Virus record (IMG/VR): IMGVR_UViG_3300006924_000048
Coordinates: 1-45,339 of that record
From: a virus
DNA: 45,339 bases
Strand: one strand, 5' to 3'
Part shown: one piece after another, positions 1 through 45,339 of the stretch
How the letters are laid out: each line of letters starts with the position of its first letter
Numbering within the stretch: the stretch's first letter is position 1
The notes under the pieces: model-generated
The model's input: only the letters and a program-made list of their open reading frames with translations
What the model was told of the DNA's origin: nothing
Database searches by the model: none
Position numbers and translations under genes: made by a program

Positions 1-2
1 CT

Positions 3-830
3 CCAAGTGTATCAGTTACTCCTTCTGTATCAGTTACTCCTTCTGTATCAGTTACTCCTTCTGTATCCGTTACCCCGAGTGTATCAGTTACTCCTTCTGT
101 ATCAGTTACTCCTTCTGTATCCGTTACCCCGAGTGTATCAGTTACTCCATCAGTATCCGTTACCCCGAGTGTATCAGTTACTCCTTCTGTATCAGTTACT
201 CCTTCTGTATCGATTACTCCTTCTGTATCTGTAACACCTTCTATAAGTGTTACTCCAAGTGTTTCAGTTACACCAAGCGTATCTGTTACGCCAAGTGTTT
301 CAGTCACTCCTTCTATAAGTGTTACTCCAAGTGTAAGTGTGACACCATCTGTATCGATTACGCCTTCCGTAAGCGTTACACCATCTGTTTCAGTCACTCC
401 TTCTGTGAGTGTTACACCATCGGTTAGCGTTACACCATCAGTAAGTATTACTCCGAGTGTTTCAGTAACACCATCAGTAAGTATTACTCCGAGTGTTTCA
501 GTTACTCCTTCTGTAAGTGTTACTCCGAGTGTTTCAGTTACTCCTTCTGTAAGTGTTACTCCGGGAGCTAGTGCTACACCATCAGTAAGTATTACTCCGA
601 GTGTTTCAGTAACACCATCAGTAAGTATTACTCCGAGTGTTTCAGTAACACCAAGTATTAGCGTTACTCCTTCTGTTAGTGTTACTCCAAGTGTATCTGT
701 AACACCATCAGTTAGTGTTACTCCAAGTGTATCCGTTACCCCGAGTGTATCGATTACTCCTTCTGTATCGGTTACACCATCGGTTTCAGTCACTCCTTCT
801 GTTAGTGTTACTCCATCAATAACACCAAGT
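3..830 (+). repeat. 18-bp coding minisatellite (TPSVSV units)
   Basis: About 45 tandem units of roughly 18 bp encode T-P-S-V-S-V/I. Synonymous positions vary (agt/tct/tca for Ser, gta/gtt/gtg for Val), so the amino-acid pattern is better conserved than the DNA. This suggests selection on the protein repeat in addition to slippage. Confidence 0.9.
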
Positions 831-1658
831 TCTCCTAATATTACACCATCTGCTGATGTTGCACGAAACATTACATTTAATTATGATGTTTGTGAGGGAG
901 AACCGGATCGATTCATAGTCACATATAAAGAAGTTGTAATTATAGATACAGGCTTTATTGGCTCTGCTGATTATGCTTATGGTGGTAGTAAACGTCAACA
1001 GTTTATTTCTGCGCTAATAACCCGTAATATAGATTATAGTAGCTTAACATTGGCTATTGATGGTTACCCCAAAATCGATACATCTCTTACAGGGAGTGTC
1101 ACTATTCGGCTAGATTGTCCTAATACTCGAGATGCTTATGTTACGGTACAAAACCCGTTAGATGAATTACCATGTTGGAAGTACACTTTAGAATGTCCAG
1201 TTCGCGTAGTACCTTTATCACCTAGTGTAACACCTACATTATCAGTAACTCCTCTAATTTCACAAACACCAGTACCTACAGTTTCTATTACCCCAAGCTC
1301 TACACCTGATAGTCCTGCAGTAACACCAAGTGTATCTATCACTCCATCAGTATCTATTACACCGGTGATTAGTAACACGCCTGTACCTACAGTTTCTATT
1401 ACCCCAAGCTCTACACCTGATAGTCCTGTAGTAACACCAAGCACATCTACCACTGCTACACCATCTTCAACACCGGTGATTAGTAATACCCCTCTACCAT
1501 CTGTATCACCAACACCGAGTATATCTATTACACCAAATTTATCTCAGGTAGCTTCACCAACACCATCAATTACATTAAGTACATCAGTTACCCCGTCTGT
1601 TAGTAATACACCGATACCGTCTATATCACCTACTCCTAGTGCAACACCTAGTGCCTAG
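3..1658 (+). CDS. Thr/Pro/Ser/Val repeat (mucin-like) protein, 5' truncated
   Basis: The frame is already open at the first base, so this is the C-terminal 551 residues of a longer protein. A GTG at 339 is an in-frame codon and not a believable start. Residues encoded by about 3-830 are almost pure hexapeptide repeats of the T-P-S-V-S-V/I type. A globular island of about 110 residues follows (about 855-1215, with DVCEGEPDRF, IDTGFIG, LDCPN and LECP). It contains four cysteines, in two pairs that might bond. A second, less regular Ser/Thr/Pro stretch runs to the stop. I know of no catalytic motif here. The composition is that of an extended, potentially O-glycosylated stalk, and low-complexity TPS proteins of this sort are annotated as structural or fibre-like in marine phages. 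Its stop overlaps the stop of the convergent gene by 4 nt. Function is inferred only. Confidence 0.75.
   Translation, partial: PSVSVTPSVSVTPSVSVTPSVSVTPSVSVTPSVSVTPSVSVTPSVSVTPSVSVTPSVSVTPSVSVTPSVSITPSVSVTPSISVTPSVSVTPSVSVTPSVSVTPSISVTPSVSVTPSVSITPSVSVTPSVSVTPSVSVTPSVSVTPSVSITPSVSVTPSVSITPSVSVTPSVSVTPSVSVTPSVSVTPGASATPSVSITPSVSVTPSVSITPSVSVTPSISVTPSVSVTPSVSVTPSVSVTPSVSVTPSVSITPSVSVTPSVSVTPSVSVTPSITPSSPNITPSADVARNITFNYDVCEGEPDRFIVTYKEVVIIDTGFIGSADYAYGGSKRQQFISALITRNIDYSSLTLAIDGYPKIDTSLTGSVTIRLDCPNTRDAYVTVQNPLDELPCWKYTLECPVRVVPLSPSVTPTLSVTPLISQTPVPTVSITPSSTPDSPAVTPSVSITPSVSITPVISNTPVPTVSITPSSTPDSPVVTPSTSTTATPSSTPVISNTPLPSVSPTPSISITPNLSQVASPTPSITLSTSVTPSVSNTPIPSISPTPSATPSA
1272..1442 (+). repeat. 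Direct duplication, 111-bp period
   Basis: About 59 bp starting at 1272 recur at 1383 with a single visible mismatch (tgcag versus tgtag). The copies encode the same P-T-V-S-I-T-P-S-S-T-P-D-S-P segment. This is a recent internal duplication within the repeat protein. Confidence 0.85.
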
Positions 1659-1915
1659 ATATTACCCATTCTATGTTCAACTTCAACGTCACGAAGCATT
1701 GAATGAAAACGCTCTTGGATATACTTTTCAAAAGCAAGAGGCTTAATCCACTTGGTATTAGCCTCTGGTACATTGGCATTCAAAAGCTTCTCATCAACAG
1801 CTTGAATTCCTTCAACTAAACACGCCCATCTCGAAAATTCTGCTTGAGTCATATACTCAGTCGTACCATTCTTAAGCTTCATTTCGATATTATCACTATT
1901 ATTTGTATTATTCAT
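1655..1915 (-). CDS. Unknown 86-aa protein
   Basis: The product is a small soluble protein with an Asn-rich N-terminus and a predicted helical body (TEYMTQAEFSRWACLVEG, then FEKYIQERFHSMLRD). I do not recognise a family. The start is supported by a GGAAC-N5-TATAAT promoter whose -10 box lies only 6 nt before the ATG, which implies a leaderless transcript. It is the last gene of a short minus-strand group and ends tail-to-tail with the repeat protein. Confidence 0.7.
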   Translation of the reverse strand: MNNTNNSDNIEMKLKNGTTEYMTQAEFSRWACLVEGIQAVDEKLLNANVPEANTKWIKPLAFEKYIQERFHSMLRDVEVEHRMGNI

Positions 1916-1921
1916 ATACTT

Positions 1922-1937
1922 ATTATACGATAGTTCC
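1922..1937 (-). promoter_or_regulatory. GGAAC-N5-TATAAT promoter
   Basis: On the minus strand, GGAAC (1937-1933), 5 nt, then TATAAT (1927-1922). The ATG at 1915 follows after 6 nt. It fills the 23-nt gap between two genes. Confidence 0.6.
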
Positions 1938-1938
1938 T

Positions 1939-2307
1939 TTACCCTGTTATTTCTTCAGGATCTGTCTGTAACACTGCACGTATTTGCGCATCTAGTTTGA
2001 TACTATTGTTACATTTAGGACATCTATGTATATTATCGGAGTTCATAAAGACCTCCTCTTCAAATACATGGTTTGTGCAGGGACATTCTACTGAAACCCT
2101 ACTTAGCTCCAAAAGATTGTCGAGATTAACTTCAAATTCACTATATAACGCGTCTTTATCAAGCTGTAAACGTGAATTAGTAATCCAAAACACTATAAAT
2201 TGAATACCTGTAACTAGAGAAAATGTATTCCAAAAGCCTATGAATTCTTTAAGTCCAAACGCGAATAACGCTGATACAACAGCGGTAATTAATATCGATT
2301 TTACCAT
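1939..2307 (-). CDS. Two-TM membrane protein with C-terminal zinc ribbon
   Basis: Hydrophobic segments at residues about 4-20 and 26-43 predict a membrane hairpin at the N-terminus. A soluble tail follows with C75-x-C77 and C96-P-K-C99, a four-cysteine zinc-ribbon-like arrangement. The family is not recognised. Its ATG overlaps the stop of the upstream gene by one base, so the two are translated from one message, probably driven by the TAAATA promoter before the upstream gene. A late membrane function is possible but not shown. Confidence 0.65.
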   Translation of the reverse strand: MVKSILITAVVSALFAFGLKEFIGFWNTFSLVTGIQFIVFWITNSRLQLDKDALYSEFEVNLDNLLELSRVSVECPCTNHVFEEEVFMNSDNIHRCPKCNNSIKLDAQIRAVLQTDPEEITG

Positions 2308-2636
2308 TATATAGATATTTTAGCTATATCTTTGGGAAGTTCAAGTATTAAGTTGTTAATTTTATCAATTTTACCTTGCAATTCCTCAACATTATTTTTA
2401 TCTACACTACCGTTCTCTTTAACATTACTAAGCATTCTATGTACATCAGCTAAACATACAAATGTATTACCTAATACTTCAGTAATACGATCAAGCTCAA
2501 AGGGAAGTTGTGGTGGTGCTTTTTGATTTTTTTCATCTTCTTTATACTTTGCTTGTTGATTATCAGTATTAAGTATTTGCTGTATAGGGGTATTGTCAGG
2601 CCTAATAGAATAAGGTGAAGAATATCCAGAATTCAT
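2307..2636 (-). CDS. Unknown 109-aa protein
   Basis: The N-terminal half is polar and disordered (Asn/Gln/Lys-rich). The C-terminal half (residues about 50-105) is predicted helical or coiled coil, ending with IDKINNLILELPKDIAKI. The family is not recognised. It is the first gene of a minus-strand trio. A TAAATA box lies 7 nt before the ATG, back to back with the TAAATA box of the divergent plus-strand gene, so both may be late genes. Confidence 0.6.
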   Translation of the reverse strand: MNSGYSSPYSIRPDNTPIQQILNTDNQQAKYKEDEKNQKAPPQLPFELDRITEVLGNTFVCLADVHRMLSNVKENGSVDKNNVEELQGKIDKINNLILELPKDIAKISI

Positions 2637-2643
2637 ATGTAAT

Positions 2644-2649
2644 TATTTA
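2644..2649 (-). promoter_or_regulatory. TAAATA late-type promoter
   Basis: TAAATA on the minus strand, 7 nt before the ATG at 2636. It faces an almost symmetrical TAAATA (2660-2665) serving the divergent gene. Both are followed by ATTAC, giving an imperfect inverted repeat over the 34-nt gap. Confidence 0.5.
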
Positions 2650-2659
2650 GTCGAGAGCA

Positions 2660-2665
2660 TAAATA
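2660..2665 (+). promoter_or_regulatory. TAAATA late-type promoter
   Basis: CATAAATA ends 5 nt before the ATG at 2671. In T4 late promoters (TATAAATA) transcription starts about this far downstream, so the mRNA would begin at or next to the start codon. Confidence 0.55.
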
Positions 2666-2670
2666 ATTAC

Positions 2671-3114
2671 ATGACAAATTTCGAAAAGAGGTTCTTTAAA
2701 GTACTCAAAGAAAATGACGAAGATAAAGAAGCATTTGAACTTGAGCTTGATGATGATACATCTGCAGAAGATTTCGACGTTGATGTTGAGGCAGATGCAG
2801 ATGCAACTTTAGACATGAACGACCCTGCAGCGGCAGCAGCTCAAGCAACAGCTGAAGTGCATGCTCAGCAAGTTAACACTCTTAAAGGTTGGATTGCATC
2901 TGGTGATGAATTTCTTAAAATGTTAAATGACGCAGAAGATCCTAATTCTGTTCAAGCAGTTTTAGCTAATGCACAAGCGGATACGATATTTGATCGAATG
3001 AAACAATCAGAACAGCGTAAGATTGCTCGTGTCGCGACTGAGTTAGCTTCACTTAATGAATCGTTTAGAGGTTATCTCGCTCAAACAGATAACGCTCAGT
3101 TTAGAGGAGTCTAA
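2671..3114 (+). CDS. Small acidic late protein with capsid-targeting-like N-terminus
   Basis: This 147-aa protein starts MTNFEKRFFKVLKEND. The amphipathic N-terminal helix ending in L-K-E resembles the T4 capsid-targeting sequence cut by protease gp21 at (L/I)-x-E. A very acidic segment follows (residues about 20-50), then an Ala-rich helical body. The family is not recognised. A TAAATA box 5 nt before the ATG and a strong hairpin terminator downstream (3150-3181) make it a one-gene late transcript. It converges on the primase gene with a 4-nt overlap. A prohead or internal-head role is inferred, not shown. Confidence 0.65.
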   Translation: MTNFEKRFFKVLKENDEDKEAFELELDDDTSAEDFDVDVEADADATLDMNDPAAAAAQATAEVHAQQVNTLKGWIASGDEFLKMLNDAEDPNSVQAVLANAQADTIFDRMKQSEQRKIARVATELASLNESFRGYLAQTDNAQFRGV

Positions 3115-4145
3115 ACATTATTAAATCTTTTAATTTCAGTCATCTTAACAATACCTTCCAGTGAATGGAAGGTATTTTTTTGAATAAACTTCCAGCTAAT
3201 CTCATCTTTGTTAGCAGCTATAGCTAAATCATTAAAGTCTTTATACTTTTTACCAAGTGTTTCCGGCCATATAAACACTGCCTCTCCCTGTTTCAGTAAA
3301 GCTTCTGACTTTATCATCGATGCTCTATCACCCCACTGAGAGTCGAGTATCCACACCTTATTATACCATTTTAACGTGTTAGTTAGCTGCTCTTCTTGAC
3401 GTTGAGTAAACGATCTACCCCTCTCGGTAATGCCAGCAACAGCTACTGAGTTGCGAACAAAAAACGCATCAATGGGCCCTTCAAATATATACACATTATC
3501 GTGATCACTAGATACTTTGTCGATATTAAATAAGGTTTTTTCTGCTCCTACCTTACCTAGATACTTAGGCTTAGTTTTTAAGTCTGACGTCTTTACAGTA
3601 CGGGTTTGATAAAACTCAATTTCCCCATGCTCATTTATAAACGGTATTGTTATTCTATTCTTATGAACTTTATCTGTTAATGAAACGTAAAGATTATCAG
3701 GTCTATTAACAGCAGTGTCTAATTTTCGCGACTTAATAATATGGTTACACGCTCTAACAATAATATTATCCTTATAAAAGGATTGCTGCATATTATCTGA
3801 AAGATTAATACTATCCCCTGGTAGTGTTGAGACTTGTATAGTTGGTCTAACCTCTTCGTCTTTACCAATATCTATTGCAACGTCATAATCCTTTACTTCC
3901 TCAATAATATCTTGATTAGTACAGCCACTTACCTCTTTAATCCACTTGATCGGTTTACTCGACCAACCACAATTATGACAGTAGATGTTATCATTTTCTG
4001 GAATATAATAGCATCTACGCTTCTTTAAAGACTCTCTACATATCGGGCAAGAACATTGATATACATTATTAAAACGATTATATATCGGACTACGACCATA
4101 TTCGTAGAACTTAGCAATAATGTACTCTCTAGGTAATGAGATCAC
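3111..4145 (-). CDS. 61: DNA primase (T4 gp61-like)
   Basis: This primase makes RNA primers for lagging-strand synthesis with the gp41 helicase. The N-terminal zinc-binding region has C31-x-C33-x2-C36 and C56-x2-C59. A central core leads to a TOPRIM domain with EGPIDAF (residues about 222-228) and a following acidic ILDSQWGD. The length of 344 aa matches T4 gp61 (342). The start is GTG, preceded by TTGCTA-N17-TATAAT with the -10 box 6 nt before the GTG, so the mRNA may be leaderless. The last codons contain the hairpin terminator of the opposite-strand gene, so the C-terminal sequence is doubly constrained. Confidence 0.9.
   Translation of the reverse strand: MISLPREYIIAKFYEYGRSPIYNRFNNVYQCSCPICRESLKKRRCYYIPENDNIYCHNCGWSSKPIKWIKEVSGCTNQDIIEEVKDYDVAIDIGKDEEVRPTIQVSTLPGDSINLSDNMQQSFYKDNIIVRACNHIIKSRKLDTAVNRPDNLYVSLTDKVHKNRITIPFINEHGEIEFYQTRTVKTSDLKTKPKYLGKVGAEKTLFNIDKVSSDHDNVYIFEGPIDAFFVRNSVAVAGITERGRSFTQRQEEQLTNTLKWYNKVWILDSQWGDRASMIKSEALLKQGEAVFIWPETLGKKYKDFNDLAIAANKDEISWKFIQKNTFHSLEGIVKMTEIKRFNNV
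3150..3181 (+). terminator. Intrinsic terminator inside the primase 3' end
   Basis: Perfect 11-bp stem AATACCTTCCA / TGGAAGGTATT with loop GTGAA, followed by a run of seven or more T on the plus strand. It would end transcription of the 2671-3114 gene. It lies wholly inside the coding region of the convergent primase. Confidence 0.8.
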
Positions 4146-4151
4146 AAAGGT

Positions 4152-4180
4152 ATTATATACTACTTAAACATAGATAGCAA
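4152..4180 (-). promoter_or_regulatory. Sigma70-like promoter of primase
   Basis: TTGCTA (4180-4175), 17 nt, TATAAT (4157-4152). The GTG start at 4145 follows after 6 nt. Confidence 0.55.
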
Positions 4181-5029
4181 CTTACTCGATAACACAAATA
4201 AGCTATGCCACTGGTCTTTCTTTTTAAGAATATTACTAAGTTCATATTCTTCACAGTAAGTAACGAATTCAGACCACCTGGGTGTAACAGTACTATCAAG
4301 CTGTTGCTGGTAATACTCTTTCTCACTATCATGATGCATCACTTCTTGTAGATTGAACACAGTCATATTTTTTGTAAAGATCTCTTCCTGCTCATCTGTT
4401 AGGGTAAGCTCACCATCAAGCCATTTTCGAACTTTAGCTTTACCAAATCTAGGAATACCTGGAACATTATCAGACTTATCACCCAAAAGACATTTAGCGT
4501 TAAGCCATTCATTTTTTGTATAACCAGTATCCTCAGTAAAGGTCTCAAGAACAAACTCACGCTTGCGAATAGCATCATATAGAATAGTATTCTTATCAAC
4601 TAATTGAAGAAAGTCTCTATCAACAGATACAATTACCTTATCACCCTCAAAGGTCTTACAGATATAAGCCACAATATCATCAGCTTCACGTTCTCGAGGA
4701 AAAATAGAAGGTATACCTAAACATGAAAGTAGCTCTTTAATGCGATCATTCTGATGGTGAGGTGTACTATCACTTGAGCGGTTACCCTTATAACCATCTA
4801 ACTGCGCTTTACGCACATTTGGTTGATAATCCTCTTTCTCATCCCAAACTACAATAGTTTTAGTAGGCTTAAACTTATTTGCATACGAGTAGATAGCATT
4901 AAGAGTAAAGTAAATATGTAATCGAGCAATTTTTTCTACATCTTCAATATCCTGACGCTTACTTTGATTTTTAGCAGTCCACCATGTTCTATGGATAAGA
5001 TTATTACCGTCAATTATTAATGTTTTCAT
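4160..5029 (-). CDS. rnh: 5'-3' exonuclease / RNase H (T4 Rnh-like, FEN family)
   Basis: The protein probably removes RNA primers and flaps from Okazaki fragments. Metal-ligand motifs of the FEN/PIN fold are in order: IIDGNN at residues 5-10, EREADD in the middle, SVDRDF shortly after, and LLGDKSDNVPGIP leading into the helix-3-turn-helix. It has about 289 aa, close to T4 RNase H (305). I chose ATG 5029, which opens MKTLIIDGNN as in the family; a longer frame adds ten unlikely residues. A GGAAC-N5-TATAAT element sits about 60 nt upstream, inside the preceding gene. It overlaps that gene by 20 nt. Confidence 0.88.
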   Translation of the reverse strand: MKTLIIDGNNLIHRTWWTAKNQSKRQDIEDVEKIARLHIYFTLNAIYSYANKFKPTKTIVVWDEKEDYQPNVRKAQLDGYKGNRSSDSTPHHQNDRIKELLSCLGIPSIFPREREADDIVAYICKTFEGDKVIVSVDRDFLQLVDKNTILYDAIRKREFVLETFTEDTGYTKNEWLNAKCLLGDKSDNVPGIPRFGKAKVRKWLDGELTLTDEQEEIFTKNMTVFNLQEVMHHDSEKEYYQQQLDSTVTPRWSEFVTYCEEYELSNILKKKDQWHSLFVLSSKLLSMFK

Positions 5030-5273
5030 TTTTACTATATTGTGCTGCGCAAACCTCAAAGATATCTCGTGAGAGTTCCTCTACATACTCAATTATATCA
5101 GAGTTCCTTCCGAATGACCATTTATCTGTGGGTACTAAAACATTTTTCATTTCAGGCACAGAAAGGCACCCAACTCCTTTGTCTGTTATCTCGCAAACAA
5201 CAAACATTTGACCTACAAAATCGCCTGTCTGTACTGCATATGTCTGTCTCTTCTTAACTGGATCCATTACCAT
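5010..5273 (-). CDS. Unknown 87-aa protein
   Basis: This small, probably beta-rich protein (QTGDFVGQMFVVCEI, then GCLSVPEM) has a helical C-terminus. The family is not recognised. It overlaps the gene before it by about 20 nt and the RNase H gene after it by 20 nt, so it belongs to the same translationally packed replication operon. The start could be either of two methionines (5273 or 5267). A GGAAC-N5-TATAAT element lies within its coding region and probably serves the RNase H gene. Confidence 0.6.
   Translation of the reverse strand: MVMDPVKKRQTYAVQTGDFVGQMFVVCEITDKGVGCLSVPEMKNVLVPTDKWSFGRNSDIIEYVEELSRDIFEVCAAQYSKNENINN
5092..5107 (-). promoter_or_regulatory. GGAAC-N5-TATAAT promoter (internal)
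   Basis: On the minus strand, AAGGAAC (GGAAC at 5107-5103), 5 nt, TATAAT (5097-5092). It lies inside the 87-aa gene, 62 nt before the RNase H ATG. This is the only exact copy not next to its start codon. Confidence 0.45.
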
Positions 5274-5556
5274 ATGTACTACCTAAACTACCCGCCATAA
5301 AAAGTCTAATTGCTAAGGTATCTAAAGCATCTAGTTGCTGATCTGATTTAGCTCCTTTAATTAGTATCGTTTTTCCATTAATATCATACCCAAATATATA
5401 AAATGAGTCTAAATATTCTGACACTATACTTTTTAATTTATCTCGTAACTCATTCTGATCCTTATATATTTTAAGTTGATCAGACTGTAAGTTTAGAGCG
5501 TCATTTAAAAGTTTCTCCAAACTCTTATCTGAATGCTCTTCACTTTCTTCACTCAT
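5254..5556 (-). CDS. Unknown 100-aa protein
   Basis: The N-terminal half is acidic and helical (SEESEEHSDKSLEKLLNDA), probably a coiled coil. The C-terminal half has short beta-like segments (YIFGYDINGKTILIKGA). The family is not recognised. It overlaps both neighbours by a few bases in the clamp-to-primase operon, so a replication-accessory role is possible but unsupported by any motif. Confidence 0.6.
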   Translation of the reverse strand: MSEESEEHSDKSLEKLLNDALNLQSDQLKIYKDQNELRDKLKSIVSEYLDSFYIFGYDINGKTILIKGAKSDQQLDALDTLAIRLFMAGSLGSTYGNGSS

Positions 5557-5902
5557 GCTTTTTATATTTAGTCACAAAATCATTATCATCCACATGTAAT
5601 ATATTACGGTCATTTAACCGTTCAATTACTACGTCTATTGAACTAGTTTTCAAGACATAACCTCTTGCGAAAAGTTGATTACCATCTTCAAAACTAAATA
5701 AATATTCTCCTCTAAATGGCCTATCCTCAAAACATGTAATGTATATAGATGCACCACTTGGATCTACTAAGATCGTCCACTTACGTGAATCCTTGTCACT
5801 ATATTTGTGAAACATCCGTAGTACAACATATCCTGCATCTTTAAGACGCTTAATAAAATACCCAGCCGTTTTAAGTTTATTCTTTTGGTTTTTTGGTATC
5901 AT
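5549..5902 (-). CDS. Unknown 117-aa protein downstream of the clamp
   Basis: The N-terminus is basic (MIPKNQKNKLKTAGYFIKRL) and the middle is beta-rich (WTILVDPSGASIYITCFED). The family is not recognised. Its ATG overlaps the end of the clamp gene by 4 nt, which is typical translational coupling. A nucleic-acid-binding or clamp-associated protein would fit the basic N-terminus and context, but this is inference. Confidence 0.6.
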   Translation of the reverse strand: MIPKNQKNKLKTAGYFIKRLKDAGYVVLRMFHKYSDKDSRKWTILVDPSGASIYITCFEDRPFRGEYLFSFEDGNQLFARGYVLKTSSIDVVIERLNDRNILHVDDNDFVTKYKKHE

Positions 5903-6648
5903 TGAGTAAGAGATGAAACAATATATTTAAGCTTAATATCTTCTGCAACTTGATCAAACACAACTACACCATACTCTTTATTAATACTTACAGTGAATTC
6001 ACCACTAATATTATTCAGTAGTCTGACGTTATCAAAGTTAATTGGTATAGGTGCTAATTCTTGATCAACATTACCAATACACATTGTAAAGTTATCTGTG
6101 TTATGTCTTGACCTATCAGTAAGCTCAGCCATTAATCTATAACCGTCTCCTACTCGTTGATCTTCAGTATAAAAATAAACTTTATTGGTTTCTGAAGCAA
6201 ATACTGAACCTTTAAAGATCTGGTTAAGAATGTTCTTATCTACCTTAAAACTTAAATCGTATTGAAAGGAGTTAATCTTCTCAATATTAAGCCCAGGCTT
6301 AGTTAAGAACCCGTCGTCAAATAGATGGTACTTAAACTTAACACCATTTCCTTTATACGCGATATTATTCGAGTTAATTATAAGATCAATCTCCTCATCA
6401 CTAATAGTATCAAGTACCCGTGTTAACTTCTTAACATCAGGGATATTAAGAGTTGAATAAAAACTCGATGGTACTCTATACTCTGCACATAGTATTAGAG
6501 TATTGTCAGTAGACGCAACAAGACTCGACATCTTGTCACGATCTACCGTTACAATAGAACTCTCACTTATCTTGGATAAAGAATCCAAATAAGCGACGAA
6601 GTCAATCGGCGACTTTAGCTTTAGCTGATTTACGTTTTGGTCGGACAT
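5899..6648 (-). CDS. 45: Sliding clamp (T4 gp45-like)
   Basis: This is the processivity clamp for the polymerase and, in T4, the mobile enhancer of late transcription. The 249-residue protein alternates beta strands and helices as expected for two clamp domains (VTVDRDKMSSLVASTDNTL near the N-terminus; GEFTVSINKEYGVVVFD near the end). Primary-sequence signatures for clamps are weak, so the call leans on length (T4 228 aa), fold-like pattern and position among gp32, RNase H and primase. It starts 47 nt inside the preceding gene. The clamp loader genes 44/62 are not in the window. Confidence 0.6.
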   Translation of the reverse strand: MSDQNVNQLKLKSPIDFVAYLDSLSKISESSIVTVDRDKMSSLVASTDNTLILCAEYRVPSSFYSTLNIPDVKKLTRVLDTISDEEIDLIINSNNIAYKGNGVKFKYHLFDDGFLTKPGLNIEKINSFQYDLSFKVDKNILNQIFKGSVFASETNKVYFYTEDQRVGDGYRLMAELTDRSRHNTDNFTMCIGNVDQELAPIPINFDNVRLLNNISGEFTVSINKEYGVVVFDQVAEDIKLKYIVSSLTQ

Positions 6649-7108
6649 TACTACTCTCTAATTGTAGCTTAATACCTTTCAATAGCAAGTTAGTTTCCTT
6701 CTGTAGCTCTACTAACTTATCAATGGCTGATGGCTCACTAAAGTCAAACTCCATTGTTTCTGCGGAACGTATACCAATTGCTGGATCTGCTGGAGCAGCT
6801 GCTGGAGCAGCTACTTGCTGAAGTTCTGCCATTGCTTGCTCTGGGGTAATTGGGGCTGGTGCAACTGGTGTAGATACCACTGATTGATCAGGCACGGGTT
6901 GAGGTGCCTGTTGAGGTTGTGGCTGGTGATTAGCTGGTACTACTGGTGTGCGTACTAAATTTTCTACCATAGTTTTTATTTCAGTAGATTTTGGAGCGAG
7001 GTTTCCAGATGACCCAACAAGCATTTCATCTTGCTTTTTAACCTGCCCATAGGTTTGGCCCATCAACTGCATAACAGCAGCTTTAGCCTCTGGTGTCATT
7101 TGTTCCAT
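6602..7108 (-). CDS. Pro/Gln/Ala-rich linker protein between gp32 and clamp
   Basis: It has three parts: a helical N-terminus (MEQMTPEAKAAVMQLMGQTYG), a disordered Pro/Gln/Ala-rich middle (residues about 55-115), and a C-terminal helix or coiled coil ending in a basic tail (RPKRKSAKAK). No enzyme motif is visible. It starts 2 nt after gp32 and its 3' end overlaps the clamp gene by 47 nt. A tethering protein or an adaptor between clamp, SSB and polymerase would suit this architecture, but that is speculation. Confidence 0.6.
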   Translation of the reverse strand: MEQMTPEAKAAVMQLMGQTYGQVKKQDEMLVGSSGNLAPKSTEIKTMVENLVRTPVVPANHQPQPQQAPQPVPDQSVVSTPVAPAPITPEQAMAELQQVAAPAAAPADPAIGIRSAETMEFDFSEPSAIDKLVELQKETNLLLKGIKLQLESSNVRPKRKSAKAKVAD

Positions 7109-7110
7109 AA

Positions 7111-7962
7111 TTAAAGATCAGCAAGTAGTTCATCAATATCATCCTCAACTGAACTTTCAACAGGAGATGCTTCAACGACTGGAGCGGCGACTGGCTCTGT
7201 AGGAGCTGACCATGGCGGCGTATCTCCTGGAGTAGCAGGTGTAGCTTCCGGCTCATCTGCTTTACAATGAAAATGCTCATTAAGCATTACAGTCAGTTCA
7301 TCAGTCGACTTAATCGGAAATGTCTCTTTAAGAGTATGCGTTTGACCGTATATTTCATTCTGCTGTTCTTCAGTCAAGTTTAATTTACCTGCCGAAGTAA
7401 AGCGAGATGAAACGTATGTAGGATAATCTCCTTGCTGTTCACACTTAACTTTAAAGCTAACACCCTCATCACTAAGATCGAAAATACGAGCACCAAACTC
7501 CGCTGCATCTTCTCCTTCGATAGCTTCGGTAATAATCTTGTGAATTTGTTTACCGTAACGAAGCATTTTTACTTTACCATTATTTTCTGGATTAGTTGGA
7601 TCGTCAACAACATATACATTAACTAACCACTTTTCTGTACGACGAAGAGCGGATGCTTTTTCCTTTTCATCATCCGAACCAGTACGAGACAAACGGAAAC
7701 GTTCCTCGTTGATAGGACAGCGTTCACCGAATGTTTGTGGGCTTAGAGCCTGAACATACTGACCGGTAGCGAATGAATTCCACCCCATATTGTAATAATG
7801 GAAAAACGTATCTACAGGAGACTTACCATCAGGTAGAAGTCTTACAGTATACGTATTACCAGGCTTGGTTTGCATAATCTCAGAGAACTTTGACTTACCT
7901 TCACTACTTGAAGCCAAAGCACCTTTGATACTTTCGAACATAGACATATTAAACGCACTCAT
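7111..7962 (-). CDS. 32: Single-stranded DNA-binding protein (T4 gp32-like)
   Basis: This protein coats ssDNA in replication and recombination. The N-terminus and core (NTYTVRLLPDGKSP, FFHYYNMGWNSF, WLVNVYVVDDPTNPENNGK) match the gp32 OB-fold core. The tail is Pro/Ala-rich and ends in an acidic tip (DDIDELLADL), the usual protein-interaction tail. Length is 283 aa against 301 in T4. The T4 zinc ligands (H-x12-C-x9-C-x2-C) are mostly missing: only C82 remains, in CPIN instead of CPxC. The leader just before the ATG is an unstructured A/T tract, reminiscent of the T4 gp32 autogenous operator. Confidence 0.85.
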   Translation of the reverse strand: MSAFNMSMFESIKGALASSSEGKSKFSEIMQTKPGNTYTVRLLPDGKSPVDTFFHYYNMGWNSFATGQYVQALSPQTFGERCPINEERFRLSRTGSDDEKEKASALRRTEKWLVNVYVVDDPTNPENNGKVKMLRYGKQIHKIITEAIEGEDAAEFGARIFDLSDEGVSFKVKCEQQGDYPTYVSSRFTSAGKLNLTEEQQNEIYGQTHTLKETFPIKSTDELTVMLNEHFHCKADEPEATPATPGDTPPWSAPTEPVAAPVVEASPVESSVEDDIDELLADL

Positions 7963-7982
7963 ATTTTTTTAATTTTATTTTA
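7963..7982 (-). promoter_or_regulatory. Unstructured A/U leader of gp32 (possible autogenous operator)
   Basis: In mRNA sense the 20 nt before the gp32 ATG contain only A and U (AAUAAAAUUAAAAAAAU-like) with no Shine-Dalgarno. T4 gp32 represses its own translation by coating a similar A/U-rich leader. The equivalence is inferred. Confidence 0.35.
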
Positions 7983-8630
7983 TTACTTTTTGTTTTCAAC
8001 TATTAGTTTTACTTTTTGTTTTGTTTCTCTGGCTTTTGCTTTTAATATTGCTGAGCCGTAGAATTTTGTTCGCGTACTTGCGAAAATTGTTTGGAAATCT
8101 TTAACGATAAAGTCGAGCACATCTTTTTCAATGGCTTTAATTGTAGATTCGACTTCAAGGGCATGTAATGTATAGAAGTTTAACCTATGTTCTTGCAAAT
8201 GCAATAGGCAAGTGGGCATATTGTTGGTATAATGTTCTGTATACTCTTCTATTGTAAGAGAGTTCCTTATGCAGTATTTAGCAATAAACCTAAATCCTTC
8301 TTTTACCGTTTCAATTGTATCTTCATTGTCTGGATTAGACATTTCCCTCTCTTTCATATAGAGAGAGTAACATTTTAATGCTTTACGGGAGTTAAAGAAC
8401 TTAAGATCAAAGTATTCATCTTTTGAATATACTTCATATGGTGCGGCAAACCAATCTCTATAATTAATATGGTTATGCTTTGCTAAAAATGCAGAAAGTT
8501 TTTTTAATGCTACAAAATCTGTATCTTTTAGCTTAGAAAAATCTTTACGAAACCGGGTTGGCTTGTTTTGTGCTGAACGAGAAGCATATAAATAACTATT
8601 ATATATGCTTTTTTCTCGTTCAGTTATCAT
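7983..8630 (-). CDS. Unknown 215-aa protein, positional candidate for helicase loader gp59
   Basis: This is an all-helical, basic protein (RSAQNKPTRFRKDFSKLKD near the N-terminus, ILKAKARETKQKVKLIVENKK at the end). I see no family signature. In T4 the order is 33 (112 aa), 59 (217 aa), 32. Here a 100-aa gene, this 215-aa gene and gp32 lie in the same order and direction, and T4 gp59 is also all-helical and basic. The identification rests only on synteny, size and composition. It overlaps the gene before it by 11 nt. Confidence 0.6.
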   Translation of the reverse strand: MITEREKSIYNSYLYASRSAQNKPTRFRKDFSKLKDTDFVALKKLSAFLAKHNHINYRDWFAAPYEVYSKDEYFDLKFFNSRKALKCYSLYMKEREMSNPDNEDTIETVKEGFRFIAKYCIRNSLTIEEYTEHYTNNMPTCLLHLQEHRLNFYTLHALEVESTIKAIEKDVLDFIVKDFQTIFASTRTKFYGSAILKAKARETKQKVKLIVENKK

Positions 8631-8922
8631 TTTGAAATATTCGCTTATTTTGATTTAGATACTTTGTGATATATTTTGACTCAGCTATTTGAGGCTCAAA
8701 CTCTATAAACATTGTAACCATTTCAAAGTCATTATCAACTGTTAAAAGTGTTTTAAGTAGTTTTCTAATCTTTTCTTCCTTTAGAACTAAAACAAAAATG
8801 TTTTGAAGCGATAATCTTTTACCTTTTAGTAGGCAACAGAACGTGCAAAAGCAAAGCAATAAATGCTCAAGTTCTCGCTTGGTGATATCCCCAGAGGGTG
8901 ATGGTACACTTGGCTGTCTCAT
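8620..8922 (-). CDS. Unknown 100-aa protein, positional analogue of gp33
   Basis: The middle is hydrophobic and Leu/Cys-rich (LLLCFCTFCCLLKG) and the C-terminus is charged and helical. It sits where T4 has gene 33, the late-transcription coactivator, but I see no clamp-binding C-terminal motif like that of gp33. The function stays open. The ATG overlaps the stop of the DHH gene by 4 nt and the tail overlaps the next gene by 11 nt. Confidence 0.55.
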   Translation of the reverse strand: MRQPSVPSPSGDITKRELEHLLLCFCTFCCLLKGKRLSLQNIFVLVLKEEKIRKLLKTLLTVDNDFEMVTMFIEFEPQIAESKYITKYLNQNKRIFQNDN

Positions 8923-9794
8923 TGTAATGGTTGAAATGTTTTACTAAAATTCATAAATTTTTCTGTTAACTTACCGCCAGCTAATTTATGTGAACCTCCT
9001 CCGTCGCAAAAATTTACAGCTATCACAGAAAGGTCAGCTTTACATCCAGGATTTTTCCTAAATGATACTAAATGCTTGTCTAAGTTCACCATTATTGCAA
9101 TATCAGCATCATACTTATTAACTAAATAATGTCCTACCTCATTAATATGTGAACTAACAAATGTTGATATAACTTTGTAACCCTTTACATTACCTACAAA
9201 TTTTGGGTTATTTAATTGCTCTGCAAACTTCTTAAAAAATAATTTAATTGAATTTTTCTCATGTATATTATACTCACGCAACCCATCTTTAAAGGAGATA
9301 ATAAACTTCTCCCATTTTGGTTTATTATATGTATAATAAATAGCATTTAACCTAGCTGGTTCTAACTCATTCGGAAAGTCAAATGACCAACAATCATATT
9401 GATCGATTAAATTTATTAGTGCTTCTAATCTACTATCTAAATTAAGTTTAGACTTAAACTTATCAGCAATTAACTTGGTACATGAACTATATTCTGTTAC
9501 TACTGATTTAGCCTTTGTATATTTCGATGCAAAAGGTACATGTAATTCATGGTGATCAATAACAACAACATTATCTCTATTAATTGCTTCTGCTTGTTCT
9601 TCATTTAAACAAAGATCACAAACAAATATTTTATCAAAATGATCTAATGTATTCCACCGACTTTTAAATTCGTTGAGAATGGTTGCTTCAGTTGTTTCAA
9701 CAGTAATTACATCATGACCTTCATACAATCTGTTCAGTAGTAATGCGGAGCCCGCACCGTCTAGGTCTGTATCTGTGAAGATAATGATGTGCAC
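8919..9794 (-). CDS. DHH-family phosphoesterase
   Basis: This is a Mn-dependent phosphoesterase of the DHH/DHHA1 superfamily (RecJ, NrnA, PDE-type). Motif I is DTDLDG at residues 8-13, motif II is CD at 59-60, motif III is IDHH at 79-82, and a C-terminal DHHA1 motif GGGSHKLAGG lies near residue 265. Length (291 aa) is closer to NrnA/oligoribonuclease-type enzymes than to full RecJ, so the substrate may be short oligonucleotides, cyclic dinucleotides or ssDNA ends. It starts at GTG, 8 nt after the helicase stop, with TAAATA 5 nt before the GTG. Confidence 0.85.
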   Translation of the reverse strand: MHIIIFTDTDLDGAGSALLLNRLYEGHDVITVETTEATILNEFKSRWNTLDHFDKIFVCDLCLNEEQAEAINRDNVVVIDHHELHVPFASKYTKAKSVVTEYSSCTKLIADKFKSKLNLDSRLEALINLIDQYDCWSFDFPNELEPARLNAIYYTYNKPKWEKFIISFKDGLREYNIHEKNSIKLFFKKFAEQLNNPKFVGNVKGYKVISTFVSSHINEVGHYLVNKYDADIAIMVNLDKHLVSFRKNPGCKADLSVIAVNFCDGGGSHKLAGGKLTEKFMNFSKTFQPLQ

Positions 9795-9799
9795 ATACT

Positions 9800-9805
9800 T
9801 ATTTA
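9800..9805 (-). promoter_or_regulatory. TAAATA late-type promoter of DHH gene
   Basis: TAAATA on the minus strand overlaps the end of the helicase gene and lies 5 nt before the GTG at 9794, the same spacing as at the late plus-strand genes. Confidence 0.45.
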
Positions 9806-11116
9806 CTGCACACTTCTTGAAAGTCCAGCCAATGTATTAAGCATTGAATCGTCTTCCTCTAGATCAATATCATCCGCTTGCTCGATAGTTAATGTAGAAT
9901 AATCTATACGCATAGGCTGCGTCATCCCACGTGGGCCGTAACGGTTCTTCATCATGCCAAGTCTAATAATACCCAAGTCTCTATCCTCATCGTTCTGGAA
10001 AATCGACATAATAACATCTGCAGTAGCAGCCAAGCCAATCGATTCAGAGATAGTAGCAAGATCGGGATTGTCTTGATCAAAGCCAGCTCTATTCAACTGA
10101 GTAGCGCTAATAATAGGGCAATTGAATACGTAACTAATAGCTCTTACCTGCTCAGTTACATTCTTAATACGCTCATAGGAGTTATTGCCTATAGGACTAT
10201 GAATGAGATTGAGGTAGTCAATAACAATCGCGTCTAACTTAATGCCTTGATCAGTAAACTTCTTTGCAAAGGCTTTAATAGTATTAGGAGTGATAGTAGA
10301 TGGTGGAAATTCCTTAATGTAGATATTACCAGGCGATTCAGTAATAGCTGCTCTTAACGACGAGCCATTAACCGCCATCTCTTTCATAGGTATCTTGGAA
10401 ATATTAGTACAAATACGTCTTGCATAAAGTAGCTCAGACATCTCTAACGTAATTAACAATACGTTTTTACCTTGCTTAGCAATATTAGATGCTATATTAC
10501 CTAAAAATATAGATTTACCAATATTAGTTTCACCTGCAAAGACGTATAACGATTTACCAGCTTGTAAGAAGCCACCATCTAAAGAATCATCTAACCACTC
10601 CCAGGTAGAAGGAATTTTATCCTCCACTGTAGTTAAGTCAGCAATAATATCGTCAATATTTGACTTAACGCCAAGACCTAAATCGGTTACTAAGCTAATA
10701 TTGCAACTCTTCTCAAACTTATCTAAAATAACAGAAGTATCAACATCGCCGGCTGAAATATCTTCTGCAGCTTTTAGCATCGTATGGTATACTGCTTTCT
10801 CTTTTAAGAACTGCTCTGTATTCTCAATCAGCTCATCCTTATTAATGTTTTTATCAATCTCAGAAAAAGAGGTAACTAACCTTTTGAACGAATCTTTTTG
10901 CTCGTCTGTTACTAGATATTGCTTAATCTCCGTCGTAGTTGGTAGCTCGTTACGCTTATCGTTAAAGTCTTTAATGATAGTAAAAACACTAGCTATGTCT
11001 TTACTCTTAAAGTATTCTGGTTGTACGATATCAGCTATAGTCGACAAATAGCCGCTATCTGTTAACGCATTATACATCAACACGTTTTCAAAATAGTCGA
11101 GATTTAGCTTACCCAT
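9803..11116 (-). CDS. 41: Replicative DNA helicase (T4 gp41, DnaB-like)
   Basis: This is the hexameric 5'-3' fork helicase that partners primase gp61. The N-terminal helical domain (residues about 1-165) is followed by a RecA-like motor with Walker A AGETNIGKS (194-202) and Walker B IDAIVIDYLNL. Further on are ISATQLNR, a DnaB-type motif H3/H4 region, and an arginine-finger-like MKNRYGPRG. The length of 437 aa is close to T4 gp41 (475). Upstream, TTGATT-N16-TATTAT lies 10 nt before the ATG, so it probably starts the operon running down through gp32, the clamp and RNase H. Confidence 0.92.
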   Translation of the reverse strand: MGKLNLDYFENVLMYNALTDSGYLSTIADIVQPEYFKSKDIASVFTIIKDFNDKRNELPTTTEIKQYLVTDEQKDSFKRLVTSFSEIDKNINKDELIENTEQFLKEKAVYHTMLKAAEDISAGDVDTSVILDKFEKSCNISLVTDLGLGVKSNIDDIIADLTTVEDKIPSTWEWLDDSLDGGFLQAGKSLYVFAGETNIGKSIFLGNIASNIAKQGKNVLLITLEMSELLYARRICTNISKIPMKEMAVNGSSLRAAITESPGNIYIKEFPPSTITPNTIKAFAKKFTDQGIKLDAIVIDYLNLIHSPIGNNSYERIKNVTEQVRAISYVFNCPIISATQLNRAGFDQDNPDLATISESIGLAATADVIMSIFQNDEDRDLGIIRLGMMKNRYGPRGMTQPMRIDYSTLTIEQADDIDLEEDDSMLNTLAGLSRSVQ

Positions 11117-11125
11117 CCCACTTAT

Positions 11126-11153
11126 AATAATAAACTACTTTGAAGAATCAACT
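11126..11153 (-). promoter_or_regulatory. Sigma70-like promoter of helicase
   Basis: On the minus strand TTGATT is followed after 16 nt by TATTAT, about 10 nt before the ATG at 11116. The -10 box is weaker than at the other early-type promoters. Confidence 0.4.
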
Positions 11154-11832
11154 ATATCTGCACAGTTTTACCAACATACTTTTTATACTTATCTAAAAAC
11201 CATGTTTGACCATCTGTCCAATCTTTTGTGAACTCTCTAAGCCCAGGTGATGCATGAGTAACATACGCATCAATAACACCACATTTAAACCCAGCCAATG
11301 ACGCATCAAGTGTATATGATAAGTCGTAAAAATGAAACCCAGCTGGACATGTCTCGTCAAACCTAATTTTTTTAAATGCTTTACGAGATATAGCAAGAAA
11401 CACACCATCCATTATTACAGACTGATGTGGGTAAGATCCGAAAGCAGTCATAGACTTTTGAGTGCCATGTAAATGAGCAACAGCACCATGTAAATGACTA
11501 CTACCAAAACCACCACCCATTAAATGCCAGAGTGTAGGTTGTTGTACTTTAATTTGCGATGCACCAGCTACTCCCAACACATCATAATTCTTAAAATGAT
11601 CTTTTAGTTTATCATAATCAAAATTTTCTAGAATTATATCATCATGACATAAAATAATATGATCAACATTTTCCTTTATTGCAAAATCAATAGCTTTATT
11701 GTAAACCTGCTGTAGCGGTTTCTTATTATGCTCTTTGAAAAATACCTCAGTGTCATCATCTTTCGTTTGCCAAATGAGAGTATCTTCCTTCTTACCCTTA
11801 GTTGCGACACATATAAATAATTTATTGTTCAT
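11152..11832 (-). CDS. Glycosyltransferase, GT-A fold
   Basis: This is a GT2-like nucleotide-sugar transferase. The Rossmann-like start LFICVATKG is followed by QQVYNKAIDFAIKENVDHIILCHDDI. The HDD triplet (residues 63-65) serves as the DxD metal/nucleotide motif. The acceptor-side segment VIMDGVFLAISRKAF and GFHFYDLSYTLDA follow the usual GT2 order. I chose ATG 11832, which gives a 1-nt gap after the amidotransferase gene; a longer frame overlapping it adds 14 unlikely residues. Pairing with the amidotransferase suggests aminosugar or glycan chemistry. The sugar and acceptor are unknown. Confidence 0.72.
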   Translation of the reverse strand: MNNKLFICVATKGKKEDTLIWQTKDDDTEVFFKEHNKKPLQQVYNKAIDFAIKENVDHIILCHDDIILENFDYDKLKDHFKNYDVLGVAGASQIKVQQPTLWHLMGGGFGSSHLHGAVAHLHGTQKSMTAFGSYPHQSVIMDGVFLAISRKAFKKIRFDETCPAGFHFYDLSYTLDASLAGFKCGVIDAYVTHASPGLREFTKDWTDGQTWFLDKYKKYVGKTVQI

Positions 11833-11833
11833 C

Positions 11834-12502
11834 TCAAATAAATAGAAATGGTGAGTCGTGTTTAAAGTTTCCAACCTTGTTAAACCTCAACGTCCTTTTA
11901 TCTAAACGTCTAATCTCACCTTCTTTTAGCTCTTTATAACCTTTACCGGGCATAGTTGAATAACACCCTTTATTATTGTAATTTAATATTGAACCCACCC
12001 GAGCAATATATAGCTCGTTAGTATCACAATCAATAATAGATAGCGCAAACGATCCAGATAGCTCTTCTAACGTTTTTCTAATGTAACTAACAGGATTAGT
12101 AGATTTACTCCTACTGTCTTCCATAAACTTCTGTAATAAATTTGCTATTATAGATGTATCTACCGGATTCTCAATAAACGGTAAGTGCTTTTTACGTATA
12201 TCACGATCGTTAGTAATGACCCCATTATGAAATACCATCCATGACATTGTATCAAATGGATGTGATGTTTCATATGACCACTCTCTCATGGCTGAGGTGG
12301 GGGCTTGAACATGACCACAATTATATTTTGCTTGCTTAGAGCCCTTAACTACATTAAAATCAATTTCACCTTGTTTCTTGTATATAAATTGATCGTCATA
12401 CGTAAGTTGTACGTAGCTACTAGCAAAAGTTCCACGATCTTGATTAGCGGCATATAATACCTCTAGCATAGATTTCTCTGGAGCTCCAAAAATCGCACAC
12501 AT
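11834..12502 (-). CDS. Stand-alone class II glutamine amidotransferase
   Basis: This Ntn-hydrolase domain releases ammonia from glutamine. Cys2 becomes the N-terminal nucleophile after Met removal (MCAIFGAP). CGHVQAPTSAMREW gives the conserved Arg (R73), FHNGVITN gives the HNG motif (92-94), and a later GSFALSIID strand completes the fold. There is no fused synthase domain, unlike GlmS, PurF or AsnB, so it must supply ammonia to a separate partner. Candidates in the window are a sugar enzyme (the next gene is a glycosyltransferase) or QueC, since Gat-QueC fusions make archaeosine-type bases in some phages. The substrate is unproven. Confidence 0.85.
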   Translation of the reverse strand: MCAIFGAPEKSMLEVLYAANQDRGTFASSYVQLTYDDQFIYKKQGEIDFNVVKGSKQAKYNCGHVQAPTSAMREWSYETSHPFDTMSWMVFHNGVITNDRDIRKKHLPFIENPVDTSIIANLLQKFMEDSRSKSTNPVSYIRKTLEELSGSFALSIIDCDTNELYIARVGSILNYNNKGCYSTMPGKGYKELKEGEIRRLDKRTLRFNKVGNFKHDSPFLFI

Positions 12503-12524
12503 TATACTATAATTTAATCTAACC

Positions 12525-12911
12525 CTATAGTTTTTCCAGTTGGATGTCCATATCTTTGCGTATTCGTGCTGTTAGTTCCTTACTTTCTTCTATTTTACCA
12601 TAATAAAGTCTAAACTCACGAGGTATCCTCCAGAAGAAGTCCATTACACCAGTAACTTCATGATAAGCGAATGTATAGTGCGGATATTGCACTCCATCAA
12701 CTTCAATCCAACGCTTACGTTTCTTTTTCTTCTTCTCAATACCCAATTTCTTTAGAGTATTCTTACCAAGACCTCGTACTTTAAAAAGATCCTCACTACT
12801 ACGATACGGTCGCATACCGACAATGTTTTTTGCGGTTAACTTACCAACTCCTGGCAGAGCTCGTAGCTCTTTATCATTCATATTATTGAAATCCTTATAA
12901 CTCAGCTTCAT
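12525..12911 (-). CDS. Helix-hairpin-helix DNA-binding protein
   Basis: Two helix-hairpin-helix motifs of the ComEA type are visible (PGVGKLTAKNI at residues 20-30 and VRGLGKNTLKKLG at 45-57). A Lys/Arg cluster (KKKKKRKR) comes next, then a beta-rich C-terminal part (YPHYTFAYHEVTGVMDFFW). Non-specific DNA or RNA binding is likely. The role is unknown. The start is supported by a GGAAC-N5-TATAAT promoter 11 nt upstream. It is the first gene of the minus-strand group leading into the amidotransferase. Confidence 0.75.
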   Translation of the reverse strand: MKLSYKDFNNMNDKELRALPGVGKLTAKNIVGMRPYRSSEDLFKVRGLGKNTLKKLGIEKKKKKRKRWIEVDGVQYPHYTFAYHEVTGVMDFFWRIPREFRLYYGKIEESKELTARIRKDMDIQLEKL

Positions 12912-12922
12912 ATTCTATATTA

Positions 12923-12938
12923 ATTATAACTAAGTTCC
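12923..12938 (-). promoter_or_regulatory. GGAAC-N5-TATAAT promoter
   Basis: On the minus strand, AAAAGGAAC (GGAAC at 12938-12934), 5 nt, TATAAT (12928-12923), then 11 nt to the ATG at 12911. A TTGCAA also lies 16 nt upstream of the -10 box. Confidence 0.6.
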
Positions 12939-12979
12939 TTTTATTTGCAATTTTTTAATGTATTTTACACTAGTGTTAA

Positions 12980-12985
12980 TAAATA
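12980..12985 (+). promoter_or_regulatory. TAAATA late-type promoter
   Basis: AATAAATA ends 6 nt before the ATG at 12992. Confidence 0.55.
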
Positions 12986-12991
12986 ATATCA

Positions 12992-14917
12992 ATGAGCTCG
13001 TTCGATAACTTCTACACCAGGTTACAATCTTTAAATGAAGCAAGAAAATCTCCTGTGGAGGCTTTAGTTCCTGGTGCTACCGGTGTTACTAAGCAAATGC
13101 GATCAGCAGGGTTAAGTTCTGCACCATTAGACACCATAAGATTTATTAGAGAGTTATTATTTAACCTAGATGTTATTTCCGAAGAGGAGTTAAATGTTGT
13201 TAAGATGGGTAAAGGCTTTACCGGTAAAAAGCAAGCCATGCTTAAAGTACTACAAGATAACCAAGATGCAATTAATGCTAAATCAGATGAAATTTCACAG
13301 AAGATTGAAAGTACTTTAGATGATTTTATTTCAGGTATGGGTGCTAACCGCTCACGGGAAGAAAAATATGCTGCTCAAGCCGCTGCTCAAGAGTTAGCTG
13401 CTCAAGCACGTGCTGCTAAATCCGGGAAAGAGATGGATGACGCACTTGCTGATGTTATCTCTGATGAAAAGCTTATTATTAAAGCATCACTTGCTAAGGC
13501 TATTCAAGAATTGGAAGACCTTCCTGGAGGTGAAGATATTTCACCGGATGTTCTTAGTGAGATTAAGAAGTTTGCTCCAAAAATTAATACTATCGAGCAA
13601 CTCGAATCGTTTGTTAAGCAACTTAGTGCAATGGAAGAATATCAATTGCCAGCTGCTTACCTTTCCAGTACTGTTAAGGCAATCAAAGGTGGTATGGAGG
13701 ATATCGAAATGGAAGATCAAGAAGATCCAGATCATGGATTTGACGCTACAAAATCAGATCTTGATAAAGATGGTAAGATTTCCAAATATGAGCGTACGAG
13801 GGGTGAAGCAATTGCTTCTTCAATGAGTAAAGAAGATAATGAGAACTTGACTCAAACGCAATTAGACGCTGGTGATCGTCTTAGTGCTATGTATCGCAAA
13901 GATATGCTAGCTGATATTGATAAGATGCATAAATCTATGGTTGGTGATGGTACCGATCTAACTACTGGCACAAAGTTCAGTGATGCTGAAGTATCAGATC
14001 TTTATAAGCAGGCCGCTGAAAAGAATCTTTCTAAATATAACAGAATTAATAAGCAGAGCAACGGTAAACAGCAAGATAGAGTAGATGTAGCTCAGAGTAT
14101 TTTAGATAATGTTATCAAAACACAAGCAGATAACAAGCAACCACGCGCGGTTGAGAATGCAGAAGATCCTAATATTGAGGCATTGGCTCAGGTTGAAGTA
14201 GAAGAACTTGGTGATGGTGAATTACCTGATGATTACCATGAAGATGCTGAGCAAGAGATTAAGGTAGGGTCAATGCTTACAACTAACTACAATGAAGTGG
14301 TTCATGTTGACAAGATAGATACTGAATCTGATATGAAGGGTAGACCAATCTACTACTGTACAGATAAAGACGGTGGTGAGCATGTTCTTTATCCGGAAGA
14401 AGTCCTCGCTGTATCACCAGAAGATGGTGAAAATCCAGAATTCGAAGCTGCCTTAACAGCAGCGGATGACATTCATGGTGGAAATCCTGGCTCGGGTTAT
14501 GAAGAGTATAAGAAGATGATCGAGGCTAAACTTGGTCGTCCTTGTACACCTGATGAGTGTGACGATATCAAGATTAAGATAGATCACCATAGTTTCAAAG
14601 GTGAAGAAGCTGACATGAAACAAGTCGCCGAGAGTAAGTACACAACTGCTGACTACCTTACTGATATCTATTCATCAGTTGAGCCTATTGTGGAAAGCAC
14701 AGTCAACGAAAATGGTCAAACAACTCCTACTCGTCAATACCTTGTTGAAAGGTATGAAGAGGCCATTGAAGATGTCTACACATCACAATATCTAATTGAG
14801 CAAAAAGCTCAAGATTCTTTACCTAAACAAAAGAAGGAAAACAATCTTAGCTTTAAAGAGCGCTTCCAGCCTAAGACTAACTGGCAACTTGAAGAAGTTC
14901 GTCGCTACGGTCTTTAG
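12992..14917 (+). CDS. Large late protein with EF-hand loop and capsid-targeting-like N-terminus
   Basis: This 641-aa, acidic, largely helical protein starts MSSFDNFYTRLQSLNEARKS. The (L/I)-x-E site L-N-E followed by Ala matches the gp21 cleavage rule for T4 head-targeted proteins. An Ala-rich coiled-coil region spans residues about 90-180. A perfect EF-hand calcium loop lies at 256-267 (DLDKDGKISKYE). A small beta domain follows around 425-470 (KVGSMLTTNYNEVVHVDK). I do not recognise the family. The TAAATA promoter and plus-strand position argue for late expression. It ends 4 nt into the convergent QueC gene. Virion or internal-head localisation is inferred. Confidence 0.75.
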   Translation: MSSFDNFYTRLQSLNEARKSPVEALVPGATGVTKQMRSAGLSSAPLDTIRFIRELLFNLDVISEEELNVVKMGKGFTGKKQAMLKVLQDNQDAINAKSDEISQKIESTLDDFISGMGANRSREEKYAAQAAAQELAAQARAAKSGKEMDDALADVISDEKLIIKASLAKAIQELEDLPGGEDISPDVLSEIKKFAPKINTIEQLESFVKQLSAMEEYQLPAAYLSSTVKAIKGGMEDIEMEDQEDPDHGFDATKSDLDKDGKISKYERTRGEAIASSMSKEDNENLTQTQLDAGDRLSAMYRKDMLADIDKMHKSMVGDGTDLTTGTKFSDAEVSDLYKQAAEKNLSKYNRINKQSNGKQQDRVDVAQSILDNVIKTQADNKQPRAVENAEDPNIEALAQVEVEELGDGELPDDYHEDAEQEIKVGSMLTTNYNEVVHVDKIDTESDMKGRPIYYCTDKDGGEHVLYPEEVLAVSPEDGENPEFEAALTAADDIHGGNPGSGYEEYKKMIEAKLGRPCTPDECDDIKIKIDHHSFKGEEADMKQVAESKYTTADYLTDIYSSVEPIVESTVNENGQTTPTRQYLVERYEEAIEDVYTSQYLIEQKAQDSLPKQKKENNLSFKERFQPKTNWQLEEVRRYGL

Positions 14918-15657
14918 AGCTTCTTACAGCCTTTAGATAAGTATAGCTCGTTCAACTTAGATTGCTGTACATATTGAATAGGGTCTTGATATCCGGCATC
15001 AACGAAGCCCTTCACCCTCATACTAGAGGAAGGTGTTGTAGCATCTGCTAGTCCGTCTTTCCTATTAGAGTAACACGTCCAAGTATTACTAAAATCGACA
15101 CCTAACCGTACTCCTTCTTCAACGATAGCCTCTTTACTCATTGTAAGCAACGGGGCTTCAATATTGATACGATGCTCTCGGTTAAGAGCAATTAATGCAT
15201 TCATAGAGTCGACAAACTCGTTAGAGCCATCCCAATAACCAGCAAGGCTATCGACTTCAGCTGCACCATACCATACAGTATCAGCACCTTTAGCCTCAGC
15301 ATAAGCACAACCAATAGTATTAAACAACTGATTACGAAATGGGACATAACTTACAGGTTGAGCATCACCAGCCATCTTACTAATATCTGGATTGTCGATA
15401 TCTTCATTAGTAAGAGAAGAGGTAGGAGCTAGGTGCTTAATGAATCCAACATCAGCTATATAATGAGTTACTACTAAATCCGAAACTTTAGCCTTTACCG
15501 CTTCTATCTGACTCGATACACACTTTAGTTCACGCTTATGACGTTGACCATAATCGTATGAGATAAGATGAATTTCTCTAAATCCTCTATCTACTGCCAT
15601 ATGTAGTAGGACTACTGAGTCCATACCACCTGATATGCTTAATACTAATTTACTCAT
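14914..15657 (-). CDS. queC: 7-cyano-7-deazaguanine (preQ0) synthase QueC, variant zinc site
   Basis: QueC converts 7-carboxy-7-deazaguanine plus ammonia and ATP to preQ0. The PP-loop SISGGMDS is at residues 7-14, followed by SYDYGQRH, then SYVPFRNQLF and WYGAAEVDS, all in the family order. QueC enzymes normally bind zinc with four cysteines near the C-terminus. Here only C195 (TWTCYSNRKD) remains, and the later cysteines are replaced by a GLADATTPSSSMRVKGF stretch. The flanking RVKGF and AGYQDP residues are conserved, so this is substitution rather than a frameshift. The gene overlaps uvsX by 8 nt and is probably co-transcribed with it. Confidence 0.88.
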   Translation of the reverse strand: MSKLVLSISGGMDSVVLLHMAVDRGFREIHLISYDYGQRHKRELKCVSSQIEAVKAKVSDLVVTHYIADVGFIKHLAPTSSLTNEDIDNPDISKMAGDAQPVSYVPFRNQLFNTIGCAYAEAKGADTVWYGAAEVDSLAGYWDGSNEFVDSMNALIALNREHRINIEAPLLTMSKEAIVEEGVRLGVDFSNTWTCYSNRKDGLADATTPSSSMRVKGFVDAGYQDPIQYVQQSKLNELYLSKGCKKL

Positions 15658-16810
15658 TTTTATCTAAGGAATCTTTTAGGATTTCATTCTCTTCTTTAGG
15701 AACTACTACCTCTTCTTCTACCTCATCTGGTACTTCACTCTCTTCACCACCACTATAGGCCCACTCAGTCTTGATCTTCTCTTCAAGTACCGGTAGGATC
15801 GTATTCTCCCAAAGGTCAATATCCTTACGGAAGTTCTTATAGTAACCAATCTTCTTACCATCGGGTAGTTGATAAGTAGAACCAGTTTGAATAACAGCAC
15901 CTACACCTACAGCAAGGTCAAGTAGACCATAATAACGGTCAAGTCCAGTATGAAACGAAAGGAACATTTCACCTTGAAGGTATTGCTTAATGAATCGATT
16001 CTTACGAGTAAGAGCTCTAATAAGAACACCTGCATAGTTCTTCTGACCTACCGCGGTTTCAGCATCCATAGTCTTACCACCATCACTCTTCATAGGCTTA
16101 CGAGCCAACTGAACAGTTACAGAAGGCAAATACACGATTGACTTACCACCAGGCATATGCTTCTCAATAGAAGGAAACATAGCAGCTGGATCATCATAAA
16201 CATGGTTAGTACATAAGATAGTAGTCTGAGTTGTAGCACCCAAGTTAGTACAAGTCTGCATAAGAGACTTCATCGCACGCGCTTTACTACCCATATCAGA
16301 AGAAGTACTCTCTTTACCCATACGACTATGCTCAAGTTCTGATTGAAGATTACCAAGCGAGTCGATAGCTACAATAAACTTACCTTCTAGACCTTTTTCC
16401 TTAACTGAAGTAAGGAACTTATACAACGCGTTACGAGTCTGCTCGATAGTAACACATGGCACATACTTCACTTTACTAATATCAAGACCAATACGAGCTG
16501 CTCCCTCAGGATCAACAGCGTTCTCCGTATCAAATATAACTGGAATCAAACCCTCCTTTTGTGCATTAGCTAGAATCTTGAGAACGAACAATGTCTTACC
16601 AGTCATAGACTCACCACCTAACATTGTTACTCGACCTTTAGGAATACCACCATGAATAGAACCTGAGACAATAGCATTAAGAACATAGCTACCTGTATCA
16701 ATCCAACCACCTACACGCGACAACGTACTATCTTCTAAGTATGTTGCAAACGGATTTACTTTATCGATTGAATCTAACGCCGCTAGCGTATCTTTATCAA
16801 AATCACTCAT
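15650..16810 (-). CDS. uvsX: UvsX, RecA-like recombinase
   Basis: UvsX carries out strand exchange in recombination-dependent replication. Walker A is GGESMTGKT (residues 65-73), followed by VIFDTENAVDPE and Walker B FIVAIDSLGNL. Loop L2-like GGKSIVYLPSVTVQLARKP leads into the C-terminal core. The last 50 residues are acidic. Its length of 386 aa matches T4 UvsX (391). The promoter TTGATT-N16-TATAAT ends 6 nt before the ATG, so the mRNA is probably leaderless. Its partners UvsY and UvsW are at the far end of the window. Confidence 0.93.
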   Translation of the reverse strand: MSDFDKDTLAALDSIDKVNPFATYLEDSTLSRVGGWIDTGSYVLNAIVSGSIHGGIPKGRVTMLGGESMTGKTLFVLKILANAQKEGLIPVIFDTENAVDPEGAARIGLDISKVKYVPCVTIEQTRNALYKFLTSVKEKGLEGKFIVAIDSLGNLQSELEHSRMGKESTSSDMGSKARAMKSLMQTCTNLGATTQTTILCTNHVYDDPAAMFPSIEKHMPGGKSIVYLPSVTVQLARKPMKSDGGKTMDAETAVGQKNYAGVLIRALTRKNRFIKQYLQGEMFLSFHTGLDRYYGLLDLAVGVGAVIQTGSTYQLPDGKKIGYYKNFRKDIDLWENTILPVLEEKIKTEWAYSGGEESEVPDEVEEEVVVPKEENEILKDSLDKNE

Positions 16811-16816
16811 ATACCA

Positions 16817-16844
16817 ATTATATGAACCGAATTGTATTAATCAA
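16817..16844 (-). promoter_or_regulatory. Early-type promoter of uvsX
   Basis: TTGATT (16844-16839), 16 nt, TATAAT (16822-16817), 6 nt, ATG. This is the textbook example of the early class here. Confidence 0.7.
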
Positions 16845-17130
16845 CCGGTGGTTTGCTAATAATTCTATACCTCAAAATAGCGCACATAATAAAGATAGAG
16901 AATGTACCACCAACAAGACAATTAAATACAAGTGCTATTTTAAACCCAATGTAAAATTGATACATGAACAAGCATATATATCCAATTGTTGTGAGAACAA
17001 ACATGTTCAATGATAAGTCATCTACTCTCTTTGTACGGACAACTTTTATTAACTGAGGTACGTAGCTGGATACAAAAATTAAAGAGTAACAGTACCCTGC
17101 CCAATAACCAATAGATTCTAATATTTCCAT
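16837..17130 (-). CDS. SemiSWEET / PQ-loop membrane protein
   Basis: This 97-aa protein has three predicted membrane helices (residues about 8-26, 44-62, 66-86). The PQ-loop signature is YVPQLIKVVRTKRVDDLS with Pro25-Gln26. Size and topology are those of bacterial SemiSWEETs, which dimerise to move sugars across the inner membrane; related PQ-loop proteins carry other solutes. It starts directly after the sulfotransferase stop and precedes uvsX. A metabolic role during infection is inferred. The transported solute cannot be read from the sequence. Confidence 0.8.
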   Translation of the reverse strand: MEILESIGYWAGYCYSLIFVSSYVPQLIKVVRTKRVDDLSLNMFVLTTIGYICLFMYQFYIGFKIALVFNCLVGGTFSIFIMCAILRYRIISKPPVD

Positions 17131-17706
17131 TTATTTAAGTTCTATGTCGTAATTAAAATACTCAAAATCTTTTTCATACGTTTTATTAATTATATCCCGT
17201 AATTTTTGATTTATATCAGAACTATTAAATATTTTAGAAGTTTTATTTTTATGACTATTAATCACAACTGGTAATTTATATTTTTTCATTAGCATATTAA
17301 ACTCTGAGTTTAAATTTTCAAACCTCAACACTGATATAGGTATCTCATTATCTGTATAATAATATTGCGGCGTATAATGATTACCAATTTGATTATAATG
17401 AATAATTCTTCCAATCAAATAATTATTAAATTCTTCTTTTGTAAATTTGTCGCGTATTTTTTTTGCATATTGGCTTCCATCGCTACATTTGCAATGAAAT
17501 TCGGATATAATTCGTGTATATGGATTTCTTACAACTGTAAACCAATCGTATTTTTCTATAAGCGTTAAATGTTTATTTGATAATGTTTCATGCCAAAAAC
17601 CATATTCTTTATGGTGGCGACCCCATAATATATTACACTCTTTAGCTTCATCTTCTATTGTAGTTCCGGCAGTTTTAGTTATATGACTAAATTTTAATTG
17701 TTTCAT
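17131..17706 (-). CDS. Sulfotransferase (PAPS-dependent)
   Basis: The protein transfers sulfate from PAPS to an acceptor, probably a carbohydrate. The 5'-phosphosulfate loop is SHITKTAGTT at residues 7-16, the analogue of HIPKTGGTS in the family. The 3'-phosphate motif is VVRNPYTRIISEF from residue 58. The C-terminal YEKDFEYFNY matches the usual end of carbohydrate-type sulfotransferases. Length is 191 aa, a minimal domain. It overlaps the upstream gene by 4 nt. Codon use is more AT-rich than in the replication genes, hinting at acquisition. It may act with the glycosyl- and carbamoyltransferases of the window. Confidence 0.8.
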   Translation of the reverse strand: MKQLKFSHITKTAGTTIEDEAKECNILWGRHHKEYGFWHETLSNKHLTLIEKYDWFTVVRNPYTRIISEFHCKCSDGSQYAKKIRDKFTKEEFNNYLIGRIIHYNQIGNHYTPQYYYTDNEIPISVLRFENLNSEFNMLMKKYKLPVVINSHKNKTSKIFNSSDINQKLRDIINKTYEKDFEYFNYDIELK

Positions 17707-18104
17707 ATCTGACCTCTCTTCCGGATTTCAACCTTATCGAGAATTGACTTATTAAACTCTTTATCACAATTCTTCATGTTAGATAACCACCCTTCTTGTT
17801 GTATAGCTCCCCGAAGAATTAATCTTGTATCATTATTTGATTTGAGAATTGAGTATGGATAAAAGCTACACTTATGATTCTTCGCGAGTACTCTCTCAAT
17901 ACACTCCTTAATATAAGTCTTAATGTTATCACCTTTTTTAAAAGGTTCTGCTGTCTTAAAGGATGTAGCCCATGCAGTTATACGCGTTCCTTCTGCAGAT
18001 TCTAATATGCTTCCGGGGGTTGGCATGTATTGATCATAACCAAGCTCATCACAAACCTCTAATAGAATATCATAGAGCTCACTATCTTTTAAAATTATAC
18101 TCAT
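17703..18104 (-). CDS. Unknown 133-aa protein
   Basis: This is a mixed alpha/beta protein (MSIILKDSELYDILLEVCDELGYD at the start, then EGTRITAWATSFKTAEPF). The family is not recognised. ATG 18104 is preferred over a TTG two codons upstream. The start follows immediately after a hairpin plus T6, so expression may depend on read-through from the tRNA-Asn region or on an undetected promoter. It overlaps the sulfotransferase by 4 nt. Confidence 0.6.
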   Translation of the reverse strand: MSIILKDSELYDILLEVCDELGYDQYMPTPGSILESAEGTRITAWATSFKTAEPFKKGDNIKTYIKECIERVLAKNHKCSFYPYSILKSNNDTRLILRGAIQQEGWLSNMKNCDKEFNKSILDKVEIRKRGQI

Positions 18105-18108
18105 AATC

Positions 18109-18135
18109 AAAAAACTACCGATATATATCGATAGT
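18109..18135 (-). terminator. Hairpin plus T-run after tRNA-Asn
   Basis: In the minus direction a near-perfect 20-nt palindrome (CTATCGATAT/ATATCGGTAG, 9 of 10 pairs) is followed by TTTTTT. It fits an A/U-rich intrinsic terminator or an RNA-processing hairpin just 3' of the tRNA. Confidence 0.5.
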
Positions 18136-18140
18136 TAATT

Positions 18141-18215
18141 TGGCTCGGGTACTTGGATTCGAACCAAGGACCTAGTGGTTAACAGCCACCCGCTCTGCCG
18201 CTGAGCTATACCCGA
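18141..18215 (-). tRNA. tRNA-Asn (GTT)
   Basis: The acceptor stem TCGGGTA pairs with TACCCGA. The anticodon loop is CTGTTAA between GTGG and CCAC, giving anticodon GTT. The T-arm contains GGTTCGAATCC. The discriminator is G and the CCA end is encoded. Length is 75 nt. Confidence 0.95.
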
Positions 18216-18221
18216 AAAAGG

Positions 18222-18581
18222 TTAATTAGCTTCCTTACCATCATCACCAAACAACTTAATCACCTCTGGCTCTTCAGTCGCTGCTGGTGCTGGGTTATTA
18301 ATAGCACTATACTGCGCTTTAATCTGTTCGGTAAGAGAGACATTTGATGTTGCAATAGCCGACTTATAAAACGTCCAATCATTTTTTGTCCTATCACCTT
18401 CAATAAACTCCATAAAAAGGTAAGGAAAGGTTTGTACTTGAAGTTGCCCTGACTGTTGGTCAGGCTGAACATGTACAATAACTGGATTTTTTAAAGTAAG
18501 GGTTTCGTCTGTTTGAGCCGTTTCAACTCCAATAACAACTCGCCCAACTTGATCAACAATAGTAGTAATTTCTTCACTCAT
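18222..18581 (-). CDS. Conserved-looking 119-aa protein, unknown
   Basis: The N-terminal half is beta-rich (GRVVIGVETAQTDETLTLKNPVIVHV), compatible with an Sm-like or small barrel fold. A helix and a disordered Pro/Ala tail follow. I recall similar short proteins in other T4-like marine phages but cannot name a function. The promoter is clear: TTGATC-N16-TATAAT ending 8 nt before the ATG. It probably also drives tRNA-Asn directly downstream. Confidence 0.65.
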   Translation of the reverse strand: MSEEITTIVDQVGRVVIGVETAQTDETLTLKNPVIVHVQPDQQSGQLQVQTFPYLFMEFIEGDRTKNDWTFYKSAIATSNVSLTEQIKAQYSAINNPAPAATEEPEVIKLFGDDGKEAN

Positions 18582-18589
18582 ACACTGCT

Positions 18590-18617
18590 ATTATAACATA
18601 TAACATCTATTGATCAA
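18590..18617 (-). promoter_or_regulatory. Early-type promoter
   Basis: TTGATC (18617-18612), 16 nt, TATAAT (18595-18590), 8 nt, ATG 18581. Its -35 box is 3 nt from the -35 box of the divergent promoter. Confidence 0.65.
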
Positions 18618-18620
18618 CTG

Positions 18621-18648
18621 TTGATTTACCTTTTTTATTTCCTAAATA
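18621..18648 (+). promoter_or_regulatory. Divergent promoter of the glycan cassette (early and late features)
   Basis: TTGATT (18621-18626), 16 nt, TAAATA (18643-18648), 6 nt, GTG 18655. The downstream box equals the late element while the upstream box equals the early -35, so this promoter could be read by both polymerase forms. Confidence 0.5.
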
Positions 18649-18654
18649 TCGTTA

Positions 18655-19899
18655 GTGTCAAAGCGAACCATATTTTTACATTTACCAGCCTATCGCGACC
18701 CAGAGTTAATACCAACTATTGAGGATGCTTTGAATATGGCGGAGTTTCCAGAAAGAATACATTTTGGTATTTGCCGGCAATATAATCCAGAGGATGGTTT
18801 TGATGATTTATCTAAATATAAGGATGATCCTAGATTTAAAATAGAGGAGATCCACTATACTAAAGCCAAAGGTCTACCTTACGCTCGGGCATTAATAAAT
18901 GATACTCTTCTTACTGATGAAGACTTTGTATGTCAATTAGATTCGCATCATAGATTTACAAAAAATTGGGACACTACCTTAATTAAATGGTATGATAAGT
19001 TAGTTGACGATGGTTATAATCCTGTTATAGGTGGATATTCACCACTGTATAATCCCTTTAATGATCCAGAGGAGAGAGTTCAAGAGCCATGGATGTCGCA
19101 TGCAGCATGCTTTTATCCTTTTGGAACTATCTTTATTAGACCTGGGGCTACACCCAACTGGCAAAATTTAACGAAACCATACCCCGCTCGTTTTTTAAGT
19201 GGTCATTTTGCTTTTGGTCCAAATAAATGGGCAAGAGATGTAAAACACGACCCTAACATATTTTTCGCGGGTGAAGAATTAAATTTAACTGTTAGAACTT
19301 ATACTCATGGTTATGATTTATTTCACCCACATAGAGTAGTTATATGGCATGCTACTATGAGAGAAGAACGAAGTGGGATGTTAGTGTGGGATGATCAATA
19401 TAAAAGAGGTGAGAATCAATTGAGTATTGGTAATGACCTAGCACGTTCTCGTATCAGGCAGTTACTTGAAGTCGATAATAGTGGTCATGATTTAGGAGAG
19501 TATAGCCTCGGCACTGTAAGAGAGTTGAGTGATTATGAAGCGTACGCTGGTATAAATTTTAAAAATAAATCTTTTCATCAAGAAACAATAGATAATTTAC
19601 CACCTACTACTCCTACCACTGATCAGTGGAAAAAGTCTTACTATCATTTAGTAAATATTACCCCTGAAATGTTGCCTGGTAAAGATTATAAAAGTATATT
19701 AGTAGCTTTCGATGATGAAACTGGTAGTGGTGTTCATCAAACGTATATTAGTGATGATAGACTTACCCAGTTTTTGGATACTAGTAGTCCGATTCACTAT
19801 GAAGAAATGTTTGTAACAAACAACCCACCTGTTCGGGTAGTATATTGGGGTATATCAAAAGAAACAGGCTGGGCCGAAAGAGTAGAATTTAATTTATAA
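18655..19899 (+). CDS. Skp1-type GlcNAc transferase (GT-A)
   Basis: The family hallmark LPAYRDPEL (residues 10-18) is followed by PTIEDALNMAEFPERIHFGIC and QLDSHHR (94-100). Then come FLSGHFAFGP and FAGEELNLTVRTYTHGYD. This is the order seen in the GlcNAc-transferase family that includes the eukaryotic Skp1 hydroxyproline GlcNAc transferase. DSHHR supplies the DxD-like metal site. The C-terminal 130 residues form an extra module. It starts at GTG. It is the first gene of a five-gene plus-strand cassette and has a paralogue at the other end (24949-26211). Confidence 0.85.
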   Translation: MSKRTIFLHLPAYRDPELIPTIEDALNMAEFPERIHFGICRQYNPEDGFDDLSKYKDDPRFKIEEIHYTKAKGLPYARALINDTLLTDEDFVCQLDSHHRFTKNWDTTLIKWYDKLVDDGYNPVIGGYSPLYNPFNDPEERVQEPWMSHAACFYPFGTIFIRPGATPNWQNLTKPYPARFLSGHFAFGPNKWARDVKHDPNIFFAGEELNLTVRTYTHGYDLFHPHRVVIWHATMREERSGMLVWDDQYKRGENQLSIGNDLARSRIRQLLEVDNSGHDLGEYSLGTVRELSDYEAYAGINFKNKSFHQETIDNLPPTTPTTDQWKKSYYHLVNITPEMLPGKDYKSILVAFDDETGSGVHQTYISDDRLTQFLDTSSPIHYEEMFVTNNPPVRVVYWGISKETGWAERVEFNL

Positions 19900-19918
19900 A
19901 ATAAAAACAACAATAGTT

Positions 19919-20905
19919 ATGAATAAAAAAAATAAGATAGTTATACCTATAGCCGGTGCCCCTGTAAGATATAGGCTTGAAATTATGAAGAAGGCTTTTC
20001 CTGATTTACTTGATTATATAATACTTTTTACAACTAAGACCTCTTATCCTATGTATAAAGATTATCATAATGATTTTAAATTCGTATTCATAGAAGATTA
20101 CCAAGATGAATTTAGTAAAAGTAGTGATGAATTTGAGCGATTTCCAGAGTTTGAAACAGAAGAAGAATACTTTAAAAAAATAGCAGGATTTAAAGGTGCT
20201 TTTTCTTTAGATATAAGTCGGTTTATTTTTCCTTACTTAATGGAAAATGATATCTATAATTTTATTATTACAGAAACTGATTTTATTTTTAAAAACGATA
20301 TAGAGATGTTAGAAAAAGTCTTTAATAGTGTACCAGAGGGCACACTATACGCCCCATGGATGGGAGACGATATATTTAGTAACAATCCTAAACTTTGGAC
20401 CAATATACAGCACCTCTTTCCAGATATTAAACTTGAATATGATGAACCAATAAGGATGTGTGATGGTTTCTTAAGAGGATTCCATTTTCGTAATAAAGAA
20501 GACATGTACCTTTTTTATAAAATATATTGCGAGGCTATGAAGGATGCTATTAAAGATGACAAAATTAATAAAATTGGTACTAAATTATATTATGTTGATT
20601 ATGTAGTGCACATACTTATGCAGATATTTAAAAAGCAAAAAAACTACAATTGGGAGACTTGCTATAAATTTACTTTAATCGGTGGTCAAAAAGTAGGTCA
20701 CCATGTATGTAGACCTGAAGATACATTTTACCATTCTAGAGTTTCTACTTGGGAAGAAAAGTATAAGCTAGACAGAAATAATGTTACTTCTATTGAAGAG
20801 TATATTAAAAAAAATAAAGAACAACTCGACTATTATTATAGAGACCATGGGTATGTAGTTGAGGCAACTGATACTCATATTTTTACTAGTTTACAAAATT
20901 ATTAA
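19919..20905 (+). CDS. Putative glycosyltransferase-like protein
   Basis: The start KIVIPIAGAPVRYRLEIMKK resembles a nucleotide-binding beta strand. FIITETDFIF in the middle could be a DxD-like segment. GTLYAPWMGDD and RMCDGFLRGFHF follow, as in enzymes that hold a sugar nucleotide. I cannot assign a known family. Its position between a GlcNAc transferase and a carbamoyltransferase supports a glycan role. There is no Shine-Dalgarno, and the gene lies 19 nt after its neighbour. Confidence 0.6.
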   Translation: MNKKNKIVIPIAGAPVRYRLEIMKKAFPDLLDYIILFTTKTSYPMYKDYHNDFKFVFIEDYQDEFSKSSDEFERFPEFETEEEYFKKIAGFKGAFSLDISRFIFPYLMENDIYNFIITETDFIFKNDIEMLEKVFNSVPEGTLYAPWMGDDIFSNNPKLWTNIQHLFPDIKLEYDEPIRMCDGFLRGFHFRNKEDMYLFYKIYCEAMKDAIKDDKINKIGTKLYYVDYVVHILMQIFKKQKNYNWETCYKFTLIGGQKVGHHVCRPEDTFYHSRVSTWEEKYKLDRNNVTSIEEYIKKNKEQLDYYYRDHGYVVEATDTHIFTSLQNY

Positions 20906-20916
20906 CTTTTTATATA

Positions 20917-22500
20917 ATGATGGCAAATATAGCTTTTTACGGCTCACATAACGCAGCAGTAGTTGTTGAAAAAGATAACAAAATTGTTACTGTTATTGAA
21001 ATAGAGCGTTTTTTATCACAAAAAAATATTGGCGTAGCTCAATATAGCCCTGCTTATAGTAGAAAAACTATAATACCAGCAATCATAAAATATATAGAGG
21101 CGGAGTTTGGTATAAAGGAATACAATAAGTGCTATTTCATAAATGCGGATAGTTGTGAAGGTCAGGGAGACAAAGTACATCTAATTCACCATGAAGCGTC
21201 AATCCCAGCAAAAGAATTTATAGAAGGTAAGCATCATTTATCACACGCCGCTTGTGGGTTTTATCAAAGTAATTATGATGAAGCACTGATTGTTTCATAT
21301 GATGGTGGTGGTAATGATGGATTTTTTAATATATATCATGCAAAAGATAGAAATAGTATAGAGAGTATATATAGTTCCGGTGAAGATTTAGGATTCCCTT
21401 ATATGTCTTTCGGTGAATATCTTGGAGATATACGAAAAGAGCCTCTTAATATAGGCAATCTTGTATATTCAGGTAAAATAATGGGATTGGCTTCCTATGG
21501 TAAGTTACAACCTGAGTGGTTGGATGCATTTGAAGAATATTATAGGGCTATACCTTGTGGGCCTACATATCAAGATCATTTAGAAACATTATCTGAAAAA
21601 ACTGGACTAACTTTTGATGTTAATAATAGATATACTGGACAAACAGGATGGGATATAGCTAAGACTTCGCAAATAGCTTTTGAGAACGTATTCATGAGCA
21701 TTGTTAAGCCGTTTCTTAAAAAGTATCCCAATATACCACTTGTGGTATCTGGTGGATGTGGTTTAAATATATTACTAAATACTATGCTCTACGAAACCTT
21801 GGATAGAGAAGTATTTGTACCCCCGAACCCAAATGATTGCGGAATTGCAACTGGATTAATACTTAATCATATTAAACCTAAAAAGGCTTATGATATAACA
21901 TATGCAGGTATTGAAATATTAGATAAAAATACTTTAATGTCTCATTACGAAGACTTGAGAGGTAAAAAATTAAATACAAAGACATTAGTTAAAGATTTAG
22001 TGGAAGGCAGTATTGTAGGGGTTGTAAGGGGTAAATGTGAGCACGGTCCAAGAGCTTTAGGTAATAGAAGTATATTGTGTAATCCAGCGTTTCCGGAAAT
22101 GAAAGATATCTTAAACTCAAAAGTTAAAAATAGAGAGTGGTATAGACCTTTTGCTCCTGTATGCCGCTTAGAGGATGTTAGTAAGTATTTTAATTTTGAA
22201 GGGGAAAGCCGTTGGATGGGATTTTGCCCAACTGTTAAAGATGAGTGGAAAGAGCAATTATCTTCTATAACTCATGTTGACGGTACAGCAAGAGTGCAAA
22301 CGGTCACTAAAAAACAGAATCCTTGGTTATATAATCTTTTAACTAAGTTTGAAAAAAAGACTGGTGTAGGAGTTCTCCTTAATACTTCATTTAACATAAA
22401 CGGCAAGCCTATCTTATCTACATACGCTGATGCGGTTAAGGTTTATAGGGAGACTCATATGGATAGACTTTTGTTAGAAGATTTATACTTTAAAAAATAA
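20917..22500 (+). CDS. O-carbamoyltransferase (NodU/CmcH/TobZ family)
   Basis: The enzyme uses carbamoyl phosphate and ATP to carbamoylate a hydroxyl, typically on a sugar. The N-terminal ASKHA-type Kae1-like domain has HHLSHAACG (106-114) and SYDGGGNDG (127-135). The C-terminal YrdC-like region has HGPRALGNRS (376-385) and WYRPFAPVC. The length of 527 aa is normal for the family. The start could be either of two adjacent ATGs. It sits between sugar-transfer genes with gaps of 11 and 5 nt, so it almost certainly modifies the same glycan. Confidence 0.92.
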   Translation: MMANIAFYGSHNAAVVVEKDNKIVTVIEIERFLSQKNIGVAQYSPAYSRKTIIPAIIKYIEAEFGIKEYNKCYFINADSCEGQGDKVHLIHHEASIPAKEFIEGKHHLSHAACGFYQSNYDEALIVSYDGGGNDGFFNIYHAKDRNSIESIYSSGEDLGFPYMSFGEYLGDIRKEPLNIGNLVYSGKIMGLASYGKLQPEWLDAFEEYYRAIPCGPTYQDHLETLSEKTGLTFDVNNRYTGQTGWDIAKTSQIAFENVFMSIVKPFLKKYPNIPLVVSGGCGLNILLNTMLYETLDREVFVPPNPNDCGIATGLILNHIKPKKAYDITYAGIEILDKNTLMSHYEDLRGKKLNTKTLVKDLVEGSIVGVVRGKCEHGPRALGNRSILCNPAFPEMKDILNSKVKNREWYRPFAPVCRLEDVSKYFNFEGESRWMGFCPTVKDEWKEQLSSITHVDGTARVQTVTKKQNPWLYNLLTKFEKKTGVGVLLNTSFNINGKPILSTYADAVKVYRETHMDRLLLEDLYFKK

Positions 22501-22505
22501 AATTA

Positions 22506-24914
22506 ATGAATACAAGTAAGGAAATTTTTAAAAATATATACGAAAATTTTGGCTTCGGTTCTACAGAATCTAGAAGTGGTCCGGGTAGTACAATATCGGA
22601 GACAGAGAAATTAATAGATAATATTAGAGCTATTATAAGACGCTTTAATATAGAGTCTGTTACTGACTTACCTTGCGGTGATTTGAATTGGATAAATTAT
22701 TTATTTCAAGATATTAAAAGTTATACAGGATGCGATATAGTAGAAGAATGTATAGAGGATAATCGAATTAAATATCCTGAGTATAATTTTAAATGTTTAG
22801 ATCTTGAAACTGATAATATTCCGGATGCTGATCTTTTAATTGTTAGAGATGTTTTAGGGCATCAACCTTTAGAAGTAGCGTTAAATATGATTAGGAATAT
22901 TTTAAATTCAAATTGTAAATATTTACTATCAACAACTTGGGCATCTAAAAAGGAAGGTGTATGGGCTGTTCCGGAAGAAGGGACTATTCATAGAGAAAAT
23001 GAAGGTGTTGAGTATGGTCGGTTTTATCCTGTAAATTTAATGGGTGCTCCTTTTAACTTTCCGGAACCTGAGCTTTTTATAGAAGAGCAAGTTCAAGTAG
23101 ATGGTTATGATAGAGGTAATAGAAAAAGCCTATCCTTATGGGATATTAAAAAAATAAAAGATTATGTTCTAGCCAACTTAGTAGATATAAAAGATATTTC
23201 TGAAGACCCCTTAAATGAAACTGACAATAAACAAACAATTGTTACTGGTTTATGGAATATTAATCGTACCGGGCGAGATTTTGACCACTATATAGAATCG
23301 TTTAGACAGCTCTTAGAGATACCTCAAAATTTATTTATTTATATTCCTAAAGAATATGAATATATAGTATGGGAACATCGTGAACAAAAAAACACATTTG
23401 TTAAAGTTTTTGAGCTAGAAGATCTTAAGACTTTATACTTACCGTTCTGGGATCGCACACAACAAGTTAGGAATGCTGACAGTTGGATTGGTCAAGCTGC
23501 ATGGTTAAAAGATTCACCGCAAGCTACTAATGAGTGGTATAATCCTATTGTACAGTCTAAAATGTTTATGCTTAATGATGTAACTATCATTAATCCCTTT
23601 GATACAGAATATTTTTATTGGTTGGACGCAGGTATAACTAATACTGTACCTCAAAGCCATTTAACATATTATAATTTATTAGACAAACTACCAGAATTTA
23701 GCAATCCATTTTTGTTTTTAAGTTACCCGTATACCTTTGATGTTTGTGAGATACATGGATTTGAATACGAAAAAATGTGCGAATATTCAAATGCTAAAGT
23801 CGAGTACGTCTGCAGAGGTGGATTATTTGGTGGTCACAAACATCAGGTAAATAAAGCTAATGCTTCATATTATAGTTTATTAGATCGATCTTTAAGTGAG
23901 GGGTTAATGGGCACAGAAGAAAGTCTGTTTACTATAATGTCATATTTAGAGCCAGAGGTGTATCGACGATATGAATTAAATATAAATGGCCATATAATGC
24001 TTTTTACTCAAGCTTTACTTGATGATAATGTAGAGTTAGCAGAACCCGCATTTGTACGCTTACCAAATGCTAAAGAATATACGGATCGTGATGTAAGTAC
24101 TATAAAGACTCATTTATATATGCTTACGTTTAACTTTCCAGAGCAAGTTCTTCATACAATTGAATCTATGAAAAAAACTCCAGAGTGGTTAGATAAGCCC
24201 AGTTTATTTTTATTAGATAATTCTACGGATGAGGATGCTAAAATTCGTAATCAAGAAATAGCAAAAGAATATAATTTTGAATATATTGATTTAGGCGGCA
24301 ACACCGGTATATGTGGTGGTAGACAATCAGCAGCTGAGCATTTTCACGATTCAGATGCTGATTTTATGTTCTTTTTCGAGGATGATATGACAGTTAACCC
24401 TCCGGAATTAGAAGGTCAATTTTGTAGAAATGGGTTTCGTAAATATATTCCTAATATTTATAATTTAGCTCATCGAATTATGCTTAAAGACGAGTTTGAT
24501 TTTCTTAAATTAAGTTTTACAGAAGTTTATTTTGATAATGATAAGCAATGCTCATGGTATAATGTACCTCAAACAGTAAGGAGCAAATTCTGGCCAGATT
24601 ATGATCAATTACCAGTTTCAGGTTTAGACCCTAATGTGCCTAAAACTAACTTTAATAATATTTACAATTTAGACGAATTGACTTATATAGACGGTGAAAT
24701 TTATTACGCTAACTGGCCTATGATTGTAAGTAAAGAAGGTAATCGGAAAATGTTTATTGATACTAAATGGGCTAGCCCATTTGAGCAAACGTGGATGTCT
24801 CATATATATCAACAAACCAAAGCAGGTGAGTTAAAACCTGCAATACTACTAGCGTCTCCAATATGGCATGATCGTATTATGCATTACCAACCGGATGAGC
24901 GTCGTGAAAACTAA
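22506..24914 (+). CDS. Trimodular methyltransferase / HtrL-type GT / GT2 fusion
   Basis: This 802-aa protein has three parts. Residues about 1-230 are a class I SAM-dependent methyltransferase (TDLPCGDLNW at 53-62 as motif I, later LLIVRDVLGHQ). Residues about 243-500 resemble the HtrL/YibB glycosyltransferase family (IVTGLWNINRTGR, later FYWLDAGITN). Residues about 540-800 are a GT2-like domain (MLTFNFPEQVLHTIESM, LGGNTGICGGR, then FFFEDDM as the DxD site). The fusion would extend and methylate one glycan. The exact activities are inferred from motifs. Confidence 0.78.
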   Translation: MNTSKEIFKNIYENFGFGSTESRSGPGSTISETEKLIDNIRAIIRRFNIESVTDLPCGDLNWINYLFQDIKSYTGCDIVEECIEDNRIKYPEYNFKCLDLETDNIPDADLLIVRDVLGHQPLEVALNMIRNILNSNCKYLLSTTWASKKEGVWAVPEEGTIHRENEGVEYGRFYPVNLMGAPFNFPEPELFIEEQVQVDGYDRGNRKSLSLWDIKKIKDYVLANLVDIKDISEDPLNETDNKQTIVTGLWNINRTGRDFDHYIESFRQLLEIPQNLFIYIPKEYEYIVWEHREQKNTFVKVFELEDLKTLYLPFWDRTQQVRNADSWIGQAAWLKDSPQATNEWYNPIVQSKMFMLNDVTIINPFDTEYFYWLDAGITNTVPQSHLTYYNLLDKLPEFSNPFLFLSYPYTFDVCEIHGFEYEKMCEYSNAKVEYVCRGGLFGGHKHQVNKANASYYSLLDRSLSEGLMGTEESLFTIMSYLEPEVYRRYELNINGHIMLFTQALLDDNVELAEPAFVRLPNAKEYTDRDVSTIKTHLYMLTFNFPEQVLHTIESMKKTPEWLDKPSLFLLDNSTDEDAKIRNQEIAKEYNFEYIDLGGNTGICGGRQSAAEHFHDSDADFMFFFEDDMTVNPPELEGQFCRNGFRKYIPNIYNLAHRIMLKDEFDFLKLSFTEVYFDNDKQCSWYNVPQTVRSKFWPDYDQLPVSGLDPNVPKTNFNNIYNLDELTYIDGEIYYANWPMIVSKEGNRKMFIDTKWASPFEQTWMSHIYQQTKAGELKPAILLASPIWHDRIMHYQPDERREN

Positions 24915-24948
24915 CTTGTAATTTTTAATACCTTTATTAAGTATATTT

Positions 24949-26211
24949 ATGAAGAATGCTTATACAAATGGTTCTGTGTTTGTTCAAATAGCGGCATATC
25001 GAGATAAAGAGTTATTACCTACATTAAAAGATTTACTCTCTAAAGCCGATAAACCAAACTTATTACACATTTGTATTTGCTGGCAACATTCACAAGATGA
25101 CGAGTGGGACAATTTAGATGAATATATTGATGATTCTAGGTTTACTATACTCGATATAGATTATAATGATTCAAAAGGAGCATGTTGGGCTAGAAATCTT
25201 ATTCAGCAACATTATAACGAGGAAAAGTTTACATTTCAAATAGACTCGCATCATCGGTTTGTAAAAAGTTGGGATACAAAACTTAAAAATATGTATGCAG
25301 GGTTGCAACTTAATGGCTCTCCAAAACCATTAATTACTAGCTATTTACCTGCTTATGATGTTGAAACGAGTAAGCCTATTAATTTGGATCCTTGGATGTT
25401 ATCATATAACTTCTTTGCAAAAGAGGGCCCCTTGCATACTATACCGGAAGAAATACCTAATTGGAAAGGATTGGGAGGTCCAATTAAGGGACGGTTTTAT
25501 TCTGCACACTTTGCATTTACAGATGGTGCATTTAGTAAAAATGTTCAACATGACCCAGAAATGTATTTTCATGGAGAAGAAATAAGTATTGCCGTTAGAG
25601 CATTTACACATGGTTATGATATATACTACCCACATCAATTAATAGCATGGCACCACTACGGTAGAAAAGCTGCTACTAAACACTGGGATGATAGTAATAC
25701 ATGGCAAGATGATAATAAAAAATCTTATCAGCGAGTAAGAAAATTATTAGGTATTAATAATGAGAAATTTACAAAAGAAGAGAATAAATACGGCTTAGGT
25801 AAATCACGCACTTTAAATGACTATGAAAAATATGCAGGTGTAAGATTTAGAGATCAGAAAATTCAACACTATACACAAGATAGATTATACCCTCCCAATC
25901 CAGAATATGTTAGCAAGCAAGAGTATGACGATTCATTTATAAGCTTGTTTAAATATTGCATAGACCTAAGCTACGATCAAGTACCTTACGATGATTATAT
26001 TTTTTGGGCGGTCGCGTTCTTTAACACTGAGGGAAAAGAAATATTTAGACAAGATGTAGATCCAGAAGAGATCAAAAAGCTTAAATCAGATCCGGATGGT
26101 TACTGCAAGCTCTGGAGGTGGTTTGAAACAGATGAGGATATTGCTAAGTGGCGGGTATGGCCACAAAGCAAAGAGCATGGATTTGGTGATCCAATAGAAG
26201 GTAACATTTAA
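24949..26211 (+). CDS. Skp1-type GlcNAc transferase, second copy
   Basis: This is a paralogue of the 18655 gene with the same motif order: IAAYRDKEL (14-22), QIDSHHR (97-103), RFYSAHFAFTDG, and MYFHGEEISIAVRAFTHGYD. The N-terminal 300 residues align by eye, while the C-terminal modules differ. Two related transferases bracketing the cassette suggest sequential additions or different acceptors. The stop overlaps the convergent gene. A short hairpin with T-run at 26226-26245 may end the transcript. Confidence 0.85.
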   Translation: MKNAYTNGSVFVQIAAYRDKELLPTLKDLLSKADKPNLLHICICWQHSQDDEWDNLDEYIDDSRFTILDIDYNDSKGACWARNLIQQHYNEEKFTFQIDSHHRFVKSWDTKLKNMYAGLQLNGSPKPLITSYLPAYDVETSKPINLDPWMLSYNFFAKEGPLHTIPEEIPNWKGLGGPIKGRFYSAHFAFTDGAFSKNVQHDPEMYFHGEEISIAVRAFTHGYDIYYPHQLIAWHHYGRKAATKHWDDSNTWQDDNKKSYQRVRKLLGINNEKFTKEENKYGLGKSRTLNDYEKYAGVRFRDQKIQHYTQDRLYPPNPEYVSKQEYDDSFISLFKYCIDLSYDQVPYDDYIFWAVAFFNTEGKEIFRQDVDPEEIKKLKSDPDGYCKLWRWFETDEDIAKWRVWPQSKEHGFGDPIEGNI

Positions 26212-26507
26212 ACGTTAATTTTCTCAAGCTCTTCTTGAGCTTTTTCTAAAGCTTCTTTTGCTTGACTTGATAAGTATGTAGACTTACCACTAGCATGTTT
26301 TAATGCACTAGACAGGTGTAGAATAGCGCGGCGCGCCGCTTCAATTTGCGGTGAGCCTATTTGACCGGCGCCGATATCCGTACCTGAAACGGTACCTTTA
26401 ATTAATTTAAGAAAGTAAACAGTACTCGCTAGCTTACCTCTATTAAATGCAGGGTGAGCTTTCGGAGTGTTATCATCTTCTGGTTTATCTAAATAACTTT
26501 CAGCCAT
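26208..26507 (-). CDS. Unknown 99-aa late-type protein
   Basis: ATG 26507 is chosen because a TAAATA box ends 5 nt before it; a longer frame adds 17 residues that read through that promoter. The protein is helical with a charged, Ala/Glu-rich C-terminus (KEALEKAQEELEKINV). The segment TDIGAGQIGSPQIEAARRAI resembles a turn-helix. The family is not recognised. It starts 17 nt after the polymerase stop but has its own late-type promoter. A structural role is possible. Confidence 0.6.
   Translation of the reverse strand: MAESYLDKPEDDNTPKAHPAFNRGKLASTVYFLKLIKGTVSGTDIGAGQIGSPQIEAARRAILHLSSALKHASGKSTYLSSQAKEALEKAQEELEKINV
26226..26245 (+). terminator. Possible intrinsic terminator of the glycan cassette
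   Basis: Stem AAGCTC/GAGCTT with loop TTCTT, followed by TTT. It lies inside the end of the convergent minus-strand gene. The stem is short, so this is weaker than the terminators at 3150 and 43603. Confidence 0.45.
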
Positions 26508-26512
26508 ACGAT

Positions 26513-26518
26513 TATTTA
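26513..26518 (-). promoter_or_regulatory. TAAATA late-type promoter
   Basis: TAAATA on the minus strand, 5 nt before ATG 26507, in the gap just after the polymerase gene. Confidence 0.5.
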
Positions 26519-26523
26519 CTCTA

Positions 26524-29100
26524 CTATGCAAATAAATCAAATAGTTCTGTTTGAACATTTTCAGAAGGTTTACGGATCGACCACCCTACACTATCATAAA
26601 ACCGTGCAATTGATTGAAAGAGAATCTTATCAAACATCTTCTCATAGTCAATCTTGAATAGCTCATTGAACTCAGATGGCCATTCGTATTTGAATCCCAT
26701 CGACTGAAGACCGTATTTATTAGGAGTTTCAATATACATAAAGCGAACCTTATCACCAGAGCTTATACTCTCATACTTGTTACCTGTACCAAGCTTTTCT
26801 AGTATTTGATTATAGTAATAAGCTGACTTAGCATGCACTGGCATACCCTTTACTGTTTGCCATTCACGGCATTGTACCGCATGCTTTTCATAACCCTTAA
26901 TACCCATAACAAACGATATCTCCTCCGGTGATAACGTCTTAAAGGTCTCATATGCTTCGTTAAAAATCTTATTAGTTTTACCCAAATCCTGTGTAGTAAG
27001 CATAGTCTCAATAATACTCTTAGCGTAAGGCTTAATAGCATTAGGCATAGTAGTGCGAACAACTTCTACACCAGTATACTTAAACTTATTCTCTTTAATA
27101 CCCTCGTCATCAAGGATATGCATAACGTAACGCTTCTTCTGAAGGAACGTTGCAACATCAGCAATCATCTCACGCTTGAATACAAATCGTGGATCGTCGG
27201 TTAAGAGAGCTTTCTTAGCCCAGACTGTAATGTCATCGTTAAGACAGTCTTCAATCTCTTGAATCTTATCGTATGTTTCTTGATGAATAAGACCTTTGGA
27301 TTGATCTTCCCAAAACTTAACACCATTCTTAATTAGAGGCGCAATAGAGATATAAGATGAGTCAGTATCATTATAAACAATACACTCCTCAAGATTATGC
27401 TCGGATATATTCTCTGAACCAACCTCATTACGGATAAAGTTTTTAAGACACTCGTTAGAGTACTTAATAACTGCTTGACCAGTTAGAGTAACACTTGCTG
27501 CGATGTCATCATCCCCAATAGGGGCATTTTTGTTACCCATATATCCATAACAAGAGTTAATCAAAATCTTGATAACCATTTGTTGGGTATTGAGACGCTC
27601 AACTTCGTACTTGAGGTTGATGTTCTCTGGATCTTTCTTAAGCTTTTTAGTATTAGCAAAGAGCTTCTTCTTAATCTCAACACGTTGATTGTAATAGTAT
27701 TCAAGAAACTCAGGAATAATACCGCGTTTCTTCTGACTAAAAAGAAAACCAGCTTTTGATAATGTACATTTTTCATCTTTAAGGAACTTTACAAAGTCTC
27801 TTTTACTTAATGTAAACAATCTACCAGAGTTATGCTGAATAGTAATTTCTTTACCATCATTCTTCTCAATCTTACCCACCTTCGTCTCAGGCGAAGTATT
27901 AAGAGATATCATTACGTTAGGGTATAGAGAGTTAGCATCAAACGATATAATATTCTCTTTGAAACCTCGCTTGGGTTCGGCAACATACGCGCCAGGATTC
28001 TTATGATCCTTATTACCATTACGTACAAAGGTGGAAATAACCTCACCGCGCTTTCGCGCACGTATAGTTAACGCTCCGTTAATAACACCGATCGTACCCA
28101 TAGCACCTTCAAGAGTAGTTAAACCAACGTAAGACAGCATTCTCAGTAGAGGAATGTATTGAAGCTTCTCTTCCAACTCAACAAGAAGGTTAACGTCTTG
28201 AACGTTGTAGTCAATAAACTTATTCCAGTCCTGATCAGCAAGTTCATGGAGAGCTAATCCTTCATAATCGATCTTCTTCTGACCTAACTCAAGTTCACCA
28301 ATAGCATCAAGCTTATACGATTCTCGCAACTTAAGACAGAAACGTTTATACACATCAAGATAGTCGAGATTAGCAACACCGTCGAAGTAGTAACGCTTTT
28401 GCTCACGCCCAAATGTACCCTTACGCATGCGGAAATAAACATTCCGCAGAGGCGAGAGGCGATCTACATACTCTTGACCTAAAATACGTTCCATTCGATT
28501 AACAATGTACGGTATATCGAATCCCTCAGAGTTCCAACCACTGATAATGTCAGGATGTTGTCTCTCAATATACTTAAGAAAAGCTAAGAACATCTCACGT
28601 TCAGACTTACAGTAATGATAAATCATATCATCGCGACCTTCACCAGTATACTCGTGAATACCAAACGTATTAAACTTTTTACTAAAGTTATCCCATACTG
28701 TTATAACATTACAGACGTGAGTAGGGTCATCTACATCAGGAAAGGTATCGACAGAATAAGTCTCAATATCAATAAAGCAATACTTGATAGGATTACTATT
28801 GAACTCGGGCTTTTCGTTTTCCTCCCAATACATATCAAGAAGAAACTGCTGCGCCGGCGGTGAGTTCTCAAAGACCCGCTTAACTCCAGAGTCTTGAAGG
28901 AACTTATAGCGATTGTAACCGGTATTAAAGGAACGCTTCTTTACTTTAGTACCAAAAATAGAGGTCTTATCTCCTCTAGGATCTTCCGTATAAAGGTAAG
29001 GCTCGAAAGAGCACTCTCTACGAATACGATCACCAGTCTCGCTCCAACCAAATAAAGTAACCGTTCCTTCACGGCCATTATACACTACATTACGATACAT
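26524..29100 (-). CDS. 43: DNA polymerase, family B (T4 gp43-like)
   Basis: This is the replicative polymerase with 3'-5' proofreading. Exo I is FIDIET (D111, E113), Exo II is GWNSEGFDIPY (D195) and Exo III is YNVQDVN (D302). Polymerase motif A is SFDANSLYPN (D388), motif B is KILINSCYGYMGNK (about 511-524), and motif C is YNDTDS (D578, D580). All catalytic acids are present. The length of 858 aa compares with 898 in T4. The start is supported by GGAAC-N5-TATAAT, 8 nt before the ATG. Confidence 0.96.
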   Translation of the reverse strand: MYRNVVYNGREGTVTLFGWSETGDRIRRECSFEPYLYTEDPRGDKTSIFGTKVKKRSFNTGYNRYKFLQDSGVKRVFENSPPAQQFLLDMYWEENEKPEFNSNPIKYCFIDIETYSVDTFPDVDDPTHVCNVITVWDNFSKKFNTFGIHEYTGEGRDDMIYHYCKSEREMFLAFLKYIERQHPDIISGWNSEGFDIPYIVNRMERILGQEYVDRLSPLRNVYFRMRKGTFGREQKRYYFDGVANLDYLDVYKRFCLKLRESYKLDAIGELELGQKKIDYEGLALHELADQDWNKFIDYNVQDVNLLVELEEKLQYIPLLRMLSYVGLTTLEGAMGTIGVINGALTIRARKRGEVISTFVRNGNKDHKNPGAYVAEPKRGFKENIISFDANSLYPNVMISLNTSPETKVGKIEKNDGKEITIQHNSGRLFTLSKRDFVKFLKDEKCTLSKAGFLFSQKKRGIIPEFLEYYYNQRVEIKKKLFANTKKLKKDPENINLKYEVERLNTQQMVIKILINSCYGYMGNKNAPIGDDDIAASVTLTGQAVIKYSNECLKNFIRNEVGSENISEHNLEECIVYNDTDSSYISIAPLIKNGVKFWEDQSKGLIHQETYDKIQEIEDCLNDDITVWAKKALLTDDPRFVFKREMIADVATFLQKKRYVMHILDDEGIKENKFKYTGVEVVRTTMPNAIKPYAKSIIETMLTTQDLGKTNKIFNEAYETFKTLSPEEISFVMGIKGYEKHAVQCREWQTVKGMPVHAKSAYYYNQILEKLGTGNKYESISSGDKVRFMYIETPNKYGLQSMGFKYEWPSEFNELFKIDYEKMFDKILFQSIARFYDSVGWSIRKPSENVQTELFDLFA

Positions 29101-29108
29101 CTAATATC

Positions 29109-29124
29109 ATTATAGTGAAGTTCC
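29109..29124 (-). promoter_or_regulatory. GGAAC-N5-TATAAT promoter of DNA polymerase
   Basis: On the minus strand, AAGGAAC (GGAAC 29124-29120), 5 nt, TATAAT (29114-29109), 8 nt, ATG 29100. A second GGAAC lies 11 nt further upstream. Confidence 0.65.
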
Positions 29125-30345
29125 TTAAGGGTTCCACTGTTTAAGATACTTTCGATCTGGTGAACCATATGGCGTCGTCAAGGCTTCCATATGAGCACCA
29201 ATATTTTCCGGCTTTTCTAGAAACCTATTAACTCCAATTTCACGAAGCATTCCGATGTTGTTGTAATACCTCTTACGATTTTTCCAATTAACAATCCAAT
29301 CAATCTTCTCTTCAAACTCTTCTGGCGTACTAAACTTTAGATCGTCTGGCGCTGTTGAATAAGTTTGCATGTCTTGACATAAGCATGGAATACCCATAGT
29401 ACAAGCTTCAATAAATTTAATATCAGACTTGGAGTTGTTAAAATTATTAACAGTAAGTGGTGCTACCATTAACTGTGGGTCTAGATTAGTTATGAACTGT
29501 GGATACTCTAATAATGTTTTCCACCTATAAAACTCAATTTTACCAGACTTAACTAAATCCTGTAACGGCGGTGGATATGCTCCAACAAAAATCCATTGAT
29601 ACTTATCTACAGTCTTACGGATAATATGATTGACCGCGGACATATCATCTTTACCCCCAGCTTTATTCGCAACATCGTAATGTGCACCTGACCCAGTATA
29701 TAGAATACGTGGTTTCTTTTTAAACTTTTCAAATGCAGATTGTATGCGTGAGCGGTTAAACAAATACCCCATCCAATTGTATGGTACAAAGTTTGGTATA
29801 ACAGTTACTTTTTGATTGGTAAGTTTCGATTGAAAAAGCTTACGCATAAAATCACAAGTAAGTGTAACTTCATCACACAAGTCCATAATATCAACAACCG
29901 TCTTTCTTACTTCCTCAGTATCAAATGCAAATTTAAATTTATTATAGTCAGGAATCTCTTCACGAAATACCACATCATCAACTTCATAAATAATTTTAAA
30001 GTCATGATCCTGTTGAATCTTTTTAAGATGCTTAACAAACTCTAACTGAGCAGGAGCTGCTTGACGTTGAAGTTTAACTGCTTTTACATTTTGATACCAT
30101 CTAGGTTCTGCCACCATAGCAGTAGTAGATTGACTAATACCTCTTTGTGTCATATTAATGACATTTTCAGGCCATAATATACGCCAATGACCACACCCAG
30201 AGTAGTCAGCCAAATAATTAACAAATCTAGGCATTGATTCTTCTCTTGGTCTTTCTGGCTTAGCCTTACGTTGTGGTGCAGCTGTTCCGAAAGGTTGAGC
30301 TATAGGACTACCAAACGGTTGTGGAAATGGGGATGATCCGATCAT
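29125..30345 (-). CDS. Glycosyltransferase, GT-B fold (GT4-like)
   Basis: The N-terminal 40 residues are Pro-rich and probably disordered. FVNYLADYSGCGHWRILWP opens the first Rossmann-like domain, followed by IIYEVDDVVF and CDEVTLTCDFMRKLF. VTVIPNFV and ILYTGSGAHYD begin the donor-binding domain, where SDIKFIEACTMGIPCLC corresponds to the GT4 E-x7-E region. Acceptor and sugar are unknown. It lies between gp46 and the polymerase, so DNA glucosylation is as possible as virion or surface glycosylation. Confidence 0.75.
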   Translation of the reverse strand: MIGSSPFPQPFGSPIAQPFGTAAPQRKAKPERPREESMPRFVNYLADYSGCGHWRILWPENVINMTQRGISQSTTAMVAEPRWYQNVKAVKLQRQAAPAQLEFVKHLKKIQQDHDFKIIYEVDDVVFREEIPDYNKFKFAFDTEEVRKTVVDIMDLCDEVTLTCDFMRKLFQSKLTNQKVTVIPNFVPYNWMGYLFNRSRIQSAFEKFKKKPRILYTGSGAHYDVANKAGGKDDMSAVNHIIRKTVDKYQWIFVGAYPPPLQDLVKSGKIEFYRWKTLLEYPQFITNLDPQLMVAPLTVNNFNNSKSDIKFIEACTMGIPCLCQDMQTYSTAPDDLKFSTPEEFEEKIDWIVNWKNRKRYYNNIGMLREIGVNRFLEKPENIGAHMEALTTPYGSPDRKYLKQWNP

Positions 30346-30359
30346 TATATTTAATTATT

Positions 30360-32165
30360 CTATTGCTCAGTATAGGCCACTCTGCGTGAAATGCCATTCT
30401 CTTTCTCTATATATACAACCTCACCTGTAACAGCCTTAATAGATTCTTTGCGATGAGATATAACTATAGAGCATTCATCTAACTCTTCTGTTCGTTCTTG
30501 AAGTATTTGTGTTACTAATTCAATACCCTTTTCATCAAACGAAGAATCAAATAACTCGTCATAAATTGCAAGATTATATTTTACACCACCCTGCATACGT
30601 CTCATATCTGAAAATGTAAACAGACATGCCAAGTCGATAGACTTACGTTCAGCTCCAGAAAAGTTGAAGTAAGAGCAAACTTTATTCTTTTCGTTTGTAA
30701 TTTCTTCTTCGAAATATTCGTTAAAGATGCAAATGGAGTTAGAATCAAGTTTACGTAGATATGTTAGTAATTTACTATTGAGTAACTCTAATAACTTATG
30801 TACAATAAATGATTTAACACCTTCCTCTGAAACAACGTACTTGACAATATCTATTTTAGAAATATCTTTTCTAAATTTATCAACTTTTGCTTCAGTTTCT
30901 ATGAGCCGCTTATTAGACTCAACAATTAACTTATCGAAATCTGTCTCGGTACTTTCTACAGATTTAAGATCTACATCTAGCTCTTCCAACCAACCATCAA
31001 GCTGTTTAATACGCTGTTGAATATTTTCTCGTTTTTGGTTAGCCAATTTAGCTTCTGATAACCTAGTTGTATGGCTTTGTATAACTTGCATACACTTAGT
31101 TTTAGCCATCTTAGCTTTATCTAAACCTTCATTAAGTAATTTAATATCTTGGCCAAATTTAATAAGTTTATCTTTAAGACTTGATTTTTCTTTCTCCATG
31201 TACTCTACATCATGATCGTCCATTGGTCGTAGACAAACTGGACATTCAGCCTCATCCGTACCTATCTTATCATATGCAGTTTTACTATGTGCTAATTCAG
31301 CCTTCTTAGTACTTACTTCAACCGTCTTTTCATTAATCTTCTCATCAACAGTTAAAAGAGTTTCATTATAATGGCTAATATCATTCTCTATTTTAGAAGT
31401 ATCTAGATCTTCAAATTCCTCTAGTCTTTTACCAAGGCTATCCTTCTCGATAATGTTATGCTCTTTACGCTCTAAGTAAACTTTTTTCTTATCTGCTCTT
31501 TTTGTAAGAGCTGCTTTTTTCTGCGCAATATAGTTATTATTCTGATTCTTAACTTCTGTTAAAGTTGTTTGAACTATATCATACTCACGCTTCAGTTCGT
31601 TATATTCAACTCTAAGTTGGGCTAACATCTGACTAAACACCTCCATACCAAAGATGTCCTCAATAAACTTTCGTTTTTCAATTTTACCCTTTGCCATAAA
31701 AGGTACCGCGTTATTGACAGTCATAATAACGCAGTTTTGAAATATAGATGGGGTAGCACTAGTTACATCGCAAATAAACTTATTAGTATTTGAAATACTA
31801 TCCCTTGTTATGTCTACACCATCCTTAAAGATAAACACCTTCGATGGATTTAAATTACGTATTACTTTATAAGTGTTTGTTTCTTTAGCATTAACAACTT
31901 CAAAGTCTAACTCAACATGAGTCTTACCACCTGTAATGTTATTTGGTATAAGGTCCTTTTTTAACTCTCGTAGAGTATCACCAAATATTGCGAAGTAAAT
32001 AGAGTCAGCAATAGTGCTCTTACCAATCGCATTACGTCTATCCGGCTTATCTTTATTAGTACCCGTGATTACATGTAATCCTTTACTAAAGTCTACAACC
32101 ACCGGCTCTTCGCCTACCGATAAGAAATGCTGTATAGCAACTCGTTTAAAATTAACCTGTTTCAT
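30360..32165 (-). CDS. 46: Recombination endonuclease subunit gp46 (Rad50/SbcC-like)
   Basis: This SMC-type ATPase works with gp47 to resect DNA ends and degrade host DNA. The P-loop RNAIGKST ends near residue 51. Two long coiled coils flank a zinc hook ECPVC. The ABC signature FSGAERKSIDLA and Walker B LAIYDELFDSSFDE lie near the C-terminus. Its length of 602 aa compares with 560 in T4. I chose ATG 32165, which overlaps the stop of gp47 (ATGA); a TTG three codons upstream is unlikely. Confidence 0.92.
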   Translation of the reverse strand: MKQVNFKRVAIQHFLSVGEEPVVVDFSKGLHVITGTNKDKPDRRNAIGKSTIADSIYFAIFGDTLRELKKDLIPNNITGGKTHVELDFEVVNAKETNTYKVIRNLNPSKVFIFKDGVDITRDSISNTNKFICDVTSATPSIFQNCVIMTVNNAVPFMAKGKIEKRKFIEDIFGMEVFSQMLAQLRVEYNELKREYDIVQTTLTEVKNQNNNYIAQKKAALTKRADKKKVYLERKEHNIIEKDSLGKRLEEFEDLDTSKIENDISHYNETLLTVDEKINEKTVEVSTKKAELAHSKTAYDKIGTDEAECPVCLRPMDDHDVEYMEKEKSSLKDKLIKFGQDIKLLNEGLDKAKMAKTKCMQVIQSHTTRLSEAKLANQKRENIQQRIKQLDGWLEELDVDLKSVESTETDFDKLIVESNKRLIETEAKVDKFRKDISKIDIVKYVVSEEGVKSFIVHKLLELLNSKLLTYLRKLDSNSICIFNEYFEEEITNEKNKVCSYFNFSGAERKSIDLACLFTFSDMRRMQGGVKYNLAIYDELFDSSFDEKGIELVTQILQERTEELDECSIVISHRKESIKAVTGEVVYIEKENGISRRVAYTEQ

Positions 32166-33223
32166 TGTTTGCAACGCTCGTATAAACCTAACGTATATTC
32201 AATTATAGACTTAGCATCGTCTAAATCCATCGTTCCAATAAACTCTTCTATAGCTTGCTCTACATCCACCCCAGACAAGTCCTCAATATCCTCCCTATTA
32301 TCTAAAATACGGTTAAAGTTAATATCGTAATCTATAGAGAGTTGTTCCGGCTGTAGTTTGTTAAATACAGCAGTAAGAACATCCATGTCATCCTGCGAAA
32401 TATTCTTATCTACTTTTAACTTAACAATGTTATTACTAATTCTATTTTTGACTATTGGTGTAATTTCACCCTCTTCTACTAATTCACTAAGAGTTATTTT
32501 TTCGTAACATGGAGAAACATTATTTTCGAAGAACTCATACTCTAAGGTATCCAAGTCTAATATATGATAACCTTTTCGATTACCAGCATCACCAAAATCC
32601 ATTTGAAAGGGATTACCAACATACAGAATAGTACCAGCACCAAACTGCTTTTCATGTCTAGTATGAAAATGACCAGATATAACTAGTGAAGATTTTTTAA
32701 GAAGATCTTTAACACGAACACCTTCTTCACAAATCTTAAAAGCATTCATTTTAAAAGTCTCAATTTCAAAGTGACCGAATATTACATCACTATCTTCAAT
32801 AACCTTAGTAGGTGTATTCCATGGGCAAAAAGAAAGCTTTTTATCAAATGCCTCTAACGTCTGATATTGCTCTAATATGGTAACGTTTTTTCTATTCTTA
32901 AAAATAGATAGCGAGTTTACATCTGTTCTATGTTTATAGTAAATATCATGATTGCCGGTTATTGCAATAAGATTAAACTCTTCAAACATATCTAAAATAT
33001 CTGCAGATACTTGCAAGGTATTAACAGATATTTCTGAACGGTTGTGATGCCAATCACCACAAAAAATAATGTCTTTAATACCTTTATCCCGACACTCTTC
33101 ACGAAACCAGTTAGCCCATTCAATAGCATATTTATGCCATTCAGAACTATTAGAGTGTACTCCAAGATGTAGGTCGCTAAAGATAGCAACTTTATTCTTT
33201 TTAATAGTCGGAATCATCATCAA
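32162..33223 (-). CDS. 47: Recombination endonuclease subunit gp47 (Mre11/SbcD-like)
   Basis: This is a metallophosphoesterase nuclease, the partner of gp46. Motifs are FSDLHLG (residues 15-21), FCGDWHHN, ITGNHDIYYK and ISGHFHTRH, all metal ligands in order. Its length of 353 aa is near T4 gp47 (339). Three consecutive Met codons make the exact start uncertain by 6 nt. The gene begins inside the end of gp55 and overlaps gp46 by 4 nt, so gp55, gp47 and gp46 form one unit. Confidence 0.93.
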   Translation of the reverse strand: MMMIPTIKKNKVAIFSDLHLGVHSNSSEWHKYAIEWANWFREECRDKGIKDIIFCGDWHHNRSEISVNTLQVSADILDMFEEFNLIAITGNHDIYYKHRTDVNSLSIFKNRKNVTILEQYQTLEAFDKKLSFCPWNTPTKVIEDSDVIFGHFEIETFKMNAFKICEEGVRVKDLLKKSSLVISGHFHTRHEKQFGAGTILYVGNPFQMDFGDAGNRKGYHILDLDTLEYEFFENNVSPCYEKITLSELVEEGEITPIVKNRISNNIVKLKVDKNISQDDMDVLTAVFNKLQPEQLSIDYDINFNRILDNREDIEDLSGVDVEQAIEEFIGTMDLDDAKSIIEYTLGLYERCKQ

Positions 33224-33632
33224 TAGGCTTCACATAAACAGTACCGTGTGTGTTTCTGGGATCTGTCATATACTCTTCGTATACCTTCTCTTTATATGAA
33301 GTAATAGTTTGATGATGCTTTTTCTCTTTCTTAATACGATTTATAAAAGCGTGATAAGCAATAGTTGTAAAATATGAGAATGGATTAGACTTAGTCTCAA
33401 ACTTATATTTTTTATATTTTAAGGCAGCATACATTTTAATTAATGCATCACCAATCATATCGTCCTTATAGCTATAGTTAATAAAGGATCCATTATAGCT
33501 CAACCCATAAGCAATCTTTTTAATATTCTCAGCAAGGTCGTCAGTCAAAATATCTGAGTCGTAATACTTACGCAAACTCTCTCTGAATTCTGCTGGTTTA
33601 ATATAATACTCTTCTTTAGCTGCTTTAGACAT
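33201..33632 (-). CDS. 55: Late-transcription sigma factor gp55
   Basis: In T4, gp55 directs host RNA polymerase to TATAAATA late promoters. The core SYKDDMIGDALIKMYAALKY and NPFSYFTTIAYHAFINRI match sigma region 2 as it appears in gp55 proteins. Length is 143 aa (T4 185). The C-terminus (PIDDDSDY) is acidic, but I do not see the T4-type clamp-binding tail. Its presence supports reading the TAAATA boxes of this window as late promoters. The promoter is TTGATC-N16-TATAAT, 8 nt before the ATG. Confidence 0.88.
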   Translation of the reverse strand: MSKAAKEEYYIKPAEFRESLRKYYDSDILTDDLAENIKKIAYGLSYNGSFINYSYKDDMIGDALIKMYAALKYKKYKFETKSNPFSYFTTIAYHAFINRIKKEKKHHQTITSYKEKVYEEYMTDPRNTHGTVYVKPIDDDSDY

Positions 33633-33640
33633 TCTACATA

Positions 33641-33668
33641 ATTATAGCCTTAATTTAATAAAGATCAA
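33641..33668 (-). promoter_or_regulatory. Early-type promoter of gp55-gp47-gp46
   Basis: TTGATC (33668-33663), 16 nt, TATAAT (33646-33641), 8 nt, ATG 33632. The -35 box overlaps the end of uvsW. Confidence 0.65.
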
Positions 33669-35104
33669 CTAATTTCTGCTACCTTATATTGAATTTTCTC
33701 TTTATCATATATGGCCATCCGCTTCTCACAATGTGCTATACCATATTTAAGTTGATCGCAAATATCAAAAATAATAAGTTTATCTTTCGAATCATGTTTA
33801 CGAAGGCCGCGGCCAATAGACTGAACTGTACGTATAAAGCTCTTACCACCCGATGCAAAAATAATATTGTGTAGATTCTTAATGTTAACTCCTGTAGCAA
33901 AAATTGCACTAATAGCTACAACAACAACATTAGTTTCTCTCTCCATTATTGCTTTAATTTTTTCACGCTCTTCGACATCCACTGACCCTTGAATAAAATA
34001 AACTTTTTTATTTTCAAGTTTTTTGAGATGTTCCATAATAACATCACCGTGAGCGATATGGTTAACCATGATAAGAGTATTAGCAGATAGCTTGCCAACA
34101 AGGGATTTGATGATATTATTTCGTTTATCATTACTATATATATACTCAAGTTCATCTCTATAACCTGTTTGACCACTAAAGTGGGGTTTTGGACTATATT
34201 TAATATTTAAAATTTTAATGCTAACATTTGTAAGATAATCTTCTAACCGTAATTCAAAGGATGATTTTTCATAAATAACCGGACCAAGTTTTCCAATAAT
34301 AGACCACTTATTAAGTTGATCCTCTGGCAGGGTACCGGTAAATCCAAACTTATTAGGTGTATTAATCTGCTGTACTATCTTTGAGATTTTATTACCTGCA
34401 GTAATTTTATGACATTCATCAACAATAAGTAAATCAATATACTTTAACCAATCATTATCATCAAACCTACTTTGTATAATACCAATGTTTGCAATAATAA
34501 CATTAGCTGTAAGATCTGGTTTATTTTTACCAGTCCATTTTGTAAGTTTATATGTTGTACCACAGTTTAAAAATTCCTCATACGTTTGAGTAACTAGACC
34601 TAAATCAGGTACAAGCATTAAGCATTTAAAGGTATCCTTGTCTTTTGATACTCTAAAGAAGTTTTCAATTAATGCTGCAGTAGTAAATGTCTTTCCTGCT
34701 CCAGTTCCAAGTACGCAAGTACCTGTACCAATTCTCATGGCTTTGCGTATTACTTCTTCTTGATATTCACGCAATGTAAATTTAAACTTATCAAACAAAT
34801 CAGCCCCAATACCAACTTTAATAGCTTTAGATAGTTTATCTGTTAAAACTACCTCCTCATTAATTTGATTTTTAATTAGATATTGACGCACTTCCCAATA
34901 CATGCCTAACTCACATGTACCGGTTGGAGTTATAACATATTTACGCCTAGGAGCAAATCGAGCATATCTCCTAGCAAACCGAGCACCAGTATTTTCTACA
35001 GAAAAATGCTCACGTATATTATCAAATAAATCTGCATCACTACATCTAATAATTAATTTACTAGGTTGTCTTGCAGTAGGCCCTTTATAGTCAAACTCTA
35101 TCAT
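33665..35104 (-). CDS. uvsW: UvsW helicase (SF2)
   Basis: UvsW remodels branched DNA and R-loops during recombination-dependent replication. The N-terminal 95 residues form the small DNA-binding domain. Motif I is GTGAGKT (133-139), motif II is VDECHK, motif III is GFTGTL, and motif VI is QSIGRGLRKH. Length is 479 aa (T4 about 500). Its ATG overlaps the stop of UvsY, keeping the T4 uvsW-uvsY neighbourhood. Confidence 0.93.
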   Translation of the reverse strand: MIEFDYKGPTARQPSKLIIRCSDADLFDNIREHFSVENTGARFARRYARFAPRRKYVITPTGTCELGMYWEVRQYLIKNQINEEVVLTDKLSKAIKVGIGADLFDKFKFTLREYQEEVIRKAMRIGTGTCVLGTGAGKTFTTAALIENFFRVSKDKDTFKCLMLVPDLGLVTQTYEEFLNCGTTYKLTKWTGKNKPDLTANVIIANIGIIQSRFDDNDWLKYIDLLIVDECHKITAGNKISKIVQQINTPNKFGFTGTLPEDQLNKWSIIGKLGPVIYEKSSFELRLEDYLTNVSIKILNIKYSPKPHFSGQTGYRDELEYIYSNDKRNNIIKSLVGKLSANTLIMVNHIAHGDVIMEHLKKLENKKVYFIQGSVDVEEREKIKAIMERETNVVVVAISAIFATGVNIKNLHNIIFASGGKSFIRTVQSIGRGLRKHDSKDKLIIFDICDQLKYGIAHCEKRMAIYDKEKIQYKVAEIS

Positions 35105-35499
35105 TACATTTGCTCCATCTTCATAATCTCAACAGCATTTTTAATATCGAATCCCATTTGCGACATAGTCTTTTCAACCTTTTCTAAATATTCAATTATA
35201 ATATCTAGCTCTTTTATTTTTGAAGTTAATGATGAAAGTGACTCATGTCTTTCAGCTGCTTGCTCCGCTGCTGATTGAGATAGCTTTACTGGAGATGTTG
35301 CAATTACCTCTTTAGTAATATTTTTCTTAAGTTTTCTTTTCTTTTCAAACGTTTGATTACGTTCAATCTTAGCTGTAATAAGTTTAGCTACCCAATAATG
35401 CTTACGTGCTGGTAACCGCATCGACTGCTCTTTAATATTAAAATCATCAAGTACGAGATCTTTTCCAACCTCTTCAAAATACTTTTTTAGCAATTCCAC
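35104..35499 (-). CDS. uvsY: UvsY, recombination mediator
   Basis: UvsY loads UvsX onto gp32-coated ssDNA. The 131-aa protein has the T4 size (137), a basic helical middle (KHYWVAKLITAKIERNQTFEKKRKLKK) and an end GFDIKNAVEIMKMEQM that parallels the C-terminus of T4 UvsY. It lies directly before uvsW as in T4. The start is GTG, with TTGATT-N16-TAATCT ending 6 nt before it. Sequence similarity is modest, so synteny carries part of the weight. Confidence 0.75.
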   Translation of the reverse strand: MELLKKYFEEVGKDLVLDDFNIKEQSMRLPARKHYWVAKLITAKIERNQTFEKKRKLKKNITKEVIATSPVKLSQSAAEQAAERHESLSSLTSKIKELDIIIEYLEKVEKTMSQMGFDIKNAVEIMKMEQM

Positions 35500-35505
35500 A
35501 TATAT

Positions 35506-35533
35506 AGATTAAATAACTATATGGAAAAATCAA
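35506..35533 (-). promoter_or_regulatory. Early-type promoter of uvsY-uvsW
   Basis: TTGATT (35533-35528), 16 nt, TAATCT (35511-35506), 6 nt, GTG 35499. The -35 box lies inside the first codons of the opposite late gene. Confidence 0.5.
35510..35515 (+). promoter_or_regulatory. TAAATA late-type promoter
   Basis: TAAATA, 5 nt before ATG 35521. It overlaps the -10 box of the divergent uvsY promoter by 2 bp. Confidence 0.5.
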
Positions 35534-35895
35534 CTGGTAAATTTGCTCGTTACTTTAAACGCATATTACAAGAGGATATATCCGCCGGAGATGCTGGTGT
35601 TGGTAGTGGAGCTGGTGGGTTTTCCTCTACCAATATTAACTCTGGTGATTTTTATGCTCCAGGTGATGCAAGAGTACCTAAAGCTATAGGTAAAAAGACT
35701 GCTACAAGGAAAGGCTCTGTGGGTAATGTTAATAAAAAGGATAAAAAGAAAAAAAATATAGATAAATTATTCTTAAAAGGAGAAAATGCAGAAGAAAAAA
35801 TGTGTCCTGATGCTTGCTGTGGCATGCCAGTAAGTAAATGTAAATGCGGACCTGACTGCCCTCACTGTAATTGCCACGAACTTAATAATGCTTGA
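35521..35895 (+). CDS. Late protein with capsid-targeting-like start and Cys-rich tail
   Basis: It starts MEKSTGKFARYFKRILQEDISAG. The basic amphipathic helix ending in L-Q-E fits the gp21-type (L/I)-x-E cleavage rule. A Gly/Ser-rich disordered region and a Lys-rich stretch follow. The last 30 residues are cysteine-rich: CPDACCGMPVSKCKC, then CPHCNCH, nine cysteines in all plus a histidine, suggesting a compact zinc or iron-sulfur site. The family is not recognised. It is the first gene of the ten-gene plus-strand block. Confidence 0.65.
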   Translation: MEKSTGKFARYFKRILQEDISAGDAGVGSGAGGFSSTNINSGDFYAPGDARVPKAIGKKTATRKGSVGNVNKKDKKKKNIDKLFLKGENAEEKMCPDACCGMPVSKCKCGPDCPHCNCHELNNA

Positions 35896-36316
35896 TTTGG
35901 GACACTGGACTTGCAAAGAGTCATTAACTGAGTTACCGTTTGGGTTTGTTTATATCATTACAAACCTTTCAAACGGTATGAAGTATATCGGTAAAAAACA
36001 AATAGTTAAGAAAACTAGAAGACCTCCACTTAAAGGTAAAAAACGTAAAAGAATTATAGTTGGAGAGTCAGATTGGAAGACATATACTGGCTCATCTGAT
36101 AGATTAAATGCGGATATCGAAAAACTTGGCAAGAATAAATTTAAATTTGAAATAATTCGTAGTTGCGGTACTAAAAGTGAGTTAGCTTACATGGAAACCT
36201 TTTATCAATTCCAGTCAGAAGCATTATTACGTGAGGATTACTATAATGGTATTCTAAATGTGCGTATAGGTAAGGTAAAATTTACTAGAACACCACCAAA
36301 ACTATTGCTATCATAA
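35888..36316 (+). CDS. GIY-YIG-type nuclease
   Basis: The catalytic motif reads GFVYIITNLSNGMKYIG with GFVY at residues 19-22 and YIG at 33-35. K/R-rich and W63-KTYTGSS segments come next. The likely metal-binding Glu is E103 in ELAYMETFYQ. The pattern is that of small phage GIY-YIG proteins (VYKITNLxNGKxYIGKK type). It might be a free-standing endonuclease rather than an intron-homing enzyme, since no intron is visible. It overlaps the preceding gene by 8 nt. Confidence 0.8.
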   Translation: MLDLGHWTCKESLTELPFGFVYIITNLSNGMKYIGKKQIVKKTRRPPLKGKKRKRIIVGESDWKTYTGSSDRLNADIEKLGKNKFKFEIIRSCGTKSELAYMETFYQFQSEALLREDYYNGILNVRIGKVKFTRTPPKLLLS

Positions 36317-36332
36317 GGAACAGCTTTATAAT
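36317..36332 (+). promoter_or_regulatory. GGAAC-N5-TATAAT promoter
   Basis: GGAAC (36317-36321), 5 nt, TATAAT (36327-36332), 14 nt, ATG 36347. A TTGCTA also lies 16 nt upstream of the -10 box. Confidence 0.6.
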
Positions 36333-36346
36333 TAGGTAAGCTAGTA

Positions 36347-36814
36347 ATGAAAAACTACTTTGACCTAACAAATGACGTAGAATACGTCAATTTAAGGCCA
36401 TATTTAGATGTATCTTACAATGAGTATCAATATTACATAACAGAATCTGAATTATGTAATATTTCTGCTAAAGAAAAGAAGCAACTTAGTTTACATTTTA
36501 TATTAACACAAATATTTTATGTTTGTACGCAATCTGATCGTAAAAAATGCTTTTATTACGATTGCAGTAGTGAGGATAACGAATTTAAGCTTATTAAGCT
36601 CATTTTTAGTGCATTACCCTCGCGGTTAGTTGTTAGAGAACAATCGTTTGACAATTTTGTTAAAGAAGATTGCATGTACTACCCATATATACCAGTTGAC
36701 ACCAGTAAAATATGCTGGAAAAAGTTTAAAAAGCTTCTTAAGAGATATAATCTCACTGCTTTAGAGAAAAACTTTACTAAAAATAATAACGTTAAATTAT
36801 CGCTAATACATTAA
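36347..36814 (+). CDS. Unknown 155-aa protein
   Basis: This protein is rich in Tyr, Lys and Cys (YLDVSYNEYQYYITESELC, then RKKCFYYDC). It is mixed alpha/beta with a basic C-terminus. The family is not recognised and no capsid-targeting-like start is present. It has its own GGAAC-type promoter, so it may be expressed earlier than the surrounding late genes. Confidence 0.6.
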   Translation: MKNYFDLTNDVEYVNLRPYLDVSYNEYQYYITESELCNISAKEKKQLSLHFILTQIFYVCTQSDRKKCFYYDCSSEDNEFKLIKLIFSALPSRLVVREQSFDNFVKEDCMYYPYIPVDTSKICWKKFKKLLKRYNLTALEKNFTKNNNVKLSLIH

Positions 36815-36817
36815 ATA
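36812..36817 (+). promoter_or_regulatory. TAAATA late-type promoter
   Basis: TTAAATA, 5 nt before ATG 36823, overlapping the stop of the previous gene. Confidence 0.5.
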
Positions 36818-36822
36818 TTAAC

Positions 36823-37248
36823 ATGAGTAAGTTTCTTGATCTTATTGAAGAGAACACCCCAGATCTAAATTTAGATGAAAAAATTGCTGCTAAAAGGGCT
36901 GTTCAGCGTTGCTTAATGGAGAAAGATATTAAATGTGATGCAGATCAGAAATCAGATGACGTAATGATTCATTTACCAGATGGTCGTATTGTAAAATTAG
37001 AGGTTAAAGAGTTTGTTGAGGTAGAGGATGCTGAAACCATGAAACCTGAATTAACTCAGCAGGGTGATAAGGCCGCTGAGCTAGCTTTAGCTATGGGAGC
37101 AGCTACAGATGTAGTAGGTAAGGTTGACCCTAAAGCTGGTATGTTTGCGCGTGATGGTGCAAAAAAACTTGCAAAGGTTACAAACCAAGTTTATCTTCAA
37201 GTAGCCAATGATTTAAAAAAATCTCTTAAAGCAATTAAAAAAGGTTAA
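36823..37248 (+). CDS. Small late protein with capsid-targeting-like start
   Basis: It starts MSKFLDLIEENTPDLN, where I-E-E fits the (L/I)-x-E rule. A short beta unit (DVMIHLPDGRIVKLEVKEF) is followed by an Ala/Lys-rich helical half (DKAAELALAMGAATDVVG). The C-terminus is basic (DLKKSLKAIKKG). The family is not recognised. An internal DNA-associated head protein would fit its small size, basic tail and late-type promoter, but this is inferred. Confidence 0.6.
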   Translation: MSKFLDLIEENTPDLNLDEKIAAKRAVQRCLMEKDIKCDADQKSDDVMIHLPDGRIVKLEVKEFVEVEDAETMKPELTQQGDKAAELALAMGAATDVVGKVDPKAGMFARDGAKKLAKVTNQVYLQVANDLKKSLKAIKKG

Positions 37249-37253
37249 TTAAT

Positions 37254-37565
37254 ATGAAAACTTTAAATATATTTAAAAAGTACGAAGCTATTTATAATGA
37301 AGCTGATGAGCCAGAGATGGAAGCTGACGCTACAGATGTTGCCGAACAACCACCAGCTCCGGAGCCAGTTTCTGCAGAAGGTAAAATATTCCTAGCTGAT
37401 CTTATTCTTAAAGCATTTTTACACGAGCCTGATGCTAGTGCTGCTCAAACAGCTGTTGATTTGCAAACAAAAGTTGATGAGGATCCTAACAACGTTATTA
37501 GTACTATTGCAAGCATCGTACAAATTGGTGCAGAAGATTTAAAAGATACGCTTGAACAAGCATAA
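37254..37565 (+). CDS. Small acidic protein
   Basis: It starts MKTLNIFKKYEAIYNEADEPE. The beginning MKT plus aromatic/basic helix resembles head-targeting sequences of T4 internal proteins, although the P3 residue before the Glu is Tyr and not Leu/Ile. An acidic, Pro-rich linker leads to a helical domain (FLADLILKAFLHEPDASAAQTAVDL). The family is not recognised. It lies 5 nt after its neighbour. Translation probably depends on the upstream gene. Confidence 0.6.
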   Translation: MKTLNIFKKYEAIYNEADEPEMEADATDVAEQPPAPEPVSAEGKIFLADLILKAFLHEPDASAAQTAVDLQTKVDEDPNNVISTIASIVQIGAEDLKDTLEQA

Positions 37566-37587
37566 TCAGCATTTATATAGTAAGGTT

Positions 37588-38640
37588 ATGCAATTAGAAG
37601 ATATATATACTAAAAAAATACTCACAAGTGAAGAGTACCATAGCCCTCGTAAAAGGCTTGAACATCTTTATGAAGATGTAACCTTATATATAAAAGATGG
37701 TGAAAAATATAGCCCTGTAGGAGATGTTCCAGAAGATATTTACCGTAAAGTTCAAAGAATTGCATCAGGTAAAAATACTTCTGGAATGATTACAACTTAT
37801 CTTAATGATAAATTCTATTCTCAGGATTCATTTAAGGGTGAAGATGATTTTGAAACTCTTGTTAGCTTGCTTGATGATGGTGAGTTTGAAACTTACATTG
37901 AATCCGATAATAAGCCAACATTAGCTGATAATAGAGTTAACAATATTATTAATTTAGCCTCTAAAAACGGTATGAGTGAGAAGCTAGCAAAGAAAGTTGC
38001 TAGGTTTACACCAGTTGATAAAGGTGGTAGTAATGTTGGTCCGGGTGAAGTTCTTCTTGCTCTTACCTTTTCTGATGTAACTAACGCTGTTGGTGGTGGT
38101 GATTTATCTATTAGTGGTGAAGCTCTAGAAGTAAAAGGTCAAGGTGGTCGATTAGGCCAACAAGCTGGTAGGGGAGGTATTAAATTTGATACCGATGCTC
38201 TTACTTCTAATTTAAGTAACCCTCCTGAGATTCAAGCGGTTTCATTAGAAGGAATTATACACCAACTTTATAAAGCTTATCAAGCGGAAGGTAAAGAGAG
38301 TTCGTTCGTTAATGACCTTAAACAAGGCTTAAAATCTGCTTATCCATATAGCAGTATGGAATATCTAGAAGGAGTTAATTATGATAGTGTGAGTACAAAA
38401 CAGGGCATTAAAGTTGTCCGTGGTGATATTCGCAAAGCTATAACAAAAGTTAATTTAGATAACTATGCGCGTAAATATAATTATGAAGATTTTATTTTTA
38501 TCGATAAGACAAAGCTAAACTACGCTATGTTTAAGCGTGAAGAGGCACTTCGTAATGGTGGATTAATTGATGATGAAAAACTTGTCACTTCAAACTACTC
38601 AATTAATGACTTCTACCCTAATTTCAAGTTTAATTTCTAA
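37588..38640 (+). CDS. PD-(D/E)XK-type nuclease candidate
   Basis: The key region is VGPGEVLLALTF, then GGGDLSISGEALEVKGQ. This gives the acidic residues E154, D172 and E181-x-K183, spaced as in PD-(D/E)XK nucleases, followed by a Gly-rich GGRLG loop. The enzyme would cut DNA, but no relative is certain. A TTG at 37552 would add 12 residues and overlap the previous gene. ATG 37588, with AAGG just upstream, is preferred and gives 350 aa. It lies among proteins with head-targeting-like starts, though its own start does not clearly match. Confidence 0.7.
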   Translation: MQLEDIYTKKILTSEEYHSPRKRLEHLYEDVTLYIKDGEKYSPVGDVPEDIYRKVQRIASGKNTSGMITTYLNDKFYSQDSFKGEDDFETLVSLLDDGEFETYIESDNKPTLADNRVNNIINLASKNGMSEKLAKKVARFTPVDKGGSNVGPGEVLLALTFSDVTNAVGGGDLSISGEALEVKGQGGRLGQQAGRGGIKFDTDALTSNLSNPPEIQAVSLEGIIHQLYKAYQAEGKESSFVNDLKQGLKSAYPYSSMEYLEGVNYDSVSTKQGIKVVRGDIRKAITKVNLDNYARKYNYEDFIFIDKTKLNYAMFKREEALRNGGLIDDEKLVTSNYSINDFYPNFKFNF

Positions 38641-38641
38641 A

Positions 38642-38657
38642 GGAACACCGATATAAT
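38642..38657 (+). promoter_or_regulatory. GGAAC-N5-TATAAT promoter
   Basis: AAAGGAAC (GGAAC 38642-38646), 5 nt, TATAAT (38652-38657), 7 nt, ATG 38665. It starts 1 nt after the stop of the previous gene. Confidence 0.65.
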
Positions 38658-38664
38658 TAAGAAA

Positions 38665-39882
38665 ATGCGTAGTTTTAAACAATTTCATCTAAATTCACAG
38701 CTTTTAACTGAGGCTAAAGCTAATACTCACTTAACTCACTTAGAAGAACTGGTGTTAACTAAGGGAGAGAAGGGATATGATGTGGCTCGTACCATGATTA
38801 GCAATCTTCTCTCTAAATTACAGGGTAAATCCAAAAGAAGCGTCAATACTTCAGTGAAATGGGATGGAGCTCCTGCTATTTTTGCTGGAAAGCACCCAGA
38901 AACCGGTAAATTCTTTGTTGGTACTAAGTCTATCTTTAATAATGAGCCTAAAATCAACTATACAGATGCTGATGTTGAGATGAATCATGGTCATGCACCT
39001 GGACTTGCTGATAAACTTAAGAAAGCTCTTAAATATCTTCCAAAATTAGGTATTAAAGGCATTTTACAAGGTGATTTCATGTTTGATTCATCAATGCTTG
39101 AGACAGTAATGCAGGATGGTGTTAAACATATCGCATTTAAACCTAATACTATTAAGTATGCCGTCGAAGCAGACTCAGATCTTGGTAAAGAAATTGCAAA
39201 TTCTGTGTTTGGTATTGTTTTTCATACCGGTTATAGTGATTTAAACTCACCACCTCAATATGGTATCAATGTAAAAGGTCTTAATAAAGTACCAGGTGTA
39301 TGGGTTGATGATGCTGTATTTACTGATGCCACAGGAACAGTTACTCTTACAAAGGACGAGGCTAAGCAAGTTAGAGATTTAGCAAAGACTGCTGATGGTA
39401 TCAAAGTTAAATACAAAGATCTTCCATTAGACTTACTTAACATTTATGCTAACTCAGAGATTCGTGAAGGAAAATTTTTAGAAGATGCAGAGGGTTCATA
39501 TAAAGGCTTTATGAACTGGATGAAGGGACGAATGGAAAAAGAGATTGCTAAGCGCAAATCTAAAACCGGTAAAGAGCGCATTACAGAAGCATTTAAAAAG
39601 AAACTAGCTGATATTAAGTCGCGTCAAAAAGATATTATAAATTTATTTAAAATAAGTAAACTCCTATCCCAAGCTAAACAAATTTTTGTTAACAAATACA
39701 ATAATGCCGTTTACAATACAAAGCACTTTTTAGATAATGGTGACGGTACTCTTACTGCTTCTAACCCAGAAGGTTATGTTGCTGTAGGTAAAGAGGGTGA
39801 TGCAGTAAAACTAGTTGATCGTTTAGAGTTTAGTAGAGCTAACTTTAGTGGAGGTCAAACATCTACCCCAATTACCAAATGA
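38665..39882 (+). CDS. Ligase-like nucleotidyltransferase with capsid-targeting-like start
   Basis: It starts MRSFKQFHLNSQLLTEAKAN, with L-T-E followed by Ala as in T4 internal proteins. Motif I of the DNA/RNA ligase superfamily is visible as K65-W-D-G68 inside SVKWDGAPAIFAG, where the Lys would be adenylylated. GTKS follows at 86-89, then GILQGDFMF near 132-140 as a motif III candidate, and HIAFKPNTIKYAV. The C-terminal third is Lys-rich. The motif order supports a nucleotidyltransferase core, but ligase activity and substrate are unproven. Its stop overlaps the next ATG (ATGA). Confidence 0.7.
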   Translation: MRSFKQFHLNSQLLTEAKANTHLTHLEELVLTKGEKGYDVARTMISNLLSKLQGKSKRSVNTSVKWDGAPAIFAGKHPETGKFFVGTKSIFNNEPKINYTDADVEMNHGHAPGLADKLKKALKYLPKLGIKGILQGDFMFDSSMLETVMQDGVKHIAFKPNTIKYAVEADSDLGKEIANSVFGIVFHTGYSDLNSPPQYGINVKGLNKVPGVWVDDAVFTDATGTVTLTKDEAKQVRDLAKTADGIKVKYKDLPLDLLNIYANSEIREGKFLEDAEGSYKGFMNWMKGRMEKEIAKRKSKTGKERITEAFKKKLADIKSRQKDIINLFKISKLLSQAKQIFVNKYNNAVYNTKHFLDNGDGTLTASNPEGYVAVGKEGDAVKLVDRLEFSRANFSGGQTSTPITK

Positions 39883-40430
39883 AAACGTTTAGAGAGTTTT
39901 ATGAAGACGGAGAGCACCTAAGAGACAAAGAGAGAATAGCTCTTATGCCCGGTGGTTATAAGCCACCTACAAAAGGTCACTTCTCTGCATTTTTATATCT
40001 TTTAGAAAATGCTGATAAAGGTATTGTTGTAATTGGTAACAAGGACCGAGATGGTATTACAGCGGAGCAATCAAAAGCTATTTGGGATATCTATGCAAAA
40101 TATTCTAATAAGCCTGTTGAAGTTATGCTAGCGCCTATATCTCCTGTTAAATCAGTTTATGATTATGCTGATGAAAATAAAGAGGTTGAAATTATTGTTG
40201 GTGCAGGTGATAAAGACGAGGATGTGAAACGTTATTCATACTTTGAAAAGAATGCTGATAAGTACCCTCTTGTAAGTGTTACGAAGATTCCTCTACAAGC
40301 AGAAGGTATTTCAGGTACTAAGACAAGAGAGTTAATTACTAATAACTTAGATGAGGCAATTGCTTACTTTGTACCAGAAGAGGTATCTGAAACGGATAAA
40401 GATGCTATAAAATCTATCCTGACGGCATAA
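39879..40430 (+). CDS. Cytidylyltransferase/NMNAT-like nucleotidyltransferase
   Basis: It starts MKTFREFYEDGE, very like MKTYQEF of T4 internal proteins. The fold signature is LMPGGYKPPTKGHFSAF with the (H/T)xGH motif at T31-K-G-H34, and ISGTKTR at 144-150 as the ISxTxxR motif. These are hallmarks of the HxGH adenylyl/cytidylyltransferase superfamily (NMNAT, CoaD, TagD). The substrate is unknown. NAD-related adenylylation is one possibility. It is coupled to the ligase-like gene by a 4-nt overlap, and ligase-type enzymes may use NAD or ATP. Confidence 0.8.
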   Translation: MKTFREFYEDGEHLRDKERIALMPGGYKPPTKGHFSAFLYLLENADKGIVVIGNKDRDGITAEQSKAIWDIYAKYSNKPVEVMLAPISPVKSVYDYADENKEVEIIVGAGDKDEDVKRYSYFEKNADKYPLVSVTKIPLQAEGISGTKTRELITNNLDEAIAYFVPEEVSETDKDAIKSILTA

Positions 40431-40433
40431 ATA
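40428..40433 (+). promoter_or_regulatory. TAAATA late-type promoter
   Basis: CATAAATA, 5 nt before ATG 40439, overlapping the stop codon of the previous gene. Confidence 0.55.
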
Positions 40434-40438
40434 TATGC

Positions 40439-41035
40439 ATGAAGTCTAAACTTAATGATGCAAGTTTAATTGCTGAAGCTTATTCACAAATTTCACACGA
40501 AGATCCAATTGAAGAAGGAATTGGTGCAATTGCTGGAGGTATTGGTAAGTTAGCCAAAAGTGGTCTTAAAGCAGTTGGTAAGGAGGCTGCTATAGTTGCA
40601 GGTGAGGTGGGTAAAGAAGGTCTAAAAGTTGCCGGCAAGGCTGCAATGGGCGCTGGTAAAGCTGCTATAAAAGGTTTAGATAAAGCTGGTCAAGCTGCTG
40701 ATAGAGGTATTAGTAAACTTGCTGGTGATGAAGAGCTAGAAGATGGTGAAAATATACCTCATGTAAATCACCATGATGATTCTGAAATGAAAATGGCTCT
40801 TGCTGAGCTTTACAAGATTGAAAAATATGCAGGTGCTCTTAGTCTTATGATGAAAGAGCTCCCAGCTTTAGAAGGATGGACAGCTTCTAAAATTACCAAA
40901 GCAGCAGACTATCTTGGTTCTGTTTTTCACAAACTAGATTATGATTTTGCAAGTGGTGAGCATGCTTCAATGTTTAATGCAGGTCATGAAGATGTTAATG
41001 CCTGCGGTTGTGGTGCAGAAGATGGTGAATGCTAA
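40439..41035 (+). CDS. Gly/Ala/Lys-rich amphipathic late protein
   Basis: It starts MKSKLNDASLIAEAYSQ. The L-I-A-E-A piece is the same as the cleavage region IAEA of T4 internal proteins. Residues about 28-95 are a repetitive Gly/Ala/Lys amphipathic region with glycine-zipper character (GIGAIAGGIGKLAKSGLKAVG), which could insert in membranes. A helical domain follows, and the end is CGCGAEDGEC. The family is not recognised. A role in DNA condensation or in crossing the host membrane after injection is speculation. Confidence 0.65.
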   Translation: MKSKLNDASLIAEAYSQISHEDPIEEGIGAIAGGIGKLAKSGLKAVGKEAAIVAGEVGKEGLKVAGKAAMGAGKAAIKGLDKAGQAADRGISKLAGDEELEDGENIPHVNHHDDSEMKMALAELYKIEKYAGALSLMMKELPALEGWTASKITKAADYLGSVFHKLDYDFASGEHASMFNAGHEDVNACGCGAEDGEC

Positions 41036-41052
41036 TGCTTTAGTAATTAAAC

Positions 41053-41499
41053 ATGAAAACATTTTTGCAATATATACAAGAAAAGTCCGTTTTAGGGCTT
41101 ATTGAATTTTTCGATATTCAAGGTATCGGTAAAGTACCCGCTAAATTAGATTCTGGTAACGGTGCTTACAATGTTTTGCATGGGGAAGATATTCAAGAGC
41201 AGGGTGATAAAGTTTTCTTCCGAACTATAAATGGTAAAACACTGCTACTTCCAAAGAAGGGTGAAATAACAATTAACGTTGGTGCAGGTAATATGGAACA
41301 TAGACCTGTAGTTGAATTGGATTTTAAAATTGGTGAAAAAGAATTTACAGGTATTCCATTCTCAATTGGCAATAGAGCATCTAATTTATATAAGATACTA
41401 GTTGGTAAAGACTTTATTCAACAAGATCTAGATGCTTTAATAGATGTAAGTAAAGAAAACATTGCTGACGAAAATATAGAAGTCAGCATAGACGATTAA
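41053..41499 (+). CDS. Retropepsin-like protease (RimB/'Zn_protease' family) with capsid-targeting-like start
   Basis: It starts MKTFLQYIQEKSVLG, with I-Q-E fitting the head-targeting rule. The body then follows the family previously called ATP-dependent zinc proteases: GLIEFFDIQGIGKVPAKLDSGNGAYNVLH carries the aspartic-protease D33-S-G triad. HRPVVELDFKIG and FSIGNRASNLYKILVGKDFI make up the second half. One DSG per chain implies a dimeric enzyme as in retropepsins. The substrate is unknown. It ends 2 nt before the convergent tRNA-Thr gene. Confidence 0.72.
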   Translation: MKTFLQYIQEKSVLGLIEFFDIQGIGKVPAKLDSGNGAYNVLHGEDIQEQGDKVFFRTINGKTLLLPKKGEITINVGAGNMEHRPVVELDFKIGEKEFTGIPFSIGNRASNLYKILVGKDFIQQDLDALIDVSKENIADENIEVSIDD

Positions 41500-41501
41500 C
41501 G

Positions 41502-41576
41502 TGGAGCCATCTGTCGGATTTGAACCGACGACCTGCTGATTACAAATCAGCTGCTCTGCCACTGAGCTAAGATGGC
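41502..41576 (-). tRNA. tRNA-Thr (TGT)
   Basis: The acceptor stem GCCATCT pairs with AGATGGC. The anticodon arm is GCTGA-TTTGTAA-TCAGC, so the anticodon is TGT. The T-arm contains GGTTCAAATCC. The discriminator is T and the CCA end is encoded. Length is 75 nt. Confidence 0.95.
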
Positions 41577-41583
41577 ACTAAAA

Positions 41584-41658
41584 TGGAGCGGGTGATGAGA
41601 TTCGAACTCACGACATCAACCTTGGCAAGGTTGCGCTCTACCGCTGAGCTACACCCGC
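41584..41658 (-). tRNA. tRNA-Gly (GCC)
   Basis: The acceptor stem GCGGGTG pairs with CACCCGC. The anticodon arm is CAACC-TTGCCAA-GGTTG, so the anticodon is GCC. The T-arm contains AGTTCGAATCT. The discriminator is T and CCA is encoded. It lies 7 nt from tRNA-Thr and 6 nt after queD, so all three are likely co-transcribed. Confidence 0.95.
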
Positions 41659-41664
41659 TGACAC

Positions 41665-42306
41665 TTATCCCCAAGTAGTACCATCGAACCAACCACCCTT
41701 GGTTTTTGTACTTGGGTTACCACCAACCGGCGCAGCTCGTGGATCAGCTACTGGAGCTTGAGTCTGTTCAGATTTTTCAGTTGCAATAGGACCATGTATG
41801 TCTTCTAATTGTACTGGCTCAGTACTAGGTTGTGTCTCTACAAATGATACTTTAACACCATCACTAAACCTATGACAAGTTGCAAAGTTGTTCTCATGTT
41901 CATTAATTTGTACTTTTTGTACCCTCACACGACCATCAGTAGCTTCGTCTGTAAAGGTATCTGCTGTCTTGAGAACAAATTCTGCAAAACGTTCACAACC
42001 TACACCACTATCTAAAATAACTAATTCCGCAGCACCTACCGCATCAAGTTGTTTAAATAAATCAAGTTGAGGATCGTCTCCAGCAACAACTAACTTATGA
42101 TCGAATGTATGTTCTAAACTCTTCTTAAGATCTTTGAGGCCACCAAAGTCCATAACCCAATTACGTTCGTCTAGCTTATCACATTCGAAAGTAATATCTG
42201 CTGTAAGTCTGTAGCCATGAATAAACTGACAGTGACTATGAGTAGATCTCCATTGTCTAAAGGCTGCTGAACCTAAATCAATTACTTTGTTACTCGTAAA
42301 TTTCAT
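41665..42306 (-). CDS. queD: 6-carboxytetrahydropterin synthase QueD-like, with C-terminal tail
   Basis: QueD converts dihydroneopterin triphosphate to 6-carboxytetrahydropterin in preQ0 synthesis. The core FRQWRSTHSHCQFIHGYRL supplies the first zinc His region, the catalytic-type Cys (C26) and H30, and WVMDFGGLKDLKKSLEHTFDHKL completes the signature. The usual HGH is HGY here. After about residue 155 there is a Pro/Thr-rich tail ending GGWFDGTTWG that ordinary QueD lacks. ATG 42306 is chosen because the promoter (TTGATT-N17-TATAAT) lies 7 nt before it and inside the longer frame. Confidence 0.83.
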   Translation of the reverse strand: MKFTSNKVIDLGSAAFRQWRSTHSHCQFIHGYRLTADITFECDKLDERNWVMDFGGLKDLKKSLEHTFDHKLVVAGDDPQLDLFKQLDAVGAAELVILDSGVGCERFAEFVLKTADTFTDEATDGRVRVQKVQINEHENNFATCHRFSDGVKVSFVETQPSTEPVQLEDIHGPIATEKSEQTQAPVADPRAAPVGGNPSTKTKGGWFDGTTWG

Positions 42307-42313
42307 ATAATAT

Positions 42314-42342
42314 ATTATATACTGATTGTATAGGTAAATCAA
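42314..42342 (-). promoter_or_regulatory. Early-type promoter of queD-tRNAs
   Basis: TTGATT (42342-42337), 17 nt, TATAAT (42319-42314), 7 nt, ATG 42306. Confidence 0.6.
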
Positions 42343-42496
42343 CTGCTTAGTTAAATTATTCTATATTACTGATATCTAGAAAGACTGAGAAATAGGTTCT
42401 TCTGTACATTCTCTACAATCCATTTATTCATTTGAGACTCCGATTGCAAGTGTTTCACGAAAATAATTTAAAAAAGTTAAAAATGAATGAGATTAG
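42343..42496. other. Non-coding gap between queD and folE2 promoters
   Basis: About 150 nt between the two divergent promoters (229 nt between the two start codons), the longest gene-free stretch in the window. I see no ORF, tRNA or strong hairpin. A preQ1-type riboswitch was looked for because of the gene context, but no convincing match was found. Confidence 0.5.
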
Positions 42497-42524
42497 TTGA
42501 TTATTACATTCAGTATGTTATAAT
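42497..42524 (+). promoter_or_regulatory. Early-type promoter of folE2
   Basis: TTGATT (42497-42502), 16 nt, TATAAT (42519-42524), 11 nt, ATG 42536. A second overlapping TATAAT (42525-42530) lies 5 nt before the ATG. Confidence 0.6.
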
Positions 42525-42535
42525 TATAATTGACT

Positions 42536-43585
42536 ATGAGTAAGACAGAAAATAACTCCAACTATGAATGGCTAGGTGATGACGATGAGCTCACCGGTGA
42601 AAAGGATACTATTGCAAAAGATATTATGGGTAGTGAATGTGCTAATGGATATGTACCGCCAGTTCGCGAGTATGATGATACGGTAGATGCTAGTAAAGAG
42701 TATATTGCTTCATTACCAGATCTACAAAATGGGCCTTCTAGTCTTATTCAAGGAGCGCCAGTTGCTATTCAGCAGGTTGGTATTCACAACTTTAAGCTAC
42801 CACTTAATTATGAAACCCGTAATGGTAAAACTATTGAGCTTGAGACTAGTGTTACAGGTAGTGTAAGTTTAGAAGCACATAAAAAGGGTATTAATATGTC
42901 TCGTATTATGCGTAGCTTCTATGATCATAAGGATGAAACTTTTAGCATTGGTAAGATTAAAGATGTACTAACTACATATAAAGAGAATCTTAAGAGCTTT
43001 GACTCACGTATTATGCTTAAGATTTCCTATCCTATTAAACAGACGAGCTTACGTAGTGGTTTAGAAGGTTATCAGTATTATGATGTTGTACTGGAAGGGG
43101 ATCTTACTAAGGATGGTGAGTTTAAAAAGTATCTTCATTTTGATTTTGTATATTCATCTGCATGCCCTTGTAGCTTTGAGCTTAGTGAGCATGCAGAGAA
43201 GTATCGTAACCGTGCGACAGTACCTCATAGTCAGCGCAGTGTTGCACGTGTTAGTGTTAGGTTTGAAGATAAGCTTTGGATTGAAGATCTTCAAGAGCTC
43301 TGCTTAGATGCTCTACAGACTGAAACGCAAGTAATGGTTAAGCGTGAAGATGAGCAAGCATTTGCTGAGAAGAATGGAGCATTTCTCAAGTTTGTTGAGG
43401 ATGCTGTTCGTCTTCTATATTCACGTCTAGATAAAGATGAGCGAATTAAAGATTTTAAGATTGTAGCTTCTCATAACGAATCGCTTCATAGTCACAATGC
43501 TATTTCTGTAATAGTCAAAGGTATTGAAAATGGCTTCTCCGCAGGAGTTGCACGTGATGTCTTTGAGTCAACAGGCTTGCGTTAG
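42536..43585 (+). CDS. folE2: GTP cyclohydrolase IB (FolE2)
   Basis: It converts GTP to 7,8-dihydroneopterin triphosphate, the first step towards preQ0. Family motifs in order: QQVGIHNFKLPL, HKKGINMSR (about 115-123), SSACPCSFELSEH with the metal-binding Cys region (C210, C212), and VPHSQRSVARV (about 231-241). The N-terminal 70 residues are an extra acidic segment. An upstream in-frame TTG at 42530 is less likely than ATG 42536. A very strong terminator follows directly. Confidence 0.92.
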   Translation: MSKTENNSNYEWLGDDDELTGEKDTIAKDIMGSECANGYVPPVREYDDTVDASKEYIASLPDLQNGPSSLIQGAPVAIQQVGIHNFKLPLNYETRNGKTIELETSVTGSVSLEAHKKGINMSRIMRSFYDHKDETFSIGKIKDVLTTYKENLKSFDSRIMLKISYPIKQTSLRSGLEGYQYYDVVLEGDLTKDGEFKKYLHFDFVYSSACPCSFELSEHAEKYRNRATVPHSQRSVARVSVRFEDKLWIEDLQELCLDALQTETQVMVKREDEQAFAEKNGAFLKFVEDAVRLLYSRLDKDERIKDFKIVASHNESLHSHNAISVIVKGIENGFSAGVARDVFESTGLR

Positions 43586-43602
43586 AAGATAATACAATCT
43601 TT

Positions 43603-43634
43603 AAAGAGTACCAGCGCGCTGGTACTCTTTTTTT
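43603..43634 (+). terminator. Strong intrinsic terminator after folE2
   Basis: A perfect 28-nt palindrome (AAAGAGTACCAGCG and its complement) is followed by a T-run. It isolates folE2 from the next GGAAC-type promoter 8 nt further on. Confidence 0.9.
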
Positions 43635-43641
43635 ATTAAAA

Positions 43642-43657
43642 GGAACTTATATATAAT
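43642..43657 (+). promoter_or_regulatory. GGAAC-N5-TATAAT promoter
   Basis: AAAAGGAAC (GGAAC 43642-43646), 5 nt, TATAAT (43652-43657), 5 nt, ATG 43663. It lies between a terminator and the gene, so it is the only promoter that can serve it. Confidence 0.7.
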
Positions 43658-43662
43658 TAGGT

Positions 43663-44238
43663 ATGAACATATTTACAACTAATGATTGTCCCGTTATATC
43701 TGCTCATGAAATGTGTGATAAACATGTTGTAAAGATGATTGTTGAGTATGCGCAGCTTATGTCTACTGCTCATCGCGTATTAGATGGTAAAGAATACTAT
43801 GATAAAACCAAAGCTGGTAGACGTATTAAGCGTTGGTTACATCCGGATAAGTTTCTAGAAAATAATCTTTACAAAGCATCACATATCAAACATCCATCAG
43901 GTATATGGTGCCGTTCAACAACCGGTAACTATAACTGGTTATACAATCATTTTATTGCTTCGTGTGAGGAGTATACCTACAGGTATGGTAGGACTCATCT
44001 AACCTTTACCAAATTAGCAGATATATTTCGCACACATCCAAAAAATTTACCTGACGGTCCTCGTCAAGAATTTGCAGTAGCAATTGCAGCAGATCAAACA
44101 TGCAGGCAGATACCAAGCTTTAATTCTCTAAAGCCAGTAGATAAATATAAACAATATATTATTAATGACAAGCCGTTCGCTGTCTGGACATCTAGACAAC
44201 CACCTAGTTGGTTTAAGAACCAAGCTTATCACAAATAA
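43663..44238 (+). CDS. DenV-like (pyrimidine-dimer glycosylase family) candidate
   Basis: The N-terminal MNIFTTNDCPVISAHEMCDKHVVKMIVEYAQ resembles the start of the pyrimidine-dimer DNA glycosylase family, where an early catalytic residue precedes a conserved HxxKM/E helix. HPSGIWCRSTTGNYNWLYNHF and KPFAVWTSRQPPSWFKN are additional conserved-looking segments. Length is 191 aa against 138 for T4 DenV, so the relation is distant. A UV-repair role is tentative. It overlaps the convergent phoH gene by 26 nt. Confidence 0.6.
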   Translation: MNIFTTNDCPVISAHEMCDKHVVKMIVEYAQLMSTAHRVLDGKEYYDKTKAGRRIKRWLHPDKFLENNLYKASHIKHPSGIWCRSTTGNYNWLYNHFIASCEEYTYRYGRTHLTFTKLADIFRTHPKNLPDGPRQEFAVAIAADQTCRQIPSFNSLKPVDKYKQYIINDKPFAVWTSRQPPSWFKNQAYHK

Positions 44239-44935
44239 ATCGTAATATTTTACTACGTACTATTTCTTCTACACCAAATTTATGAGTAAAAATTCCTCTA
44301 TCTGCGCAATCATCAGCATTAAATCGTTTAAATACATCACTAAATCCTGACTGTCTAACGTCAGATTGCCCTGTATCACCGCATACAATGTACTGACTAT
44401 TACGACCAAAGCGTGTAAGAATAGTTGTAAGCTCACCTTTTGTTAAATTTTGTGCTTCATCTACAATAACACAGGTATTGTTAAAAGTTAAACCTCTTAC
44501 AAAGTTAACAGGTATAGCCTCTATTAAACCTTTAGTACGCAACATTCCACACGTACCTGGACCGGCAATTTCAGTCACCTTTTCAATTAGAGGCATCGCA
44601 TACGGTGAAAATTTATCATCAATCTCGCCAGGTAGAGATCCTAAACTTTTATCAGCCGATTCAACTACAGAACGAATATATACAATTTTGTCAAATAAAC
44701 CTTCTTTTAATTTTTCTAAAGCTGCATATACGGCAATATAAGTTTTTGCAGTACCAGCTAACCCATCAACAAACGACATTTGAGTAGCTGAGTCGTGGAG
44801 TGTATTATAGAAATGCCTATGTTTTGGTTTAAAATAAAATGGTTTGCGTATTTTAAAATCCATAAGCCAGTTATCATTTAAAATATCTTCACCAATCTCA
44901 GAATGAGAGTTTATTTTTTTTGGTTGTCTACTCAT
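44213..44935 (-). CDS. phoH: PhoH-like ATPase
   Basis: Walker A is GLAGTAKT (residues 58-65), Walker B is CVIVDEAQNL, and IVCGDTGQSD follows, the standard PhoH order. The length of 240 aa is typical of phage PhoH proteins. Its cellular role is unsettled; an RNA-linked helicase or phosphate-stress role is discussed for the family. A TAAATA box lies 7 nt before the ATG. An inverted repeat (44946-44976) covers that box, possibly an operator. Confidence 0.92.
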   Translation of the reverse strand: MSRQPKKINSHSEIGEDILNDNWLMDFKIRKPFYFKPKHRHFYNTLHDSATQMSFVDGLAGTAKTYIAVYAALEKLKEGLFDKIVYIRSVVESADKSLGSLPGEIDDKFSPYAMPLIEKVTEIAGPGTCGMLRTKGLIEAIPVNFVRGLTFNNTCVIVDEAQNLTKGELTTILTRFGRNSQYIVCGDTGQSDVRQSGFSDVFKRFNADDCADRGIFTHKFGVEEIVRSKILRFICDKLGS

Positions 44936-44942
44936 ATAGAAT

Positions 44943-44948
44943 TATTTA
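44943..44948 (-). promoter_or_regulatory. TAAATA promoter within an inverted repeat
   Basis: On the minus strand CCTAAATA, 7 nt before ATG 44935. TTAGGTAG (44946-44953) is repeated inverted at 44969-44976. Confidence 0.4.
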
Positions 44949-45004
44949 GGTAGTAGTATGTATAAATCCTACCTAATTAGTTTTATATAGTTTTGCTGAT
45001 TTAG

Positions 45005-45032
45005 TTGAATATATGAGAAATAATACTATACT
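45005..45032 (+). promoter_or_regulatory. Early-type promoter of queE
   Basis: TTGAAT (45005-45010), 16 nt, TATACT (45027-45032), 7 nt to ATG 45040. Confidence 0.55.
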
Positions 45033-45039
45033 ATATATG

Positions 45040-45339
45040 ATGGACCTTGATAAAGAAACTTTAATACTTTCTGACGATAAAATCTTCTATACTATAGAAG
45101 GGGAAGGTGAATATGTCGGGCAGCGTTCACTGTTTATGAGGATGGCGATGTGTAACCTAACTTGTATTGGGTTTGCATCTGAAGACTCTCCTCACGGTTG
45201 CGACTCTTATGTCTCTTGGACTGTAAAGAACAAGATGACCTTCAATGAGATCTTCAAGATGATGGAAGACAATAACTGGATTGAGAAGCTCGAGAAGGGT
45301 ACGATCTGGAAACTTACTGGAGGCGAGCCTCTTATTCAA
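45040..45339 (+). CDS. queE: 7-carboxy-7-deazaguanine synthase QueE (radical SAM), 3' truncated by window
   Basis: QueE makes 7-carboxy-7-deazaguanine from 6-carboxytetrahydropterin. FYTIEGEGEYVGQRSLFMRMAMCNLTC is the family start. KLTGGEPLIQ at the window end is the GGEP SAM-binding motif. The cluster cysteines are spaced C-x3-C-x11-C (CNLTC, then PHGCDS), not the compact CxxxCxxC of most radical SAM enzymes. ATGs at 45037 and 45013 are also in frame, but the promoter -10 box covers the region before 45033, so 45037 or 45040 is the real start. Together with FolE2, QueD and QueC it completes the preQ0 route. Confidence 0.88.
   Translation, partial: MDLDKETLILSDDKIFYTIEGEGEYVGQRSLFMRMAMCNLTCIGFASEDSPHGCDSYVSWTVKNKMTFNEIFKMMEDNNWIEKLEKGTIWKLTGGEPLIQ

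Follow-up and report, generated by a model that had tools for sequence, protein, structure and literature searches.

The sequence element GGAAC-N5-TATAAT very probably defines a dedicated promoter class of a marine T4-like phage lineage, a judgment that covers the explanation as a whole, including the factor that recognizes the element and the timing of its use. The sequences show TATAAT as the -10 box and GGAAC, located at about -22 to -18 and separated from it by exactly five nucleotides, as the substitute for the -35 box. The class is placed at the heads of operons, upstream of tRNA genes and, at one site, behind a terminator, and it marks non-structural genes. In the mechanism that we propose, transcription would start at or near the A of the ATG, with T at -1 and A at +1. 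The mRNAs would then have no leader, or almost none, With less certainty, we suggest that host RNA polymerase would act together with a phage-supplied specificity factor (an RpoD-like sigma, an activator at -20, or both), and that the genes concerned would form a middle or delayed-early regulon replacing the MotA/AsiA system.

The window analyzed here is the whole 45-kb virus record (45,339 nt) of a T4-like phage, with genes for a family B DNA polymerase, gp46/gp47-like SbcC/SbcD, a UvsW-like helicase, UvsX and gp55. Its DNA polymerase reaches no more than about 31% identity with those of known phages, but IMG/VR contains many close relatives; the sole match in a near-DNA search against known phages was a tRNA. 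Naming the host from the closest bacterial RpoD was rejected, as the best matches were only 33-54% identical and were scattered. The motif was counted in 17 related contigs (1.13 Mb), and a simple ORF caller supplied 1,009 gene starts from the window and 11 relatives (12 contigs in all). Contigs G004-G017 and others were fetched via the motif, which biases motif densities; the spacing, exclusion, tRNA, synonymous-site and class-function tests are not dependent on motif density. As for other features, a short tandem repeat encoding TPSVSVTPSVS is found at the contig start (1-1658) and probably belongs to a repetitive structural or adhesin protein. QueC-like (14914-15657, recognized by eye), QueD-like (41665-42342) and FolE2-like (42530-43585) genes in the window belong to the queuosine-precursor pathway, possibly for DNA or tRNA base modification. 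Two ARAGORN tmRNA calls (L220:941-1267 and L236:4252-4661) have long, odd tag peptides and are probably false.

Copies, spacing and placement of the element

Seven exact copies of GGAAC-N5-TATAAT are present in the window, at the coordinates and on the strands given in an earlier note on this DNA. Dinucleotide shuffles produced a mean of 0.04 and a maximum of 1, in agreement with that note's view that the copies are not due to chance. The copies, together with a hairpin adjoining one of them, are as follows:

1922..1937, minus strand: predicted GGAAC-N5-TATAAT promoter, 6 nt before gene 1655-1915 (86 aa)
5092..5107, minus strand: GGAAC-N5-TATAAT within ORF 5010-5273, 62 nt before the RNaseH ATG
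12923..12938, minus strand: predicted GGAAC-N5-TATAAT promoter, 11 nt before the HhH gene 12525-12911
29109..29124, minus strand: predicted GGAAC-N5-TATAAT promoter, 8 nt before the gp43 DNA polymerase gene 26524-29100
36317..36332, plus strand: predicted GGAAC-N5-TATAAT promoter, 14 nt before gene 36347-36814
38642..38657, plus strand: predicted GGAAC-N5-TATAAT promoter, 7 nt before the DUF6267 gene 38665-39882
43642..43657, plus strand: predicted GGAAC-N5-TATAAT promoter, 5 nt before gene 43663-44238 (PHROG 624 DNA-binding protein)
43603..43630, plus strand: intrinsic terminator-like hairpin with a T tail; its end is immediately 5' of the 43642 promoter

AA precedes GGAAC at all seven sites, extending the element to AAGGAAC. 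Six copies are situated 5, 6, 7, 8, 11 or 14 nt upstream of a gene start, matching the range of 5-14 nt described earlier. The family of the 86-aa gene carries the GGAAC class in 5 of 7 contigs, the 12923 site is inside a divergent intergenic region of 80 nt, and the gene downstream of the 5092 site encodes a T4 RNaseH-like 5'-3' exonuclease. The DNA polymerase (gp43) and HhH genes had been correctly named among the downstream genes, but our analysis gave no ligase assignment for the one described as ligase-like.

When spacings of up to 24 were scanned in the window, N5 gave seven occurrences, N16 and N24 one each, and all other spacings none. Variants with up to two mismatches were not enriched in the window (26, with the seven exact copies included, versus 24.6 expected), indicating that the element is close to all-or-none. 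The motif is also kept in related phages, as the earlier proposal would have it: in the 17 related contigs all 186 copies with a spacing of four to seven are N5, and gp43 relatives fetched by protein rather than by motif gave 58 at N5 and again none at the other three spacings. It is retained upstream of gp43 in 41 of 79 relatives, and in their gp43 leaders it sits between the upstream stop codon and the ATG. Exact copies outnumbered those with one mismatch by 98 to 11, and an exact TATAAT was found at 105 of 115 GGAAC sites compared to 38 of 121 TTGA-class sites. The GGAAC class is thus far stricter than the TTGA class, which favors a dedicated factor.

The behavior of these sites supports their assignment as promoters and not as translation signals. 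TTGA at 17-19 nt from the -10 box accompanied only 3 of 76 GGAAC sites, as opposed to 45 of 82 other start-proximal TATAAT boxes; this mutual exclusion (Fisher p = 2.7e-13) bears out the earlier observation that the class lacks a -35 box, and the measured location of GGAAC agrees with its placement near -20. Little information content was found between -40 and -24 in GGAAC sites. A co-directional neighbor within less than 20 nt was present for 18% of GGAAC genes and 60% of box-less genes (p = 2e-18), an enrichment at operon heads as strong as that of TTGA-class genes. Four GGAAC sites occur 12-37 nt upstream of tRNA genes where 0.12 would be expected (p = 9e-6), and at one of these, before a tRNA-Arg gene, no ATG lies between the element and the tRNA gene. 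For the intragenic site we compared 12 homologs (not picked by the DNA motif; one of the six peptide patterns used for some of them overlaps the site) and obtained a same-codon fraction of 0.92, versus 0.56 and 0.69 on either side. The codons AGG AAC and the following ATA were held at the synonymous level in these homologs, nearly all of which have the RNaseH start 62 nt downstream. Finally, orthologous gene families hold their promoter class across contigs, for example in 6 of 6.

Promoter classes, their genes and start-codon geometry

When hexamers were tabulated by distance from the ATG across the 1,009 starts, three patterns dominated: TAAATA, TTGA-N18-TATAAT and GGAAC-N5-TATAAT. The -10 position of all three classes ends 5-6 nt before the ATG. 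Representatives of the two contrasting classes in the window are:

33641..33668, minus strand: predicted TTGA-N18-TATAAT promoter, before the gp55 late sigma gene 33201-33632
16817..16844, minus strand: TTGA-N18-TATAAT-N6-ATG, before UvsX 15650-16810
44943..44948, minus strand: late-type TAAATA box, before the PhoH gene 44213-44935

A -10 box located 6 nt before an A, with a pyrimidine at -1 and a purine at +1, has the look of a transcription start at that A. T at the -1 position contributed 0.96-1.47 bits in the GGAAC sets at distances of 5 and 6 nt, the late set at 5 nt and the TTGA set at 6 nt. From the -10 box 6 nt before the ATG and the T(-1)A(+1) context, we infer leaderless or near-leaderless mRNAs that would start on the A of the ATG or only a few bases from it. 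Since some GGAAC sites lie 7-23 nt or more from the ATG, not every transcript would be strictly leaderless. Shine-Dalgarno-like 5-mers were found at 0.8-1.0% of starts here versus 18-30% in T4, HTVC008M and C48C1. The placement of TAAATA boxes 5-6 nt before the ATG is unlike that in T4 and cyanophage, and no late-box peak at this distance was detected in T4, the Prochlorococcus phage P-SSM4 or C48C1. A small late-box peak 5 nt before the ATG (11 of 190 starts) was seen in the Pelagibacter phage HTVC008M (L248-L250), which despite this peak retains Shine-Dalgarno sites at many genes. The leaderless geometry, its sharing by all promoter classes and the intragenic nature of the 5092 copy were missed in the earlier note.

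As judged from sequence assignments, the GGAAC class marks mostly non-structural genes. Among genes with a recognizable HTVC008M homolog, all 19 structural genes with an assigned class were late and none were GGAAC. The TTGA class was found at gp55 in 5 of 5 contigs, UvsX in 5 of 5 and gp32 in 4 of 5, and the GGAAC class at gp43, PHROG 624 and an exonuclease, as well as at small ORFs, tRNAs and a phage-encoded RpoD-like sigma. The arrangement can be followed in the 197-kb contig G028, in which most GGAAC sites fall within one block (about 22-45 kb) of small ORFs, tRNAs and the sigma gene; in this contig TAAATA boxes occur at structural genes and TTGA promoters at gp32, UvsX and gp55.

Candidate recognition factors and competing explanations

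MotA/AsiA was rejected as the reader of the element because the profiles are absent: the MotA profile PF09114 had no match in 15 contigs (T4 positive control, 3e-63) and the AsiA profile PF09010 was not found in a search run without a positive control; most of the contigs may be fragments. An ECF sigma was rejected as well, on the absence of the ECF region 4 profile PF08281. The profile for a T7-like single-subunit RNA polymerase, PF00940, was likewise not found, with no positive control run. What relatives do encode is an RpoD-like sigma70 factor with regions 1.2, 2, 3 and 4, present in eight GGAAC-bearing loci (L217:9940-11088 on the minus strand, L273 and L275-L280), near tRNA genes in most contigs and 55-100% identical where the protein is complete. 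The start of the sigma gene itself carries GGAAC-N5-TATAAT in 7 of the 8 loci. The earlier suggestion of a promoter class read with an altered sigma is supported as to the class, and for the sigma it gains a phage-encoded protein in the same gene block of relatives; we consider this protein a candidate recognizing factor whose recognition of the motif is putative. Because its region 4.2 helix matches ordinary RpoD, the phage sigma alone does not explain GGAAC, and the candidate additions are a helper protein bound at -20 or an altered contact in the spacer near -17/-18, where the beta-prime zipper and sigma region 3.0 touch the promoter (PMC5101437). The sigma gene is not in the window and may sit elsewhere in its genome; it was also not found in the GGAAC-rich contigs G004 and G009, which are possibly fragments. 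We dropped the idea that sigma presence tracks GGAAC abundance, as the 171-kb contig G001 ends partway through the orthologous block and its lack of the sigma gene is therefore uninformative. That a phage-specified polymerase, with the RpoD-like sigma and with or without a small activator, reads GGAAC (-22 to -18) and TATAAT as a rigid unit is a tentative proposal, to which we would give slightly less than an even chance.

Alternatively, unmodified host RNA polymerase may favor GGAAC at -20 combined with a perfect -10 box, so that the class would be immediate-early and would need no phage factor. The canonical -10 box is compatible with this, as is the inclusion in the class of small ORFs and tRNAs, which are usual contents of early blocks, and GGAAC overlaps and lies just upstream of the -17/-18 spacer region. 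However, we regard this as unlikely, given that near-invariance over 11 bases is beyond the tolerance of ordinary sigma70 promoters and that the TTGA class is loose in the same genomes. To our knowledge, no bacterial genome carries a GGAAC-N5-TATAAT class. An explanation in which the copies are chance occurrences, or a spreading repeat without function, is scarcely credible; the short length of the element is all that speaks for it, against 0.04 copies expected in the window, reversed-pattern controls near zero, flanking sequence not common to GGAAC sites, and the synonymous-site constraint at the intragenic copy.

The element could also act at the RNA level, with AAGGA as a Shine-Dalgarno sequence and a UAUAAU hairpin that brings AAGGA near the AUG, as reported for some T4 genes. 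AAGGA is upstream at every window site, the 36317 site is able to fold, and the gp43 leaders of more distant relatives have perfect stems of up to 9 bp, differing in sequence, between GGAA and the ATG; the element in such leaders reads TAGGAA-CTATCTTAT-TATA-ATAAGATAG-ATG, a perfect hairpin. For the class as a whole we nevertheless find this very improbable, as folding was no better than with shuffled partners at distances of 5 nt (p = 0.33) and 6 nt (p = 0.28), no pair covaries, and all distances pooled (133 non-redundant sites) reached only p = 0.04. Moreover, the element is also found upstream of tRNA genes and at 62 nt from the RNaseH start, and the same ATG-proximal place is taken in other genes by TTGA/TATAAT and TAAATA boxes. 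A Shine-Dalgarno-hairpin-AUG element was thus rejected as a general account, on the lack of covariation and on the tRNA and intragenic sites, but may hold for gp43 of the sister group. The lack of pairing and covariation at the common spacings makes the hairpin a special feature of sister-group gp43 and not the nature of the motif. The hairpins in those leaders (L183-L205, e.g., L196 before 10001) are a possible gp43 autoregulatory operator.

Relation to known promoters and implications

As had been claimed, the GGAAC class is distinct from T4 MotA boxes, from ECF -35 elements and from the phage's own -35/-10 and late promoters. It resembles T4 middle promoters (MotA/AsiA) in pairing a TATAAT -10 box with an upstream element that is specific to the phage and replaces the -35 box, and in serving replication and other non-structural genes. 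However, the MotA box (TGCTTtA) is near -30 while GGAAC is at about -20 with a 5-nt spacing, the MotA and AsiA profiles were not found here, and the mRNAs here appear leaderless. ECF promoters have a consensus -35 element GGAAC and so share these letters, but they place it about 16 nt from the -10 box, against 5 nt in the present class, whose -10 box is TATAAT. T4-type late promoters (TATAAATA, gp55) are used in the same phage with the same 5-6 nt placement, and the gp55 gene is present; the GGAAC class differs from them in its box and in its genes, the late ones being structural. The promoters of the phiEco32 and 7-11 sigmas (TAATGTATA) are similar in having a -10-centered motif without a classical -35 box and are read by a phage-encoded sigma (PMC4331800), but the motif differs, and here the sigma is a full RpoD-like protein with a putative link to the motif. 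In Deinococcus-Thermus leaderless promoters, the -10 box likewise directly precedes the start codon, adjoining the ORF, and the mRNA begins at the AUG (PMC12340547); the present case differs in that it concerns a T4-like phage with three promoter classes and a fixed GGAAC element.

According to reviews and isolate papers, marine T4-like phages lack MotA and AsiA, and their middle transcription is unclear or undetectable (PMC2984593; PMC9004378). One suggestion is that their middle promoters may have diverged too far to be recognized (PMC9004378). A putative middle promoter was noted in P-SSM4 and Syn9 (PMC2984593); the 100 kb of P-SSM4 that we examined contained no GGAAC-N5-TATAAT, and no report of the element was found in the literature searched, which was covered in part. 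For phages that do not have T4's usual middle-stage activator, the class described here may supply the missing middle promoter, and it offers a concrete candidate that can be tested in a marine lineage not yet in culture. A further prediction is that a large myophage translates leaderless mRNAs throughout its genome, and attention is drawn to the RpoD-like sigma that the phages encode within the same block of genes. If our proposal is correct, it would represent a bacterial promoter architecture in which a sequence-specific spacer contact takes the place of the -35 contact, used in phages whose whole programme would consist of leaderless mRNAs.

Follow-up and report, generated by a model that had tools for sequence, protein, structure and literature searches.

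A DUF6267 ligase-like protein and a TxGH nucleotidyltransferase as a proposed capsid-cargo module of marine T4-like phages

A marine T4-like phage carries two overlapping genes, one for a ligase-like DUF6267 protein and one for a TxGH nucleotidyltransferase, and both proteins begin with leaders resembling those that load proteins into the T4 head. With moderate confidence, we propose that in marine T4-like phages the pair forms a module of capsid cargo, injected to process and seal broken nucleic acid. The genes were analysed in a viral record of 45,339 bases (IMGVR_UViG_3300006924_000048; its whole length is referred to as the window), in which T4-like replication genes are present. The folds, the invariant catalytic residues, the coupling and fusion of the genes and the leaders were computed here; the coordinates of the features are given in Table 1.

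Table 1. Positions in the window of the two genes, their motifs and leaders, and neighbouring genes (a slash marks the expected cut)
Feature	Position	Strand	Basis
Small acidic protein, leader MKTLNIFKKYEAIYNE, possible cargo or core protein	37254..37565	+	Conserved position and leader in relatives
Gene A, hypervariable PD-(D/E)xK-like protein, upstream (possible TTG start at 37552)	37588..38640	+	Invariant residues
DUF6267 protein, polynucleotide-ligase-like covalent nucleotidyltransferase	38665..39882	+	PF19782, model, ligase structural matches
Predicted capsid-targeting leader of DUF6267, MRSFKQFHLNSQLLTE, expected cut before A17	38665..38712	+	Leader statistics, disorder
Motif I, K65-W-D-G68, predicted adenylylated lysine K65	38857..38868	+	K65, D67, G68 invariant, 97 homologues
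Motif III-like, Q135-G-D137	39067..39075	+	D137 invariant, 97 homologues
Motif IV, E369-G370	39769..39774	+	E369, G370 invariant, 97 homologues
Motif V lysine, K382	39808..39810	+	Invariant, 97 homologues
ATGA stop/start overlap of both genes	39879..39882	+	Sequence
TxGH nucleotidyltransferase, CoaD/NadM superfamily	39879..40430	+	phrog_395, PDB profile matches, model
Predicted capsid-targeting leader of transferase, MKTFREFYED	39879..39908	+	Start conserved in close relatives
Nucleotide-binding motif, GGYKPPTKGH	39951..39980	+	G25, P29, G33, H34 invariant, 51 homologues
Second motif, ISGTKTR	40308..40328	+	R150 invariant, S145 nearly so
Ala/Gly/Lys-rich protein, leader MKSKLNDASLIAE/A, possible internal protein	40439..41035	+	Sequence; leader conserved in relatives
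Retropepsin-like protein, strict T4-type leader MKTFLQYIQE/K	41053..41499	+	Strict pattern match

The first protein (405 residues, ATG start) matched the Pfam family PF19782 (DUF6267) with an E-value of 1.3e-93 and 314.8 bits against a curated cut-off of 27, in an alignment of nearly full length that placed residues 20-395 on positions 1-373 of the 376 in the profile. The protein is also a member of phrog_455, and DUF6267 is a Pfam family with no assigned function. By tblastn, DUF6267 was present in at least 455 phage records, the majority of them from cyanophages, with pelagiphage, methylophage and Stenotrophomonas phage among the further carriers. It was the sole family above its Pfam cut-off: weak matches to Mlp and HAD fell under theirs and were discarded, the RNA ligase family PF09414 gave no match, and the absence of a PF01653 match led us to reject an NAD-dependent ligase. 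The KWDG motif was located at K65-G68, where the first-pass annotation had placed it. We take K65/D67/G68, D137, E369/G370 and K382, compared across the window protein and 96 homologues of less than 85% identity, to be ligase motifs I, III, IV and V, which occur in order. In the same 97 sequences an N-terminal HxxHxE (H22, H25, E27), K88 and H187 were likewise invariant.

Because sequence and profile searches of the PDB with DUF6267 found no ligase, comparison of folds was needed. In an AlphaFold model built from 96 sequences (pLDDT 88.1, pTM 0.84), residues 8-20 were disordered. Foldseek alone returned no significant PDB match for this model, which counts against a sealing activity, and its weak rows included RNA ligases, DNA ligases and mRNA capping enzymes. 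With a second structural aligner all 50 entries listed were polynucleotide ligases, RNA ligases coming first; the best match was the Naegleria RNA ligase (Z 9.3, 182 residues, 3.7 Å), and T4 Rnl1, Rnl2 and DNA ligase I scored Z values of 7.7, 7.6 and 6.6, a small margin of RNA over DNA ligases. The top match in a viral library was a 591-residue S-PM2 protein whose annotation includes a cytidyltransferase domain, and beyond the DUF6267 family RNA ligases ranked next (E 0.02-0.15). A Z of 9 is modest by itself; it is the uniform list of ligases together with the invariant motifs that makes the superfamily assignment firm, and from its modelled fold and its motifs DUF6267 almost certainly belongs to the polynucleotide ligase superfamily, as the first-pass annotation had supposed.

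Given this fold, the sealing of polynucleotides by DUF6267 appears rather likely and, if it does seal, RNA would be a somewhat better candidate than DNA. The ranking of structural matches points to RNA, as do the kinase and phosphatase neighbours, which accompany RNA ligases in jumbo phages. Ligase-type chemistry could instead adenylylate or cap a target that is not a break, for example a protein or a small molecule, and the capping enzymes among the Foldseek rows and the additional invariant residues, to which no role is assigned, would fit such an activity; we consider it very unlikely, as the structural matches listed by the second aligner were all polynucleotide ligases and the nuclease, kinase and phosphatase neighbours indicate nucleic-acid ends.

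The second protein (183 residues, ATG start) matched phrog_395, named 'cytidyltransferase' (E 8e-7), and its family profile retrieved the NMNAT MJ0541 (1.4e-5) and CoaD (3.3e-5) from the PDB. Its model (pLDDT 93.6, pTM 0.87) showed the nucleotidyltransferase fold, with CoaD (Z 15.2) and NadM-type NMNAT (Z 14.2) fitting about equally well over approximately 146-155 residues; the two were tied, their fold scores being within or at the tie margin and their profile E-values close. Together, the modelled fold and the motifs leave little doubt that this enzyme is a member of the HIGH nucleotidyltransferase superfamily (CoaD/NadM). It had been described as an HxGH-type nucleotidyltransferase: the fold and the intact catalytic residues bore this out, but the motif did not, since it reads GGYKPPTKGH and is therefore TxGH, as in CoaD, rather than strict HxGH. 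HxGH was found instead in a few relatives. Neither predicted fold lacked the nucleotidyltransferase core, and the catalytic residues were unmutated across homologues, so that the two findings by which the first-pass annotation would have been refuted did not occur.

The transferases paired with DUF6267 fell into at least three motif classes, one of them with a NadM/NadR-like GRFQP motif. Large relatives with extra parts (L165, 9020-11566; L154, 7958-10699; L004, 7158-9881) carried metalloprotease-like HE..H motifs and a PNK/zeta-like kinase; in L165 a single transferase was fused to both a metalloprotease-like part and a zeta/PNK-like kinase, and the L004 relative had a Pol-beta-like N-terminal part. 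The identity of the transferase bears on the suggestion that it is an NMN adenylyltransferase which replenishes NAD where defences deplete it, the ligase being unrelated or an NAD-fed partner. Such a role is possible but not favoured, and we regard it as improbable: the NadM-type fold fit, the MJ0541 profile match, the GRFQP class and an immuto phage relative annotated as NadR speak for it, whereas CoaD fitted equally or slightly better, the same ligase is paired with differing transferase classes, and no other NAD gene was seen next to the pair. The protein at 35888-36316, called 'NAD synthetase' in PHROG (phrog_447), was rejected as a gene of NAD metabolism because of its GIY-YIG-like sequence FVYIITNLSNGMKYIGKK and its homing-endonuclease matches, from which the PHROG name is probably wrong.

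The 4-nt ATGA overlap of the two genes was confirmed from the sequence. Overlaps of this kind are frequent in phages and are weak proof when taken alone. We therefore turn to the arrangement in relatives, where the two genes overlapped by 4 nt or 1 nt, were separated by an inserted gene or were fused. Among 99 DUF6267 lineages of less than 80% identity, 83 had enough downstream sequence, and in 60 of these (approximately 72%) a transferase was fused to DUF6267 or followed it on the same strand at a distance of at most 4 kb; this count is a lower bound because the profile or the distance limit missed some transferases (L154, L203). Fusions existed in both orders, five with DUF6267 first and four with the transferase first, and annotated cyanophages, including Syn9, showed T4-GC71 followed by T4-GC190, which is the same order. 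This repeated coupling suggests that DUF6267 and the transferase probably act together. Thus the coupling proposed by the first-pass annotation was upheld, but its view of the pairing as unusual was not, since marine T4-like phages keep the two genes together as a conserved module.

Incorporation of IPIII into the T4 head requires no more than its first 10 residues; residues 4 and 7 matter for targeting and residues 8 and 10 for processing, D at position 10 prevents processing but not targeting, and the protease gp21 cleaves after L/I-x-E (PMC9026906). The starts in the window read MRSFKQFHLNSQLLTE/A for DUF6267 and MKTFREFYE/D for the transferase, a loose form in which F4 and F7 are present and E stands at position 16 or 9, so that the strict IPIII pattern (M..[FY]..[FY][IL].E) is unmatched. 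At the same loci the strict pattern was carried by 36 of 126 DUF6267 genes (29%) against 8 of 739 more distant genes (1.1%), counts that take related genes as independent; several of those eight were the retropepsin-like cargo gene. At the start codon of nonredundant DUF6267 proteins it was found in 37 of 147 and the loose form in most, and an (L/I/F)xE site lay at most 14 residues before the conserved domain in 125 of the 147. Examples of strict-type starts, taken from distant phages, are MINFSKYITE/D (Melnitz, TTG start), MMKFTQFLAE/S (DLP_6) and MLDFKNFITE/Q (C48C1), with MYSFKQYLNE/A and MQSFKQYLSE/S being further starts of T4 type. When ATG starts were scanned in the whole Melnitz-2 genome, where a prohead serine protease is annotated, gene A (MQGFKTFLSE/A) was the sole strict match; DUF6267 of its sister phage Melnitz-3 matched with a TTG start. 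All close relatives of the window transferase began with M..F..[FY], and the transferases of S-SM1 and Syn9 with MKKFSAFLNE/A and MKKFSAFLSE/A.

The head-targeting-like starts that the first-pass annotation had noticed were thus present on both proteins and, for the DUF6267 family, far over background. From these patterns the DUF6267 family is very likely head-targeted, and the same is likely for the two proteins of the window. In support of this idea, mass spectrometry of purified S-SM1 virions has revealed T4-GC190, which corresponds to the transferase in cyanophages (PMC3037559). The leader was absent from DUF6267 of P-HM2, S-SM1 and Syn9 and from the P-HM2 transferase, which counts against a cargo role. 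In the fusions, (L/I)xE sites occurred in similar places between domains, following the transferase and preceding a small domain; LTE/A precedes DUF6267, and LIAE/D or IIAE/D lies between DUF6267 and the transferase in L086 and L087. The fusions therefore resemble a polyprotein that the prohead protease would process, with some of the sites expected by chance. Leader-like starts such as MSSFDNFYTRLQSLNEA, MTNFEKRFFKVLKEN, MSKFLDLIEEN and similar ones were also seen at 12992-14917, 2671-3114, 35521-35895 and 36823-37248, and the genes there may encode additional proteins of the head core or cargo.

The distribution of leaders also bears on a rival explanation, in which DUF6267 is an ordinary replication or repair ligase of the infected cell that replaces T4 gp30, its packaging being incidental or limited to some lineages. 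Seven of the eight reference phages gave no PF01068, PF09414 or PF01653 match (PF09414 was absent from all eight genomes searched), some DUF6267 proteins lack the leader, and in cyanophages the gene is near replication genes. Against this, most DUF6267 members have the leader, DLP_6 carries DUF6267 alongside a conventional ligase, and RNA ligases are closer in fold than DNA ligases, if by a small margin; we judge this explanation unlikely. Because those seven phages lack another recognised ligase, DNA nick repair keeps its place as a possible task of the packaged enzyme that we favour.

Genes around the pair suggest what such cargo may include. Gene A had G171, D172, E181, K183 and Y293 invariant and E154 nearly so among 23 relatives of 18-25% identity, and E154, D172, E181 and K183 match the residues expected of a PD-(D/E)xK site; a Pfam search gave no nuclease match. 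A scan with the single sequence recovered close relatives only, and an iterative profile run on upstream genes recovered 41. Where DUF6267 was 92-100% identical, gene A was swapped among three classes with 19-33% identity between classes; for instance, L008 and L013 (compare L021) have DUF6267 proteins that are 100% identical and gene A proteins of approximately 24% identity in which D172 and E181-x-K183 are kept. Other phages had different sequences at this position, with D...(S/E)xK-like signatures by eye and several strict leaders. The features of gene A would fit a PD-(D/E)xK signature amid fast divergence or cassette exchange. In some relatives the leader-bearing neighbour was a zeta/PNK-like kinase (Zeta_toxin, E 6.5e-9; phrog_505 polynucleotide kinase, 2e-6), an adenylate kinase (PF00406, E 1e-38) or a HAD protein (phrog_415 polynucleotide kinase, 1e-5). 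The kinase, the phosphatase and the adenylate kinase were found at a minority of DUF6267 loci, which counts against a repair kit, and not beside the pair of the window. The retropepsin-like gene, whose product has a weak match to Zn_protease PF05618 under the cut-off, adjoins the pair in many relatives too. Elsewhere in the window, a cluster at 18655-26211 contains glycosyltransferase, Nol-like carbamoyltransferase and methyltransferase genes whose products may modify DNA or a surface, and an ORF at 339-1658 is of low complexity with repeated VTPSVS units.

Since the leaders resemble those of T4 head loading, both enzymes may enter the host with the viral DNA. That head-borne enzymes process and seal nucleic-acid ends is, in our view, the reading that needs the fewest assumptions. 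What we infer for the phage of the window comprises packaging, injection, the sealing reaction with its substrate and the target of the transferase. By analogy with T4 IPIII, the leaders would bring DUF6267 and the transferase into the core of the prohead, whose protease would remove the leaders after (L/I/F)xE, and at the next infection the mature enzymes would leave the head together with the DNA. In the new host, DUF6267 would self-adenylylate at K65 using ATP and seal polynucleotide ends, the likelier substrate being RNA cut by host defence nucleases and the second nicked incoming DNA, and the TxGH enzyme would use an NTP to nucleotidylate a phosphate-bearing acceptor for the same task. 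To our knowledge, a transferase of this kind has no known role in end sealing, which counts against a repair function. In some relatives the kit would be extended with the PNK-like kinase, the HAD phosphatase, the adenylate kinase and the variable PD-(D/E)xK-like nuclease. More tentatively, and with doubt prevailing, the capsid might hold a break-and-mend kit made of a fast-diverging PD-(D/E)xK nuclease, an invariant ligase and a nucleotidyltransferase, in some phages as a polyprotein cut by the prohead protease; once injected, the nuclease would attack host or rival nucleic acid and the ligase set would repair that of the phage.

Known systems resemble the module in part. T4 IPI-III and Alt, whose propeptides are cut by gp21, share the leader (F/Y at 4 and 7, a hydrophobic residue at 8, E at 10) and the cleavage after L/I-x-E, and T4 cargo is injected with the DNA (PMC9026906); here, in contrast, the cargo would be a ligase-like enzyme and a nucleotidyltransferase, and in some relatives the proteins are fused and contain cleavage-like sites internally. 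The Naegleria RNA ligase, T4 Rnl1 and Rnl2 have the same nucleotidyltransferase core and motif order, but DUF6267 is at 12-15% identity to them, was missed by sequence search and has a helical insertion before motif IV and the N-terminal HxxHxE. CoaD and NadM adenylyltransferases share the whole fold and both motifs with the window transferase, from which they differ in that the phage family has a leader and approximately 16-19% identity. RNA-repair systems of jumbo phages comprise a ligase, a PNK, a phosphoesterase and a Pol-beta NTase (PMC7824862) and are alike in that the ligase is accompanied by a kinase, a phosphatase and an NTase; the DUF6267 module differs in being apparently virion-loaded, in its HIGH-type rather than Pol-beta NTase, and in that kinase and phosphatase are limited to some relatives. 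The cyanophage T4-GC71/T4-GC190 pair (S-SM1, Syn9, P-HM2) consists of the same two families in the same order, but its transferase is longer and of a GRFNPPTxGH class and its DUF6267 is without a leader.

The literature searched contained no mention of DUF6267 and, on capsid-targeted, ejected nucleases of marine T4-like phages or cyanophages, yielded the T4 review only. The main new point of this work is delivery, that is, the head-targeting leaders on most DUF6267 proteins. If our proposal is true, a family present in hundreds of phage records would gain a function, and the 'cytidyltransferase' of cyanophage virions would be accounted for. Furthermore, the concept of T4 internal proteins, which covers small inhibitors and Alt, would then also take in a kit for nucleic-acid repair that reaches the host just as infection begins.
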